Source: Paramacrobiotus metropolitanus
Taxonomy: Eukaryota > Tardigrada > Eutardigrada > Parachela > Macrobiotidae
Direction of reading: 5' to 3'
Length of the DNA stretch: 64,000 nucleotides
Assembly: GCF_019649055.1 (NCBI RefSeq)
Contig: NW_026570299.1
Location: 558,001 to 622,000, forward strand
The position numbers were made by a program, and so were the translations under genes. Under the pieces are notes generated by a model that was given only the letters and a program-made list of their open reading frames with translations, had not been told where the DNA came from and searched no databases. Positions 1 through 64,000 of the stretch are shown here, piece by piece; the first letter of the stretch is position 1, and the number at the start of each line of letters is the position of its first letter.

Positions 1-234
1 TATATTATTAGGCACGACATAATGAGTGATTCCCAATCGATAAGAAACTAAAAACCAAATTTCTTTTAGCTAAATTTCGTTAAAGTACTTGGTACTATCA
101 CAACCTTCAATGTGGCGCCTTACAACCCTTCGTCGGTTTTTGGTTAGCAAGCGTTTTGAGGTTGAGATAACAAACTGACGGAGAGCAATCTAAAAAGTTC
201 AATCGGTTCCAAAAATGGTTACTTCATATTACAG
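1..234. other. Flank or intron upstream of copy A
   Basis: No coding exon is recognisable here. It ends in a TTACAG acceptor directly before exon 3 of family copy A. The signal-peptide exon and exon 2, present in copies C-F, are absent, so they lie outside the window or are lost. Confidence 0.6.
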
Positions 235-1250
235 CAAATCCTACATGCCTTCAAGCTCCAAGATGGAGATCTACGACACATCCAGCGGTCGCACACTGGG
301 AAAGTCGTGGGACGGAGGCTTTAGTCAGGCGCAGAACAGCAATCCCACCTCCGCTGGCCAGTATCTCTCCAAAACCACTGGTCGTCCAGAAATTTCCATT
401 GAGTTCACTCCATCCCACTCCTATCCTCCCACATCTAGCCATGAGGTTTATTTCGATTATGTCCTTATTTCAGGTAAATTAATACAATTCGATGTGCTTG
501 ATGTGCCCCTATTTTCGTCATAATTGAACTTCTTGTTGTATCTGCAGACACCTACACAAGGTATAACTCGCACTGCCCCGCTTTAAACGGTTATCTTAAT
601 GATAACATCATCTGCGACACAACGGATGATCGCGTCAACTGCCCTTCGTCGTACTCCGCCTTGGTGTATAACATGGACGCGGCAACATCCCGCCAAACTT
701 GCTGTAAGCGCTGTCCGCTCCACAACCAAGTTTCGAAGCTACCGTAGTAGAGAACAGAGGAGTGCGCACTGGTCCGCACCACTTTTTTATAGTCTGTTAA
801 ATTTCAGCAACAACGACAACAACTGGACCAACAACAACAAGAACAGCAGCAACAACGACAGCAAATTACGATTATCTCGGTACGCAAAATAATAAATAAT
901 TTTTCATACGGTAATTTGATGGTATAAATATGATCCGGTGTATTGCAGTGCCCACTCATGGCGGGCTAAGTGCCGGTGCCATTGTCGGCATAGTTGTTGG
1001 ATGTGTGGCATTCGTGGCCATTGTCATTGGTGTCATTGTCGCTTGTGCCCACCGGGCACCGGAAGTGACGGAGCAGAAAAAGGCTTTCACCCACAACGCC
1101 TATTCCGCGATGCCAGCGGTGGTCTTTACGCAACAAGGCGGCTTTCCGCCGTACCCTTATCTTGCCAAGATTTATGCCCCGGGGCCGTATCCACCCGGAG
1201 CCATGCCACAATCAGCATTTATCACTACGACTACCACGACGACTAACTAA
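235..1250 (+). CDS. CUB-like single-pass membrane protein, family copy A (5' partial)
   Basis: Exons read as 235-473, 548-703, 808-879 and 949-1250, all with GT-AG borders. The first carries the second half of a CUB-like domain (MEIYDTSS, then ISIEFTP and FDYV). The second is a short Cys-rich module (ICDTTDDRVNCP). The third is a Thr-rich linker, possibly O-glycosylated, that I do not find as a separate exon in the other copies. The last holds the membrane span (GAIVGIVVGC followed by VAIVIGVIVACA) and a cytoplasmic tail with PPYP, ending in a Thr run. Exon phases match copies C-F: the split codon AG|C at the first border and TCA G|AC at the second. Upstream exons for signal peptide and CUB N-terminus are outside the window. 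I do not recognise a named family; CUB-like is inferred from the beta-strand and IYD pattern. Role unknown, probably a cell-surface receptor or adhesion protein. Confidence 0.75.
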
Positions 1251-2050
1251 GGAATATACCTTTAGGCTGGTCATGGCCCAGGCATGGAATCGCAGCTGAT
1301 TCCACGCGAAAAATAATCTTCCTTATGGGCGTTACATTAACCTTGGGACACGTTGACAAAATCTTTGCATTGGTAGCCGTAGATTTTCTGGTGTGCAATG
1401 GAATATGTTTTCATGCTTTCGATAATTCTTAGTTGAAGATAAAAACAAAATAACAAGGAATCTTTGCCGTGACTTAATATTCCCAAATATTCTTGAATTT
1501 ACAGAGTAAATTGCTTTATACTGTACTTTGGGGCCTTGCAAAAAAGATGAAAACCGACGAGCACGATTTTCTTTTCTTCCTGGTGACCACTCGGTTACTC
1601 TGACGAAGCCGTGGCGTGCGTTTTTGGTTGTTCTCGGTGCTTTGCGCAAGACAGCTGCTCGAGTGCAGACGGTCTTAATTTGTTTGCCATTTGACATACA
1701 ATTAAAATAAAAGGGCATTCGGTTGGTAGAAAAAGCATGAAGACTTCCTTTTAACCAACAGGGTCTGCTAATTTTTCAAAGGTAAAATACTAAACAAAAC
1801 GAAATTTAGCTGCTTTTGTTGGCAGTGTCATGTGTGAACAGTTTCTTTGCACGCGACAGTTGTTAAAAATAAGGGTGACACTATAGCCACCCTAACACCC
1901 CCGTGTTTTATACTCACCCCTTTTCCGCACCCTGACACCCTGTATTATTTGGTTAGTCTTGCTGATCGCCCATTGCCCGTTAGTCTACGGATCCCATATT
2001 CCCTGGTGAACCTGTTCCTGTCCGACCACCTTCAACTGCACGGAATCTGG
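1251..2050. other. Intergenic, no gene supported
   Basis: Downstream flank of copy A. Short open frames exist on both strands but none has recognisable composition, signal peptide or homology to neighbours. I see nothing else to annotate. Confidence 0.5.
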
Positions 2051-2195
2051 CTGCGGCTGGCCAGGTATATTGTTTGGATGTACACCTTGTACCGCTTCGG
2101 CGTGACTACCCGGTATCTTGCTGCGGCGTGCTGCGGCTGGCCGCGTATACTGTTTGGTTGTAAACTTGTACATCAGGTACCGCTTCGGCGTAATG
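2051..2195 (+). repeat. Imperfect tandem duplication, about 80-bp period
   Basis: Two similar blocks start with CTGCGGCTGGCC (2051 and 2131) and end with TACCGCTTCGGCGT. The second has a short insertion before the shared end. No function is apparent. Confidence 0.6.
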
Positions 2196-2492
2196 TTTGT
2201 GTGCTATTGTGTTGTGGGGTGGCGTGAAATCTCTCAAAAGCTTAAAAGAAATACAAGTGGTAATGCGCTGGCAGTGGCGACGCACTATGCATAAGCGCAT
2301 CCTTTATAATAAAAGAATAAGAGGAGGTGTCGTCAGTTTGTCTGCGCATCCATCCCGAACGACATACTGAATCAATCTTTAAGCTCTATATATTCATCAA
2401 TAGCACTAATTTGGTAGGTTTTTATAAAATCAGTTTGATTTGAGAAAACGAAAACGTTTTAAAGATATCTCTAGGAAACCTTACTATACGAA

Positions 2493-2527
2493 GGCTGTTG
2501 CATTGTTCCGGGAACAATGCAACAGCC
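2493..2527. repeat. Perfect 17-bp inverted repeat with one-base centre
   Basis: GGCTGTTGCATTGTTCC is followed by a single G and then by its exact reverse complement. The 35-bp palindrome could extrude as a hairpin. It lies in noncoding DNA. Confidence 0.85.
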
Positions 2528-3479
2528 AATCAAGAAAATCAGAAATAATTCCGTTAACCGTTGGTGGTTAAGTAACTGCCTTCAGGAGCGGTATGCTTTT
2601 TAACGTATCAGCCCGTCCATGGGGTAGGATATTTACTGTTGAACCACACGTACTGTATTGGCTGGCATGCTGCTACATAAGAAGGCGGTTGTCAGTCTCC
2701 TGTGAACGTGAACGAAGTTCAACCAAATGCAATCTTATCTTTTGTTAAAATTCAATAACTGTATTTAGTATTAGTAACAGTTAAAGATTTAGAAGCACAG
2801 TTGAGTATTTCTGGGCTATTAACCGAAGGCGGAGCCGCAGGCGACGCCGAGCTGCATCCGGCGAGAGCGGAGCTCGCGGAACAACAAGCGAGACTTCCAT
2901 CTTCTGGATACAAAAATGTGAACAAGACAATTCCGGTTTCCGAAGTGGTCCGAAACTTATTTAGAGTGCGGGAACCTATAATCTACAATGTAGGACTAAA
3001 TGGTCGCATAGCCCCATACCCAGCATTCTGTACGCAAGCGGTGCAGTGCACTTGTACGAAACGGATATTTTGAACTCAGTCGTACAGTGCACTGCGCTGC
3101 ATTCGTACTGAATGTGGTGACGTGTACTGGCGTCCCTTAGTACACATCGGTACTACTCTACTACTTCTACCCCTACAACTAAGGCTTAGGCTTTACTACA
3201 TCTTCTACGCGAGTCCTGACCCCGAGTCTCTACTTCGACTTCTCAGAAATCCCCAGCAGAGAACTTTGACCGCGACTTGCCATTTCGACGTGACCGCGCT
3301 TCGATGACGTAGCTCAACCTATTGTTCTAATGTATTAGTTGACCTGATGTTCTCATTAGTCCACGTGTAGTGATGCAGCGGTGTGATTAGTCCACGTGTC
3401 CTCAGATGTCTCTTATTGGTTAGCGTGTAAATCCCTATTGTTCTCAGACCCGTACCTGCGCGTACGAAGAGCCAGCACT
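2528..3479. other. Intergenic, no gene supported
   Basis: A 90-codon open frame at 2801-3073 has no ATG at its start and no domain I recognise. Near 3030-3110 two imperfect inverted copies of GTGCAGTGCACTTGTACGA-like sequence face each other. Nothing else is supportable. Confidence 0.4.
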
Positions 3480-3530
3480 TGCGGTGCCCAGGGCTATATA
3501 AGGCGCTCGTCGCCCACACAAATGTCAAGA
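3480..3530 (+). promoter_or_regulatory. TATA-box core promoter, possibly of an LTR remnant
   Basis: CTATATAAG at 3494-3502 lies in a GC-rich setting and is followed by a CA-rich potential start about 25 bp on. No + strand gene follows closely. The surrounding 3.3-4.1 kb has short minus-strand frames (3644-3829 and 3823-4050) that abut in different frames, and one TGACCTTT octamer. A decayed LTR element is possible but not shown. Confidence 0.3.
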
Positions 3531-4140
3531 GTTGTAATCCCAACAAAAGTAGAGTCTTGTTACTCGATCTGATTAACTTCAGGCTTTTGCTCTGGTCTTC
3601 TCTTTCCAAGTGAGGCTGTTCAAACTGACCTCTGGGTGACCTTTCACCTATTGTCAGGGGTCATTCCTCTACTTCGTCGACGTGCATTATCATCTTCGGA
3701 TAGTCTCGTGACGTAACAGGCTACCCACTTGATCCCACTTGTTTGCCGTGACCTATCGGTCTCTTCGATCTTCATGCCCTGTAGCGCCAGGTTGATGGAT
3801 TTGTCATACACATACGCTTCGGCTACCATCTAGCGTCGGACAGGTAACGTATAACTTCACGCATCCCTTGTGTTTCCTTTCGTGTCTTCTCTTTCAGCAG
3901 GCTTTCGAGTTCCGGATCCTCTTCTTCATCCTTGCATATCATCTCATACTTGTACATCAACATCCTTGAACTTTCGCTCCATGAAATACATAAGAAGTTG
4001 AGATTAAGAGTCGCTCTATTCCCCGACTGGTCGTGGTTCGGGAAGTGCAAATTTCCATCGCACGCAACGTATATATTTTCTTATTCTCTATTGCACGACA
4101 GTGGAGATGTTGGGTATGCGACCATTTTGTCCTAAGCTTT

Positions 4141-5800
4141 ATGTATGCGCAAAATAGTAATTAAAATCTGAATTGGATGCCACTTAAATTGATGCTAACC
4201 GCTTAATTTGAATTACAAACTTTAAGGAATTTCCTAATACTGTATTTCGATAGCAGAACAGCTAGTACCTCGATTAACATAATTTTACATTATTTGGTAA
4301 GTGATCGTCGATAACTGTGATGGAGCGAAATTGATAGTCTGAGTTCTGGGTTAAACTTTGTACGGACAACTTTGAATTTAACGTGCATTTCTTATACAGG
4401 GTACTGTTTACCTGAAACAGGGACTGATTCTGTTTCCGGTAGGCGCGCCGGTTGTATGTTCAAACATTGCTTAACACGAAGGAGCGGGGATGGCTGGACG
4501 TTTTGCAACTTATTTGCTACAAGGGATGAGTGTCGGAAGGGTTCTCATACGCTGCAGGCCGAAACCAGAGGAAACAATGAAAACACTTAATTTAATGAGA
4601 ATAATCTAATTTTATAATGGGCGGTTGGGCTTTCTGCTACTTTTGCGATAATTACGTTGTAATAGTAAGTCGGTCACTTTAGCGCTATACAACTAGGGAG
4701 TGGAGCTGAAAATCGTGCAACAAAACATTACGCAAACTGGTGTCGCGCCGTAGTGCAACAGCTGTACTACAGCTATGGTGCCGGGTAGAGCATAGCCTTC
4801 GGTGCAGTGTTAAAAAATTGTTAATGCTATGGTACAGATACGTACATTTAAGTTAAAGTTTCATTTAAAGTGCAAACATGCAGTTTAAACAGAATATCGT
4901 TTAATCCGAATTAAGGGTCACATTTATTGTGAAAATCAAGCACAGAAGTACGTATTTAGGAATACGCAAAAAAATAACTATTTGCTAAAAATAGTTTTTA
5001 AATCACGTAAAGTAAGTCATTTGTACAGTAGTTCACTCAATTTCTTCCGCGCAATTTGTGCGGGGTCTGCTAACTGTACATAAACGCGGAAGACGGGACG
5101 TTAAGGTCGAATAGGATTTAATCATTTTAATGTCATACAGGAAAGCCTTTGTCAGGGAAGAATAGGTCAGGAAGGAAAGCCTTTGTCTACACTCTGTCTC
5201 AATCTTTTTCCAGCTGGTTAAGCTGGAAAGTCGTTGAGTGCGGGCAAGTTTGGCTTTGCTGTTGCCCAGAATGATTAATCCAGTTAATTATCTTGTTGAA
5301 ACGAGAATCCAGAGGTCGTTAAATCTTGGGTGGAGCTTAAATGAACAAGTTTCGGAGGTACAAGCATTCTTGTATAAGTACTATTGTAAGTACAAGTATG
5401 AGACCGTCAAGAGGAGCTAACCAATCGCATCGAGTAGTTAGCGCATTTACATAGTTTCTCACGATGAAAATGGAAGGTTGAGCAATTGGAAACTACCGTA
5501 CGTAGTAGTAAACCGTGAAGGGTACCACGGCGACATGGTAACCAACTAGCTAGCTGGTTACCATAGTCTTGCGTCTCGTGACGAGATAAATGTGTGCCCT
5601 ACTGGCTCGACTGAAGGGCTCGTAAAATTTGAGTGTTCGCACCATTTCGAGGAATTCAAATATCCAGCTCACTTGTCCAACCCCAGCAACAAACCGTCGT
5701 CGTTGTGCTTACAGTCGTTTTCTCCGTGCTAGGATATGGAGCATCCGTACCATCTACATCGAAAATCATCATTAATACCTTCTTGTAGAAGTTTCTATGC
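4141..5800. other. Intergenic, AT-rich, no gene supported
   Basis: Mostly AT-rich sequence with short unremarkable frames on both strands. No repeat, RNA gene or protein exon is recognisable before the degenerate exon of copy B. Confidence 0.5.
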
Positions 5801-6429
5801 AATACAAGATGGCAATTTACGATATATCCATCGGTCAGGCCCTGGAAAGTGGTGGGACGACGGGCCTAATTAGGCGAAGTACAGCAATCCCACCTCCGCT
5901 GGTCAGTATCGATCCAAATATACCAGGCGGCCGGAAATTCCATCGAGTTCACACCGACTGCTGATTAGGCGCCCACGACCAGCCATGTGGTCGTTTTCGA
6001 TTACGTCATCGTTTCAGGTAGAAATCCGCAACACCATACATACAATCTGATTGGTTTAGACAGCAGATTGAGCGTAACTTTTGTTGTAGACACTAGTGCA
6101 TCGCATAACTTGCACTGCAGCGCTTTGAGCGGTTTCGTTAGCGACAACTGTATCTGCGACGCGTAGGATGACCGCGTCAACTGTCTTTCGTGTATAACAT
6201 GAAGCCGGCAACATCCCGCCAGATTTGCTGTAAGCAAACTTGTAAACCAATTTTACAGCCATGTTTTGTTACATTTAAGTGAGTTAATAACGTTGCAGAG
6301 CAGTGCACAAAGACCTGAGACATTCGTTTCATGTTCTGTCTGATTTCAGTAATAACAGCAGCGACTGAAAATTGCAATCATTTGGGCAAGTGAGGTATTG
6401 GAGATTATTGCAATACTTCGGAGTACAGA

Positions 6430-7060
6430 CAGTTCGATAAAATAAATGACAATTAACGAGTTAACTGATGTTAATGTTAGCTGGAGGACATGCGCTCCCG
6501 CTCTTTCTCCTTTCGCCGTGTGTGGCAAGTTACGTGAGTCTGTTGGTGGCGCTGCGCGTCGCCGTGGCGCTTAGATCTGTTTTGCTCCTTCGATCGTGTG
6601 CGCGCGAGTTATCTGTTCTTTTTTCAAGACAGATCTTCATCTTCTTGGATCTGCAGCTTGGATGTAGGACTTCGAGATGTCCTCACGCCAGCTTTATTGG
6701 CTGTTCATTTGTGAGCGCAGCTATCTAGCTGATCACGCGCAAGTTTCTACCTAGCTGCTGTCTTTGCGATCGCTCAGCGTTTCATTCAACGCTGGCTAGC
6801 TTTGTTACCATCGACGCTGGCTAAGTTCACACCTGAATTGATATTAGCGCATTCTTTGCCATCTAAATCCCACTATCCGAAAGAGCCAACGGAGCAGCTC
6901 CCGCTTGTGGCAGCCCTTGAACGCCACCTTTCGTTATGCACCCTAGAGAACCATCATTACGAGGCGAACAGCGGGCAAGAGAACAACCACTCAGCGCAAT
7001 AAAACGATCAACGGGAAATTCGCCATCAGTTACCCGCTGCAAACGGAAAAACAGGGTGCC
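6430..7060. other. No gene supported, upstream of minisatellite
   Basis: Lies in the long intron-like gap of pseudogene B. Composition rises in GC towards the minisatellite. Open frames on both strands are short and lack features. Confidence 0.4.
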
Positions 7061-8560
7061 ATGGACCGCTGCACCTATCTCTGCCGCGGGGCAAGCCACC
7101 AACGACGGCTGCACTGTCATAAGACGGTAAGTAGGTCCCCTACTACGGCTGCACCTACTTCGGACGGCAAGGGCAAACAACCAGCGTCAACTGCACCTCC
7201 TTCGCGCAGTAAAGCGGTTTACCCAACTACGGCTCCAGCGAGTTAGGTCTCTAGCCACGGCCGCACCCACCATCACCGCCAGGAAAGTCTGCGGGAGAAG
7301 ACTCCGGTAACCTCCAACGGCAGCAGGACCATCAGTGACGATTAGACCTCCCTCCGCCGGCAGACAGGCCCCAACCAACGGCGGCGCCCTCCTCCGACGG
7401 CAAGCAGGCCACCAAAGGCGGCTGCACCATCCTCGCACGGCAAGGTAGGCCTTCAACCATGGCCGCACCTTCCTCCGACGGCGTACAGGCACCCTACCAG
7501 CAGCGCCGCCCTACTCCGACGCCAAGCAGTCCCACCAGCGGTGGCCGCAACTTCTTCGGACGGCAAGGCCACCTATCAACGGCGGCGCCTCCTCCGACGG
7601 CAAGTAAGCCACCGGCAATGGCCGCACCTTCCTCGGACGGCAGACAGGCCCCCTACGAACGGCGGCGCCCTCCTCCGACGGCAAGCAGGCCACCAGAGAC
7701 GGCTGCACCTTCCTCGCGCGGCAAGGTAGGCCTTCAACCATGGCCGCACCTTCCTCGCACGGCAGACAGGCCCCCTCCAACCGCAGCGTTGTCTTTGGAC
7801 CGCAAGCAGGGGCACCAACAACGGCCGCGCCTTCCTCGAACAGAAAGGCAAGCCACCAATCATGGCCGCACCTAACTCTGGCAGACAGCAAGCCAGCAGC
7901 GACCGCTGAACCCACTTCTGACGGCAAAGCAGGCCTCCAGCTACGGTTTCCCTACAGCTACGGTTTCCCCTCCCAACCGATGGCTTGTAAGCCAACTCGA
8001 CGGCTGCACCACTTCGGACGGCAGGGCAGGTATAACTATGGCCGCACCCACCTGCGACGGAAAGTCAAGCCGTCTGCGACGACCGCACCTGCTCGGACTG
8101 TAAGGCTGATACAACTATGGCCGCACCACCTCCGACTGCAAGGCAAGCCAACAGCGGGGGCCGCACCTACCGCGGAAGGAAAAGGAGGCCTCTAGCTACG
8201 GCTGTGCCCACGTCAGAGGGCAAGGCAGGCATCCAACCACGGCCACCTCCGACGGCCAGACGCTACCTGCCATTACGGCCGCTTTGTATCCAACTGTAAG
8301 GTAGGCCTTCTACGTCAACCACCTATCTTTGGCGACACGGTGTTCCCCCAGCTATGCTCGCACCTACTTCCGACGGCAAGGCAAGCCATCAGCGACGGCC
8401 ACACCTATCTTGGGCGACAAAGCATGGCAACAACGACGGCGGCACCCTGTTCGGTCAGGCGGGAGGTTATCACCTATAGCCACACCGACAAAAAATACGG
8501 GTCTCTAACGACAACTGCACCATGTCTGACGGCAAGCAGGACCGGTTCCGATCTCTGGCA
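7060..8560 (+). repeat. GC-rich minisatellite, unit about 37-43 bp
   Basis: Degenerate units repeat the core GCCGCACCTTCCTCCGACGG followed by a CAAGCAGGCCACC-like second half. About 35 units cover roughly 1.5 kb, diverging most at the edges. Long open frames appear on both strands because the repeat lacks stop codons, so I do not annotate proteins. It sits between the Cys-rich and membrane exons of pseudogene B. Confidence 0.85.
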
Positions 8561-9544
8561 CCTACAGCTAACCTCCGCTCTGGACGGTGTAATTGCCAAC
8601 GCGGAGTTTGCTCTCCTACTCTTGGGAACTACAAAGACAAACCAATTCGGGACGGTTACCGGTTTACACTGCGCTAGTGATGCTTACCTAACCTGCATAA
8701 CAGCGAATTTCACCATTGAAAGACTACATTGTGCTGCCATACCGCGACAGGATGAGCACACACTGCTTCCGCAACGGCGACGCAACGACGCCTGCCCTGG
8801 CGAGATACACATAGCCGAATTTCGCGCTCTCCCAATGGAACTCAGACTCTACACCAAACACCTCCGCGGAACCATGCCAACTGCTGCATCAGTCCTCATA
8901 CTATCAATCCCTATACTGGGTTGTTTGGGGTTTTGTTTGGGGCCTTCGGTTGCGCAGGGCACTGGTCGCTCTCTTCCGCCGACCCGTGTCGGCCGGCTTC
9001 TCGCTGACCCACGGTCACCGCACGCAGCCGATCACCGAGAGCACAAGCCTCCCAGCAGCCGGGGCTCCAGCGCCCCCAGTGGAGTCCGGAAGCGGTAACA
9101 TTAACCGGTTTTCTCGCAGCATCCAATGGCGGGCTGAATGGCGGTGCCATCGCCGGAATCGTTATCGGTTGTATGGCTTTCGTGGCCATTTTCATTGGTG
9201 CCATTACCGCGTGTGCCCAGCGCGTACCACAGGTGACGGTGCAAAAGACAGCCTTCACCCTCAACGCCCACTCAGCTGCGACGACCGTGAATTTTACTCA
9301 ACGAGGTATACCGGCACCGCATCCCTATCCCATCCAGGCTTTTACTCCGTTGCCTTTTCAACCGGGACCAACGCCACAACCATCGACCATCACAACGACA
9401 ACCTCAACCATTCAATTCAAGATACATGGTGAAAACAACGGTTCGCCGCTTACATTGTATTGTCATCGGTCGTATTATGTAAGAGTTATTGCTCATAAAC
9501 TTGGTCTGTTCACTACAAATTTCTTCTCTTCATCAGAAGTTTGA

Positions 9545-9780
9545 TTTTTCTTGTGGGAAATCAACACTCTTTGGAACTGCCCGTATACTGTATTTCGGGA
9601 TTTATGGAGCTGCATGGCATGTCAAATTACGACTGTGTGTCGTGCTTATGATTTTGAAACAATTACTGTACGTGCAAGAATACGACGACACAATTTACCT
9701 ATAGCTGGCCGTTTACTGCGAAAACCATTTTGCGAATTCTCCTCCCAAAATGATGTCCAACATTGGCCATTGAAGAAATA
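9545..9780. other. No gene supported, between pseudogene B and the MITE
   Basis: Short stretch after the open frame of the membrane exon of B. Nothing recognisable. Confidence 0.4.
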
Positions 9781-9970
9781 CCGGCCTGTAGGGCCGTAGC
9801 GAGGTCCGAGCGTTGGGGGGTGCGCAACGGCCCAAAAATGGCTGCGCACCCCCCAAGAACAATTGCGCCCGTAAACTCGTCCTGGTCAATTATACGGCAA
9901 AAGGACGCTTTCAACCCGGGAGGGTGGGGTGTGCGCGCGCACCGCCCCTCGCTACGGGCCTGCCGGCCTG
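9781..9970. mobile_element. MITE-like inverted-repeat element, about 190 bp
   Basis: The left end (AGGGCCGTAGCGAGG) and right end (CCTCGCTACGGGCCT) are inverted copies of each other with a few mismatches. The GC-rich interior lacks any protein frame of note. The ends suggest a nonautonomous DNA transposon; I cannot assign the superfamily or a certain target duplication. Confidence 0.6.
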
Positions 9971-10218
9971 CGTTAGTGGAACGGCGATCCACGGACACTG
10001 AAATTCTACAATACAATTGTGATCGGTCGCTTTCCTCAAGGGAATATTCAGATTAGAAAATACATACGATGTCTTGGGTCTGCTTACGGAAATTTATTTT
10101 GAAGGACAATAGCGCAAATGCGTCAGACAGGTACAGACAGTACAGTACTTACGTACGGCGCACAATAGTTGTATGAGTCATTTATTGCGAATCGCGCGTT
10201 GATATTATTGTTATCGCA

Positions 10219-10305
10219 TTATCTTATCTTTTTCCGCACTCCACTGCTTGAAATAGAAGGCAATTATTGTCAAGTGCAATTGTTTCGTTATCTTTCTGCT
10301 GATAA
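10219..10305 (+). promoter_or_regulatory. GATA-site promoter module of copy C
   Basis: TTATCTTATC (10219-10228, two overlapping GATA sites on the minus strand) is followed 69 bp later by TGCTGATAA (10297-10305), 145 bp before the ATG. Copy D has the same pair with a 64-bp gap at 146 bp from its ATG. GATA factors bind such sites in animals; tissue specificity is unknown. Confidence 0.55.
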
Positions 10306-10449
10306 ATTCACCTGAAGGTAGAATGAATCGGTCGGTGGTATTTTTCCTGCTAACACCAGACACCACATTTTTATTTTCTAGCTTCGTGTAGACTAGAAAC
10401 TACAGAAATTTAAAATTTTGCAACGTATAGGCTACCAATTTGCAACAGC

Positions 10450-12441
10450 ATGGCAGCCTTAGGATTTCCTGCAAATGCCCTTTTGTTGGCTTGCCTTTTC
10501 GCTCCCGGAAGCCATGCCGTAACTTACTCTTCCACTTGTACGTAATTTCCGGGCCCTTACCACTTATTTCATGAACTTCTTATGACATTGCGTATATATA
10601 TATTATTTTAGCGAACCTGGAGAATTATTGCGATAGGACTTTGTATATAAGCTGCCCGTACTCGTATGGCGAAGCCGGTACTATCCGATTCTGGATTATG
10701 CCAAAAACGACATGTAAAGTGACGGTGACTCTGAGCAGCAGCAATTGTGGATCATATAATGAATGGTTCAAATTCTACCTCAACATAAGGTACGATTTCA
10801 AAAGTGAAAGTTCCGCTAAACAGATGTATGAATACTTGTATAATAAAAAACTAAGCGCTTTCAATCAAATTTGCTTTGAAAGGCTAAGGTTGGACTTTGT
10901 TTTACAATATTGGTATGGTTACAAGAAATTCGCTTTTACACATTTCGTTCTTGCTAGGAAACAATGTTTTCAACTAAGAATATTTCTGCACCGTATTGCA
11001 ATGAATGCAGTAGACAGTTATACGATGAAAGAGCAGCAACTGTAATACTGTGCTGTTATCTTATCACTCCCAATTGCGAAGCATCTGTAGGTAAGTACTT
11101 TGTACTACGGGTAGTACTTGCACGCACTGCTAGTGTAAACCGGAAGATGTACCAAAAGAATCCTTGTAATACATACCATCTAGTACAGTAGTACCGACAA
11201 TAATTACTATAAGAATACACATCGAAAATTACTAGGCAGTTTCTTTCCAAAATGAAATTCAGTTTTTCGTCTTTTTGTCGGAAAGAGAGTCTAAGATGCC
11301 GACCAGCTCCACGATGGAAATATACGATACTTCCAGCAGTCGCACACTGGGCAAAACCTGGAATGGAGGCTCTTATGCTGCCACCCAGTATTCTAATCCC
11401 ACATCAGCCGGCCAGTATTTGTCCAGATCGGCTAGACAACCGGAAGTTTCCATCGAGTTTACCCCTTCCCGCTCGTATCCACCCGCATCCAGCCATCAGG
11501 TCGTATTTGATTACGTTGTTGTCTCAGGTAATTCTGAAAAGAATGGAATGCATGCACGTTAACTTTAAAATTCTATAGAACATATAATGAGCGTGATGCT
11601 CTGTTGTAGATACCAGTTCATCGTACAATACGTACTGCAGCGCACTGAGCGGATATGTCAGCGACAATTATATCTGCGACACCAGCAACGACCGTGTGAA
11701 CTGTCCTAGTTCTTATTCGGCCTCAGTATACAGTATGGATCCGGCAATGTATCGACAAAGCTGCTGTAAGCGTTTTTTGTATCGTTCAGAATATTTTAAT
11801 TTAACACTTTTTCAAAAATTATTGAAAATGATCTTTTGGAGTTCAGTGCACAGAATAAGTCGCGTTTGATAACGCGTAATTCATTAAAACTTTTAAACGG
11901 TTTTGTTCTGATTCTTGCAGCAATCGAAGGTGGAGCAAATGCAGGCTGTAAGAGTTTCTTTCATCGTTCAGTATGTATTTTGCTAACTTTTTCAGAAACT
12001 ATTGAAAAGCCTTTTGGCATTTCAGTTCAGCACACACAAGGTATCGCGTTGAAAAGACAAGAAGAAGTGTAGACAAATTAAAAAAAAAACGTTGGCTCTA
12101 ATGATCCAATCTTTTTAGCACTCGAGGGTGGAGCTATTGCCGGCATCGTCATTGGGTGTGTGGCTTTCGTGGCTATTGTCATCGGAATCATTGTTGCCTG
12201 CGCCAACCGTCGACCACGCACAACCGTCACCAATAAAGTGGCCTTTACCAATAACGCCTACTCCGCGCCGGTCGTCACCTTTTCCCAACCGGGTGCTCCC
12301 GCGCCGTATCCCACCCAGGCTTACGCTCCGGCACCGTATCCAGCCGGTGCGGCTCCGGCACCATATCCAGCAGGCGCGGCTCCGGTACCGTATCCAGCGG
12401 GTGGGGCACCACTTCCTCCGGCGCCGCAGCTCGTTAAATAA
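10450..12441 (+). CDS. CUB-like single-pass membrane protein, family copy C
   Basis: Five exons: 10450-10537, 10612-10789, 11286-11527, 11610-11765 and 12119-12441. The ATG opens a signal peptide (hydrophobic ALLLACLFAPG, cleavage likely after SHA). Exons 2-3 form the CUB-like region with conserved Cys pairs (NYC, ISCP, TCKVTVTLSS, NCG), then EIYDTSS and FDYV. Exon 4 is the Cys-rich module (ICDTSNDRVNCP). Exon 5 encodes GGAIAGIVIGC plus the rest of the span and a tail with repeated PYPAGAAP units. Phases are 1, 2, 1, 1. The exon 3 acceptor is AAG rather than CAG. AATAAA overlaps the stop codon. The tail lacks a strict PPxY, unlike D and F. Probably a plasma-membrane protein of unknown ligand. 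Confidence 0.85.
11056..11065 (+). promoter_or_regulatory. Intronic GATA doublet in copy C
   Basis: The same TTATCTTATC 10-mer as in the promoter recurs in intron 2. Copy D also has it in intron 2 (13863-13872), so it was kept since duplication. An intronic enhancer is an inference. Confidence 0.4.
11921..11947 (+). other. Candidate 27-nt microexon or duplicated exon stub in copy C
   Basis: A 27-bp block between CTTGCAG and GTAAGAG resembles the start of the membrane exon (IEGGANAG). Its length keeps frame and phase, so inclusion would add nine residues. The flanks resemble the intron after exon 4, suggesting a local intron duplication. Whether it is spliced in is unknown. Confidence 0.4.
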
Positions 12442-13106
12442 ATAGATCCTCTCAGACGATGGGACCAAATCAAACTAGAATACACGAGCGAAATCCACTA
12501 TTTTTAACCACCGTCTTGACTTGATTCGGTTAGTCCGGTCTCAAAGTAGAGTCTTGATTTGCTGGACACCCGCGTGTGCTGTAGGCTGTTGTGATATTGA
12601 TTAAAAAAGCAGCAGAACATTTTCATTAAGATTTTCGATGGCAGCCTTGACGCTGTACTGCAAAAAATACAAATTGTCCTGTATACAAAGAATTCATTTT
12701 TGGTGTGTATTAGTTGAATTTTTAATGGCTCCGCCATCGAAAGCTTGATTTGCAAGATATGCTGTGGGAACTTCCCTTTTTTGGTGCATCCGAGATGACA
12801 AAGTTCTGAATGCCGTCTTGCCTAATTTACCATTCGTTCTTGTGCAACTCTGGCGCGTCGCTTTCAGTATTTTTCCGTCACATTTATGCACTTTTCTCGT
12901 GAAATATTCAGTTTTCGTGCTATTTGGCTTTTAAGGAAATACGCATGCAATGTGCAAGTGGGTAGTGAACAATAAATACGGCGAAAACATAAACATGAAC
13001 AATAAATACGGCGGCAATAAGGCTTAATTCAAATACGGTACGAGACTGCATACAACAGTAGTAGGAACCGTTTCTTCTGGATCGCAGAACAATAATATTG
13101 CTGGCG
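12442..13106. other. Intergenic between copies C and D
   Basis: The 3' flank of C, then AT-rich sequence with an AACAATAAATACGGCG-like repeat near 12968-13015. No gene or RNA is recognisable. Confidence 0.5.
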
Positions 13107-13188
13107 TTATCTTATCGTTTTCCCGCGAGAAGCCCGTAAGGAAGTGCTATTTGTCGTGAACAATTGTACGTTAACCGTTTGCTGATAA
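13107..13188 (+). promoter_or_regulatory. GATA-site promoter module of copy D
   Basis: TTATCTTATC (13107-13116) and TGCTGATAA (13180-13188) lie 146 bp before the ATG, matching copy C in order and spacing, with a shared CAATTGT between them. The conservation exceeds that of the surrounding flank. Confidence 0.55.
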
Positions 13189-13333
13189 CCTCACATTACA
13201 CATAGAACGCTGATTGAGTGGTGTTAACGATTCCATGCTGTCTTTTTTCTTTTAAGCGGAACCACGTACTAATTTCGATAGTTGCTCTTTGGTACAAGTT
13301 ACAAACAGTTATAAATTCAAAACTTGAAACATC

Positions 13334-15190
13334 ATGGCAGTCTCAGGATTATCATCACTAACTTCCGTTTTCTTGGCATGCCTGTTCGCTGCCGGAAGCC
13401 ATGCGGCATCCTATACTTCCAGTCGTAAGAACGGCATAATATCTGTCGCCTTATTATGCACACTTGCTAAGACAACGAGGCTGTTTTAGGGAATCTGGAG
13501 GACTACTGCGGTCGGACGTTGAGCATTAGCTGTCCGTCTTACTCGTTTGGCGAAGCCGGAGCAATCCGCTTCTGGAACATGCCCAGCAGGTCATGTGAAG
13601 TGACAGTGACCTTGAGCAGCAGCTATTGTGGATCATCTTATGAATACTTTAGAATCTATCTCAACATAAGGTATGCATGCGCACGCACCACTCAACAGGT
13701 GTATATAGTATAAAAAAATCGGTAATAATGCTGTGAAAATAATATTTGAGCTCCTCATGTAAAGTTCCAAGGCAGAGAACTAAAATGTTAATAAAAAGAT
13801 AATTATGATTTGCCAGCAGAATAATGAGCAATATTACGTAAGGCAAGAATGAGTAAGCCGCATTATCTTATCATCATCCGTCCGTATACACAGAGTACAG
13901 TAGCCCGTAATAAGAGAGCATATATAAATTTTACGCAGGTTCCGGGAAAAGTTTGACCCCTTCCCTTAGGTTGGTTTGGCCATGGGGTGACCCTAAGTTA
14001 AGTCAATCGGGCCGTCACATTTCTAGCACCTTTCTTCCCCCGGTTTGTGTACGTAATTTATGGATGGTCAATAATTGATAAAGCATATCTGTATGTAAGC
14101 TAGAGTATGAGCCAAAAAACGGAACAAGAAGTCCATTTCGAAGGCAATGAAAAACAAAATACTATACGTACAAGTGATTTCTGCCTATTTTAAAATTCTT
14201 TTTGAACTGAAAGTCAGTTCTGTTTTTCTTCGGACAGAGAGTCAAAGATGCCAACGAACTCTCAGATGATGATCTACGATACATCCAGCAGCCGTACATT
14301 GGGCAAATCTTGGAGTGGAGGTACTCAGGCGCAGTACTCTAATCCCACGTCAGCCGGTCAGTATCTGTCCAAATCGGCGAAACGACCGGAAATTTCCATT
14401 GAATTCACCCCGCACTCTTCCTATCCTCCCGCATCCAGCCATCAAGTCCTATTCGACTACGTTATTGTATCAGGTAATTCTGGAGTAGGAAGCTAAGGCT
14501 TATATGGCGGACTGGAAGCTGTACACCGACTAAACTAAGTGTTATCCTCTGTCATATCTGCAGATGAAAGCTCGTCGTCCAGAACGTACTGCAGCGCGCT
14601 GTACGGATACATTAGTGACAGTCTGATCTGCGACACCACCAACGACCGTGTCAACTGTCCTTACTCATATGCGGACTTAACATACAGCATGGATGCGGCC
14701 ATGAACCGACAAACTTGCTGTAAGCATTTCTCAGTTTTGGGGATGATCTTCCTTCACTTTCGTTCTACTTACTACAAGAAATGATTGACAAATTTTTCAA
14801 CCAGCAGATGCAAACGTATCCTTTGATAATGGGGAGTCCACACAAATTCCAACCGAAGTTGTATTGCTTCTTCCAGATAATAATTATGATCTCGGGGCTG
14901 GAGCGATCGCCGGCATCGTCATCGGATGCGTGGCTTTCGTGGCCATTGTCATCGGGATCATTGTCGCCTGTGCCAGTCGTCGACCCCGCACAACCGTCCA
15001 AAATGTGGCTTTCACCAACAATGCTTACTCTGCACCAGTGGTAACCTTTTCCCAACCCGGTGCTCCCCCGCCCTACCCTACCCAGACCTACGCTCCGGCA
15101 GTACCGCCACCGTATCCAGCAGGTGCGGCTCCGGCGCCGTATCCAGCGGGAGCGGCACCGCTTCCTCCGGCTCCCACAGTGGCTAAGTGA
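13334..15190 (+). CDS. CUB-like single-pass membrane protein, family copy D
   Basis: Exons read as 13334-13424, 13490-13670, 14238-14473, 14564-14719 and 14877-15190. A signal peptide (LTSVFLACLFAAGSHA) is followed by the CUB-like region (DYCGRTLSISCP, EVTVTLSSSYCG, MIYDTSS, FDYVIVSG), the Cys-rich module (ICDTTNDRVNCP) and the membrane span (AIAGIVIGCVAFVAIVIG). The tail has two PPPYP sites, the PPxY type bound by WW domains, so contact with a WW protein such as a NEDD4-like ligase is possible (inference). The last exon begins with a short Asn/Tyr stretch. Closest to copy C in sequence, promoter and intron motifs. An additional linker exon around 14806-14870 cannot be excluded. Confidence 0.85.
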
Positions 15191-16251
15191 GAGCCCTGGA
15201 GCAGGCTACGTGCAGACGGTGGACATAATCTAACTGTATGACTGCACAAAATTCTATGCTCGTAACGATGTAATCATCGACCAGAATTGGAGAGTGACTA
15301 TGCTTGTGTTCGTGGTGTCAAAAAAAACTGCGAACGCGGGTGACGTGCGCCCTTGTAGCGGCAATCGTAACTACCTGTGTGTATTTTTTTCTTATACCTA
15401 CTGGCTAAAGCACAAATCGGAAAAGTTGCAATATATTGATAAACTTTCTTATTCTGTTCACTGCACAGGCGAAAGCGTAAACCTCCTTCAAATAAAAGCA
15501 TGATGATTTGCTAATCTCCCAAACACGGGTTAACTGCTTAATGTTTGCACCGAGCGCCGCTAGGTGCTATTTAACGCACCCGGACAACTGGGACTGTACT
15601 TATCATTTCGCCACACTCAAATTCGACGTGCCGATGTTTAAGTCTTCGTGAAGGGCAAAAAACTTGTTTGGACTTTGGTGCCTAGAAGAGCATAATGTCA
15701 CACTTTTTCAAATATCCTAAGTTCTATATTTCTTAATTGACGTAAAAATGTATAATGCAGCCATGCTGCCCATGTCGGCCCTTTTATGGCCTGGTAAACT
15801 TGAATGTACTGTATCTGTATGCATGCTAAAGAAATTGGAGACAGTGTAGTCGTCCTAGCGAAACATTTACTAAACGGTGCTTGAATGAAATGCGACAACT
15901 TCGGTGATATGCTCTGGAGTTACACACAGTTTTACAAGTGATGTACGCACCATTGTTGCAGAAATCAGATTGCCTCTCCGTGCTATCTTATCATATTATG
16001 CACAAGCAACATCTGCTAAATAAAAAGGCTACTTGTTAACCTTAGTAAATAACAAGTGCACGTAACAATTCCGATGATTGGCAGTTGTTCCACAGAGAAA
16101 CTGTGACTTGATCGCCGTCAGCACGGCGTTAGCATCGTTGACTTTAATACTCAGGCGATATTGCCACACCATTTTCTTGTTAATTATCAATTTGTTTCGA
16201 TTTTACTGGGCAGACAGCTTTCGCTTGCTGCAGTTGTAATTTTATTCGGTA
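15191..16251. other. Intergenic between D and E, with one GATA doublet
   Basis: CTATCTTATC at 15983-15992 lies about 260 bp before the ATG of E and matches the C and D promoter motif. The rest is AT-rich and has no gene. Confidence 0.5.
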
Positions 16252-18618
16252 ATGGCATCCCTAAAATTTTTGGCAGCTGCAGCTGCCTTGATCCTCATCG
16301 CTTCCGTAGCCGATGCGGCATCCTACACTCCCACCAGTAAGAACTAAGAAGAATGAAACGAAACCAAAATAGTATTGCTTCTTCAATCCGAATTAATTGC
16401 TATAGCCAGTATGTTTCCAGGGGATCTGGAAAATTATTGCGGGCGTTTGTTAGACATAAACTGTCCGTTCACGTCTGGAGAAGCTGGAACACTCCGATTC
16501 TGGTCTATGCCTCGCTCGCCGTGTAAAGTGACAGTGGCTTTCTCCAGCCTTTCTTGTGGATCGTCATTTGAGTACTTTTCGATATACCTCAACATAAGGT
16601 AGGAATGTGTCAGCAGCAAATAGTAGAACGGATTTACACACTGATGAAGTGCCGGTGTAATGAGGCAAAATAAAACTCGGTAACTACCCTAGAGTTTGTA
16701 AGAGCATAAAAGTGAACCTACTTATTTGCAGATCGTCTTATATGCCTCTGAATTCAAAAATGGAAATCTACGACACATCCATCGGCCGCACACTAGGCAA
16801 GTCGTGGGATGGAGGTTCCAGAGTGCCACAGTCAACCAATCCCACATCAGCCAACCAGTATCTGTCCAGAGCGTCCACGCAGCCGAAGATCTCCATTGAG
16901 TTCACACCGTCCACTTCCTATCCACCTTCTAGCGAGCATGATGTGTTTTTTGATTATGTTATTGTTTCAGGTGAAGCACTCTGAGTAAAATCAACGTCAA
17001 CTTCGTGATGGCTTTTGTTTCTGTTGTTCTGCTTGTTGTTGTTTTGCTTTTTTGTTGGGATTTAAAAGGCCTTTGCGAATACATAACTCACAAATTTTTT
17101 GGTTGTAGATACTTCCTCACACTATAACACTTACTGCAGCGCTCTACGCGGCTACGTCAGCAACAGCCACATCTGCGATACAACCAACGACCGCGTCAAC
17201 TGTCCGAATTCATACACCGCCGAAGTGTACCAGAACAATCCAGCAACGTCTCGCCAGACTTGCCGTAAGCATATTTTTGATCTGCTTAAATATGTATGTA
17301 CCGTATAATACACATACTGACCGCAGTCGTACAACGCGCCATTACTATGCTGTACCGGACAAAAGTCAGGCTGCGGCCCTTTACCCCGCCTACCGCCTGT
17401 AAAGATTTTAACTTCACGGCAGAGCTATTGATGATTTATAGAAGTACCTGACATAAGTCACAATTTTGTCCAATAATAAATTCCAGATATGAGGCACGTT
17501 GACAGGGTATTGTACTTTATTAATATCAATCGCACAGTTCAGGTAAGAAAGAAAGAAAAACGCTATCTTATTCACAACAGCAAAACTTCATTTAAACTAT
17601 CCACTCCGTCCATTGTGCCAAGGATAGATGCTGCATTTCCACGCTGAATCTCCAGCGATATTCGTTGACGTAAAAACTCATGCGATCGACGCTCTCCTGT
17701 ATGCTCTTGAAGTCTTTTGCCCAACTCCTTCACGATTGCGATAGCCGACGGGCCCTAGGGGCCCATCGTTTCAAAGGCGATAGGAAAAAAGATATAACGC
17801 CCTTGCAGATACGCATACAGTCGGGACTTCTTATCTTCTGCATGTACAGCAGCAGCTCCAGCCGTAACAGACGTCGATGGGAGATGGGAAAAGGCCACTG
17901 TGTCAACGCACGTCACATCCCAGGCCAGACACATTCCTCTTTTCCAGGCGAAAGTTGTACAACCGTCAGGGCGTTGATCTGTTGTGGAGGACGTACCACG
18001 TGGTTCCAGCTTAGCGGGAACACCGGCTGAAACGCACGCACGACATACGATGCTGTTTAAACCTCCATGGCGCGCGTGCCTACCGGCCGAGTAGCTGCAC
18101 GATAAGCCATGGTGTCCTAACTTGTCAACGCGCTTCTGGCATTTGGTACAGTTATGGGGCTCACAAATATCCGCTCCAAGACGAAGACCGATTGAGATTT
18201 TAATCGTCTCATCGTCGAGGAGGTTACCGATATGGGCAGGGGTCACTCAAACAATACAGTTCTATTTTTTTGACGTTTTTGACAGGGTTCACTCAAACGT
18301 TTTTGACAGGGTTCACTCAAACAATACAGTACTATTTTTTTTCCAGGCTATTATTATGGGCTTGGAGGTGGAGCGATTGCCGGTCTCGTCATCGGAGGTG
18401 TGGCGTTTGTGGCAATCATTATCACGATCATTTTAGTCTGTGCACGGCGCGAACAGCGAATGAGGGCCCAACAAGTCGCAACCAACAACGCCTACTCCGT
18501 GTCCACCGTCACCGTTACACCACAAGGTACCCCGACGTCATATCCAACGCAAACGTACGCCCCGGCTCTCTACCCGGCTGGATCTGCACCATTTCCTCCT
18601 ACCCCGGCAACGAGCTAG
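16252..18618 (+). CDS. CUB-like single-pass membrane protein, family copy E
   Basis: Exons: 16252-16336, 16421-16598, 16732-16970, 17109-17264 and 18347-18618. The signal peptide is Ala-rich (LAAAAALILIASVADA). The CUB-like part keeps ENYCGR, DINCP, CKVTVA, SCG, MEIYDTS and FDYVIVSG. The Cys-rich module reads ICDTTNDRVNCP. The span (IAGLVIGGVAFVAII) is followed by a Tyr/Pro tail (SYPTQTYAP). Intron 4 is about 1.08 kb, far longer than in C, D or F, because a retroelement fragment on the opposite strand and short tandem repeats lie in it; the acceptor directly follows those repeats. The gene still looks intact. Exon phases match the family. Confidence 0.8.
17572..18246 (-). mobile_element. Retroelement C-terminal fragment inside intron 4 of copy E
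   Basis: The minus strand encodes a Cys/His cluster (CTKCQKRVDKLGHHGLSC), then RPDGCTTFAW and WDVTCVDT. This arrangement occurs at the C-terminus of reverse-transcriptase-bearing repeat proteins in invertebrates, where the PD..D pattern suggests a nuclease-like fold (inference). Reading continues to about 17572 apart from one in-frame TAG near 17750, where the relative at 56.2-56.6 kb has Trp. The N-terminal part is missing. The family name is not certain. Confidence 0.6.
18239..18341 (+). repeat. Short tandem repeats next to the last acceptor of copy E
   Basis: TTTTTGACAGGGTTCACTCAAAC-type units occur three times, two with an ACAATACAGT extension. They directly precede the TTTCCAG acceptor of exon 5. 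Confidence 0.65.
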
Positions 18619-19283
18619 AGGTTAAGCGCAAGTTATTTGTAACGGACTGCTGCACATTTCAAGAAGCTGACAATTAATGAAATGTTTGCAATTTGGTCCT
18701 AATTGCGACCGACAGAGTTCTCATAATTTCTGTTACCATTACAGTTTGTGTTGAGTACGATGCGGACGCAAAATCTGCTACTGATACCTGTTTTTATGTG
18801 TGTTTTGATTCGAATTTATTTGTAATTTTTCAATCTGCATACGTATCTGTATTAAAACATTTATCACACACGTGGTCCAGGAGCAAGATAGCGGGACAAT
18901 TCCTGTGAAACAGTTGCAGACTGATGTTTTCATATTGCCGTACTATCGCTATCTCATTAATTGTAGAATGATACTCTTCATAAAATGCTGGTGCCTATCT
19001 GTAGAATATTTGTTAGAGCTGATTGATAACCTATTTTTAACAATTCTGTCTTTACATAGCAGTCATACAAGTGAATCAAATTTCGTGTTGCACGAGACTT
19101 GACTTTCAATGTTTACCCACAATCAGCTACAATTTATTGTATGCATTCTGTACTCCGTAGTCTGTATACGGTATTACTACCACGGCTCTGTTTTGATCAC
19201 GGAAATACGTACTACGATCAGCCCACGAATGTGGTTAACTGCCACTACCTTCTTGATACGGCGTTGAAGAACTACATGGCATC
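18619..19283. other. Intergenic between E and F
   Basis: AT-rich. A block at 19180-19280 (TACTACGATCAGCCC then NCHY-like reading) faintly resembles a decayed Cys-module exon, but not enough to annotate. No clear GATA doublet. Confidence 0.4.
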
Positions 19284-20730
19284 ATGTTGAGCTTCAAGTA
19301 TCCGGCCAGTGCCTTCCTTTCGCTATTCCTTGCTGTAACCGGAGCAAATGCGGCGTTGTATTCTGCCCACCGTAAGAATTCTCGTACAAGATTCCAGCAC
19401 GCTTTTATTGCTTCAGAAGCATCGCACAGAATTCTCTGTTTTTTCTGCCAGGGAACCTGGAAGATTACTGCGGCAGAACCCTGGAGATCAACTGTCCGTA
19501 CTCGTATGGCGAAGCCGGGACACTCCGGTTCCTTCGGATACCTGGCACAGCCTGTAAAGTTACAGTGACGCTTAGCAGCAGCTCCTGTGGATTGTCTTAC
19601 GAATACTTTGCCATTTACCTTAACATAAGGTCAAACTGCAGAAGTGGTGTACAAACACTGGTTTACGGATTGTTAAACCGTACAGAATTTTCTTCTCTGC
19701 AGAAGCTTATATACGCCAGAGAATTCAAGGATGGAAATTTACGATACATCTAGTATCCGAACACTGGGGAAGTCCTGGAACGGAGGCTACACGCCGCAAA
19801 ACTCTAACCCAACTTCGGCCGGTCAGTACTTGTCGAAATACGCGAGACAACCGGAAATTTCCATTGAATTTACGCCTTCCTTGGACAATACACCAGCCTT
19901 TTATCACGAAGTTGTTTTCGAATATGTAATCTTGTCAGGTAAATGGTTAGCAGCCACCATTTTTATTTTATTTATTAGCAGCTTTCATGTTTGTAAAAGC
20001 CAATCAGACAGTCCTATTGGGCCCAGTTCCCAAACTGACGTGTTAATTGGTAATACTGGTTATAGTAATCATTATTCTCATATATCCTGCTGAGACTCTT
20101 AACAAAATGATAGCTGCCGATCTGCAAAGAACCTACGAAATCGTGGTGTGGTAAAATTATTATATTAATATCGTGTGCTGCAGACACCAGCTCGGACTCG
20201 AACGCTCGTTGCAGCGCTTTGAACGGCTACGTCAGCGACAACTACATTTGCGATACGGACAATGACCGCTGCAATTGTCCCTACGCTTACACGCCCTATG
20301 TGTACAGCATGAGTCCGGCTGGGTACCGCCAACAATGTGGTAAGTTAACACAATCTTCATTTTCTCAGCACAAACGTACTGATGTTATTTCGTTATATTC
20401 TGGTGTTTGATGCTAATTAATAGCTAAAATTCGTTAGCCTACGAAATCGTTTTTTTAGCTTATGAACTGAGCGGTGGGGCTATTGCCGGTATCGCCATAG
20501 GATGCTTCGCGTTCGTAGTGGTAATTATTGTCATCACAGCGCTCGTTGGCAAACGCCGACGACCACGGACAAAAACCCCGCGAGTGGCATTTATCAGTAA
20601 TGGGTACTCCGAGACTTCCGTTGCCCTTACACCGCAAGAAGCACCACCTCCGTATCCGGCCCAGGCGTATGCTGCGCCGCCTTATCCAGCGGCAACTTCG
20701 CCACTTTTGCCTGTACCCGCAGCTAATTAA
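19284..20730 (+). CDS. CUB-like single-pass membrane protein, family copy F
   Basis: Exons: 19284-19371, 19452-19629, 19703-19938, 20184-20339 and 20459-20730. Signal peptide SAFLSLFLAVTGANA; CUB-like region with EDYCGRTLEINCP, CKVTVTLSSSSCG, MEIYDTSS and FEYVILSG; Cys-rich module ICDTDNDRCNCP, which has one extra Cys compared with the family's DRVNCP; membrane span (AIAGIAIGCFAFVVVII) with a basic stop-transfer KRRRPR; tail with PPPYP and PPYPA. The most diverged intact copy. A poly(A) signal lies 18 bp after the stop. Confidence 0.85.
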
Positions 20731-20747
20731 GCACCATACAGGGGCTC

Positions 20748-20753
20748 AATAAA
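20748..20753 (+). terminator. Poly(A) signal of copy F
   Basis: AATAAA, 18 bp after the stop codon. Confidence 0.6.
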
Positions 20754-22116
20754 ACCTAGTTGCTCAAATTTTGTCAGACAATAAGCAAATGGAATGAAGT
20801 CAGTATGTCGCTTCCATAATTAGATCTTCACTGATTTTTGCTAAACCTTCGTTTTCGTCTTTGAACGAAATGTAAATACTACGTAATAAGTAATTTTAGT
20901 GGCAATAATTTTTCAGCTTGTATACAGACAACGTCATAACAAACCGCAGCAACGAATTAAAACGAAAAAATTAGCACTCTTACGATTGCCCAGTCTAAAG
21001 CTTAAATAAGGATATCTGATTAAAACATGTATCTGACACAGGTAAGATGTTTTCCATTTTAAATGTGTTTTTCTTGATTATGATTCGATCAGCACTCATA
21101 ATAACTTTAGACTGTTTTGTCGACTTCGGTTGCCAATAAACCTTCAGTGTATTCCGGTGGTCTGTCGCTTACGTAAATACTGCGCTGGGATGGCGTGCAG
21201 CGTTTAAATCAACAACATTAGTGGGATAATAATTGATCAGGCGACATTGTACGAGACGCCGTTCCCATGTAAAATTCAAATCATGGTATTTTGCTGCAAC
21301 CAGCTCTGCTAATTGCGAAACAGATTCTCTGACCTATCACGTTCCGTGCATCCGCCAAACACACAGATACAAAGTAAATGTACAGTATATTGGCCACGAT
21401 ATTAGCAAAATATCTGGAACATTCGCACCTTTGCTCTCCCGGCTTCCAAAAAGTTTCATTTATACGTCATCGATCATCGTGGTTATTTTGCGTTAACTCA
21501 AGTCACCGATAAACACATTCCAGATTCTTCATGTTCCATCGTGTAGGCCAATTTTTATTGATTATTACTTATACTTACCACTTCCTTTAATACGCTCATT
21601 TACACCAGTGAGCCACGATGTGTCTGAGGTACTTGAACTAATTTTGCTCTCAATCTAAACAGGCGCACTTTTTGTAGTCCCCATCAACCAGATGGTAGCA
21701 AAGCCCGCGTGCGATACATTCCTGATTTCCATTGCTATTCACTTTTTGTACGTCGGGCAAACAAAGTGACGATGATCTAATCCACCTGGAGCATGTTGCT
21801 GTTCCGTGATGGCCTGTTTATCCACACTCGATAAATTCGCAACAAGGAACCGGTTAACCGAATTACCCTAACTTTCTCTTTCCTTAAACATTTCTTTAGC
21901 GGTTGCCAATTATAGCGCACGCATAGCGCCAATCAGATCAGCTATCCTGAATAGTAATCCGGCTCGCATTTGTACTCCGAGGCGGCGGAAATTAGATTAA
22001 ACGTACACGCATGACATCAACGATTTTCCAGACAAGACTACTTTCTCTTCCTGATGGAATTCTGAATAATTCTGTTTTATGTGGCTGCTCGTTAATATAA
22101 CAAAGCTGCAAGTAAA
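20754..22116. other. Intergenic, no gene supported
   Basis: About 1.3 kb between the membrane-protein array and the first receptor gene. AT-rich with short frames only; presumably holds the promoter of the receptor gene, but no clear core element is seen. Confidence 0.5.
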
Positions 22117-23957
22117 ATGGACAGTTCATCGTTTCGCAACATATCCAATAATCAGACATTGCAGTTGTCCGTAGACTGGAATTACGCCGCAGTCGGTCGC
22201 ACCACACTATGCATCCTCCAACTGCTTCTCAATTTTTCCATGTTACTCGTCATCATCCGGCAACAGACTTTACGGACAGCGTTCAGTGTGTACATCATCG
22301 GTTTATTAAGCGCCAACATTTTCTACGCCGCGTGTGAATATCCATTGGAAATTCTCCTAGCCTTATACAGCGAATGGTGGATGTCCAGAGCGGCGTGCAG
22401 CTTCTATCTGTATCAAATCTGGGTGTTTGTCGCCGTGCCGATGCACATGCACGTCCTGATCACCATCAACCGATTGTGGGCGCTGACCTTTCCACTATCG
22501 TACCGTAACATCCACAGCTCGAAAGTGGCCGGTTTGCTGTGCATCGGAAATGTAGTGTATGTGCACATCTTATGCTTTCCGCTGTTTCTAATTGATGAAC
22601 TGTACTATCGCGTGCCGTTGGAGCGGTTCGGCTGTTCGCTGGACACTGTCAATTTAAACGTGTACGCTAATGTTGTGAACATGATGGCGTTTAACATGCC
22701 CATCATCATCGTTGTCTGCTCGTATCCGTTTATCCTCCATAAGCATCTGCAGCGGCGGAAAGTGTGGGCTGTGAATAAAACGGATCGTACCGGCGTTTAT
22801 GACAAGCATGATAATCCGGTAATTTATCAATACAGTAAAACCTCTCCTTACATACACTTCTTTATTAAATACACTTCTCTATAGCATACAACCTGTAAGG
22901 AACCGAATTGGCTCGCATGTTATAACATAGAGGGGATTCTCTTTATAATATTCACCTCTTTATAAGCCTTACGTACACTTTCCGCGGAACCGAATGCAGT
23001 TTAACTGGTGTAGAGAAGCTCTGAACAACATTCAGTTCCGGTTAAATACCGCTGCATACAGGTAGCCGGGTGCAATATGATGTTATCTGAACATCCTGAA
23101 CTAATATGGGCAACATTGACGTTGTTTGTGTAAATATAATTACCACATGCAGAAATATATCTCAAAATAATTTTATTTACCAGTCTTCAAGTATTAATCA
23201 TACTTTATGATGAACTCAGAACGAAGTACAATATGTAACTCCTACGTAATACAAATTTATAGTGTACTACAAATTCTTGCTACTGCCTTATGTTGGATTT
23301 ATAAAATACATGTACCGCGACGCCCCCCCCCACCCTAAATTATAACAGCGCCCCTGGGGGCAGTTTCCCTTTATGGAATACACCCCGGTATAACATACGA
23401 AACTGATGGAACCGTGCCTGTATTTTATAGAGAGGTTTTACTGTAATTATTTTCGGCTTTAATACGGTGTACTCATAAATTTGAAATTTTTTACTAGTGT
23501 ATCTCAGCGCACGATTGTTGTTAGGTTATTTGGCTACTGCGTGATTAAAACCTGCACTTATTCCGGTAATAAAACACTATTTAGCGCAACCTTTTCCATT
23601 GCCTGTTGTTGTTGCAAATTAAGAGATCTGTGCGAATGGTTATTTATCTTAATGTTTCCACAGATTTCAACGCATCACAGAAGAGGAACGGAAAGCGTGG
23701 CGAACAAGCACACCGCCGAAAATGTCCGTCCCTTCCTTGTTCTTAGCATGCTGACCTGCAGCGTCTTTATCTGCTGGACGCCCGATCAGGTGTACTGGAC
23801 TCTAGATAATTTCGTGGACACTTCGGGATTCGTGTGGCTGCACCACGTGGGCATGGTGCTGTACGGACTGCAAGCTGTGCTGGATCCCATTCTGTTTGCG
23901 GTGTCTTTAAGCAGTTTCCGAACCACAATTAAGCAGCTATGGTCCCAATGGTTTTAA
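22117..23957 (+). CDS. Rhodopsin-like (class A) orphan GPCR 1
   Basis: Two exons, 22117-22818 and 23664-23957, joined in phase 0. Exon 1 encodes an N-terminus with N-glycosylation sites (NISN, NQT) and helices 1-5; exon 2 encodes the end of loop 3 and helices 6-7. TM3 ends in NRLWA in place of the usual DRY. TM6 has CWTP, and TM7 has LDPILF in place of NPxxY. About 330 residues with a very short C-tail. The 845-bp intron contains a pogo-like MITE. Convergent with the paralogue at 24.6-25.7 kb, which shares the loop and TM signatures (HVLIT.NR.WA, FP.SY.N.H). Ligand unknown. It may signal through G proteins, but the altered DRY makes coupling uncertain. Confidence 0.85.
22833..23443. mobile_element. 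pogo/Tigger-type MITE in the GPCR 1 intron
   Basis: Perfect 14-bp terminal inverted repeats, CAGTAAAACCTCTC, are flanked on both sides by TA, the target duplication typical of Tc1/mariner-superfamily elements. The 611-bp interior has no transposase frame, so it is nonautonomous. Confidence 0.85.
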
Positions 23958-24632
23958 CACATGCAACGGATTATCTGATTCCCGCCAAGAAAACAACCGT
24001 CGTTAAAGCATTTCTGTACGAAACACTTTCCTTTGGTAATTGCGCATTACAGCTTGGTGAAGCTTCGCCACGGACGCTTCTTGGACGGACGCTTTGAAGC
24101 TTCAAAAATTTGGATGAAGTCCATGCCAGTGAAAATGTCAAGGACATGTTGTCGAAATCATATGTGAGGACATTAACTCGTATTTTTGTACACTCTCGAA
24201 TCTCAAACACCATTTTTATTGCATGAGTAATTTATAGTCGCTTCCCATGTCGCTTTAGCGGAGTTTCTCTAACTTGTTACCCAAATTAATAAATTTTTAC
24301 CACAATGTAAAGCTCAAGGTAAAAGTTCCGTAAAATAAATACTTAACGGTGAAAACATTAACGCAAAGTAAGCGCCAGTCAAATGTACCGATGAAACTAG
24401 ATTTTCAGTTGCGCAGTATATTAATTCACAAATTTATTACCTATATCGATGCAATGGTTCCACGTTTAAGGCCAAAGTATTATACTATTGTACAGCAAAC
24501 GTAACACGGCAGAATCTAATTAAGCAGTCTCCTCGAAATCACGTTGAGCCGACACGATAGGTGTAACATGTTTGTCGATCGCAAGGCTTGTTTATATAAG
24601 AAACCATTTTCCTGAAATTTGCATCATGCTTG
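23958..24632. other. Space between convergent GPCR genes
   Basis: Shared 3' flank. AATAAA-like sequence near 24285 could end the + strand transcript. No other gene. Confidence 0.5.
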
Positions 24633-25719
24633 TTACTTGCAACAGATCAAGTTAGCCAGGAGGTTCCGGAAACGATTGAGTGAAAAAGCAAATAAAATAG
24701 GATCAAAGACAGCTTGGAGGAGGTAAAAAATACTGAACGTGTGCCAGAGACCGGGCATATCCCCGACAGCTGTCACGCATCCGATCGTCCACGTAACCTG
24801 ATTGGGAGTCCACAGGATGAGGACGCTTACCGTTAGCAACGTCAAGACGAGGAACGGATGCGATAATGAGCTGCTGCGGGTGCTGCGCGGCGACTGTCCT
24901 ACCTATAATTCATTAATCGACAATAAAAAGGTCACCTATAGGGCTATAAAATAAAATTTTGCAAAACATTCTGGCACATAGTGAGCCCATAATTTTTGTG
25001 ACACCCAATTCATTGCATAAGCAAATTACTTTGTTTGTCACATTTGTTGATGCGCCAGTGCGAGAAGCGCTTGCAGTTAGTTTCTTTCCTCGCCGCGCTT
25101 GCTTGTAGTATAGAAACGGATAGGCACCAACGACGACAACAATCGGCACATCGCAGCTTATGATGGAGATTATTGTTGTGGCTACCATTTGGGATTCCGT
25201 ATTGAGAAAGCATCCGTTCTCTTTTTCCGGAAGACGATAGTACATGGCGTCCAGAATAACCACCGGCAGGCACAGAGCATGCACGTACACGGTCATTATG
25301 CAGCACAGCAGCAGCGCCACTTTTTCGCCATGGACATTCTTGTAGGAAACGGGAAAGGTCATCGCCCAGATTCGGTTTAACGTGATCAGAACGTGAATAT
25401 GCACAGGTACGGCGGACATGACCCAGAAGAGATACATGTGCACGGTGCACACGCTGGAGGGCAGCCAGTAGCGGCCCCAGTAACCTTGGCGAATGATCTC
25501 CAAAGGATAGGCGCTGGCGGCGTATATTACGTTGAGGAAAAACAGGAATGCGAGGTAGACAGCAAAGGAGGTCCGTAGTTCTTTGTATATTACGATAGCC
25601 ACGAGCATGGCGGAATTTAGGAAGATCTGCAATATGCCGATGCTGATCCGCGCCATGGCAGGAAGGTTCCAGATCAATCCCGTCACCGTGCTGTTAGCGT
25701 CAGGTTCGATACAATTCAT
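24633..25719 (-). CDS. Rhodopsin-like (class A) orphan GPCR 2
   Basis: Exon 1 is 25719-25030 and exon 2 is 24902-24633, in phase 0 with a 127-bp intron; GTAATT donor and ATTATAG acceptor. The protein has an N-glycosylation site (NST), seven hydrophobic helices, NRIWA at the end of TM3 instead of DRY, LWTPNQ in TM6 and FDPILF in TM7. Clearly paralogous to GPCR 1 and arranged tail to tail with it. The giant retrotransposon ends 107 bp upstream of this ATG, with the same transcriptional direction, so native promoter sequence was displaced and the LTR could supply one. Confidence 0.85.
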
Positions 25720-25826
25720 CTTTGCTGTGAAATATGCAGTCCTGTTGTTCTAGTCTGTTGGTTTTGCTGTCCAGGGTCGCACGAACTTAAATGCTTGGAA
25801 TTGCGTTGTTCTTGTTCCGTAACACT

Positions 25827-26182
25827 TCTAATGCTAGATCCAGAATGGATCCAGAGACAGAGACAGAAACGGGATCTATCCTGTGGAGTGAGCGATACGA
25901 CCTGGATCGCGAGCTATGCGGAAACACAAAACGTCGCACCGTAATCGCTGACTTTTTATAATATTGAAAGTCTGGAGACCAGAAATCAACAAGTGATCGG
26001 CACAGCTCGATCGTAAATCGTAGAACCAATTCAACAGTGTGTAACACTGTGCAGCACGTGCTAAGCCGCGCCCACTAACACAACTCAAGCTAGCCAATCA
26101 GAGCGAGACACGTCACAGACCGTAATCCGAAGGCGTAGCGCCTAGCGCCACGGGCGTGAACGCTAGTGAGCCTCGTCTCACA
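25827..26182 (-). repeat. 3' LTR of the giant element
   Basis: Matches the copy at 54490-54844 with a single extra base (GTGGAGTG versus GTGGGTG near 25883). In sense orientation it starts TGTGAGAC. TATAAAAAG (complement of 25952-25960) is a likely TATA box reading towards GPCR 2. Confidence 0.95.
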
Positions 26183-27393
26183 TGCCTCTGGGGGGATGCC
26201 GAGCTCCGTTGAGGCTGGACACACTCCCGAATCCACGAAAAGACGGTTGCCGGTGTCTGTGCGTGCTCAAAAACATCAAATTCTCTTATTCCATTTATCA
26301 CATCAATTCCAAATGCACTATGTGAAAATAAAGAGATCTGTATCAAAATACTATTCCATATCAATTTTAATACAAAAACAGATCAACAGTTATAAGATCA
26401 ACAAAAGTATTAATCAAATGTAGACTAGGATCCTCCATTTCTGACTCGTAAAGGTCACAGGTCCTGTCCACCGTTTTCCGCACTTTGGCCCATTCCGCTC
26501 TGTTGAGCAATCCCGCGCATGTGTAATGCGACTTTCATCACAATCAGCTTGAGAATCGGGTGCGTATCAAGTACGACTTAGGAATACTGCTTCAATCTTT
26601 GGAATACGGTGCGTATCAATTGTACGACTTTCAAATGAGATCCATTAAAGGTCATGGAGGGACGTCGTATAGACAAGCGTAGTTCGCTTCCTCCCTGGTA
26701 AAGGTCAACCTTTGTTGAGATGATCCGTTGTGATGTGCGACTCGGTTTGGGTTAATGGTCCCAAAAGGTCATACGGCTTAAATTCCAATACGATGACTCT
26801 GTTGGGCGGTAATAATCCCAAAGGTCATCCAACTTCACTTCAAACTTCGATTAAAGGTCATGGAGGAACTTAGCCGATTTTTGCCGACTCTCAAGCATTT
26901 CTTCGCTTGCCTCCCTGGTAAAACTTTTAAGTTGACCTTTCCGTCGCACATCCAACTCCAATATGCCTCGAGCGGCCAGAGTGCCGGCAGAGTTTACCGT
27001 AACATCTCCGATGGGGCCGGCTAACTACCGCATTAAATTTACCCCACGATGCTTCCACATTAAATCTTTGACTCTTGTTCGCCGCTTGTGGCCCAACTTC
27101 GGTACGAGAGATCCGGCTTGATTACCGCTATTTCTCTCGTTGACTTATAACACTGATTCGCTTAGAGAGATTGCCGGCATAGTTTGCCGTAGCAACTCTA
27201 ATGAGGCCGGCTGACTGCCGCATCAAGTTTACCCCATCAAAATTTCCACCTGTTGTCTTTCTCTTTTTCGCCGCTTGTGGCCCCCTTTCGTATTCAAGAG
27301 ATCCGGCTTGATTACCGTAGTTTCTCTTGCCAATTTATAACACTGAATCGCTTACGGAGGAGTGCCGGCTAACTGCCGTAGCAACTCCTTTGG
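26183..27393 (-). repeat. Trailer of the giant element with octamer copies and about 190-bp tandem units
   Basis: Noncoding. Six AAAGGTCA and one TGACCTTT (read on +) lie at 26.45-26.94 kb. From 26980 three units of about 190 bp follow, each starting (A)TGCCGGC and containing GGCCGGCT and CGCCGCTTGTGGC blocks; starts are near 26980, 27170 and 27361. The third is interrupted by the nested element and resumes at 31755. The trailer probably also contains the polypurine tract, which I could not pin down beside the LTR. Confidence 0.7.
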
Positions 27394-27544
27394 TGTAGTG
27401 TATGATGTTGCTAAGTGCAAAAGGTCATGAGTTGTGGTGTGCGTTAATACTGATGATTTAGTACGATTACCAGCTGGGTACGAGAATCTGAGACTTTGTG
27501 CTATTACTCTATTATTCATATTAAAGCGTATTACATATACGACA
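27394..27544 (+). repeat. 5' LTR of nested element
   Basis: TGTAGTGTATG to TACGACA. It contains one AAAGGTCA. Just after it, TGGCGTGAAGGCGG is the likely primer-binding site; the cognate tRNA is not assigned. Confidence 0.95.
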
Positions 27545-27577
27545 TTGGCGTGAAGGCGGTATTACTCAAGCGAGTGT

Positions 27578-28441
27578 ATGCCCGGATCGGTCGATACATC
27601 CACGTCGACTTCTGATACTTCCCCAGTGTCTTCCCCAATGACTGCCGCAAAAGAAAAAGCCCAGAACTTGATCCGGTTTAACCCGGATCAGGTTGAATGG
27701 ACATCCTGGAAGTCCCTCCTTAAAAACTACCTGTCCCTCACAGAGACTACAGCTGCGAAGCAAAAGGAAGTGCTGATTAACAGCCTGGAATTGCGCGCCT
27801 TTCAGGATGTTGTCAGCGCTTGCCGACCGAAAGATCCGACCGAATTTTCGTATGATGAGCTGCTGAAGAAACTGGACGACATATATATCAAGGTGACCTA
27901 TCAGACAACTGAATGGGCATCCTTCTTCAGAACACGCCAGCAGTCCAGCCAGTCATTGGTACAGTTCTCTAATGAACTGCGAAACAGGACCTACACATGT
28001 AAGTTCCCGGGGGCCATACTGGAAGATCTGCTGAGCGCTGTATTTGTTGCGGGAGTTCACAGCGATACAACGAGAAGACACCTTATGTCACAAGAGCTGA
28101 AGTCGTTTGATGAAACACTCCAGCTTGCCAGAAGGTTTGAGACGGGACAGGAGCAAGCAAAGATGAACAATAACCTGGAGGAGGATATACCCACCTCGGT
28201 AAAGGTCATCCGGAAAGCTGGAAGAGGCAACGCAGCGAGACAGCAGAGTCCGCGGAAGACGAAGCCCTGCTACCGATGCGGTGGGACGAACCACGATCAG
28301 GCAGACTGCAGATTTCGCAATCAGCCATGCCGAAAATGCGGTAAGAACGGCCACATTGCGAAAGTTTGCAGATCTGGTGCGGCAACGGAAAGGGAACCCA
28401 GCGACGCAGTGGTAGAGTGGAAGCCGTATACGACGTGCTGA
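27578..28441 (+). CDS. gag: Gag of nested Gypsy element
   Basis: An ATG 33 bp after the 5' LTR opens a 287-residue protein. The first 200 residues look like a capsid (retrotransposon gag: WTSWKSLL, then W..FF..RQ and L..AVF.AGV). The C-terminus has two CX2CX4HX4C zinc knuckles (CYRCGGTNHDQADC and CRKCGKNGHIAKVC) that bind RNA during packaging. An AAAGGTCA octamer lies at 28201-28208. The frame closes shortly after the second knuckle and the protease lies in another frame. Confidence 0.9.
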   Translation: MPGSVDTSTSTSDTSPVSSPMTAAKEKAQNLIRFNPDQVEWTSWKSLLKNYLSLTETTAAKQKEVLINSLELRAFQDVVSACRPKDPTEFSYDELLKKLDDIYIKVTYQTTEWASFFRTRQQSSQSLVQFSNELRNRTYTCKFPGAILEDLLSAVFVAGVHSDTTRRHLMSQELKSFDETLQLARRFETGQEQAKMNNNLEEDIPTSVKVIRKAGRGNAARQQSPRKTKPCYRCGGTNHDQADCRFRNQPCRKCGKNGHIAKVCRSGAATEREPSDAVVEWKPYTTC

Positions 28442-28469
28442 ACACCACCACTGGAGAAGGGATCCCATC

Positions 28470-31400
28470 ATGGTGCATCTAACGGTTTGCCGTCGGTCAG
28501 TTGCGTTTGAACTGGACACAGGATCGGCGAAGACCATTGCCACCAGGAAGATGTGGAACGAATTGAAACGACCGGACCTGTTCCCGTGCGACTCGAAGCT
28601 CCGTAGCTTCGGGACACGAAATTCCAGTCCTTGGAGCTTGCTACGTGGGAGTTAAACGCGACGGCGGCAGTGAAGAACGGTTGATGGAACTCATTGTGGT
28701 CGAGGAAGGCACGAACGTCTTGGGAAGGGACTGGATCACCGCGTTCAACCTCCAACACCACAAGATGTCTGAACTGGCGATTGGTCAGGTGCACGAGGAA
28801 AGGTCACTAGAATCCATACTGAAAGCGAACAAGAATCTCTTTCGGGAAGAACTCGGATGCTGCCGGACGTTCCAGGCGCATCTCCACCTGAAGCCGGATG
28901 CAGTGCCAAAGTACTGCAAGCCACGCCCCGTGCCCTTTGCGCTACGAGAGCCTGTGGAGAAGGACATTGAGCGCCTCGAGAGACTGGGCGTCCTAGAACG
29001 GATCGAGCGATCGGCATGGGCGGCGCCGATAGTAGTGGTGCGGAAGCAAGGCGGAGCAGTGCGGATATGCGCGGACCTGAGCACCGGGCTCAACGATGCC
29101 CTGGATGTGCAGCGGTACCCACTGCCCTTGCCGGACGAGTTATTTGCCATTCTCAATGGCGGTGAGGAATTTACCACGATTGATATGTCCGATGCATATC
29201 ATCAAGTGCCACTGGATGAAGCGAGCCGTGAGTTGGTTGCGATAAACACGCATCGCGGATTGTATCGCTACACTCGACTGCCGTTCGAGTGGCTGCAGCG
29301 CCCAGCATCTTCCAACAGATGATGGAAGAACTGCTGAATGGCATCCCGTACGTAGCTGTGTACATGGACGACATTATAATCACAGGCAGAACACGACGGG
29401 AGCACCTTGCAAATCTGGCCGAAGTAGCCGAACGAATGAACCGACAAGGATTCACCCTGAAACAGCAGAAGTGCAACTTCCTTCAGCTGTCGGTAGAATA
29501 CTTGGGATTCGTGGTTGACAGAAACGGCCGACATGTGTCCGAAACAAAGATTCGCGCGATAATGGAGATGCCAGCACCGGTGGACGTTGCCCAGGTGCGA
29601 TCCTTCCTGGGAATGATCAACCATTACGGCAAGTTCATTCACCAGCTGGCGACCAAGACGTACTGCCTCAACGCCCTGCTGAAAGTGGACGTCAAGTGGG
29701 AATGGTCAGGAGAATGTGATGGTGCCTTCCGCAGCCTGAAGGCGGAGCTGGCACAAGCTACAATGCTGGTGCATTACGATCCTGCGAAGCCGCTAATCCT
29801 CGCAGCGGATGCGTCGCAGTACGGGATCGGAGCGGTTATCAGCCACCGCGGACCGAGCGGAGAAGACCAGCCCATTGCCCATGCATCAAAGACGTTGACG
29901 CAAACTGAACAGCGGTACGCGCAGATAGAGAAAGAGGCGTTGGCTTTAGTCTTCGGTGTGAAGAAGTTCGACCAGTACCTGGCTGGTCGGGAGTTCACAC
30001 TCCTTACAGACCACAAGCCGTTGGTCACGGTGTTCGGCCGGAAGACTGGAATTCCTGCGGTATCTGCCAACCGCCTCCAGCGATGGGCCATTGCACTCAT
30101 GGCATATACCTTCACCATCGAGTACCGGTCCACCGATGACTTCGGGCAGGCTGACGGATTGAGCCGGCTCCCCCTGCACTCGAAGGATATCTTCGATGCC
30201 AATGATTGGGGAATGCACGAAGCCATACATGCCGTCCAGATGGAAGTGTTGCGTGAGACACCGGTGGACGCGATGCAGATCGCCAGTGAAACTGGTAAGG
30301 ACCGTGTGTTAGCGCGGTGCCGTCACCTGGTGCTAACTGGATGGCCAGACAAAGCGGCGCCGGACCTCCAACCGTACCACCAACGGCGGCTTCAGCTGTC
30401 CGTGGTTGCTGGGTGCATCCTGTGGGGAGCGAGGACGGTCATTCCGACGTCCCTCCAGCCAGCGCTGCTGAAACACTTGCACGCGACACATGCCGGCATG
30501 GTGCGTATGAAGGCGGAGGCCAGAAGTCATTTCTGGTGGCCTGGGTTGGACGCAGACATCGAGCGACTGGCGAAGAATTGCCCTGCCTGCAGTATGGTGG
30601 CAAAAGAAACGCCGAAAGTGCCGTTGCAGCAGTGGCCAGTTGCCGAGAATCCGTGGCAGCGCGTGCATGTGGACTTCTCGAAAGTGGCCGGAAGTCATCA
30701 AGATGCGGCGGACGCAGTCCGGCGACGTGATCGCCGTGCTGGAGCACTTGTGCGGCCGTTATGGATACCCGAAACAGCTGGTAACCGATAACGGGCCACA
30801 GTTCACCAGTGCCGAGTTTGCAGACTACTGCAAAGAAAACGGGATTGCACACCTGCGCACGGCGCCTGGACACCCGCAATCCAACGGGCAGGCGGAACGT
30901 TATGTCGGCGCATTCAAGGACGCCATGACCAAGATGTTGGCCGACAACCGTGCCAACATCGACGATGCACTGCGGAAATACCTATTCAGGTATCGTACGA
31001 CACCGCAAGCCACCACTGGAAGTTCGCCCGATGAGCTATTCCTCAAGCGCCGAATGCGCACAGCGCTGGATTTGGTACATCCAGACGCGAACGAGACACG
31101 GCAAGCCAACATGGACCGTCATAAACGTAACTTCGATCAGCATGCCAAAGCGAAAAACTTCCATGGCGGACAGCTGGTGTTAGTACGTGATTTCCGCCAC
31201 GGTCCTAAAACCCATTGGACACCCGGCCAGCTGCGGTCTAAGAAAGGAAACCGTCAATGGACAGTTACGGTCGACGGCCAAGAGTGGTTCCGCCACGAAG
31301 ACCAGATCAGGCCGCGTGAATGGCGTACTGCAGCTGAGCCCAACGACGTTACATCGCCAACAGTGCCAAAGGCGATGATATCGGAAATCCCACAGCGTGA

Positions 31401-31572
31401 CCAGCAACCTGCAATAGCGGAGCCTGTCATCCAGCCACAGCCGGAACCAGCTCCGAGGACAGAACTTCCTCCGGTAGCAGTGCCTGCTACAACGAATCCT
31501 GCTCCTCCATTGCGTGTGTCAGCGAGAGCGAATAAGGGAGTCGAGCCAATACGATACGGATATACAAAATAA
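28470..31572 (+). pseudogene. pol: Broken pol of nested Gypsy element
   Basis: Blocks in several frames: protease with ELDTGS near 28515; RT N-terminal half from about 28610 to 29285; RT with YMDD (about 29365), RNase H (AADAS, TDHKPL) and integrase zinc module (HATHAG, CPAC) to about 30680; then integrase core (VTDNGPQF, SNGQAE) to the stop at 31572. The frame changes near 28610, at 29283-29288 inside the RT fingers-palm (LPF is followed by a shifted frame), and near 30672-30690. At the last point the segment between the first catalytic Asp (HVDF) and SKWPEV is absent. The product cannot be functional as it stands. The tail is Pro-rich. An AAAGGTCA lies at 28799-28806. Confidence 0.9.
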
Positions 31573-31586
31573 AATTTTTTTTTATC

Positions 31587-31598
31587 GGGGGAAGGAGA
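31587..31598 (+). other. Polypurine tract of nested element
   Basis: GGGGGAAGGAGA directly precedes the 3' LTR, the expected position of the plus-strand primer in reverse transcription. Confidence 0.85.
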
Positions 31599-31749
31599 TG
31601 TAGTGTATGATGTTGCTAAGTGCAAAAGGTCATGAGTTGTGGTGTGCGTTAATACTGATGATTTAGTACGATTACCAGCTGGGTACGAGAATCTGAGACT
31701 TTGTGCTATTACTCTATTATTCATATTAAAGCGTATTACATATACGACA
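31599..31749 (+). repeat. 3' LTR of nested element
   Basis: Identical to 27394-27544. Followed by the second TTTGG target copy. Confidence 0.95.
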
Positions 31750-31754
31750 TTTGG

Positions 31755-31976
31755 GGCCGGCTTTATAGACCGAATCAATTTCAACCCCAATCGATGCTCC
31801 ACATGATTTCTTTATCCTTTCTGATTCTGTGCTATAAATGCTGAAAACAACAAATACACAAATGCAGTTAATGTTAATATGTCACGTCGCCTTTATACAA
31901 CACCATTTCTCATTCTTGTGACGTACCGACAATTGCCGTAGACGCCCTTTTAATAGTGTGATCCTGACGATCAACA
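31755..31976 (-). other. Trailer of giant element, resumed after the nested insertion
   Basis: Starts GGCCGGCT, the continuation of the third 190-bp unit. Noncoding up to the stop codon of the last reading frame of block Y. Confidence 0.6.
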
Positions 31977-32384
31977 CTATTCCATTTCATTTGAATCGTC
32001 CTCGCCATCTCTTGGCGGGCGCTTCTTAGAGCTTTCTGGTTGGTTACGGTCAGACGTTCGGTCAACTGGTTCCGTGGAATCAACTGCCATGACCTTTTCC
32101 GGATCAACTTCTCGCTGACCGCGACCTTTCCCTTGGCGACTGCGTTTAACCGCCTCTACCCGATGGCGTGCGTCATTTTCTTCCAGTCGCAGTCTTCGAT
32201 TGTCGGGGTCATCCGCTAGTCGACGCTGTACATCGGCGAGATTTTCCCGGAGCTGCTGGTTCCGTAGACCACGTCGTCCAAGCTGGTTAGGGGCGCGTTC
32301 TGGGCGCCGATCGCTTTTCTTCACAAGGAATTCGTCGATATACATTTCAACTCCGTCGAAGGGGTCGACGTAGTCGCTTCCCAT
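31977..32384 (-). CDS. Block Y frame 12, charged small protein or C-terminal part
   Basis: 135 residues from an ATG: acidic start (YVDPFDGVEMYIDEF), then a long Arg/Glu/Asp-rich, probably helical middle (LRENLADVQRRLADD) and a basic, disordered end with KKRPP. It overlaps the previous frame by 64 bp. Two stops lie just upstream in this frame, so either the ATG is real or the frame was entered by a shift. One octamer reads here (DPEKVMAVD). No family recognised. Confidence 0.5.
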   Translation of the reverse strand: MGSDYVDPFDGVEMYIDEFLVKKSDRRPERAPNQLGRRGLRNQQLRENLADVQRRLADDPDNRRLRLEENDARHRVEAVKRSRQGKGRGQREVDPEKVMAVDSTEPVDRTSDRNQPESSKKRPPRDGEDDSNEME

Positions 32385-32935
32385 GGTGTCTTTGATTTAT
32401 TAACCCTCTCTTCTACCTGGGAGGCATGGCGTTGTGTAAGATTGCCCTTTTCCATACGTATCTTGCACTTTTTCAACGCCTTTCTTGCCGTATGGGCTAT
32501 TCCAACATGTTCCATGGGTTCGCCCAATTTCGCCACGTGAGGTCGGAAGAGTAGTGGGATGTCGTCCTTCATGGTATTGGACACCAATTGGTTATGGGTC
32601 TTATAATGTGCCAATCTTGCAGCGAAAACCTTTTGCCCCATCCTTCTTGCGGCATGATCTTTAGGATCCACTTGTAACCCGATCGATGCTCTTGCTGCAA
32701 GCAACTTGAAGGCTGGATTCACGTGTCGTAATACAAACTGAGCGACATATTCTTGTCGTTCGGGATAATCTCTGTAACAGAATTGTGTCATCCCGATTGG
32801 GTCAGTCGTATCCAGTGGCACGTCCAACAAATTCAGATCCAACAGGCTATGTAATCCGTTTCGTCGAATAGGGAGGTAACAATCCCTTGCTGAGTCGCGG
32901 GGAATGTATAACTGACGGAAACTTCCTTGTTCCAC
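32321..32935 (-). CDS. Block Y frame 11, helical protein segment
   Basis: 204 residues with no ATG at the open-frame start. It lies in the same frame as the segment before it (32987-33661), separated only by a TAG at 32987 with no second stop, so the two were probably one protein. The middle is well ordered: aromatic and Leu-rich helices (PERQEYVAQFVLRHV), then HAARRMGQKVFAARLAHYK. This is the most globular part of block Y. No known family recognised and no membrane span. Confidence 0.55.
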   Translation of the reverse strand: MEQGSFRQLYIPRDSARDCYLPIRRNGLHSLLDLNLLDVPLDTTDPIGMTQFCYRDYPERQEYVAQFVLRHVNPAFKLLAARASIGLQVDPKDHAARRMGQKVFAARLAHYKTHNQLVSNTMKDDIPLLFRPHVAKLGEPMEHVGIAHTARKALKKCKIRMEKGNLTQRHASQVEERVNKSKTPWEATTSTPSTELKCISTNSL

Positions 32936-32986
32936 TCCCTCTTTAATTTCTTTCGCATAGCCCGAGTCGAATAAAAATTGACGCAG

Positions 32987-33661
32987 CTAGTTCAGAATTG
33001 TATGGATCTTATTCGCATCCGCCGAATCGTCTTCAATCCCTATGTATCGGCAGATTTCTATCTTTTGTTCGTCGGTGTCGCGCATATCGTATACCATATC
33101 GATTGTGTCGGGGTGTCGGTTATTGAATCGAGAAGTCGTTCGCCGATCGACTTCGCGACGTTCATCCGGTTCGCGCTGACTTTCTTGTGCGCTTCGTTCT
33201 CCTGATTCTGCCTGCGGCGGTTCATTACTCGCCGGTGTAGGCGGTTGAAGGTCGCTGTCCAGAATAACGTTTCGTCGGTGTGTCACATTTGCTTGGGACG
33301 CTTCTGCAATTGAACTGGGTCCTTCCATCGGGTCATCATCTTGAGCGGTGCTAATAATTGGGTCCACCACATGGACGGTTGACTCCATTCTTTGATACTT
33401 TGGGGTGAGTCTTCCCTTTCTGCGCTGGATGACCTTTACTTGCGCCAGATTCAAAACCCGCATAATACCTGGCTCTTTCCTGCCAGCGTTTATCCTGTGG
33501 GTCTGGCGTTCGATTTCGCGTGTGTTCGCGTCTTTTATCCCATGACCTTTCCGGCGTAGACATTCTAACATTGCGATTACGGAATCCAACTTCCAACGGC
33601 ACCTGATGACCTTTCTTTTCAGGCTCTGTACGGTATGACTCCGCACGCCGTTGCTCTTCAC
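32987..33661 (-). CDS. Block Y frame 10, mostly disordered segment
   Basis: 224 codons, no ATG at the start. It overlaps frame 9 for 310 bp. Reading from frame 9 appears to move here near 33415-33440, beside an AAAGGG run. The middle is Pro/Ser/Glu-rich (PPTPASNEPPQAESGER); the last 50 residues look ordered (TIDMVYDMRDTDEQKIEI). Ends at the in-frame TAG at 32987. Function unknown. Confidence 0.5.
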   Translation of the reverse strand: MKSNGVRSHTVQSLKRKVIRCRWKLDSVIAMLECLRRKGHGIKDANTREIERQTHRINAGRKEPGIMRVLNLAQVKVIQRRKGRLTPKYQRMESTVHVVDPIISTAQDDDPMEGPSSIAEASQANVTHRRNVILDSDLQPPTPASNEPPQAESGERSAQESQREPDERREVDRRTTSRFNNRHPDTIDMVYDMRDTDEQKIEICRYIGIEDDSADANKIHTILN

Positions 33662-34502
33662 GTCCTCTAGTCGCTGCTAGAATCTTTGCCGTGTCGATTT
33701 TTCGTTGGATGCTTGTCTCCGTTATCTCATTTCCATGGCGTACCCATCCTCTTCCGCCACGGTAGTCTCTGTCGCGAGAACGCTCGCGTGACCTTTCGCT
33801 TCGGTAATCCCGTGTCCTTTCCCGGGAATGTTCACGTGACCTTTCACTTCGTCTTTCAGAAGTCCGCTCATGTTCCCGTGAATGTCCGCGTGACCTTTCT
33901 CTCTGCAGAGGCGAACGGGGTCGTGTAAACACATCGTCTCGTCGAAAGCCTCTGAGCGCCTGTAAAACATTGCTCTCGGTCTGGCGGGATTTACGCAGCT
34001 CCTCCATACGTTCTTCGACTGCTTTCTTTATGTATGGTGCCGGAGCAAAACCCTTTTGCAGTCTTAACTTTTCCCGTAACAGCGCATCAAATAGGTCTTG
34101 TTGCATGGCCGCCGGATCGCTCGTCAGCGTGTCGATTTGAATAATGAGCGACTGGCGTATCAGCTGTGCTTCGTCGTCATTGAGGCTGGCTGTCGGTACA
34201 GTCGAACTCGACGGATTGGGCTGCGTCTCTCGTGCGGCCTGTTCGCTCGCCTTTTGATTCGCCGCATTGATCTTCGCCCGGAGTTCGTCCTCCAGCTGTT
34301 GCCGCCGCATCTTCTCTTGTTCTTCCTCAAACTTCTTCCGGTATGCGTCCGTCTGTGGGCATTTCAATGGCTCCAGAGTCTCATCCCAGCCGCTTTCGTT
34401 ATTCTGGATCGCTTCCCGGTAGCGATCCTCGAGTAGCATCCGCTCCTCAACTGGGATGCTGCCATAGTTCCTCGCGCTGATGAGGTTTCGAAAAACGTCC
34501 AT
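33351..34502 (-). CDS. Block Y frame 9, SR-like Arg/Ser-rich protein
   Basis: 383 residues from an ATG. The N-terminal third is helical with a charged coiled-coil-like stretch (KKFEEEQEKMRRQQL). Around residues 195-255 it is extremely rich in RS, RE and RD dipeptides (SRGHSREHERTSERRSERS), like the RS domains of splicing regulators. Several of those ERS units are encoded by AAAGGTCA octamers. The C-terminus is basic and probably read partly in frame 10. RNA binding or packaging is plausible from composition only. Confidence 0.6.
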   Translation of the reverse strand: MDVFRNLISARNYGSIPVEERMLLEDRYREAIQNNESGWDETLEPLKCPQTDAYRKKFEEEQEKMRRQQLEDELRAKINAANQKASEQAARETQPNPSSSTVPTASLNDDEAQLIRQSLIIQIDTLTSDPAAMQQDLFDALLREKLRLQKGFAPAPYIKKAVEERMEELRKSRQTESNVLQALRGFRRDDVFTRPRSPLQRERSRGHSREHERTSERRSERSREHSRERTRDYRSERSRERSRDRDYRGGRGWVRHGNEITETSIQRKIDTAKILAATRGREEQRRAESYRTEPEKKGHQVPLEVGFRNRNVRMSTPERSWDKRREHTRNRTPDPQDKRWQERARYYAGFESGASKGHPAQKGKTHPKVSKNGVNRPCGGPNY

Positions 34503-34708
34503 GTTCCCCGTTTAGCTTCCGTAATCCCCACGAGTGAAACGATATGTGGGTCGCCCAACTTGTGAATGCATGCATAGCAGGGGAATTTCTTATCGACCTT
34601 TTTATTATTCCGTAAACAGTCCGGACACTTTGGGTTATAGCCCGTAGATCTGTTTATCTCCGATGCCGTTCCTGAGCTTTTAGGAGTGGCTTGACCTTTC
34701 TGTGCCAT
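34364..34708 (-). CDS. Block Y frame 8, putative zinc-binding N-terminus
   Basis: From the ATG at 34708 the protein is basic and has CPDC-x12-CYAC followed by His, a likely zinc ribbon or finger. A good splice acceptor (TTTTCTGATTGCAG) ends at 34725, 16 bp before the ATG, so this could start a spliced subgenomic mRNA. The frame overlaps frame 9; a five-T run at the overlap (about 34490) is a plausible point of frame change. The first sense-strand octamer lies at codons 4-6 (KGQ). Confidence 0.55.
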   Translation of the reverse strand: MAQKGQATPKSSGTASEINRSTGYNPKCPDCLRNNKKVDKKFPCYACIHKLGDPHIVSLVGITEAKRGTWTFFETSSARGTMAASQLRSGCYSRIATGKRSRITKAAGMRLWSH

Positions 34709-34741
34709 CTTCTCCGTTTTAAATCTGCAATCAGAAAACAA

Positions 34742-35069
34742 TCCGTCATAATAACCTTTCCACGTTAATCGTTTCCATCTTATCCATTATCAAGGCTTCT
34801 CTAGCATTTTTACGCCTATTCCGTTACTGAGCTGAGACTTTCCTAGCTCCTGCTGCCCTTTCTATCACTGTAACGTGGTGACCTTTCTCAACGTTATCAG
34901 CACTTTCTGACTACTGTGACCTTTTCTATTAGTCTTATCGCTGCTAATTCTCGCGTTAACCTCTTCACTTTCAATTTTCCATAAAGTTTTTCCCATTCGT
35001 TTTTAACTATTTTATGCTTTTAGTAATATGCAGGGTTCATTACTCGCTGCACATTACACTCGCCCTTAT
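34742..35069 (-). other. Gap between blocks X and Y
   Basis: Noncoding, about 330 bp, with octamers at about 34888 and 34917 and the candidate acceptor for block Y at its end. Confidence 0.5.
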
Positions 35070-37283
35070 TCACTCAGACTCCTTCGCCGGCGGTTTATAC
35101 GGCTTGAAGTCAATTCGGCCATCCTGATTCATATGAAGCACGTCATCTGCAATCAACGCTTCGACGGCATTCTTAATCCATTCTCTATCGTTCTCAATAT
35201 TCAATTCTCCCAACTCATAATGGGCGGCCATGAAATTCGAAAGGTCATTCCATGACACTCCATTGGTACCACCGATGGCGTCCAAGGCCACATCTGTGAT
35301 GGCTATTTTCCAGACTTCCAATTCCATTTTCAGTCTGGGCGTGCGGTCCGTGCCCTGTTTCGGAAGGTAGTAAATAACTTTGTTATCCTTGTTATATTTG
35401 CATCCCAACTTTCCTTCCTTATATGCTCTCTTCAAGACCCGTTCGGTCATGCTGAGTGATGACCTTCCATTCGAATTTTCAGCGACTTGTCTCTTCAAGT
35501 CTGCGCCAAGCATTTCGGCTTCCCTAATATTCTGGAGTGCAGCCTGGACTTCGCCCCATGTCCGATTAGTCACATCCAAGGGCGCGCCTAGCGTGTAATC
35601 TGTCGGCTCTTTTGTTTTTGTACCGCTAGTCTCTGTTTTCTGGGGGGATGTTGCCGAGTCCGTTATTTCTGTTCTCTCCATTTCGTCAATCCTCAATTTC
35701 GCCATTGAACCAGATGATGACTGTGCCGATTTCGGTTCCTCAGCTTTCTCCTTCTGTGGTAAAGTCTCGTGACCTCCCACTTCATCTGCTGACTTCGGCC
35801 GCTCTTTTTCAAAAGCCTCCTTCAATGGTGTGAACAATGATTTCTGGTACACCTGTCGCGCAGATGCAGCTTCTGCTTCTGCCGCTGCCTTGTCCATTGG
35901 GAGCATGACCTTTTCTTTCTCCCGTTTTTCTGAAGTCCCATGACCTTTCGGTTGAGTTTCTTCCGTCACAGTTCCAGATGTCTCTTGACCTTTAGACTGT
36001 TTGTCTTGTCCTGTCACTGGCTCGTGAAGCGCTGGTGTCGTAGTATCATCGCCACTTTCTTCCGATTCAGTATCCATGGGTCCCTTCTTTTTCGACACTT
36101 TCGGTGCTTGTGCTTTAACCCGAACTGTTTCTTCCTCCGCTGTTAACTGCGCGATCCGATTCAATATGGGAGTTGTTGGATCTCCACTCGATGGCACTTT
36201 ATCCATCTCCTGACTGTCGGACATGGTACAATGGACTTGTTTTTCCGGCGGTATCAGGCCTACCCTCGTGTATCGGATCGGATATCCTTTATGTGCGTTC
36301 GTTGTTGACAGGATATTCTGTTTTATCAGCCTTGGCAATACACGTTCAGTTGCCGTATCGATTTCCTTAATCATCCCTTTTCCGTCATTCCAAACGGCAT
36401 TGATGTATTGGCTGATCCGGTGACTCGTTGACCCCAATGGGCTTGTCATTCCCGCGATCGCCCTTTCTACTCGCATAGAGGTATCTTCGTTTGGAGTCGT
36501 CAACGACTTATCCGAACTGGACGGTCTGAATAACTTGGCCTTATACGCGAAATTCGGGTGTTTCTGGAGAAGTTTTCCCGCATTCCGAGCATATTCTAAT
36601 ACCACATCGAACTTCTGTTTGGTGAAACTTCGGTGCATTTCTTTTCTCAGGTATTTCTTTAGACCCGTTCTGAATTTCGACGTTACTGATGTCGTTCTTA
36701 TCCGTGTAAAGTTCTTCTCCGCTCCGTCGAATGCGTCGATGATTTCGTCAATTGTGGTCAAATTGTCGCTGTCCGGATCTTCGAATTCTGCTTCATCTCC
36801 CGAATAATCGAGTTCACCTTCTCCATCCGGTTCGATGTAATTGGCCATCGCCAATGCATCAATTTTCCTGGCCTCCTTTCCTTTCTTTTTCGGTTTTGTG
36901 GGTTCGCTCTTTGCTTTTTTCCCTTTTTCAAGAGCCTCCGCTAGGCTTCCTGGCTCCACGGTTCTTGATCTGGTCGTTTTCGGGTCCGTGTGTGACCTCG
37001 TACTAACCGTCGACGTACTTGGGAGGCTCACCTCCGATGCTTCCGATTCGCGGGACGTTTCCCGTTTCGCTTTCTCGCGCATTCCTTTCTCCCTACGCTC
37101 TTTCGTAGTAGATGCCGAGATAACGACCGGTACGATCTGTTTTACAGCTATGACCTTTCCTTTGGATGTTGACGGCTCAGGCTCGGTGACCTTTAACTTT
37201 GATGTTGCCGATTCGATAACGAATTTCTTTGGAATAATAGGTGTGGATGACCTTTCTTCCACTTCACCGACTGCTTCGTCCAA
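35070..37283 (-). CDS. Block X frame 7, large disordered protein with possible winged-helix C-terminus
   Basis: 737 residues from a TTG; no ATG at this position. Reading is open without interruption back to the TAA at 37422, so the true segment is about 783 residues and lies in the same frame as frame 6. The N-terminus is Lys/Glu/Ser-rich and basic. Residues about 170-330 are more ordered (ATERVLPRLIKQN). The last 180 residues contain helices and a final helix-helix-hairpin pattern (SWNDLSNFMAAHYELGE, DDVLHMNQDGRIDF) that looks like a winged helix; that is my inference, unsupported by a search. It would make this a candidate DNA- or RNA-binding protein. Confidence 0.6.
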   Translation of the reverse strand: MDEAVGEVEERSSTPIIPKKFVIESATSKLKVTEPEPSTSKGKVIAVKQIVPVVISASTTKERREKGMREKAKRETSRESEASEVSLPSTSTVSTRSHTDPKTTRSRTVEPGSLAEALEKGKKAKSEPTKPKKKGKEARKIDALAMANYIEPDGEGELDYSGDEAEFEDPDSDNLTTIDEIIDAFDGAEKNFTRIRTTSVTSKFRTGLKKYLRKEMHRSFTKQKFDVVLEYARNAGKLLQKHPNFAYKAKLFRPSSSDKSLTTPNEDTSMRVERAIAGMTSPLGSTSHRISQYINAVWNDGKGMIKEIDTATERVLPRLIKQNILSTTNAHKGYPIRYTRVGLIPPEKQVHCTMSDSQEMDKVPSSGDPTTPILNRIAQLTAEEETVRVKAQAPKVSKKKGPMDTESEESGDDTTTPALHEPVTGQDKQSKGQETSGTVTEETQPKGHGTSEKREKEKVMLPMDKAAAEAEAASARQVYQKSLFTPLKEAFEKERPKSADEVGGHETLPQKEKAEEPKSAQSSSGSMAKLRIDEMERTEITDSATSPQKTETSGTKTKEPTDYTLGAPLDVTNRTWGEVQAALQNIREAEMLGADLKRQVAENSNGRSSLSMTERVLKRAYKEGKLGCKYNKDNKVIYYLPKQGTDRTPRLKMELEVWKIAITDVALDAIGGTNGVSWNDLSNFMAAHYELGELNIENDREWIKNAVEALIADDVLHMNQDGRIDFKPYKPPAKESE

Positions 37284-37421
37284 GATTTCGACATCATGAG
37301 ACGACGGTTCGTCTTTCTTCTTTCTCTCTCCCTTTTTCTTCCGGGTGTTTGTGCTCTCACTTTCATCACCACTCTTCTTCTTCTTATCTTCTTCTTCCTT
37401 CCGTTTTTTTAAAAAGTCACC

Positions 37422-38396
37422 TTACTTGACCTTTTCACGGTTCATGGCCTCTTCTAGTTTAGGGGCAACTCTTGGGCGACGAGTTTTGGAGGGTTTAACG
37501 ACAACTTTTGGTGAGGCATCGTCGTCCTCAACTGCTTCGTCATCTTCTTTTTCGTTGGTCGATTCTTCTTCCGACTCACCGTCATCTGTTTCCTCTTCTG
37601 GCTCATCTTGTTTCGATGGTCGCTGGGTACTCTCCGTTCCTGCCATTTCGGCTACGGAGGCCTCTGCCATCTCTCCGACTCCACTTTCTTGTGCCGGATG
37701 TTGGGCTTGACTTTCCAAGTGCGGTGTTTCGACCGTCTGTCCCTGTGTGACGATCTCCCACAAAGGGTTTTTCTTCGCGTCATAAAACACCGTTTTATAC
37801 GCTCCATTTTCCATTCTTCTTGTTAGTCGGAAATGGGCTTCATCTATTTCCGCTCGATGTCGCATCATACTGATCAATGTGTTCGCTTGGACTAGGGGAT
37901 CTTGACGTTCACTTACTGGTATCAAGTTCCACAGCTGTTCTAGTGCTGCCCGATTAGCGTGCTCGGCGCTCTCTTCCGACACATCCCATGGAGCGTATGG
38001 AATCGGATCTCCTGTGATCGGGTCGACGATTACTGCAGTTACACATTCTGTTGTTCCATCGCCGAAGTGGAGTGTCAGCGTCACTTTTCTGCACGTCCCC
38101 TCGGTATATTTCAGGGTTGACTCGTAATCGTCTAGTGTTCGTTTATTCGGGTCTGGGTCTGCTGTCGGTTTCGGCCGAATTCTCTCCTTCGTCAGCAACT
38201 TCCCTTCCACTGTGTATGTATATGCCAGGTGGTCGTCATTTGTGCCCACCTTAATACGGATCCACGCATTTTCCTCAGTCGCAACTTTGGACACCACGTG
38301 TTTCATCATCTGAATGAGGACTCTCGGGTTATGACGTTCCTCCGGGGGGAATGAACTGTAATGCCTCATTAACTTCTGTCTTTGCCCTTTCTCCAA
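37422..38396 (-). CDS. Block X frame 6, repeated-domain protein segment
   Basis: 324 codons, no ATG at the start. It shares a roughly 120-residue domain with frame 5. In each copy a beta-rich part (VTAVIVDPITGD; in frame 5 VTARIVDKRTNK) is followed by a helix, an IP and ERxxP motif and a second strand-rich part. The first copy begins in frame 5 and ends here, so the break between the two frames falls inside a domain, at a six-G run (38344-38349). The C-terminus is acidic (EEETDDGESEEE). Ends in a TAA after which the same frame stays open. Unknown family. Confidence 0.6.
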   Translation of the reverse strand: MEKGQRQKLMRHYSSFPPEERHNPRVLIQMMKHVVSKVATEENAWIRIKVGTNDDHLAYTYTVEGKLLTKERIRPKPTADPDPNKRTLDDYESTLKYTEGTCRKVTLTLHFGDGTTECVTAVIVDPITGDPIPYAPWDVSEESAEHANRAALEQLWNLIPVSERQDPLVQANTLISMMRHRAEIDEAHFRLTRRMENGAYKTVFYDAKKNPLWEIVTQGQTVETPHLESQAQHPAQESGVGEMAEASVAEMAGTESTQRPSKQDEPEEETDDGESEEESTNEKEDDEAVEDDDASPKVVVKPSKTRRPRVAPKLEEAMNREKVK

Positions 38397-39021
38397 TAGC
38401 AGTTTTGACTGACTTGTCCGCTAGGGGATTATATGAGTCAATCTCCTTATTCGTTCTTTTATCGACTATACGAGCGGTGACCTTTCGTTCGTTATGGTCA
38501 GTTCCAGTGTATTTGACTGTGAAAGTCCGGCACTTCGGAAGTCGAACTGAAGCTGCTTCGGGATCCGGCGGCGTGGGTGGTGCACTCTTTCTACCCACTG
38601 AAATCGGTGTTTTACTCGTCGTGACCTTTTTCGTCCGCTGCTCCTTCTTGTCGCTTTCTTTTGGACTTGTCGTCGGTGACCTTACTCTTTTTCCGCTTTT
38701 TACGGTCCCGCTAGACGGCTCTGTAACCGAACTGGTACGTCCGCGTACTGATCCTGCGGTTGAACTGGCCCGTGACCTTTCTGCCCGTTCGGTCAATTCT
38801 GTCTCGATTTTTCTCTTTGTTTCCAGGAGAGCACTGTCCGACATCTCCTCTACTGGTGCTTCAACTGATGCCCGTGATGGCCCCGCCGCGCTGCTTGCTG
38901 AGGGTCCCCTTTCTTTGGGAATCGTCTTAAGGAATATCTGTATCTTCTCGATCATCGGCGGCCATTTTCTGTAGGTTAAAGCCGGGTGATACTGTTTCAT
39001 CGAGGCGATTCTGATCGCCAA
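38329..39021 (-). CDS. Block X frame 5, segment with Ser-rich linker and first domain copy
   Basis: 230 codons with no ATG at the start; reading in this frame is open back towards frame 4. A short ordered start (YHPALTYRKWPPMIEKI) precedes a Ser/Thr/Lys-rich linker, then the N-terminal half of the domain also found in frame 6. Ends shortly after the homopolymer at 38344-38349. Confidence 0.55.
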   Translation of the reverse strand: MAIRIASMKQYHPALTYRKWPPMIEKIQIFLKTIPKERGPSASSAAGPSRASVEAPVEEMSDSALLETKRKIETELTERAERSRASSTAGSVRGRTSSVTEPSSGTVKSGKRVRSPTTSPKESDKKEQRTKKVTTSKTPISVGRKSAPPTPPDPEAASVRLPKCRTFTVKYTGTDHNERKVTARIVDKRTNKEIDSYNPLADKSVKTAIGERAKTEVNEALQFIPPGGTS

Positions 39022-39046
39022 CTCCTTGCGTTTAACTTCGATGACT

Positions 39047-40009
39047 TTAGTTTTTTTCCTTCATCGCGATATGGACTGTTTCAATGATCGCATCCAGACT
39101 CATTAGTCTTCCATAAAATGCATGTTCATCCTCGACTCGCATATGAATTCTATAGAGATCTCGACACATGCGGTTGAAATCCTGGATGCCCGCTATATCA
39201 GCCGCTGTCAGTTTTTCTTCATTTCCCACTATCACGTTCAATCGCGCGTCATCATCTTTCATGTCTAGCGGGAGCTTAGGTGAGTAATCATGCACCGTTG
39301 GTTCACCCGGGGGCGTTGCCCGTAGACCATCTGGTCCGACCTGCTCCAAATTTGGGCCCAGCGATGGCAGTACTCCTCGCGGTCGTGGTGAATCAAACCG
39401 ATTTCCTCCTCGCCTCCCTCCTTTTTGTGGCGAATTCCTGTGAAATCGTTGCGCTCCCAATTGCTGTGGCGTTCTCATCCGAGGCGTTCCGATATCTAAC
39501 AATGATAGGCCTCCCGATTCTGGGAAAGGCGGCAATATCGGAGATGACCTTTGCGACTGGGTCGCTAACATTCCGCTAAATCCTCCATGACCCATAAATC
39601 TACTCGGTGTAGTCTGTTGCGGTGGCGGCATCAACATTCTTGCCGGTCCCATCGCTTGCGGCGGTCCCATCGGTGGGGTATACGCTCCTGGATGCGGTTG
39701 ATAAGGGGCGCTCATTATTTGTCCCGAATACTGGGTTCCGGCAGGTAAGCCGTGGTGCACCCAGTTTACCGTGTCCTGATAAGTCGTCTGCTGTCCCGGA
39801 TCGTGATACACATAATACTCCGGGCCGCCATAATAACCTCCCTGGCCTGGCTCGTTCTGTGCCGTTCCTGCTGACGACGTCGACCCTTCGCCATATGAAG
39901 TGTCGTATCCGTATTCACCTTCCATTCTTTTCGGGGTCGATGCCTTTAATGGATTTCCGATACTTTCCGAATCCGAATTCTCTGAATTCTGTCGTTCCAA
40001 TCTATCCAT
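39047..40009 (-). CDS. Block X frame 4, Pro/Gly/Gln-rich N-terminus
   Basis: 320 residues from an ATG. Residues 1-230 are low in complexity: Gly/Tyr/Gln (GGYYGGPEYYVYHDPGQQ), then Met/Pro-rich and RGG-like parts, typical of phase-separating or nucleic-acid-binding proteins. The last 70 residues form an ordered helical region (IAGIQDFNRMCRDLYRIHM). A splice-acceptor-like CATTGTTACAG ends at 40025, 15 bp before the ATG, followed at once by AAG|GTAAGC, a donor-like site. The frame closes beside a seven-A run; the next frame lies +1. I infer that frames 4-7 once formed one long protein. Confidence 0.6.
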   Translation of the reverse strand: MDRLERQNSENSDSESIGNPLKASTPKRMEGEYGYDTSYGEGSTSSAGTAQNEPGQGGYYGGPEYYVYHDPGQQTTYQDTVNWVHHGLPAGTQYSGQIMSAPYQPHPGAYTPPMGPPQAMGPARMLMPPPQQTTPSRFMGHGGFSGMLATQSQRSSPILPPFPESGGLSLLDIGTPRMRTPQQLGAQRFHRNSPQKGGRRGGNRFDSPRPRGVLPSLGPNLEQVGPDGLRATPPGEPTVHDYSPKLPLDMKDDDARLNVIVGNEEKLTAADIAGIQDFNRMCRDLYRIHMRVEDEHAFYGRLMSLDAIIETVHIAMKEKN

Positions 40010-40097
40010 TAACTGAGCTTACCTTCTGTAACAATGAAACAATAATGGTTAGCTGTCGTACGATGATGACCTTTTTACAGCTTCCCAACTCCTATTT

Positions 40098-42743
40098 TTA
40101 ATGAAGTGAACCTTTAGTTATCCGATCTTTGCGTCCTTTAGTTATCCGATCAAGAAGTTCTTTATCGGCCGCATCTTCCACTTCGCCTTGCTGGGTCAGT
40201 AATTCCGTAGGAGTTATTCTCTTTTTCTTCTGTTTGACTTTTCGCTCGTCAATTGCTTTCGCTATATCCCGGCCCAACTGTTCAGCTTTTGATTTGACCG
40301 CTTCTATCTCCTCTTTTCTCTTTCTTATGAGGTCGTTTTCATTGCCGGTAGCAGTGCGTGGTTCGAAAAATTTCGGGTCGCGCTCTGATATCTCGGCGAC
40401 TGTCTGCCGTTTCGAAAGGTCATCGACGTCTCCGGTAGCAGTGCGTGGTTCGAAAAAAGGATCTTGGTTCGATTCAAGTTCTTTTTGCGAAGCGCGTTCG
40501 GCTACTTCATCTTCAGTTCCTGGTGACCTTTCTGCCAAATTTCCGGCTTCTGTATTCAATTTTATTGTGACTGCTGTTTCGAAATCCTTATCCTCTTTCC
40601 TTTTTCTTCCTCTTTTCTTTGTTGGTTTATCTTCGCTTTCACTCTTGTTCATCCGAGCTTCATCCGTTTCGGGTAGCGAAGGTGGTTCGAAAAGAGTCTC
40701 TTTTTGGGGCTTAAGCTCTGCGTCTTCATCTGGCAGTGGCGGGTGCCATAACTTCAAGCGATCGATCGAGACCACCTTCAAGTCCGCTTCTTTCTTTGGG
40801 TTCTGCTCAATGACCTCAGCTTCGTTTGTTCGCGGGAAACTCAGAATCTTCCACACTTTATCGTATTTCGACTTAAAGTCGGACTGGTTTTCTTTCTTCC
40901 CTTGTTTCGTGTCCTTTGGTAGTCGTATCAGTACCAGGTCGCCCACTTTGAAGTTCGGCTCCGATTTCTTCTTGTTGTAAATTTCCGCATTCTTCTCGTA
41001 AGCATCTTTGATGTTGCATTTTGCCACTTCTTCTGCAAAAGTCAAGTTCCTTTTCATGGTTTCCACCCATTCATCTGGGGTCCCATAATCGTCTGGGATA
41101 TTCGTTTTTGTGACCACGTCCTCCGGCATTGTCATTTCTCTGCCGTGCAGCATATAATATGCTGAATATCCGGTCGTGGCGTGTACAACTCTGTTCATCG
41201 CCGAAATGACATATGGGAGGTACTTATTAAACTTTCTTTCGTTCCCCGCTTTCAAGTATTGCGCCAAGCCGTCCGCAATCGTCTGCATCTGTCTTTCAAC
41301 TTGGCCTTGACCTTCTGGGTGATACGCCGTTCCAAATGTGTGTTTGATCTTAAACACATTGGTGACCTTTGTCAAAACTTCGGCCGTAAAATGCCGTCCA
41401 CGATCCGTGTGCAGGATGTGCGGCGCTCCATGTACCAATATCACATGTTTGACGAACACTTTGGCAAATTCTTTGGCTGTAGCCGTCTTCATTGGTACGG
41501 CAATCACGTATTTCGTCAACTGATCGATGAACACCGCTATGTACTTATATCCACGTTTCTTCGTCGGTAGCAATGGTCCTTTCAAGTCCGCATAGACCCG
41601 GAAGAACGGATGTCCGACCTTTATCTCTTGCAATTTCCCGGGTGGGCATTTCCTCGGTGTCTTACGAAATTGACATCCTTGACAGGCAGTTATGTAATTC
41701 TTCACGTCTGTACTCATCCGATCCCAATAATATCGGAGTCGGATTGCTGTCAATGTCTTTTCGAATCCCAAGTGTCCTGCCGCTTTCTCATCGTGTAATG
41801 CGTGGATTATCGCTCTTCGCATTGACAACGGTACCACATATGACCTTTCAAGTCTCCCATTTTTATCTTTTACTCGGTACAGTATACCGTTCCATAACTG
41901 GTAATGCACTTCAAATTTCGACCTTGTTTCAGCATCTGGCAGATGTTCCAATTCATCTATTATCATTGCCAGGTGGGGATCTTTCAACTGTTTATTGCGC
42001 AACTGCAAGTTCGAGTCGTCTTCCTGTTCCTCATCACCTTGCAGGTTGACGATGCGGACTGTCGCTGTGCTAAGTTCGTTCCAGTCTTTGATAACCTTAC
42101 AGCGTGGTAATGGCTTATATCTCTTTTTCATCTGTTTCGGGAATCGCAACAACTTTATCGGACACTCATTCAACGCCTGTGCCACTTTGTCTGTTTCCCA
42201 AAGGTCATCACGAGTTTCTACCGTTTCGTCAAGTCCGGTGACCTTTCCACTATGAGCTTCAGTATCCGCTGCAAGTCCGGTGACCTTTAAGTCACTAACG
42301 GTAGGCAACCAACTTTTAACTCGGTTCACTTTTGCTTCCGTTTCAGCCGACTCTTTCGCCGTAGCTGAGGTGACCTTTAGACGTTTCTCCCTCTGTTCCA
42401 CCATCTGCAGGAACAACTGTCCAATTTCGATTGCTGGTTCTTTCGTGTCGAACTCTTTCTTATAATCTTCAAAGTTCGGTATCTCGTCGAATTCTTCTTC
42501 CTGACACGTCGGGCCTTCAATTGGTGCTCTTGATAACGCGTCCGCATTGTCGCAATATTTCCCCGGTTTATATTCAATTTTGAACTGATGACCTTGTAAT
42601 GCCATCGCCCATCTCGTCAAACGCGGGTTCATTCCAACTTTATTCGTTTCCGACCTCAATAGGTTGGTCAGCGCCTGATGGTCCGTCCTTACAGTAAATT
42701 CCGCATAATCAATAAACGGCTTGAATTTTCTGACAGCAAACAC
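40098..42743 (-). CDS. pol: Pol, C-terminal part: RNase H end and integrase
   Basis: 881 codons with no ATG at the start; it continues RNase H from the previous frame (FAVRKFKPF, then TDHQALTNLL). The integrase follows: zinc module with H..H and CQGC near residue 353; catalytic core with Asp near 381 (VYADLKGP), Asp near 447 (HTDRGRHF) and Glu near 480 (GQVERQ). All DDE residues are present. A Lys/Glu-rich tail contains two FFEPRTATG repeats also seen in the Pol N-terminal half. Integrase inserts the cDNA into host DNA. Intact apart from the frame change at its start. Confidence 0.9.
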   Translation of the reverse strand: MFAVRKFKPFIDYAEFTVRTDHQALTNLLRSETNKVGMNPRLTRWAMALQGHQFKIEYKPGKYCDNADALSRAPIEGPTCQEEEFDEIPNFEDYKKEFDTKEPAIEIGQLFLQMVEQREKRLKVTSATAKESAETEAKVNRVKSWLPTVSDLKVTGLAADTEAHSGKVTGLDETVETRDDLWETDKVAQALNECPIKLLRFPKQMKKRYKPLPRCKVIKDWNELSTATVRIVNLQGDEEQEDDSNLQLRNKQLKDPHLAMIIDELEHLPDAETRSKFEVHYQLWNGILYRVKDKNGRLERSYVVPLSMRRAIIHALHDEKAAGHLGFEKTLTAIRLRYYWDRMSTDVKNYITACQGCQFRKTPRKCPPGKLQEIKVGHPFFRVYADLKGPLLPTKKRGYKYIAVFIDQLTKYVIAVPMKTATAKEFAKVFVKHVILVHGAPHILHTDRGRHFTAEVLTKVTNVFKIKHTFGTAYHPEGQGQVERQMQTIADGLAQYLKAGNERKFNKYLPYVISAMNRVVHATTGYSAYYMLHGREMTMPEDVVTKTNIPDDYGTPDEWVETMKRNLTFAEEVAKCNIKDAYEKNAEIYNKKKSEPNFKVGDLVLIRLPKDTKQGKKENQSDFKSKYDKVWKILSFPRTNEAEVIEQNPKKEADLKVVSIDRLKLWHPPLPDEDAELKPQKETLFEPPSLPETDEARMNKSESEDKPTKKRGRKRKEDKDFETAVTIKLNTEAGNLAERSPGTEDEVAERASQKELESNQDPFFEPRTATGDVDDLSKRQTVAEISERDPKFFEPRTATGNENDLIRKRKEEIEAVKSKAEQLGRDIAKAIDERKVKQKKKRITPTELLTQQGEVEDAADKELLDRITKGRKDRITKGSLH

Positions 42744-42766
42744 TACTGCCAGACATTCCCATTCCG

Positions 42767-45700
42767 TTACGCCGTAATTTCTCTCGGCTCCGTGTAAACG
42801 CGACTCGCGTATGCGATCGGGTGTCCATCTTGGGACAGTACCGCTCCAATTCCTTCTTTACTCGCGTCACATTCAATAACGGTTGGTTTCGCCGGGTCGA
42901 ATTTTGCCAATACCGGACCTTCACATAACAGTTGTTTCAGGCTGTTGAATTCCCCTTCATGCACCTTTGTCCAGTCCTTCTTCACTTGTTTATCTTGTCT
43001 CAGCAATTCGTACAAGTGGCAAGTCTTTTGTGCGTATCCCATTATGAACTTGCGGTAATAGTTCGCCAGTCCCAGGAATGACCTTAATTGTCTTTCAGTT
43101 TGAGGTCGTTTGAATTCGGATACTGCGGTGACCTTTTCCGGATCCATTCTGATTCCGTCTTCGCTGAGTATATGACCCAGGAATCCCATTTGTCTCATTC
43201 CAAATTCGCACTTGGTTGGCTTAATCGTGAATCCCGCTTCGACCAAGCTCATCAATACATTTCTTAAATTCTGCATGAAGATTGCCCAAGTTTTTCCGGC
43301 GAAAATCACGTCATCAATGTACCCGAAAACGCAGCCTTTTCTTTTCGCTTTCGAAAGTACTTTATCCATGCACAACTGGAATGTCGCTGGCCCGTTGCAA
43401 ACTCCAAATGGCATCCTTTTAAATCGATACATTCCATCTTGCGTTACAAAGGTCGTCTTGTTGATTGACGCTGGATCCATTGGGATCTGCCAGAATCCAC
43501 TTTGCAAGTCCATTTTTCCGTAATATTTATTGCCTGCACACGCGTCAAGCAACTCATCCGGGTTCGGTAACGGGTAATTGTTCTTTCTCGTTAACTTATT
43601 CAACATGATGTAATTGACACAAAATCTTGTTCCCATTGTTCCGTCGCCGTTTTTCTTTACTGCCAGCACGACTGGAAAACTCCACTCGGCATCCGACGGT
43701 TCAATCACATCTTGTGCCAACATCTCTTCTATATGCTTTGTTATAAACTCACGGCCTGTCCAACTCGTTCTGGCCGGATTACATTTAATCGGTTTCGCAT
43801 CTCCCGTATCAATCACGTGAGTGACCCCTTTCACATCTCCATACGGTTTCTTTGATGTCGGTAGGACTTTCCAAAATTCCCAGAAGGCGTCGTACACGTC
43901 ATTCTTCTGTTCCTCAGTTAGATCAGGTCCTAGCTTCAAATTCCCAATTATTTTTGTCAATTCAGCTTTGGTTGTATCATCCACTTCTGGGTCTTCGAGT
44001 ACGTTCTTTACTGTCCCAGCGTTGACCTTTACATTTTCCATATGTTCATACGGTTCAACGTATCCAAGCAGTTGATTTTTCTTCACAATCTGGTATTTGC
44101 TACTGTGATTCGCGATGACGATTGCAAAGTATTTTCCCCTGTGATCCGTCACTCCTGCCAACGGTTGCACTTCAGTTTCCACTTGTGGGACCGGTGTAAA
44201 CATCAACTTATTCTGAGCCGGTGCATATTTTCCCATCTTGACCTTTACCCGTGTGCAGTTTGACGGTTTCAGTTTAATTCTTTGGTCGCTGTAGACTTTA
44301 ATCACATCTTTCGACATTCTAGCCTTTTCTACTTTTAATCTTCTGACTTTAATTTCTTTTTCTTTTTCTTCGTCCACTTCGTCATCTTCGTCCAGATCCA
44401 TTAAGTCCTCTTGTTCTGAGAGGTCACTTACACCTGAATCTTCCGAAGTCGTTGAGTTATCACTTGAGCTCGTCCATTCCGAGTCCGAATCGCTGCTCTC
44501 GTATTCTTGTGCAGCGGCTTGACCTTTGTCAGCCTTTTCAAATGGACGCTCATCAACTCCTTCGTCTTCTGATGAAAGGTCACTTTCGTTTCCTCGCGAA
44601 TCGTTAAGTTTTTTCGCTTTCGAATTTTTGAGCAGAGGTTTGTCCGTTTCCTTTGCCTTTCGCCCATTTCGTGTAGCGACTCTCGGGTGACTCCTCACTA
44701 CCCGGATTCTCGTTGATGACCTTTCCGATTGATCGGAGTTTGACTTTTCTTCGTCCGATTTTGGCTTTTCTATTCCCTCGAGGTTCGTTAATGGCTTTTC
44801 GGTCAACTCGACCGGCGGACCTTCCTCACCGTTATCGAGTGACCTTTCCCCGTTTTTTGCCTCAGTTACTGGGTTTTGTTGTTCATTCGATATCCTTTCG
44901 ACCTCCTCTTTAAACTTCTTCCACATTTCTCCTCTGTCCGTTAACATGTGTGCAATGTCGAAGGCCGATTTTGAACTTCCTTCTGTTTCATTCGATCCTC
45001 CTTCAGCTGTCTCTTTAGCTGTTTCTTCCTTCTCCGCTTCTTTCATAGTCTCTTTATCCCCTTCATCCTGTTGGACCGTTTCATATCCTTTAGGTCGTTT
45101 AGGACCAACAAAAACGCAATTTGCCATCAGCTCTTCAGTGACCCAGTCGTCACTTGGAATCGTTTCATACATGCACCATGTATCCCCGCCTCGTTCTGGG
45201 TATTCCACTCCATCTGGATCTGGTGCAAAGGTCACCTTTTTCTTTTCCATTAACCCCGGTAACCTTCTTTTCCGGGTTATTTGCAATTCTCGCATTTCCT
45301 TTGTATCGAATATAGGAATCTCCGCTTCGAATTTCCTCCAGTATTTGTCGAATAACTCCCAGTTATCGTCTTTGAGTGCTTTACAGAATACCACCACCGA
45401 TTCGTACACCGGTGTACCAAGTCCCGTTGGAAATATAATTGTTCTCCCTTGACCTTTATACATATGGTTTATGCGGAAGTCCCAGAACAATTCTATTCTC
45501 GCTTCTTCCCATAGCTGTACTTCCTCGTTCATTGAGTCGATCTCCCTTTCAAGTTTCCGCTCAGTTGATACCGGGTCAAGAGGATCTTGGATTCCGTTAT
45601 CCACTCGTTGCTGCCAATGGTTCAGCCATTTTCCTCTCCCCGTAATGAAGTTTTTCACACATGACAGCCAAGTCCGATATCTGTTCCAGTGATACCGCTC

Positions 45701-48700
45701 AATGTGTGGCTTCCACATTTCGTTTGTCCGCATGATACTTTTCACTTCTTTTTGGACGTGACCTTTAAGATCTGCTAATGCAGCGTTACATCTCGGCCAT
45801 TCTGAAAGGTCATCTTGGGAGGCGTCTTGGCAGCATTCAGTGCATTCCCATTGTGGTTGCACTCTACACGGATCCTCGTAGTAACCGTGTCCGCAGCTCC
45901 CCATTCGTTCTTCTGGAGTTAATATCCTCCGATTCGTTTGCGGTTTGGTGATCTCCTTCTCCTGTGTTGTAGCTTTCTGCTCACATTCGATTTCTGTGCT
46001 ACTCGCTTCGTCGGAGGATATTTCAATAATCTCTGTTTCATTGTTCAGTTGGTGACCTTTCAACTGTTCAAGCGCTTTGTTGCGGATTTCGCTCGCGAAC
46101 ATCTGTTCTTCTTCGGCTATTCGTTTCAATATCCGCAATCTTTCACTCTTTTTATCCTTCCCGACTTTGGCCGTCTTTATTCCCAGTGCCTCTGGTACTG
46201 GGATAGGCTTTGCCCACTCCATGCCAGGCACAAGCGATTGTTTCGCTGCAGCTGTCGCCTCTTTCTGTGTGGCAGCTATCTCTTCAAGTGTTGGTGACCT
46301 TTCGTCATTTCCGGTAGTAGATCGAGGTTCGAAAGATTTCGGGGTACGCTCTGGTACTTTCTGCAAATCTTTTTCCTCCTTCTCATTTCCGGTAGCAGGT
46401 CGTGGTTCGAAAAAGGTCTTGCTGACGTTTTTCGGATCCGACTCTGATGCCAAATTCTCAACCGGTGACCTTTCATCTTTCGTTCCCAGTGCCTCTGGTA
46501 CTGGGATAACTTTTTCAACACATTCTCTTGCTGTGGCTCCTTGCTCACGGTTATCTGCGATCATACTTCTCCCGTCCGGGAGAAATATGATCGCCTCATC
46601 CATGTCTGGCGCGAGCGGTTCCTTTCTCCTTTCGTTGGCTTTTTTGACATTTCCACTTTCACTTTTCTTCTCCGGTGCCTCTGGTACCGGGATTATCCGT
46701 TGGTTGGTCTCGTTCTGCTGCACTCTCGTCATTCCCGGTGCCTCTGGTACTGGGATGACCTTTTCTCTTCCCTTTTGTGTCAGCATTGTCCGGTTTAGTG
46801 TGTTTTCAATCTCCTGTTGAATCATTTGCGGCTGCTCAAATGGTGACAATTCTTTTTTCGCCCTCATTTCCTTTGCCTTTCCCGGTGCCTCTGGTACTGG
46901 GATTAGCGTTTTATTAACCGCTTGAGCGTTTCCCGTCTGTTTTACAAGTTCGGTGACCTTTCCGACTTGAACTCTGGCGATCGGTTTCGGATCATCTTCT
47001 TTCTCTTCTTCGCCTTCGTTATCCATTAATACGAACTTCTTCTCTAAGAAGTCGAATCCCAGTAGCACCTGGACGTCATCACATTTCGGTCGGACGTAGA
47101 ATGAATGTTCGCTAGTCTTTTTCCTTAAGGTCACTGGTGCTACGCAATAATGCGTCACCATGAATCCTGATGTTCCGCTAATTCCATTTATCTTCACCAG
47201 TCTGTCTGGTGGCAATGGGAGCATATGAAGTCCATTCTTCTCGCAAAACGGTTTGCTGATCAGCGACGTCTCAGCGCCGGTGTCCAACATTGCGTTGACC
47301 TTTATGTCTCCCACTTTCACTTCATGAGTGTACGCTTCAATTCTTTTAGGCAATTTTCCGTTTTGAATCTTCAATGTGTGGATCTTACATTTCACAGGGA
47401 TTAACGATACTGGTCCCGGATCCATATCGGGAGGCACTTGTCCTTTCGCCGGAGTGCTATGACCTTTCAGTATCTCCCTCAAATTGTCGATCCTGTGTGG
47501 CACGTCAGTTCGGACATCATAGAATTTCTGTGGCTTTTTCTTGTCTGCTTGTTTCTCTGCGGTAATTTTACCACTGGTGACCTTTTCAACGTTCTGCACT
47601 TGCGGATTTGCTTTTGTGCTATCCACGTGACCTTTAGTCAATTCGTTTATCGTCTCATGGATCAGTTCCTCTTTGCATTTTTCGTTTCGTTTATCTCGCA
47701 ACTTCTCAATGACTCCACTTGTTATTTGGTCAGCTCGCTTCAATTCATCTGTTTCGCTATCTTTCATCTCGTTTGGTGACCTTTCATATGTAACCATATC
47801 ATATCCCTTTTCGGTCATCCATTCAATCACCTTTGCAGACACTTCATTGTTCGTTTTGGTCGGGTCGATTTGTGAAGACATTCCATCGGTTCGAGCTGGT
47901 GACTTGTCATTGGCATCCTTCTGCAGTGCCTGTGACAAGTCCCGTGACCTTTCGGCTGCGCTACTCTGTTGCATTTGCGCATTCTCATTTGACCCTCCTT
48001 TCTGTTCATTTTGCGCTAAGTCCTGTGACCTTTCATTGCGCTTTATAACAAATCCGCCGTTTGACATCTTTTGTATGGGAACTTTTTCTCCATAATTCGA
48101 CGGTTTGTCTTTCGGTGGTGCATTTCGCGAGTTATTCAGGTCAGCTTGTGCATTCTTGTATTCAGTTGCGTTAAATACTGGAGCAAGGTTCGGTGACCTT
48201 TTAACTTCTTGCCCGGTAACTAATTCTTCCAGTCGTTTTCTCTCATGTCGCGTTCGCAATTCTCGCATGTCCCAGTAATCTTCTTGAGACATTCCCACTT
48301 TCTGTTTCGCTTTTGGCGTCACGGGTATCCATATCCCGTGATTCCCATTCGGTCTATAGGCTACTTTTTGCCATATTTCCTTCCGTTGCAGCGTTACTGC
48401 ATCCACAAGTGAGTCATCGGAGTTCTGCTGTTCCGGTTCGCCATTCTTCTGCTGCGCTGTTCGCAGTGTCAAGTCTGTTTCTTGACCTTTTAACACGGTG
48501 CTTTCACCATGACCCTTAGCGTTCGCCCTCGCTCCTTGACCTTTCACTTGGACTTTTCCTACGGAAGGTGACCTTTCATCTTTTCTGTTAGTGATATTCT
48601 GCTCCATCCATTTTTGCCTTATCAACTTGTCCTCTGAACAATTCCAGAACTTTGGCTTCGGTTCTCCGTAACAATCGCAATTTGGCCCATTCACCTTATC

Positions 48701-49231
48701 GTTTTCTTCCAAGTATTTCCGGAATTTCGCATGTTGCTCATTTACCTCTTGCGCAGTATCGTTCTGCGGTTTCTTCTGGTTCAGCAGCGCCTGTTTAATC
48801 TTTGCGTTCCGTTGTGCGCGTCGTTGCGCTAACACTTCTTCGCTGCAGTACGGTGACCTTTCATTTTGCTGCGCTGTTCGCAGTGTCGCGCTACCGTCAC
48901 GACAATTTCCACTCGCAGTACCATTCTGCGGTGACCTTTGGTCCCGTTGCGCGTTTCCACTCGCAGTACCATTCTGCGGTGGCCTTTTATCCACTTGAAC
49001 ATTTCCACTCGTAGTGCCATTCTGCGGTGACCTTTGGTTCTGCTGCTGTGACGGCATTCTTATAGCCGTTTCGATTTCTTTTTGCAATGACGACATCCAT
49101 ATAGCCGTTTCTTGTTGATTATATGACGGCATCCATCTAGCCGTTTCCTGTGGTTGCGGCATCCATATAGCCGGTCCACTTTCGTTTTTCGCTGACGGCA
49201 TCCGTATAGCCGTTGCAGTGGTCACATTCAC
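42767..49231 (-). CDS. pol: Pol, N-terminal part: long repeat-rich region, protease, reverse transcriptase, RNase H start
   Basis: 2,154 codons. The open frame begins upstream and overlaps the end of gag in the -1 frame; the first codon here is GTG, so expression by -1 frameshifting from gag is likely. Residues 1-600 are a disordered, repeat-rich region unusual for Gypsy Pol (ETAIWMP units, RSPQNGTASGN units). The aspartic protease has LDTGAETS near residue 649. A second long linker carries PVPEAPG and FEPR repeats. RT has FCVNY near 1872 and GYIDDV near 1972; IDD replaces the common MDD or VDD. RNase H starts with ECDAS. The frame closes inside RNase H near 42790 and continues in another frame: one break in an otherwise intact enzyme. 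Confidence 0.9.
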   Translation of the reverse strand: MNVTTATAIRMPSAKNESGPAIWMPQPQETARWMPSYNQQETAIWMSSLQKEIETAIRMPSQQQNQRSPQNGTTSGNVQVDKRPPQNGTASGNAQRDQRSPQNGTASGNCRDGSATLRTAQQNERSPYCSEEVLAQRRAQRNAKIKQALLNQKKPQNDTAQEVNEQHAKFRKYLEENDKVNGPNCDCYGEPKPKFWNCSEDKLIRQKWMEQNITNRKDERSPSVGKVQVKGQGARANAKGHGESTVLKGQETDLTLRTAQQKNGEPEQQNSDDSLVDAVTLQRKEIWQKVAYRPNGNHGIWIPVTPKAKQKVGMSQEDYWDMRELRTRHERKRLEELVTGQEVKRSPNLAPVFNATEYKNAQADLNNSRNAPPKDKPSNYGEKVPIQKMSNGGFVIKRNERSQDLAQNEQKGGSNENAQMQQSSAAERSRDLSQALQKDANDKSPARTDGMSSQIDPTKTNNEVSAKVIEWMTEKGYDMVTYERSPNEMKDSETDELKRADQITSGVIEKLRDKRNEKCKEELIHETINELTKGHVDSTKANPQVQNVEKVTSGKITAEKQADKKKPQKFYDVRTDVPHRIDNLREILKGHSTPAKGQVPPDMDPGPVSLIPVKCKIHTLKIQNGKLPKRIEAYTHEVKVGDIKVNAMLDTGAETSLISKPFCEKNGLHMLPLPPDRLVKINGISGTSGFMVTHYCVAPVTLRKKTSEHSFYVRPKCDDVQVLLGFDFLEKKFVLMDNEGEEEKEDDPKPIARVQVGKVTELVKQTGNAQAVNKTLIPVPEAPGKAKEMRAKKELSPFEQPQMIQQEIENTLNRTMLTQKGREKVIPVPEAPGMTRVQQNETNQRIIPVPEAPEKKSESGNVKKANERRKEPLAPDMDEAIIFLPDGRSMIADNREQGATARECVEKVIPVPEALGTKDERSPVENLASESDPKNVSKTFFEPRPATGNEKEEKDLQKVPERTPKSFEPRSTTGNDERSPTLEEIAATQKEATAAAKQSLVPGMEWAKPIPVPEALGIKTAKVGKDKKSERLRILKRIAEEEQMFASEIRNKALEQLKGHQLNNETEIIEISSDEASSTEIECEQKATTQEKEITKPQTNRRILTPEERMGSCGHGYYEDPCRVQPQWECTECCQDASQDDLSEWPRCNAALADLKGHVQKEVKSIMRTNEMWKPHIERYHWNRYRTWLSCVKNFITGRGKWLNHWQQRVDNGIQDPLDPVSTERKLEREIDSMNEEVQLWEEARIELFWDFRINHMYKGQGRTIIFPTGLGTPVYESVVVFCKALKDDNWELFDKYWRKFEAEIPIFDTKEMRELQITRKRRLPGLMEKKKVTFAPDPDGVEYPERGGDTWCMYETIPSDDWVTEELMANCVFVGPKRPKGYETVQQDEGDKETMKEAEKEETAKETAEGGSNETEGSSKSAFDIAHMLTDRGEMWKKFKEEVERISNEQQNPVTEAKNGERSLDNGEEGPPVELTEKPLTNLEGIEKPKSDEEKSNSDQSERSSTRIRVVRSHPRVATRNGRKAKETDKPLLKNSKAKKLNDSRGNESDLSSEDEGVDERPFEKADKGQAAAQEYESSDSDSEWTSSSDNSTTSEDSGVSDLSEQEDLMDLDEDDEVDEEKEKEIKVRRLKVEKARMSKDVIKVYSDQRIKLKPSNCTRVKVKMGKYAPAQNKLMFTPVPQVETEVQPLAGVTDHRGKYFAIVIANHSSKYQIVKKNQLLGYVEPYEHMENVKVNAGTVKNVLEDPEVDDTTKAELTKIIGNLKLGPDLTEEQKNDVYDAFWEFWKVLPTSKKPYGDVKGVTHVIDTGDAKPIKCNPARTSWTGREFITKHIEEMLAQDVIEPSDAEWSFPVVLAVKKNGDGTMGTRFCVNYIMLNKLTRKNNYPLPNPDELLDACAGNKYYGKMDLQSGFWQIPMDPASINKTTFVTQDGMYRFKRMPFGVCNGPATFQLCMDKVLSKAKRKGCVFGYIDDVIFAGKTWAIFMQNLRNVLMSLVEAGFTIKPTKCEFGMRQMGFLGHILSEDGIRMDPEKVTAVSEFKRPQTERQLRSFLGLANYYRKFIMGYAQKTCHLYELLRQDKQVKKDWTKVHEGEFNSLKQLLCEGPVLAKFDPAKPTVIECDASKEGIGAVLSQDGHPIAYASRVYTEPREITA
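46180..46910 (-). repeat. Dispersed short repeats in the Pol linker
   Basis: Five copies of a block encoding IPVPEA(P/L)G (CCTCTGGTACTGGGAT on +) at about 46.19, 46.49, 46.68, 46.74 and 46.89 kb, and two encoding FEPR..TGN (GGTTCGAAA on +) at about 46.32 and 46.40 kb. Two more FEPR copies lie at 40.36 and 40.44 kb. They are similar at DNA level, so they arose by duplication. Confidence 0.75.
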
Positions 49232-49250
49232 TGCAGTACCATTCTGCAGT
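48880..49250 (-). repeat. Tandem repeats at the start of pol
   Basis: Two sets. At 48.89-49.04 kb three units join CACTCGCAGTACCATTCTGC-like sequence with the octamer. At 49.05-49.22 kb five units ACGGCATCC.TATAGCCGT occur, each with a 5-bp self-complementary end (ACGGC/GCCGT), so short hairpins can form in the RNA. Confidence 0.75.
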
Positions 49251-49311
49251 GGTGACCTTTCCCTTTTATCCGGTGGTTTAGGGTCGGGACGATCAGTAGG
49301 CTCACCGGTGC

Positions 49312-52300
49312 CTACTGATCTTGCCCGTTTCCCTGAACCGGCGCCCCACCTTGTTGCGCGCCCTGCACATTTCCTTGCACATTTCCTTGTCCGTCGTTAT
49401 TTACCGGGACATAGTTTTGTCCGCCTCCGTTATTCTGGCCACCACCATTATTTTGGCCACCACCCTGTTGGTAGTTTCCGCCTCCATTTGCACCGCCTCG
49501 GTTGCCGCCATTCCAATTTCCGCGGCCGAAGCCTCTGTTTCTTCCTCTGAAGCCGCCGCGGCCGAAGCCACCACGGCCGTAGCCACTATTCTGGCCACCG
49601 CCATTTCCATTATTCCCGTTTCCTTGTTGATTTGGGAAGTTTGCCCGAGCCTGATACCATTGCGCAATCAGGTCATATCCGTTTGCCACCGCCTGACGCC
49701 AGCCACCCGTGTTGCGCAGCCGTTGCCATTCTCTGAAGGCGAACAGATTTGGGTTCTGATCCGGCGGCGTATTCGCGAACTTGCATCCTTGCGTCTGGTG
49801 GTTGCCGTACATGCAGTATTGGCACATCTGTACGCCGTTTGCCACCCATCCGTCGATCATCTGGAACTTGAATTCTGTTCGTGACCCTTGATTCTGTTGA
49901 AAGTTCTGATTTCCTGTGTTTGGCTGGAAGTTGCCCTGACCTTGACCTTGGAAGTTTCCTTGACCTCCGTTCCAGTTCCCATTTCCGTATCCATTTCCAC
50001 CGAAGTTGCCATTTGGCATTCCCTGTTGCGGTATCGCCACGTTCGGTGGTGCCACATTCTGGGGTGCTGGCCTCACTTGAGCCGCCGTTTGTATCGCCGC
50101 TACCATTGCGTACGTTATGGGTTGTCCCGTCTGACTGTCGATAAAGGTCACCTTTTCTGTGACCTCTCTGACCGGAGTCTCCACGCGGTATTCAACCTGC
50201 TGTTGGACTGGCGCAGCCGTCATTCTCTGTTGTGGCACGTTTTCAACTTGGCCTTGGCGGATGGTTGCGTATTCCTGATTACGTTGACCTTTTGGCGCCT
50301 TGTACTTTTCTTCTCCCGTTGCCCAGTGTCGGAAAAAGTCCTTCACGTCGGTTGGCGTCCTGCACTTTTGTGTACGCAATGCCTTGTAGAGTTCGTTATC
50401 CACTCTACATCCTTCAATTAAGAATCCCACTGCTTGTTTTTCTGTAATGATCCTTTTTGCTTTGAACCGCATTATCGCCTGATAATATTGGTCGAGTGAT
50501 TCTTTTCCCAGTTCAAATTTCCTTGCATAGGCCTCGCGTAAGCCTAAGACTTCTTCATCCCGGTCACCGTATTCATCTTTGAATTTATCCATCCATTCTG
50601 TTACGGAATACTCGATTCCATCCTCTGATGCGATGTCTTTTTCACTTTCAAACCAGGTTTTGGCAGGACCTTTCACCGCACTGGCTATCTCGATCATAAT
50701 TTGGTCATCGGTAAGCTGGTAAGTTCTCTGCGTATCTTTTACCAGTCTTGTCCAGCCATTCACTGTGTCGCGACTGCCATCAAAGGTCACGAGTGGCGTT
50801 TTTCGAGCCATGGAGTTAAGCGCCTTTGCTAATGCAAATCCCGATTGCGCTTTCTGATCCTCTTCCTCTTCGCCACTTTCGTCGTCGTTTGTATTTCGCC
50901 TCTCCTTTGCGTAGCGGGACTTCCTTGGGCGCTCTTGCCGACTAGATTGTTCGTCCCGTCGTCCTTCGTTGACAAAGACGTTCGTTTCAATGTGCGGGGG
51001 AAACTGTGAGGGATCGCCATGACTCGGATAACCTCCTGATGGTGGCTCTTTGTCATCTTTGCCCTTGTCACCGTTCGTTTCATTTTTAACATTTCCTTTG
51101 CCGGTACCAGTTCGTAAGGGCATTTCAAAATGGAAGCTTTTGCCCGTGCCCGTTTCATGCGCCTTGCTGTAACTGGGCGGGGGAGACTCCACTGTTGCTG
51201 ACTTGGCTTCGTATCGCAACAGCTGTTCATCTTTGTGTTTGTTTGAGATGTTGAGCGCTTTATTCTCATCTTCTAGTCGTTTATTCCTTAGCTGAAGCTC
51301 CTCTCTCTCAATCCGCAAATCGGAGTTTTCCTGTTTGACCTTCTGCATATGGGCATGCAGTTTGAAAGTTTCCTGCTGGGTGACCTTTTCGTTATCTTGT
51401 TCCATCTTTTTGATGTGTTCGACCAACTGGGTCACATCTCCTTCGAGTTTCTGATACTCCCCAGCGGCTGATCTCAGCTGATTTTTGGTTGTAATCAACT
51501 CGTCGTCCTTCGCTAGTGCTGTAGTGGTCATCTCGACGAGTTCAGTATTCAACCTCGCGATTTCCTCACTCTTTTGGTCAAGCTGCTGTTGCCATTCTGT
51601 ATCCTTCAGCTCTAATGCTGTAACCATTGTGTCGAGCCGGAGTGCTTGAGTTTGCCACTTAAGGCCTTCCTTAGTGATCTTTTGAATTTCTGCCGTGACC
51701 TTTTCGTTTTCGTCGTTGGCCTCTTTAATCTCTTTTGCCAATCTTTCTCCTTCTGTTGCTGTGATGTTTCTCGCCTCGCGCATTGCTTTAATTGCCTCGT
51801 TGCGTAGCTTTTCAGCTTCGTCGGCGCGTTCCTGGTGACCTTTTGATTCACGCTGCAGAGTACCGATAGCTTCGTCTCTGAGCTTCAAGTCGTTTCTGAG
51901 TTTGAACGTCTCTGTCGCCAGCGCTGTCAATCGCTTCGTGACCTCTGTGAAATTGGTCGCGTACTCGTCTCTTCTAGCTTCAGCTTCGGTGACCTTTTGA
52001 CGCAATTGGTCACACTCGTCCTTCAGTTCGGCTAAGTGCCGTGACCTTTCTGCTGACTCCTCGGACATGCTCTCGTTCAACTCGTTGACCGCAAGATGAC
52101 CTTCCATTTCTCTGTCATCTACCATCTTCAAGTATTCTTCTGCCATTTCTCTTTGTTTTTCATATTTCACCTTCCATTCATCTGCCATGTTTTCCAAATA
52201 ACCCCGTTGCTGTTCCATCTCGAATAATCGGGTTTCAAGTGATACCAATCTCTCTTGGTATTCCTGTTTTCTCTTAACCATCTGTCCTTCCTTGGCGTCA

Positions 52301-53055
52301 AGTTCACTTTCCAAATCTTGGACGCGTCTCCTCAGTGTCAGCGTAGGGCTACTTGGTGAAGGTGGTCGTACGTTTATGACTTTTCCAGTCTGTGTCCGCT
52401 CGATGAGGTGTTCAGGTATTTCTTTAAAAGGTGTCATCCCTTCAGCACGGTCGGCTTGTCTCATCGCAGACTGGAAGGACATATTCATCGTTGTTTCGTC
52501 ATCCGTAAAATATGATTCATTCGATTCGTCTGAGACCATTGGAGTCGCCCAAAGGTCATCGCTTGCAGTCTTATCGTTCAGTGAAAGGTCATCCAATCCG
52601 AGTTCAGCCAGTTCCTCTTCGGTGACCTTTGTGTTTCCCTCCATTTGAGCCAGGTTCACATTTTTATCCTGCTCATTCATTCCACTGATGGTAGCATCCA
52701 ATTGGGATGCTACCACTGCTTCCGCTGTCTTTTCTGTGGTTCTGTCCTCCCCAGTGACCTTTGTCTGGTTCATCGGTTCACTTCCCGCCACGAGCGCGGG
52801 GGTTTGCTTTCCATCTCCGCTGGAGCTCTCTTCGTTCTCTGTAGCTCCCAGCGCCACTTTGTATGTATTATCACTGCCTTTGCTGTCCTTCCTTGCAAAG
52901 GTCACCGCTGCTCGGGTCTGTCTGTCATGTCCGACTGGACGCGCGAGCGACTTGTATTCTTTTTTATAAGGATCCACTGCGCCTTGCTGTGATCCTCGGG
53001 AGCTCCTGCTTCCCTGGCTGCTGTTAGATGTTGGTTCCGCGTTGTCTTTGTCCAT
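49312..53055 (-). CDS. gag: Gag of the giant element
   Basis: 1,247 residues from an ATG, three to four times the usual Gypsy Gag length. Residues about 240-600 are a long coiled coil (LESELDAKEGQM and onward heptads). A linker with Gly/Lys follows. A retrotransposon-gag capsid-like domain covers about 750-930 (TPLVTFDGSRD, then WFESE, W.DKFKDEYGDRDE, ARKFELGKESLDQYY). One zinc knuckle CX2CX4HX4C lies near 1078 (CQYCMYGNHQTQGC). The last 130 residues are Asn/Gly/Arg-rich with RGG repeats (GRGGFGRGGFRGR), resembling prion-like RNA-binding domains. Gag assembles the particle and binds genomic RNA. The extended coiled coil and RGG tail are unusual. Pol follows in the -1 frame. Confidence 0.9.
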   Translation of the reverse strand: MDKDNAEPTSNSSQGSRSSRGSQQGAVDPYKKEYKSLARPVGHDRQTRAAVTFARKDSKGSDNTYKVALGATENEESSSGDGKQTPALVAGSEPMNQTKVTGEDRTTEKTAEAVVASQLDATISGMNEQDKNVNLAQMEGNTKVTEEELAELGLDDLSLNDKTASDDLWATPMVSDESNESYFTDDETTMNMSFQSAMRQADRAEGMTPFKEIPEHLIERTQTGKVINVRPPSPSSPTLTLRRRVQDLESELDAKEGQMVKRKQEYQERLVSLETRLFEMEQQRGYLENMADEWKVKYEKQREMAEEYLKMVDDREMEGHLAVNELNESMSEESAERSRHLAELKDECDQLRQKVTEAEARRDEYATNFTEVTKRLTALATETFKLRNDLKLRDEAIGTLQRESKGHQERADEAEKLRNEAIKAMREARNITATEGERLAKEIKEANDENEKVTAEIQKITKEGLKWQTQALRLDTMVTALELKDTEWQQQLDQKSEEIARLNTELVEMTTTALAKDDELITTKNQLRSAAGEYQKLEGDVTQLVEHIKKMEQDNEKVTQQETFKLHAHMQKVKQENSDLRIEREELQLRNKRLEDENKALNISNKHKDEQLLRYEAKSATVESPPPSYSKAHETGTGKSFHFEMPLRTGTGKGNVKNETNGDKGKDDKEPPSGGYPSHGDPSQFPPHIETNVFVNEGRRDEQSSRQERPRKSRYAKERRNTNDDESGEEEEDQKAQSGFALAKALNSMARKTPLVTFDGSRDTVNGWTRLVKDTQRTYQLTDDQIMIEIASAVKGPAKTWFESEKDIASEDGIEYSVTEWMDKFKDEYGDRDEEVLGLREAYARKFELGKESLDQYYQAIMRFKAKRIITEKQAVGFLIEGCRVDNELYKALRTQKCRTPTDVKDFFRHWATGEEKYKAPKGQRNQEYATIRQGQVENVPQQRMTAAPVQQQVEYRVETPVREVTEKVTFIDSQTGQPITYAMVAAIQTAAQVRPAPQNVAPPNVAIPQQGMPNGNFGGNGYGNGNWNGGQGNFQGQGQGNFQPNTGNQNFQQNQGSRTEFKFQMIDGWVANGVQMCQYCMYGNHQTQGCKFANTPPDQNPNLFAFREWQRLRNTGGWRQAVANGYDLIAQWYQARANFPNQQGNGNNGNGGGQNSGYGRGGFGRGGFRGRNRGFGRGNWNGGNRGGANGGGNYQQGGGQNNGGGQNNGGGQNYVPVNNDGQGNVQGNVQGAQQGGAPVQGNGQDQ

Positions 53056-54478
53056 GTTGATCGGATAACTTTGACGCTCCTGCCAATTGTTCTCACAAAC
53101 GCGTTATTGTATGGTTTATTCAATTGACCTAAAGGTCACTTTGTACTTTCGAAATCTTTCTAAGTCCCTGTTAAAGGTCACTTTTCGATTGAAAAATTTC
53201 GGCTAAGTCCCGTTTAAAGGTCACTTTTTTGATAAAAAGTTCGAGAGATTTGCCCTAAAGGTCACTTTCCAGACAAAACTTCGAAACCGTTCTTACAGTT
53301 CAAAACACGTTTACAAATAAAATCCTACAGCTGCTAATATCGCTGTACTACTATTCACTTCAATTGCACTTCGATAAAGGTCACCGTTTGTCGCTTTCAG
53401 ATCGTAAAGGTCACTTAAATAGGTCAATTTAGTCAGTTCCAACTTTTTAGTAAAGGTCACTTTCCGAACTCAAAGGTCAACTTCTCAACTCGTTTTAAGT
53501 TAAAAGGTCACTTTCCAGCTCAATTAAATCAAAGGTCACTTTTCCTTTGTTTCAACTCAAAAGGTCACTTCTCATCTCAATTCAAGTTTAAAGGTCACTT
53601 CCCGCTCAATTATCTCATCTCAAATCAAATTTCCCGTTACGACTCGAGTTCAATGGAAAATCCCCATTCGGGTTGTTTACTTCATTCCTATTGGTCAGCT
53701 AGCTCAAATTATTCTGTTCAAATTTCAACCAATCACAGCTCAGATAACCGACCAATCACGTTACTCCTCTTAAATTTTATATCTGCCTGACGTCACGGTC
53801 AACGGCCAGACATGCGCGCCGTGTGCAAAACTCCGCCTACTGTTATGCTCAGCTCAGTATCGGCCAATAGAAATTACCAAATTTATCAACTAGCCAATCC
53901 CGTAATTAATAACGGTTTTTCTACCTGTTAACCGTCCGTCCGTTCCACGTTCCACAGGGAAAATGATCCGAATGATCCAGATTCTTCTTCCAACTCCGCT
54001 CCCGCGTCGCCGCTGTTCCGTAGCGTGCCTCGCGCTATTAGTCTAGTACTGTGCCGGCTGTGCCGTAGCAACAGTAGTGCTCTACAACCAGTTTGGAGGA
54101 GTCTGATCTGTCTTTTCCCGTGCGCCCCTTTCGGCGCTTCGCCTCTTGTGGCCCACGGCTTAGGCTTCGCTGAAGCCTTGCCGAGTATCAGTGACACCAG
54201 TGTAGGTCTTCGCTGAAGACTCTACACCGAGGAACACTGACGACTGAACTCTTGAACTCTTTCACAGCTGAGGAAACAGCATAGGTCTTCGCTGAAGACA
54301 CTGTACCGAAAACCAAAGCTGGTAATCCACGTCCGATGAGACAATTTCACCGCTTGTGGTGTGCACGTTGCTGTCAAACAGACCTGCGCCTTGCTGGTCG
54401 CGGATAACGTCAAATAACAGGCTAACTTTGCCTGACACAATTCAAATCAAATCAATCAATTCAGAGAACCGCTGTCGG
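53056..54478 (-). promoter_or_regulatory. Leader of the giant element with octamer array and hairpins
   Basis: Noncoding. Between 53121 and 53600 twelve AAAGGTCA copies (read on +) occur, mostly as AAAGGTCACTT, with uneven gaps of roughly 20-100 bp. At 54162-54178, 54206-54220 and 54285-54299 lie three hairpins of the type GTCTTCGCTGAAGAC (the first as AGGCTTCGCTGAAGCCT). A block with GTGCCGGCT, GCCGTAGCAAC and CTTGTGGCCC near 54050-54155 resembles the trailer units. Packaging or dimerisation functions are possible but inferred. Confidence 0.7.
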
Positions 54479-54489
54479 CTCTGCTACCA
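54479..54489 (-). other. Primer-binding site, initiator tRNA-Met type
   Basis: In sense orientation TGGTAGCAGAG follows the 5' LTR directly. It matches the complement of the 3' end of eukaryotic initiator tRNA-Met (CTCTGCTACCA) over 11 bases, the usual primer of many LTR elements. Confidence 0.85.
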
Positions 54490-54844
54490 TCTAATGCTAG
54501 ATCCAGAATGGATCCAGAGACAGAGACAGAAACGGGATCTATCCTGTGGGTGAGCGATACGACCTGGATCGCGAGCTATGCGGAAACACAAAACGTCGCA
54601 CCGTAATCGCTGACTTTTTATAATATTGAAAGTCTGGAGACCAGAAATCAACAAGTGATCGGCACAGCTCGATCGTAAATCGTAGAACCAATTCAACAGT
54701 GTGTAACACTGTGCAGCACGTGCTAAGCCGCGCCCACTAACACAACTCAAGCTAGCCAATCAGAGCGAGACACGTCACAGACCGTAATCCGAAGGCGTAG
54801 CGCCTAGCGCCACGGGCGTGAACGCTAGTGAGCCTCGTCTCACA
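54490..54844 (-). repeat. 5' LTR of the giant element
   Basis: 355 bp, one base shorter than the 3' LTR and otherwise identical by eye. TATA-like TATAAAAAG is the complement of 54614-54622. CACT after its outer end matches CACT before 25827. Confidence 0.95.
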
Positions 54845-54848
54845 CACT

Positions 54849-56189
54849 GATATTGTCGCTCGTTACGACACTGACATTCTGTAGTACGGATTCTCAACAA
54901 TTCTGACATACATGTCAACATTGTCCGCGCATACGAAGCAACCCATCCGAACCATTTTATGGCTCCGCGTTGTATCGTACACCGTGGTATGCTTGCAAGG
55001 TGAAACCTTATGCGTTGAAATAATGGTTTGTTTTTGACTTGTGTAAACAGTTTTTTAATGAATCGTCCTTGACAGGTTACAAGCCCATCGGGGTTAACAG
55101 TTTCTTGGGTTCCTTAGATGTCATGCAATCCAGCCGCATATTTGTGTATTTAGGCCCTTTGTGATGGAAATGGATATTTTGGCATGATAAAATTTCCAGC
55201 ATTCTGACATCAGCACAATGTTTTTCATTTACGCCTATGATCCACGTATCTACAGAGTACTGCACAATGGCAACACAGTGATTCAGCGTTATCGTTTGGA
55301 ATATTGGTAATTTCTTTTCACTACAGCATTCTGATTTGCTTGGTGCCTTCGCCAAAGATCTCAAATTACACTATTACGAAAGGCTGATTTTCCGGGCAGG
55401 GTGTAAAAACCTGGCACTGGCAAGTGCCTGTGGCGTTGCCACTGGCATGCAAGGGATAAAACCTGGTAAGTCATCCCTTTTGCACGCAATAAAATATGGC
55501 ATATGCCAAAAAACTAGAATTATTAGACTCAAGAGGGCAATTTTTTCACATAATATCATAATAAGAGAAAATGACAATGCTGTACCCAGTGTGAATCAGA
55601 TATCTTAATATCTTTTAATATCAGACTGAATATTTACCACAACCGCTTTCTCTACTGAACAGGTTACGATCACAACTACCGGTACGAGTAGTGATTGTAA
55701 CCTGTTCATGGTACTTCACGATCGTTTTTGCATCAATCAGATGCACGCCGCTGATTACAGAATTTGAATGATGATGATAACAGTTAAAAGGTTGACCTTA
55801 TTTTAACAGGTGCGTCTATTTAGTGCAGAATAACGGGTGGTTTTTGGCTTTTCAATGAATCACGTTACAGTCTTGCTTTGTGCTTCTTTTACCAAATCAT
55901 ACAGTGAGCGCATATCGTTGGGATGTTTGACTGCATGTTTTGTGTGGATGTAATTTTTTATTGAGACCTTTGTACCATCGCGTATAGGTATCTGTACAGA
56001 CGGCGCGGAATAATTCCGCACCGTCGGTACCTTCTGTAAAAAACGATTTTAAAATAAAAATTTTTACTAATTATTGCAGCGACTTTTCAGCGACATACTC
56101 CAGCAAACTTTGTCGGGGCGCCAACCGGTGTCCATTAGGCGATAAGGATTTTGCATTACAGTATTAGGCGTACACGGCCCCTGCTAGAG
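54849..56189. other. Repeat-rich region, no gene supported
   Basis: Right flank of the giant insertion. It includes one arm of an inverted repeat (see 55376-55525) and AT-rich sequence. Short frames on both strands lack features. Confidence 0.5.
55376..55525 (+). repeat. Arm 1 of about 140-150 bp inverted repeat
   Basis: It shares GTTGCCACTGGCATG, AAGGGATAAAACCTGGTA and AATAAAATATGGCAT with the reverse complement of 56965-57105, at roughly 80 percent identity by eye. Both copies could be one dispersed repeat in opposite orientation or the ends of a larger element. Confidence 0.7.
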
Positions 56190-56615
56190 GATTGCAACAA
56201 TGCAAATCGAAACACGAAACACGATGGCTGCACAACATTCGCCTGGCAGAGAGGAATGTGCTTGGCATGGGACGTCACTTGTGTGGACACGGTTGCGCCA
56301 TCACACGTCAGGTCTACGGCAGCAAACGCAGGTGCAGCGGCATCGGAAGCGGAAGAGAAGTCCCGGCTTTATTTGTATCTAAGTGGCAGATACATCTTCG
56401 CACCGATAGCGTTCGAAACCATGGGCCCTTGGGGACCGTCCGCTATCGCCATTATCAAAGCACTGGGTAAACGACTCGAGCAACACACAGGCGAAGCCCG
56501 TTCCCATGAATTTTTACGCCAACGATTGTCACTGGAAATACAGCGCGGCAACGCGGCATCGGTTATGCGAACGATGGAAGGAGCAGAACAGTTTAATGAA
56601 GTTTTGATGTTATAA
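56190..56615 (+). mobile_element. Retroelement C-terminal fragment, relative of 17572-18246
   Basis: Encodes GCTTFAWQRGMCLAWDVT, then VDTVAPS, IAFETMGPWGPSA and LRQRLSLEIQRGNAAS up to a stop at 56615. Very like the minus-strand fragment in copy E, with Trp where that one has a stop. 5'-truncated: similarity begins just before GCTTF. Lies between the two arms of the inverted repeat. Confidence 0.65.
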
Positions 56616-57554
56616 GGAAATGTCGATGTTTTCAGTTATTATAAAATTACGTTGTACCACAGGTGAAATCAAGCACAGCACGGAAACAGTGTTTCGTGGA
56701 GCGGCGTGGTTTGCAGCTTAGTGTACGGTAATTCTCAAATTCATTCTTTTTGCAACACCGTTACGCTATCGATTGCTGATTGAGCCAAAATTCGTTAAGA
56801 AAATTAATAAGACCTTGTAATTCTTGTCATGTACGGGTTCAAGTACTAGCAGCTATTAATGTAACAGTTATTGTAAATGATGCCATCGCAATTCTATTTG
56901 CAACTAGTACAAGGTGACACCCGTCAACATTTTTCAATCTTATTACGTATTAAACGCTGTGGTACGTGTTTTCTGGCAAATGCCATATTTTATTGTGTGC
57001 CAAGAGGGAAAACATACCAGGTTTTATCCCTTGCCATGCCAGTGGCAACGCCATAGGCACTTGCTAGTTCCATGTTTTACACCCTGCCGATTTTCCGTTG
57101 TTGAATAGGAATTTCTGAATTGTCTTCAACTCACTAAACGGTGAGCATGGTCACTAGAGAAATACGTAAAAGGAACATTAGTTACAGACTTACAGTACAT
57201 CACAACGGCGTACATATGGGTTATTGCTGTGCGTTTAACTGGCAGTTTATCCTGTCCGAGAATTTAAGTCGACAGCAGCGATCCGATTAGAAATGGCTAA
57301 ACGTACTTTGTACATATCTGATAAGAATCCAATAATCGGAACAGCTGCTGCGTCCTGTTGCAGCGTGACACTTCCGATTATTAAGCAAGTAGATGTTCAA
57401 CGAGCAAATACAGGCGGTTATTTGCTAACAGTTTCGCTACGCAGGAACAGGCCTTCTATTTCAGCACAGTTTATTTACACGATGCTCGTCCTTGCGTAAG
57501 AACATCCATTCTAAAACGGTCCGAATATTCGGTACACATGCTTCTTTTCCCGCA
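56616..57554. other. Intergenic with arm 2 of the inverted repeat
   Basis: Contains the reverse-complement repeat arm at 56965-57105 and the probable promoter of the LRR gene. No other gene. Confidence 0.5.
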
Positions 57555-59936
57555 ATGAGTTCGACAGTATTCAGGATACACCCTATACCAACAATTCTAG
57601 CGTTGATGTGCATCTGGCCGATATTTCCCGCCAAGCACATTAACCCAGGCTGCGCTTACCGCGAAATGAACGTTTTTAAGTGCGACGCCGATGCTTTCCA
57701 TATGATTGAAGCGCGTAACATTTCGCGCATTCCCGCAACAGTGGAGCGAATCCATTTTGCTTGCTCCGTTGCCAGTTCTCGCTCGTACTGCTACGGAATG
57801 TCACAAAATCCTACTGCTCTTCCACGCCGGCACTGGCTGTATAGCGTTGTCATGGAAGGATTCAAGGCCACTGATGGCGGCCGGATCCCGATAAATAGTT
57901 TTTTAAGTACCAATGCGCACCATATTGGCTTTGTGGCGATTTCCCACAGTCAGATCGGCTACCTAGATCGTGATTTGTTCGCTGGGTTTGCGTCTCTTCA
58001 TACTTTAGTTCTGAACTATAACGACATTCATAGTATCGACATAAACGCTTTCCAGAGTTTGACAGGCAACTCCGCCCGCAAGCCGGTGTTGGAGCATTTA
58101 AATCTGTTACACAACCGTCTCGAGGAACTCGACTGGAGCACCCTATATCCGTTGAGGGAGTCTGTGGTACGCCTATATTTTTTGGCGAATTTAAACTCAA
58201 ACACATTTCGTTTTTGTAAAACATTAGGAAATTCTGTATCTTGCGGACCAGAAACCGGGACTGCGCTCCATTTACCGTAGCGGTTCCGCATTCGCAACTG
58301 TTATTCGAGATCTCAGTTTAAACAATAACCGACTACCATCTATTCCTGACTTTATACTGAACAGCATTGGTCTGCGGAACTCCAATTATCGCTCATTCAA
58401 TTTCCGTAAAAACGTCTTCTGTACTAACACATCCAAACTTAGCTACGATTGCGGTTGCTGTGATGTGCAGAATTTGGTGCAGTGGGCGAAAATCCATGCA
58501 TCGTCGAGCGACATTTCGCCGGCATTAATCCGGTTGGATACAATGTGTGGATCAACACTGAGGCGGTTCACCAATGATGCAAGCGAAATTGCATCGCGTT
58601 ACGCATATCCCATTGCGATGATCGAAAACACCTTTGAACACTGTAAGATATTTGTTGAACGGTTTGAACAGTTTACAATGGAATATGGCATACACATGTT
58701 GTTTACAACCGTCGTAATTTGCCTGAATTGCGACGGTTATAACATTCGGAACAAATGCGGGTGTGCTCGTAAAAAAATATCATTGAAAACCTTTTCATGC
58801 ACAGTCATGAGTTGCTGCTGTTAGTACAGCCTGTAAAACCTGGTTTCTGCCACTTCATGCATTCTTCCAGTGTCGACAAAGCAGCTGTTTGTGCTTTCCA
58901 GTGCTCTATAAGAAAAGCAATTTCTACAAATACTTCTATGGACGTTTACCGAATTTCTTTTAACCTGTTTATTTTAGGTCCTTCCACAGTCTCAGCGCAA
59001 CCAAGTCATGAGCCAACTACGGTTGCAGTGCAGACAACTACGACTTCAGCGCAGCCAATCACAACGGCTTCTGTACTCGTAGCCACAACTCCAAAGAAAA
59101 TCCACGCTGCCGCGTCTTCCGAGGTGTTATGTCCTGACTACAAACCAATCCAGATAAACTGTTCGGCAGGGCAGCTATTTATTTCTCAACCAGATCTCAC
59201 TCAGGCTCAGGGCACTGAAACCGTTTTTCTTAGCGATGGAACTTTCGGTTGTGTTAGCAAACTTTATGACTTGCACAGCATGATTTTGGAGCTGCTCGAA
59301 ATATCTCCGGAGACAGATGCGCAGACGAGTGGACAAGGTGTAATACTTGCGGGATGTCGGAACCGCCTGACTAGCATCAACATACGTGATCCTGAAAGAT
59401 CTGGTGCCAATATGCTAATCTACTACACTGATTTGCATCCGGAATGCTTCGGAAAATTTACACAGTTTCTTCGCTGTGTAAGTGACAATTTCCTGAGTGA
59501 GGGGGAAGGAAATGTACAAGCGCCTCGATTAGAATTCGGTTTCTCCTTGTTGACCTTCAAGTCTTGTACTTCAAGGAAGATTCCCAGTGATGATCTAACG
59601 GCAAACTGCACAGACGGCAACTTCGCATTCTCCAAAACCAATGACTCCGCTTTGGCAAGCTTTGGTGTTCGTATTCGCAGTGACGAACACCTTGATTGCA
59701 GGACAAAACTGGCCTTGATACATGAATTTATTTTAAACGAACCAGTCGCTACTGTTGAAGTGCCCGATATGCCGTCACCCTCGTCAGTCGTTGCCGTCTG
59801 TCAGAAAAGTCAAGTGTTTGTATCCGACGGTCAACCAAGGCGATCGCGAAAATTAAATTTGGAGTACTATGCAGCACCCAGCAAGTTTTGCCGGCAACTT
59901 TTCTCGCGGTTTCTGTCACATCTTTTTATGGTCTGA
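57555..59936 (+). CDS. Secreted LRR protein with Thr-rich linker and Cys-rich C-terminus (frame break)
   Basis: The ATG at 57555 opens a signal peptide (TILALMCIWPIF) and a Cys-bearing N-cap. Leucine-rich repeats follow (HIGFVAISHSQIGYL, LHTLVLNYNDIHSI, LEHLNLLHNRLEEL). Near 58190-58240 the frame changes; repeats resume in another frame (DLSLNNNRLPSIP) and end in an LRR C-cap (CGCCDVQNLVQW, MCGSTLRR). A strong donor (GTAAGA, 58643) and the acceptor before 58978 join in phase to the last exon: a Thr/Ser/Pro mucin-like linker (TTTTSAQPITTAS), then a Cys-rich region of about 280 residues I do not recognise, up to 59936. No membrane span or GPI signal is evident. The break could be a real lesion, a small unrecognised intron or a sequence error. 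Confidence 0.6.
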
Positions 59937-60622
59937 ATTTTATATAGCCTTTATGTCAGTTGGGTTGTACTCGTAATAAAAGTGATGTCCGTTCTTGGGG
60001 CTATGCGAGAGACCAGAAACATTAAAGTTAAACCGGTTCTGAAATCAGTTGGTTGGTTATAGTTTTGCTGTGCTGGACGCGATTCATCTATTGTGTTGCA
60101 GGGCTTCGTACCAAATCTGTGTTGTACGTAGATGTTCAGTTTGCAGTATACATTGCCACACAAATCACAAGTTTACAGTGAATACACCGTACTCGACATG
60201 TTTACGCCGTACTCGGCAGTTTTGAGGTAAAGAACCAGAACATCTGTTTTTGCTTCATTCTGCTTTTGCTAATTTTCTTGTGTAGCACATAATCCATGCA
60301 ACCTGCTGCGTTTTGCATACAACCTTACTCATGTAACACTGGTTCTGAACCTAACCGAACACTCAGGCCATGGTTGTCAGTGACTGTTACACGTGCTGAA
60401 TTCGCTGCAGAGAGCATAACAAATTTTTGGCTTGAGACGTCTAGAAGTTTTACTAACCTGTGATTTTCGAATCATGTTATGTATATTGACGTCTTTACAA
60501 CATGTTCTTAAAGATCTAACAAATTTACCAAAGATAACGTACGAAACAGGCTTCAGCATTGCAAAAGAAAGAGATGTTGTACTTTTGCAGACATTTTCTT
60601 CACACATTTAAACCGTATTTGA
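59937..60622. other. Intergenic, no gene supported
   Basis: AT-rich 3' flanks of the convergent LRR and glycosyltransferase genes. AATAAA near 59975 may serve the LRR gene. Confidence 0.5.
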
Positions 60623-61663
60623 TTAACCAGTTAATCGACGCCCAGCCGCATCGTTTACAATGGACGAAAACAGCTGCAACAAGCTCGTATTGGCATTGTT
60701 AAGAGCGCTGGCCGTTACGGAGCAGTCGGTAAAGAACGCATGATAAGCCGGCTTGATGCGCCAATTGACTCGGCCGACGGCTTTTGACATGTCCTCCCTC
60801 CCGTACCAATTGGGATTCGTTGATATCATATCGTCCATGTAAACCGTGGCATTGTGCTTCGTCTTGTAGAGCTGCATGGGCACAAAGCCGGAATTATGTA
60901 CCCACGCGTATGATCGATAATCTTTGATGTACTCCATCAAGAAATCGCGTACATAAGCAGCGCCCTTCCGACACGCCAGAAATCCGATATTCATAAAATC
61001 CAGGTTCTCCTGGCTAGCAATGCATTCATATGTCTGCAGATGGCTTAACAAGTTGGTGATGTTAGGCATCATGTATACATCAAAATCCAGCGCGATACCG
61101 CCGTGTTTGACGAGAGCGTACAGCTTCCCGATATCCGCCTCGTGGCGGATGGCCCGCTCTTCCCGACTGAGGCCGAACCGGCCGATGACATAGCGCCGCC
61201 GGGCGGCCACCACCTGTACCGTACTCCAGTTAGAGATGAGGGTGTTGCACGGGTCGAACGGCCAGAAATCGGGGTAGTTGGTGTGGAGGTAGATATGTTG
61301 CGGTTGGATGTACATCATCACCGACAGTAAACTGAGACAGTGGATCCAGCATAAGCTGTCGTTGACGCCAGGCGGGTTGGCGTAGAAGCGCACGAAATGG
61401 ACGGGGTAGTCGTTGGGTGTGGCGTCGACGATCGTGTCGTCGGTGATGTCCGGGATAAAGGGTCCGTCGTCGGAAAGCGGCCGGGCGTCAGCATCAGGTA
61501 GGAAGTCGAAGTCGCTGACGTGCCAGGTGGGGTAAAACTCGGGCGCACCGCTGTTGAGGGATGCGATGAACAGTGCCGCAACGATGCCGCAGCCGATGGC
61601 GATGTACAAGGTCTTTGCCGATGCGTTACAAGGGAGATTCATAGCATACAATTTCTCCAGCAT
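60623..61663 (-). CDS. GT32-like type II membrane glycosyltransferase
   Basis: 346 residues from the ATG at 61663 in a single exon. A short cytoplasmic start and one membrane anchor (TLYIAIGCGIVAALFIASL) give the type II topology of Golgi enzymes. The catalytic part has HEADIGKLYALVKHGGIALDFD: the R/HxxD and GG.A.DFD pattern of the DXD sugar-binding family (Gly_transf_sug, as in A4GALT/A4GNT and GT32). DFD should bind the metal and nucleotide sugar. Later motifs NIGFLACRKGA and HNSGFVP are shared with the partial paralogue at the window end. N-glycosylation sites are present. The acceptor and sugar cannot be told. AGCTTA-rich flanks show no intron. Confidence 0.8.
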   Translation of the reverse strand: MLEKLYAMNLPCNASAKTLYIAIGCGIVAALFIASLNSGAPEFYPTWHVSDFDFLPDADARPLSDDGPFIPDITDDTIVDATPNDYPVHFVRFYANPPGVNDSLCWIHCLSLLSVMMYIQPQHIYLHTNYPDFWPFDPCNTLISNWSTVQVVAARRRYVIGRFGLSREERAIRHEADIGKLYALVKHGGIALDFDVYMMPNITNLLSHLQTYECIASQENLDFMNIGFLACRKGAAYVRDFLMEYIKDYRSYAWVHNSGFVPMQLYKTKHNATVYMDDMISTNPNWYGREDMSKAVGRVNWRIKPAYHAFFTDCSVTASALNNANTSLLQLFSSIVNDAAGRRLTG

Positions 61664-61672
61664 CGCTGGCAC

Positions 61673-63538
61673 AATAAACTTATTTTTAGTCAGTTGGGAT
61701 TGTTTTTAATGCGCTCAATCAAAAAACAACTGCTTATGGAAACTTTTAAGATGGAAAGATTCGATAAGGTATGTAATCAGTTCGGGATTTGGCAAATCCC
61801 CGGCAGAAGCGGGAATAACGGCGCATAGTAGACGTTATTATTGTAGATACGTGGAGCTATTACTCTTTGTGTCATACGCTACCGCACGTGTTAGCAACAG
61901 TTCTCTAAGTCAAAAATGAAGAATAGCAATTTTGATTTCGTCAGCTGGTGCTGACTGCATAATGTATTTGTCATTATACCAGAAGTCTGCTGCAAGGAAT
62001 TTTCTTAACTGCAGCTAAATTATATTTGGTTCCCCTAAATAGCTATTTGTACAGATATGAACGCTGCGATAGTACCTGAAGAAGAAATAATAATATACAA
62101 ACGTTAAAATAAAAACCAAATGTATATTCTTTCGCGTGCTAAATGGTATTATGGTCGGTACATAATTTAAAGATCGCTGGCGTCAGCTACGTCGTGCCAC
62201 CGTTACCCGTTTCAATAACGGTTTCGAGTTGATGTACAAATTTGAAGCACGCCGGTAGTGATTTATACAAATTTGTGCAATCTTGACGAATATGCAGCAG
62301 CTGAGTCTGTTTAACCGCTTGGCACTCTCAGACACATTATCGATATTATTAATGATATTATTGTGTACTGTACTACAGAATATTATAACCATGTATTAAA
62401 TTGCATATTATGTCATAAAATTTCTGAAGTTTACTTAATTAAAGCTAGTTTAGTTTTTCTGATTAATTTCATGGTTTCTTATTTACTTCGCATTAAATAC
62501 AAGATTCTTGATTTTGCGCAAAAGATTTTTTTTCGCGGAGACTGTTCAGAAAACAAACGTGCTGCTGGGTAGACTTACAGAGTAGGTGATAGAAAATATA
62601 GCCATTTTAGGTTTTTTGATAAATTATGCATTAATAGAGTTCAAGTATCGCCCTTTTTTATGCGGTAATTATATGTTTAGGAAACAAATTTTTGGATAGT
62701 CGCTTTTGTTTCCGACAGAACCTTCGCGTTTAATTATGGATAAACTGTCTGAAAAACAAGAAACAGAAAACAAGGAAGCATCTTCCAGCTACAGTTATGG
62801 AGATAAGACACAGAAAGAGTCAAAAATTTAATGACGACAAATCGAGGGATAAAACTAGCAAACCGAAAAAAGCAGAATCGCATCGTAAACCACTGCGGTC
62901 CTCAGGAAAGGTTGTGCTTTTGCTAAAATTGTTCCTTATAGTAGATGCCTAGATGCCTTATAACACCGGTGCGTAGTTGTCACAGTTGTGAATTATACAT
63001 ACATTTGGTGTGTCATTAAGTGCGTTTCAAGAGGGCTGTTGAGTGCGTCCAGTGCAATATAAAATTTAATGATTATGAGTATTGTACCATACTCGCGCTT
63101 TTGCAGAAGGGGTGCATATGGCGGGAAATGCGCAAATTGCATTTAAAAATTTCCAAATGTGGGCGTGCCATTGGTCGATCGGGTAAACATGAATTTTAAA
63201 CACAAAAAAATACGAACTGACCGACGGCTATGTTAATCTAAATAAAATAAGCACCAAAACAGTACAAAGTAACAAAGCGTGCTTTAAAACACAGCAACAG
63301 ACAATGTTATTGACATTAATCTGCAAACTATAATCAACAGCTAAAACGAGGGTGGTTTCTACAGAAAGGCGAATTCAACCCCAAAAGCAGAGTCAGTGGT
63401 TTTTTTATCGCAGAAAAAACCCCATGTAACATGATGACACATTCTGTGGCACCCAGGCCAAAAGGTCATGAGGTCTGACACCTGGCGCTTGTTTCGCAAG
63501 TTAGCGCAGCGATTCCAGTTCATGGTAGCCGACCTTTT
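61673..63538. other. Intergenic, AT-rich, no gene supported
   Basis: About 1.9 kb between two glycosyltransferase paralogues on the same strand. Short frames only. One AAAGGTCA occurs near 63460 (GCCAAAAGGTCATGAGG), resembling the octamer context of the nested element's LTR; no LTR is evident. Confidence 0.5.
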
Positions 63539-64000
63539 CTAGCTTTCCGAACTTTTGACTGCTGTCGGCGTTGCTGACGGGGCGGTGGCGGTTGTCGTTG
63601 ACAGAAAATACTTCCTGTTTTGCTCTTCCTTTAAAATAAAATGAACCATTTCCCAGTACGAGGAATTGACGGCCAGACTGCGGCTGTTCTCCTCATTCTT
63701 CTCACACCAGTCGTTGAAGGAATGCCATGCCGGTATGTCCTTGTAATGAACGGGTCCGTTGTATTCCATTAAATGGTTACTCATCACGTAGTCCACGTAA
63801 AAGTTCTTCTGGTATTCCGTGTTGTTTTTGTAAATTACAAACGGGATGTAGCCGCTGTTGTACAGCCATGATGAAGGCGTGTAGCTAGTGGAGTATACTT
63901 GGAGGATATCTTTGATATAGGATTGTCCAGGATGGCACGCGATGAAGCCGGCATTCATCTTGTCTTCTTCTCTAGTCAATAAACATTGGTATTTGCCTTC
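63539..64000 (-). CDS. GT32-like glycosyltransferase, partial (5' end beyond window)
   Basis: Reading is open from the stop at 63539 to the window edge. MNAGFIACHPGQSYIKDI and LYNSGYIPFVIYK align with NIGFLACRKGAAYVRDF and VHNSGFVPMQLYK of the complete neighbour, as do the Asp of VDYVMSN and the AWHSF...CEKN end. The DXD part would lie outside the window. The C-terminus is Thr/Ala/Ser-rich. The two genes are a tandem pair on the minus strand. Confidence 0.75.
   Translation of the reverse strand, partial: EGKYQCLLTREEDKMNAGFIACHPGQSYIKDILQVYSTSYTPSSWLYNSGYIPFVIYKNNTEYQKNFYVDYVMSNHLMEYNGPVHYKDIPAWHSFNDWCEKNEENSRSLAVNSSYWEMVHFILKEEQNRKYFLSTTTATAPSATPTAVKSSES

Follow-up and report, generated by a model that had tools for sequence, protein, structure and literature searches.

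The window, a stretch of 64,000 nucleotides of Paramacrobiotus metropolitanus DNA, harbors an LTR retrotransposon at 25827..54844 whose sense strand is the minus strand and which measures about 24.7 kb without a nested insert. Direct repeats, flanks and Pfam domains in the order protease, reverse transcriptase (RT), RNase H and integrase place it among the Ty3/Gypsy elements, and it is flanked by a possible 4-bp target duplication, AGTG. The sequence-only reading had set its extent at 26183..54489, which becomes 25827-54844 once the LTRs are included. All parts described here lie on the minus strand unless stated otherwise. Neither the 5′ LTR (54490..54844) nor the 3′ LTR (25827..26182) contains the octamer that is the subject of this analysis, found in two orientations as TGACCTTT and AAAGGTCA. 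A primer binding site, TGGTAGCAGAG at 54479..54489, presumably matches the initiator tRNA-Met. The first part of the leader (53600..54489) is octamer-free and is followed by an array (53131..53599) of 12 sense TGACCTTT, with 11 gaps of 20-46 bp, one of 119, and the common context AAGTGACCTTTA. The earlier description of an element saturated with the octamer therefore applies to the internal sequence, and not to the LTRs or the first 0.9 kb of the leader.

Downstream, a gag-like ORF (49312..53055; 1247 codons from ATG; 13 octamers) shows, by eye, one C-X2-C-X4-H-X4-C knuckle and a stretch resembling a coiled coil. The pro-pol region (40098..49396), comprising protease, RT, RNase H and integrase separated by long linkers, has a frame break within RNase H in this copy. 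Of its 39 octamers, 2 fall within the named enzyme domains, which make up 536 of its 3130 codons. Block X (35070..40018; 13 octamers) is split into four broken ORF pieces in the window copy and is intact as a single 1780-aa ORF in copy L045. Its end encodes two predicted winged-helix domains, the last of them linker-histone-globular-like (35097..35339) and the preceding one at 35355..35609. Block Y (32321..34511; 9 octamers), here in three broken pieces, forms one long ORF in other copies (in C97, an open frame of 966 aa); an RS-rich stretch and a CX2C...CX2C stretch were noted by eye. The 3′ non-coding part (26183..27393) holds six TGACCTTT and one AAAGGTCA in the sense direction. The nested insert is another Gypsy element (27394..31751, plus strand) with 153-bp LTRs; it contains 4 octamers, one per LTR, and stands outside the octamer system.

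Enrichment of the octamer

Between the LTRs and without the nested insert, the plus strand carries 65 TGACCTTT and 29 AAAGGTCA, or 94 octamers in 23,949 bp, against a mean of 1.16 for 840 composition-matched 8-mers in the same sequence. Our recount returned the numbers given before, and they lie, as had been said, far above chance. Coding DNA (20,085 nt) holds 70 octamers in both orientations together, against 4.7 expected from 1000 synonymous-codon shuffles that preserve protein and codon usage and leave dinucleotides free. Sense AAAGGTCA occurs 59 times (4.4 expected, shuffle maximum 14) and sense TGACCTTT 11 times (0.31 expected, shuffle maximum 3). The argument that selection on protein cannot explain the octamer withstands this null, while its claimed presence in all three coding frames holds for AAAGGTCA (13, 22 and 24 by frame); TGACCTTT occupies its two stop-free frames (7 and 4). 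One-mismatch words show no enrichment in coding DNA (37 versus 39 expected from codon shuffles), and first-base variants, including the SF-1/FTZ-F1-like CAAGGTCA, show a slight excess (10 versus 4.7). The octamer is enriched independently of protein and of strand.

In the window copy the leader sites all point one way and the coding sites mostly the other, an arrangement that would suit a signal at the RNA level, either for packaging or for pairing of leader UGACCUUU with coding AAAGGUCA within the genomic RNA. However, the codon null itself predicts a 14:1 bias in coding DNA, and the observed 59:11 is less biased than that, with C pointing in the same direction. Pairing would moreover need complementarity alone, not one exact word. 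Enrichment of both orientations within coding DNA disfavors the packaging role proposed earlier, and we consider any RNA-level signal very unlikely.

The whole genome contains 42,562 occurrences of the octamer and 15,522 of the same letters in reverse order. Among the matches listed (the first 100 on the plus strand, spanning 832 kb of contig C1), the isolated ones number 41, or 0.049/kb, close to the 0.045/kb of a control word, which is an overall rate taken without the isolation filter; the excess in this sample is therefore mainly clustered. The single cluster inspected proved to belong to this family, as a distant relative. Neither these genome counts with the 100-match sample nor the codon shuffles, the two checks that the sequence-only reading had named as able to refute it, overturned the observation. 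Outside the element, the window (35 kb) has 5 octamers against a mean of 1.26 for composition-matched words, 17 of 840 of which reach at least 5.

Spacing was also considered. In A, no gap shorter than 28 bp occurs among 75 sites, where 6.8 are expected; over nine segments such gaps number 16 against 35.5 expected, but two segments exceed expectation, so that spacing gives only a hint of a footprint. Helical phasing of the leader sites was examined and was not convincing.

Selection and conservation among copies

Across 30 similar copies, shared variants fall in 3 of 104 octamer columns, compared with 61 of 208 flank columns and 1061 of 3588 other columns (octamer versus other, Fisher p 5.5e-12), whereas private variants (singletons) are equally common in both (23/104 versus 690/3588, p 0.45). 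The octamers are therefore kept by selection during propagation. They are also conserved between subfamilies: between A and C1, which share 62% nucleotide identity, 25 of 31 sites could be aligned and 20 of these are exact, against a background of 0.073. Sites have an identity of 0.89 and flanks one of 0.58, which answers the question, raised earlier, whether sites are conserved while flanks drift, and within amino-acid-identical windows 13 of 13 sites are exact (background 0.23).

These data bear on spread by mutation or recombination without selection, through template switching or templated insertion. The leader sites do resemble degenerate tandem repeats, as such a process might leave behind. 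The coding sites, however, agree in the octamer, in one or two bases after it and in little else, and near-misses are not enriched overall, which disfavors the template switching proposed before. Shared variants are depleted inside octamers and not in their flanks, and site conservation exceeds background where the amino acids are identical. We regard this explanation as extremely improbable.

Replacement of the word between lineages

In a sister lineage the octamer is nearly or wholly lost, and the related words CGATCT/GAGATC and TGAGCTGA are found instead, occupying the same leader array with a weaker presence in coding DNA. By word, 23 leaders comprise seven of the TGACCTTT class, eight of the AACGATCT class, seven of the TGAGCTGA class and one, near C9:1233194, with the array deleted. 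The seven class I leaders have 7-13 sites each, uniform in orientation. Hexamers learned from the leaders (the class II set includes GGTCAC and AGTGAC) were then scored on coding DNA. Class I words reach z 18.3 on A and z 30 on C, against -0.7 on the class III copy and 0.4 on C46; class III words reach 7.8 on the class III copy, and class II words 4.1 on the class II copy C46. Off the diagonal, class II words score 5.8 on the class III copy, 2.9 on A and 2.4 on C, and coding DNA of L043 is elevated for all three sets. Compared with class I, whose enrichment is about 10-fold, classes II and III have shorter, more degenerate words that are enriched about 2-fold. An EM search for degenerate motifs in the B lineage returned low-information patterns, and the leaders gave clearer words; C copies also have second motifs (GAAAGTAAC, CAAGGTGGCC), nearly all of them at the gag-pol junction and not body-wide.

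In an RT tree of 12 sequences, classes II and III group together (99) as sister to the class I subfamily A (88), leaving class I paraphyletic; L043, the sole class II row of the tree, owes its class to coding DNA alone. L043 also has an unusually divergent linker in pol. A common core, YGANCT, is retained by the switched words, which follow the element phylogeny within one genome; the pattern AGMTSR was chosen after inspection of the same sequences that it describes. The replacement of the word is lineage-specific.

This replacement bears on the idea, raised by the sequence-only reading, that clustered response elements let a host nuclear receptor with an NR4A-like monomer site drive expression. 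The class I word AAAGGTCA is the NBRE, the NR4A response element. The genome has a zinc-finger C4 family (63 exon-level matches, one with a CESCKGFF P-box), and the mild octamer excess in the window outside the element would also fit. Yet the word is not constant across element lineages in one host: classes II and III of the same element have dropped it for AGATCR/AGCTSA words, which are not known as receptor half-sites, and a slow-evolving host factor should not vary with element lineage. The LTR lacks sites, near-miss words are flat and the first-base variants only slightly in excess. Since the sister lineage changed its word, a fixed host receptor site fails as an explanation; the receptor role is weakened to the point that we think it quite unlikely.

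Another host DNA-binding protein, fast-evolving and of insulator or architectural type, could be exploited instead, in the way that gypsy uses Su(Hw), with lineages adapting to different host factors. The 12-site leader array resembles the twelve Su(Hw) repeats reported for the gypsy 5′ untranslated region (PMC2493044), and binding by the element's own proteins is something we infer. Against this, the words share the YGANCT core and follow element phylogeny, which is easier to reconcile with an element-borne factor, and isolated genomic octamers are near background among the matches listed. We judge such a host protein rather unlikely, though less so than a receptor.

A candidate binding protein

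Among the four roles proposed earlier, sites for an element-encoded protein, comparable to those of VANC, are best supported, given the exact word, its presence on both strands, the depletion of shared variants, the drifting flanks and the lineage switch; the identity of the binder is a matter of prediction. X is the best candidate. The two winged helices in its C-terminal part are predicted from Pfam, secondary structure and VIA-align Z, and the linker-histone globular domain agrees with its family in both sequence and predicted fold. The structure model of X is weak overall (mean pLDDT 50). The Foldseek list has no match with E <= 0.001, and a search of solved structures with the X profile gave none at E up to 1. 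X is absent from one octamer-carrying C-type copy (C9; L040 and L068) and present in other C-type copies. The residues ahead of KRAYKEG in the first winged helix are different in A and C, both class I, and nearly identical in II and III, which use different words; this domain therefore shows no simple correspondence with the motif. When gag and pol were scanned in windows for a segment that follows motif class, none stood out: in a few short windows A is no further from C than from B, and these marked no class-tracking domain.

On balance we lean, if only slightly, towards the octamers being double-stranded binding sites for a co-evolving sequence-specific protein, perhaps X, by which the element would mark itself over the greater part of its DNA, with a dozen sites in the leader array and about 70 in coding DNA. 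Binding could spread outward from the array and cover the element, and chromatin so coated might be kept open or insulated for transcription; alternatively, binding may serve to hold the element's long cDNA. In one lineage the recognized word would have shifted from TGACCTTT to CGATCT/TGATCT and TGAGCTGA-type words, in leader and coding DNA alike. Several observations count against this reading: the LTR has no sites, and class I leaders keep a uniform direction, for which binding to DNA gives no need; the words of classes II and III are weaker and score off the diagonal, and neither the copy lacking X nor the first winged helix fits a simple match of X and word. The three word classes offer a ready-made test of specificity. 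More tentatively, and as a possibility we would not back against its alternatives taken together, X may be an element-encoded chromatin protein with tandem winged helices, one linker-histone-like, whose word is written about 100 times and by which the element coats its DNA and tells it apart from other DNA; specificity and word would have switched together at least twice in one host genome. Taken as a whole, the sequence-only interpretation is partly supported.

Comparison with known systems

In PMC open-licence text, no paper combined Paramacrobiotus with a retrotransposon, and nothing on such an element appeared among the matches listed (titles, abstract openings). In bacterial DNA uptake sequences, too, a single exact short word is over-represented throughout coding DNA and serves self-recognition; they concern whole genomes and uptake machinery, and have no mechanistic link to the tardigrade element. 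The gypsy insulator of Drosophila, for which protection against repressive chromatin is reported (PMC2493044), likewise carries about twelve sites arrayed in an LTR-element leader. It differs in its word and in that Su(Hw) is a zinc-finger protein of the host, acting in an insulator that blocks enhancers. The tardigrade element also has sites throughout its coding DNA; body-wide coding sites of the Su(Hw) motif are not known in gypsy.

A further likeness is to the VANDAL elements of Arabidopsis, in which a short motif is enriched with tandem-like accumulation, related families differ in motif (YAGTATTAY for VANC21, AGTTGTCC/AGTTGTAC for VANC6) and co-evolution of VANC protein and motif has been proposed (Nat Commun 2017, PMC5735166). 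Accumulation of a short motif that differs between related families is found here too. The likeness is one of features, and we claim no homology of VANC to X or Y. VANC is bound in non-coding parts, whereas the tardigrade element has 70 coding sites, in all frames; the VANDAL system belongs to plant DNA transposons and acts on DNA methylation, whereas this is an animal LTR retrotransposon. Tardigrades are predicted to be without DNA methylation, DNMT1/3 not having been found in two species (PMC8821070), so any anti-silencing would have to act by other means. The best reading is that the octamer system may work like VANC/VANDAL and like the gypsy insulator array. Body-wide self-marking by an exact word, kept by selection inside coding DNA and replaced in a sister lineage, provides a countable record of co-evolution between an element and a DNA-binding protein and, if the proposal is true, would carry VANC-type self-recognition beyond plant DNA transposons into animal LTR elements.

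Architecture and relatives of the octamer-bearing element

In a host genome of 169.8 Mb, the octamer (AAAGGTCA or, in the other orientation, TGACCTTT) saturates a Gypsy-type LTR retrotransposon running on the minus strand from 54844 to 25827. The element comprises a 5′ LTR, primer site, leader of 1.4 kb, gag, pro-pol (protease, RT, RNase H, integrase), the coding blocks X and Y, a 3′ non-coding part interrupted by a nested Gypsy element, and a 3′ LTR. Frame changes break pol, X and Y in this copy; in the copy on contig C97, X is a single 1780-aa frame and Y sits within a 966-aa open frame. Annotated P. metropolitanus proteins match the element, including LOC129595506 on a 666,635-base contig, and among the 8000 candidates scored for each block, relatives of X (1 protein) and Y (12 proteins) came from this species only. 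RT matches (131 scored from 1554 first-look candidates) group roughly at 96–100, 88–92, 86–87 and 79–86% identity to the query, plus partial matches. Block X is absent and Y partial in L068 (C9:945000-954999), a copy of another octamer-bearing subfamily, C. In a further copy, L043, the linker domain that separates protease from RT in pol contains Cys and is about 50–60% identical to other copies, possibly a product of recombination; the stretches beside it are mostly nearer L043's sister.

Hairpin-like repeats were found at the start of pol in C-type copies (sense coordinates 2709-3519 in L040, 2877-3524 in L041 and 2672-3530 in L039), with a 7-base loop, AAAGTAA, and stems of at least 4 bp that vary yet match. 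A perfect 4-bp stem is present at all 10 occurrences in L040, all 11 in L041 and 5 of the 7 in L039, and the repeats, close to the junction of gag and pol, resemble an RNA element with covariation. Near the same place, the window copy and L043 have a few hairpins, with the loop AATGGTA or GAATGGTAC.

The octamer is exact and exceeds codon expectation

Between the LTRs, with the nested insert left out, 94 octamers were counted. The leader array has 12 of them and the 3′ non-coding parts 8; gag and X have 13 each, pol has 39 and Y has 9. The LTRs and the leader's first 0.9 kb are free of the word. Two of the 39 in pro-pol lie inside named enzyme domains (536 of 3130 codons). The nested element (27394-31751) holds 4, one per LTR and two internal.

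Synonymous codons were permuted 1000 times over the element's coding DNA, where AAAGGTCA occurs 59 times against 4.4 expected and TGACCTTT 11 times against 0.31. This excess is independent of the encoded protein, as the sequence-only reading had maintained. The 48 one-mismatch words together showed no enrichment in the same DNA (37 versus 39 expected), first-base mismatches alone being slightly raised (10 versus 4.7). The word is thus exact and enriched on both strands, and its orientation bias in coding DNA is smaller than codon content predicts.

On contig C1, 41 of 100 sampled matches were isolated, at about the density of the reversed word overall, and the others were clustered; the one cluster examined, in two stretches of C1:205500-222000, is a distantly related member of this element's family. 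The 35 kb of the window outside the element contains 5 octamers against an average of 1.26 for words of matched composition, a mild excess. Adjoining the insertion site, 22096-25749 holds GPCR-like exons (named by eye), the second with 2 octamers within its open frame. Elsewhere in the window, 7346-7873 is a GC-rich tandem repeat with periods of 41/81/122 bp.

Sites are conserved while their flanks drift

Thirty copies of subfamily A, to which the window's element belongs, were chosen as the top RT matches and compared across a 3.9-kb part of pol covering 13 octamers, or 104 columns. Variants common to at least two copies, most likely ones carried through propagation, affect 3/104 octamer columns, 61/208 flank columns and 1061/3588 others; those seen in a single copy, largely changes made after insertion or in sequencing, affect 23/104, 62/208 and 690/3588. 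Between A and C1-type pol (62% nucleotide identity), 25 of 31 A sites align gap-free, of which 20 have an exact counterpart in C1, compared with 7.3% of other windows. Identity is 89% at sites and 58% in flanks, and in amino-acid-identical windows 13 of 13 sites are exact versus 23% of other windows. The pattern among the 30 copies indicates selection on the sites during propagation, and that between A and C1 shows sites preserved as flanks diverge.

Lineage B has replaced the word

In the RT tree, lineage B is sister to A (support 88), and the class III copy groups with L043 (99), the outgroup being distant. The octamer is nearly or wholly lost in B: the 24 kb examined of the class III copy (C97) contain none, and 10-kb stretches of L043 and of the class II copy (C46) contain 6 and 2. 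Exact A sites number 0 of 23 in the class III copy (background 12%) and 4 of 21 in L043, where the octamer's fifth base, at 17 aligned ancestral sites, is A eight times and G eight times; it is the sole difference at two sites (AAAGATCA), others being further changed.

Leaders were sampled as 20 picked for diversity from 150 matches, plus three more. Seven (class I) carry 7–13 TGACCTTT each; eight (class II) carry 4–9 AACGATCT, with 2–3 TGACCTTT remaining; seven (class III) carry 4–7 TGAGCTGA without TGACCTTT; and one has its array deleted. The classes overlap slightly, with 0–2 TGAGCTGA in class II and 0–2 AACGATCT in class III. Against the codon null, AGGTCA ranks first among coding hexamers in A and C; in the class II set the first is GAGATC (46 versus 19.7), and in the class III copy it is AGCTGA (40 versus 14.7). 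When hexamers learned from leaders alone were scored in coding DNA, the own class had the highest z in every copy of known leader class; class II hexamers were also raised off-class (z 5.8 in III, 2.9 in A, 2.4 in C), and L043, classed by its coding DNA, was raised for all three sets, II highest.

Proposed function

An alternative purpose for the octamers may be to package or protect the element's cDNA of 25 kb. Their spread over 20 kb of coding DNA suggests coverage of the element's entire DNA, beyond a promoter alone. Through these sites the element's chromatin would be held open or insulated. Demethylation is an unlikely route, since DNA methylation is predicted to be absent from tardigrades (PMC8821070). 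Open or insulated chromatin is the likely purpose by analogy with two systems, the VANC proteins (PMC5735166) and the gypsy insulator (PMC2493044).
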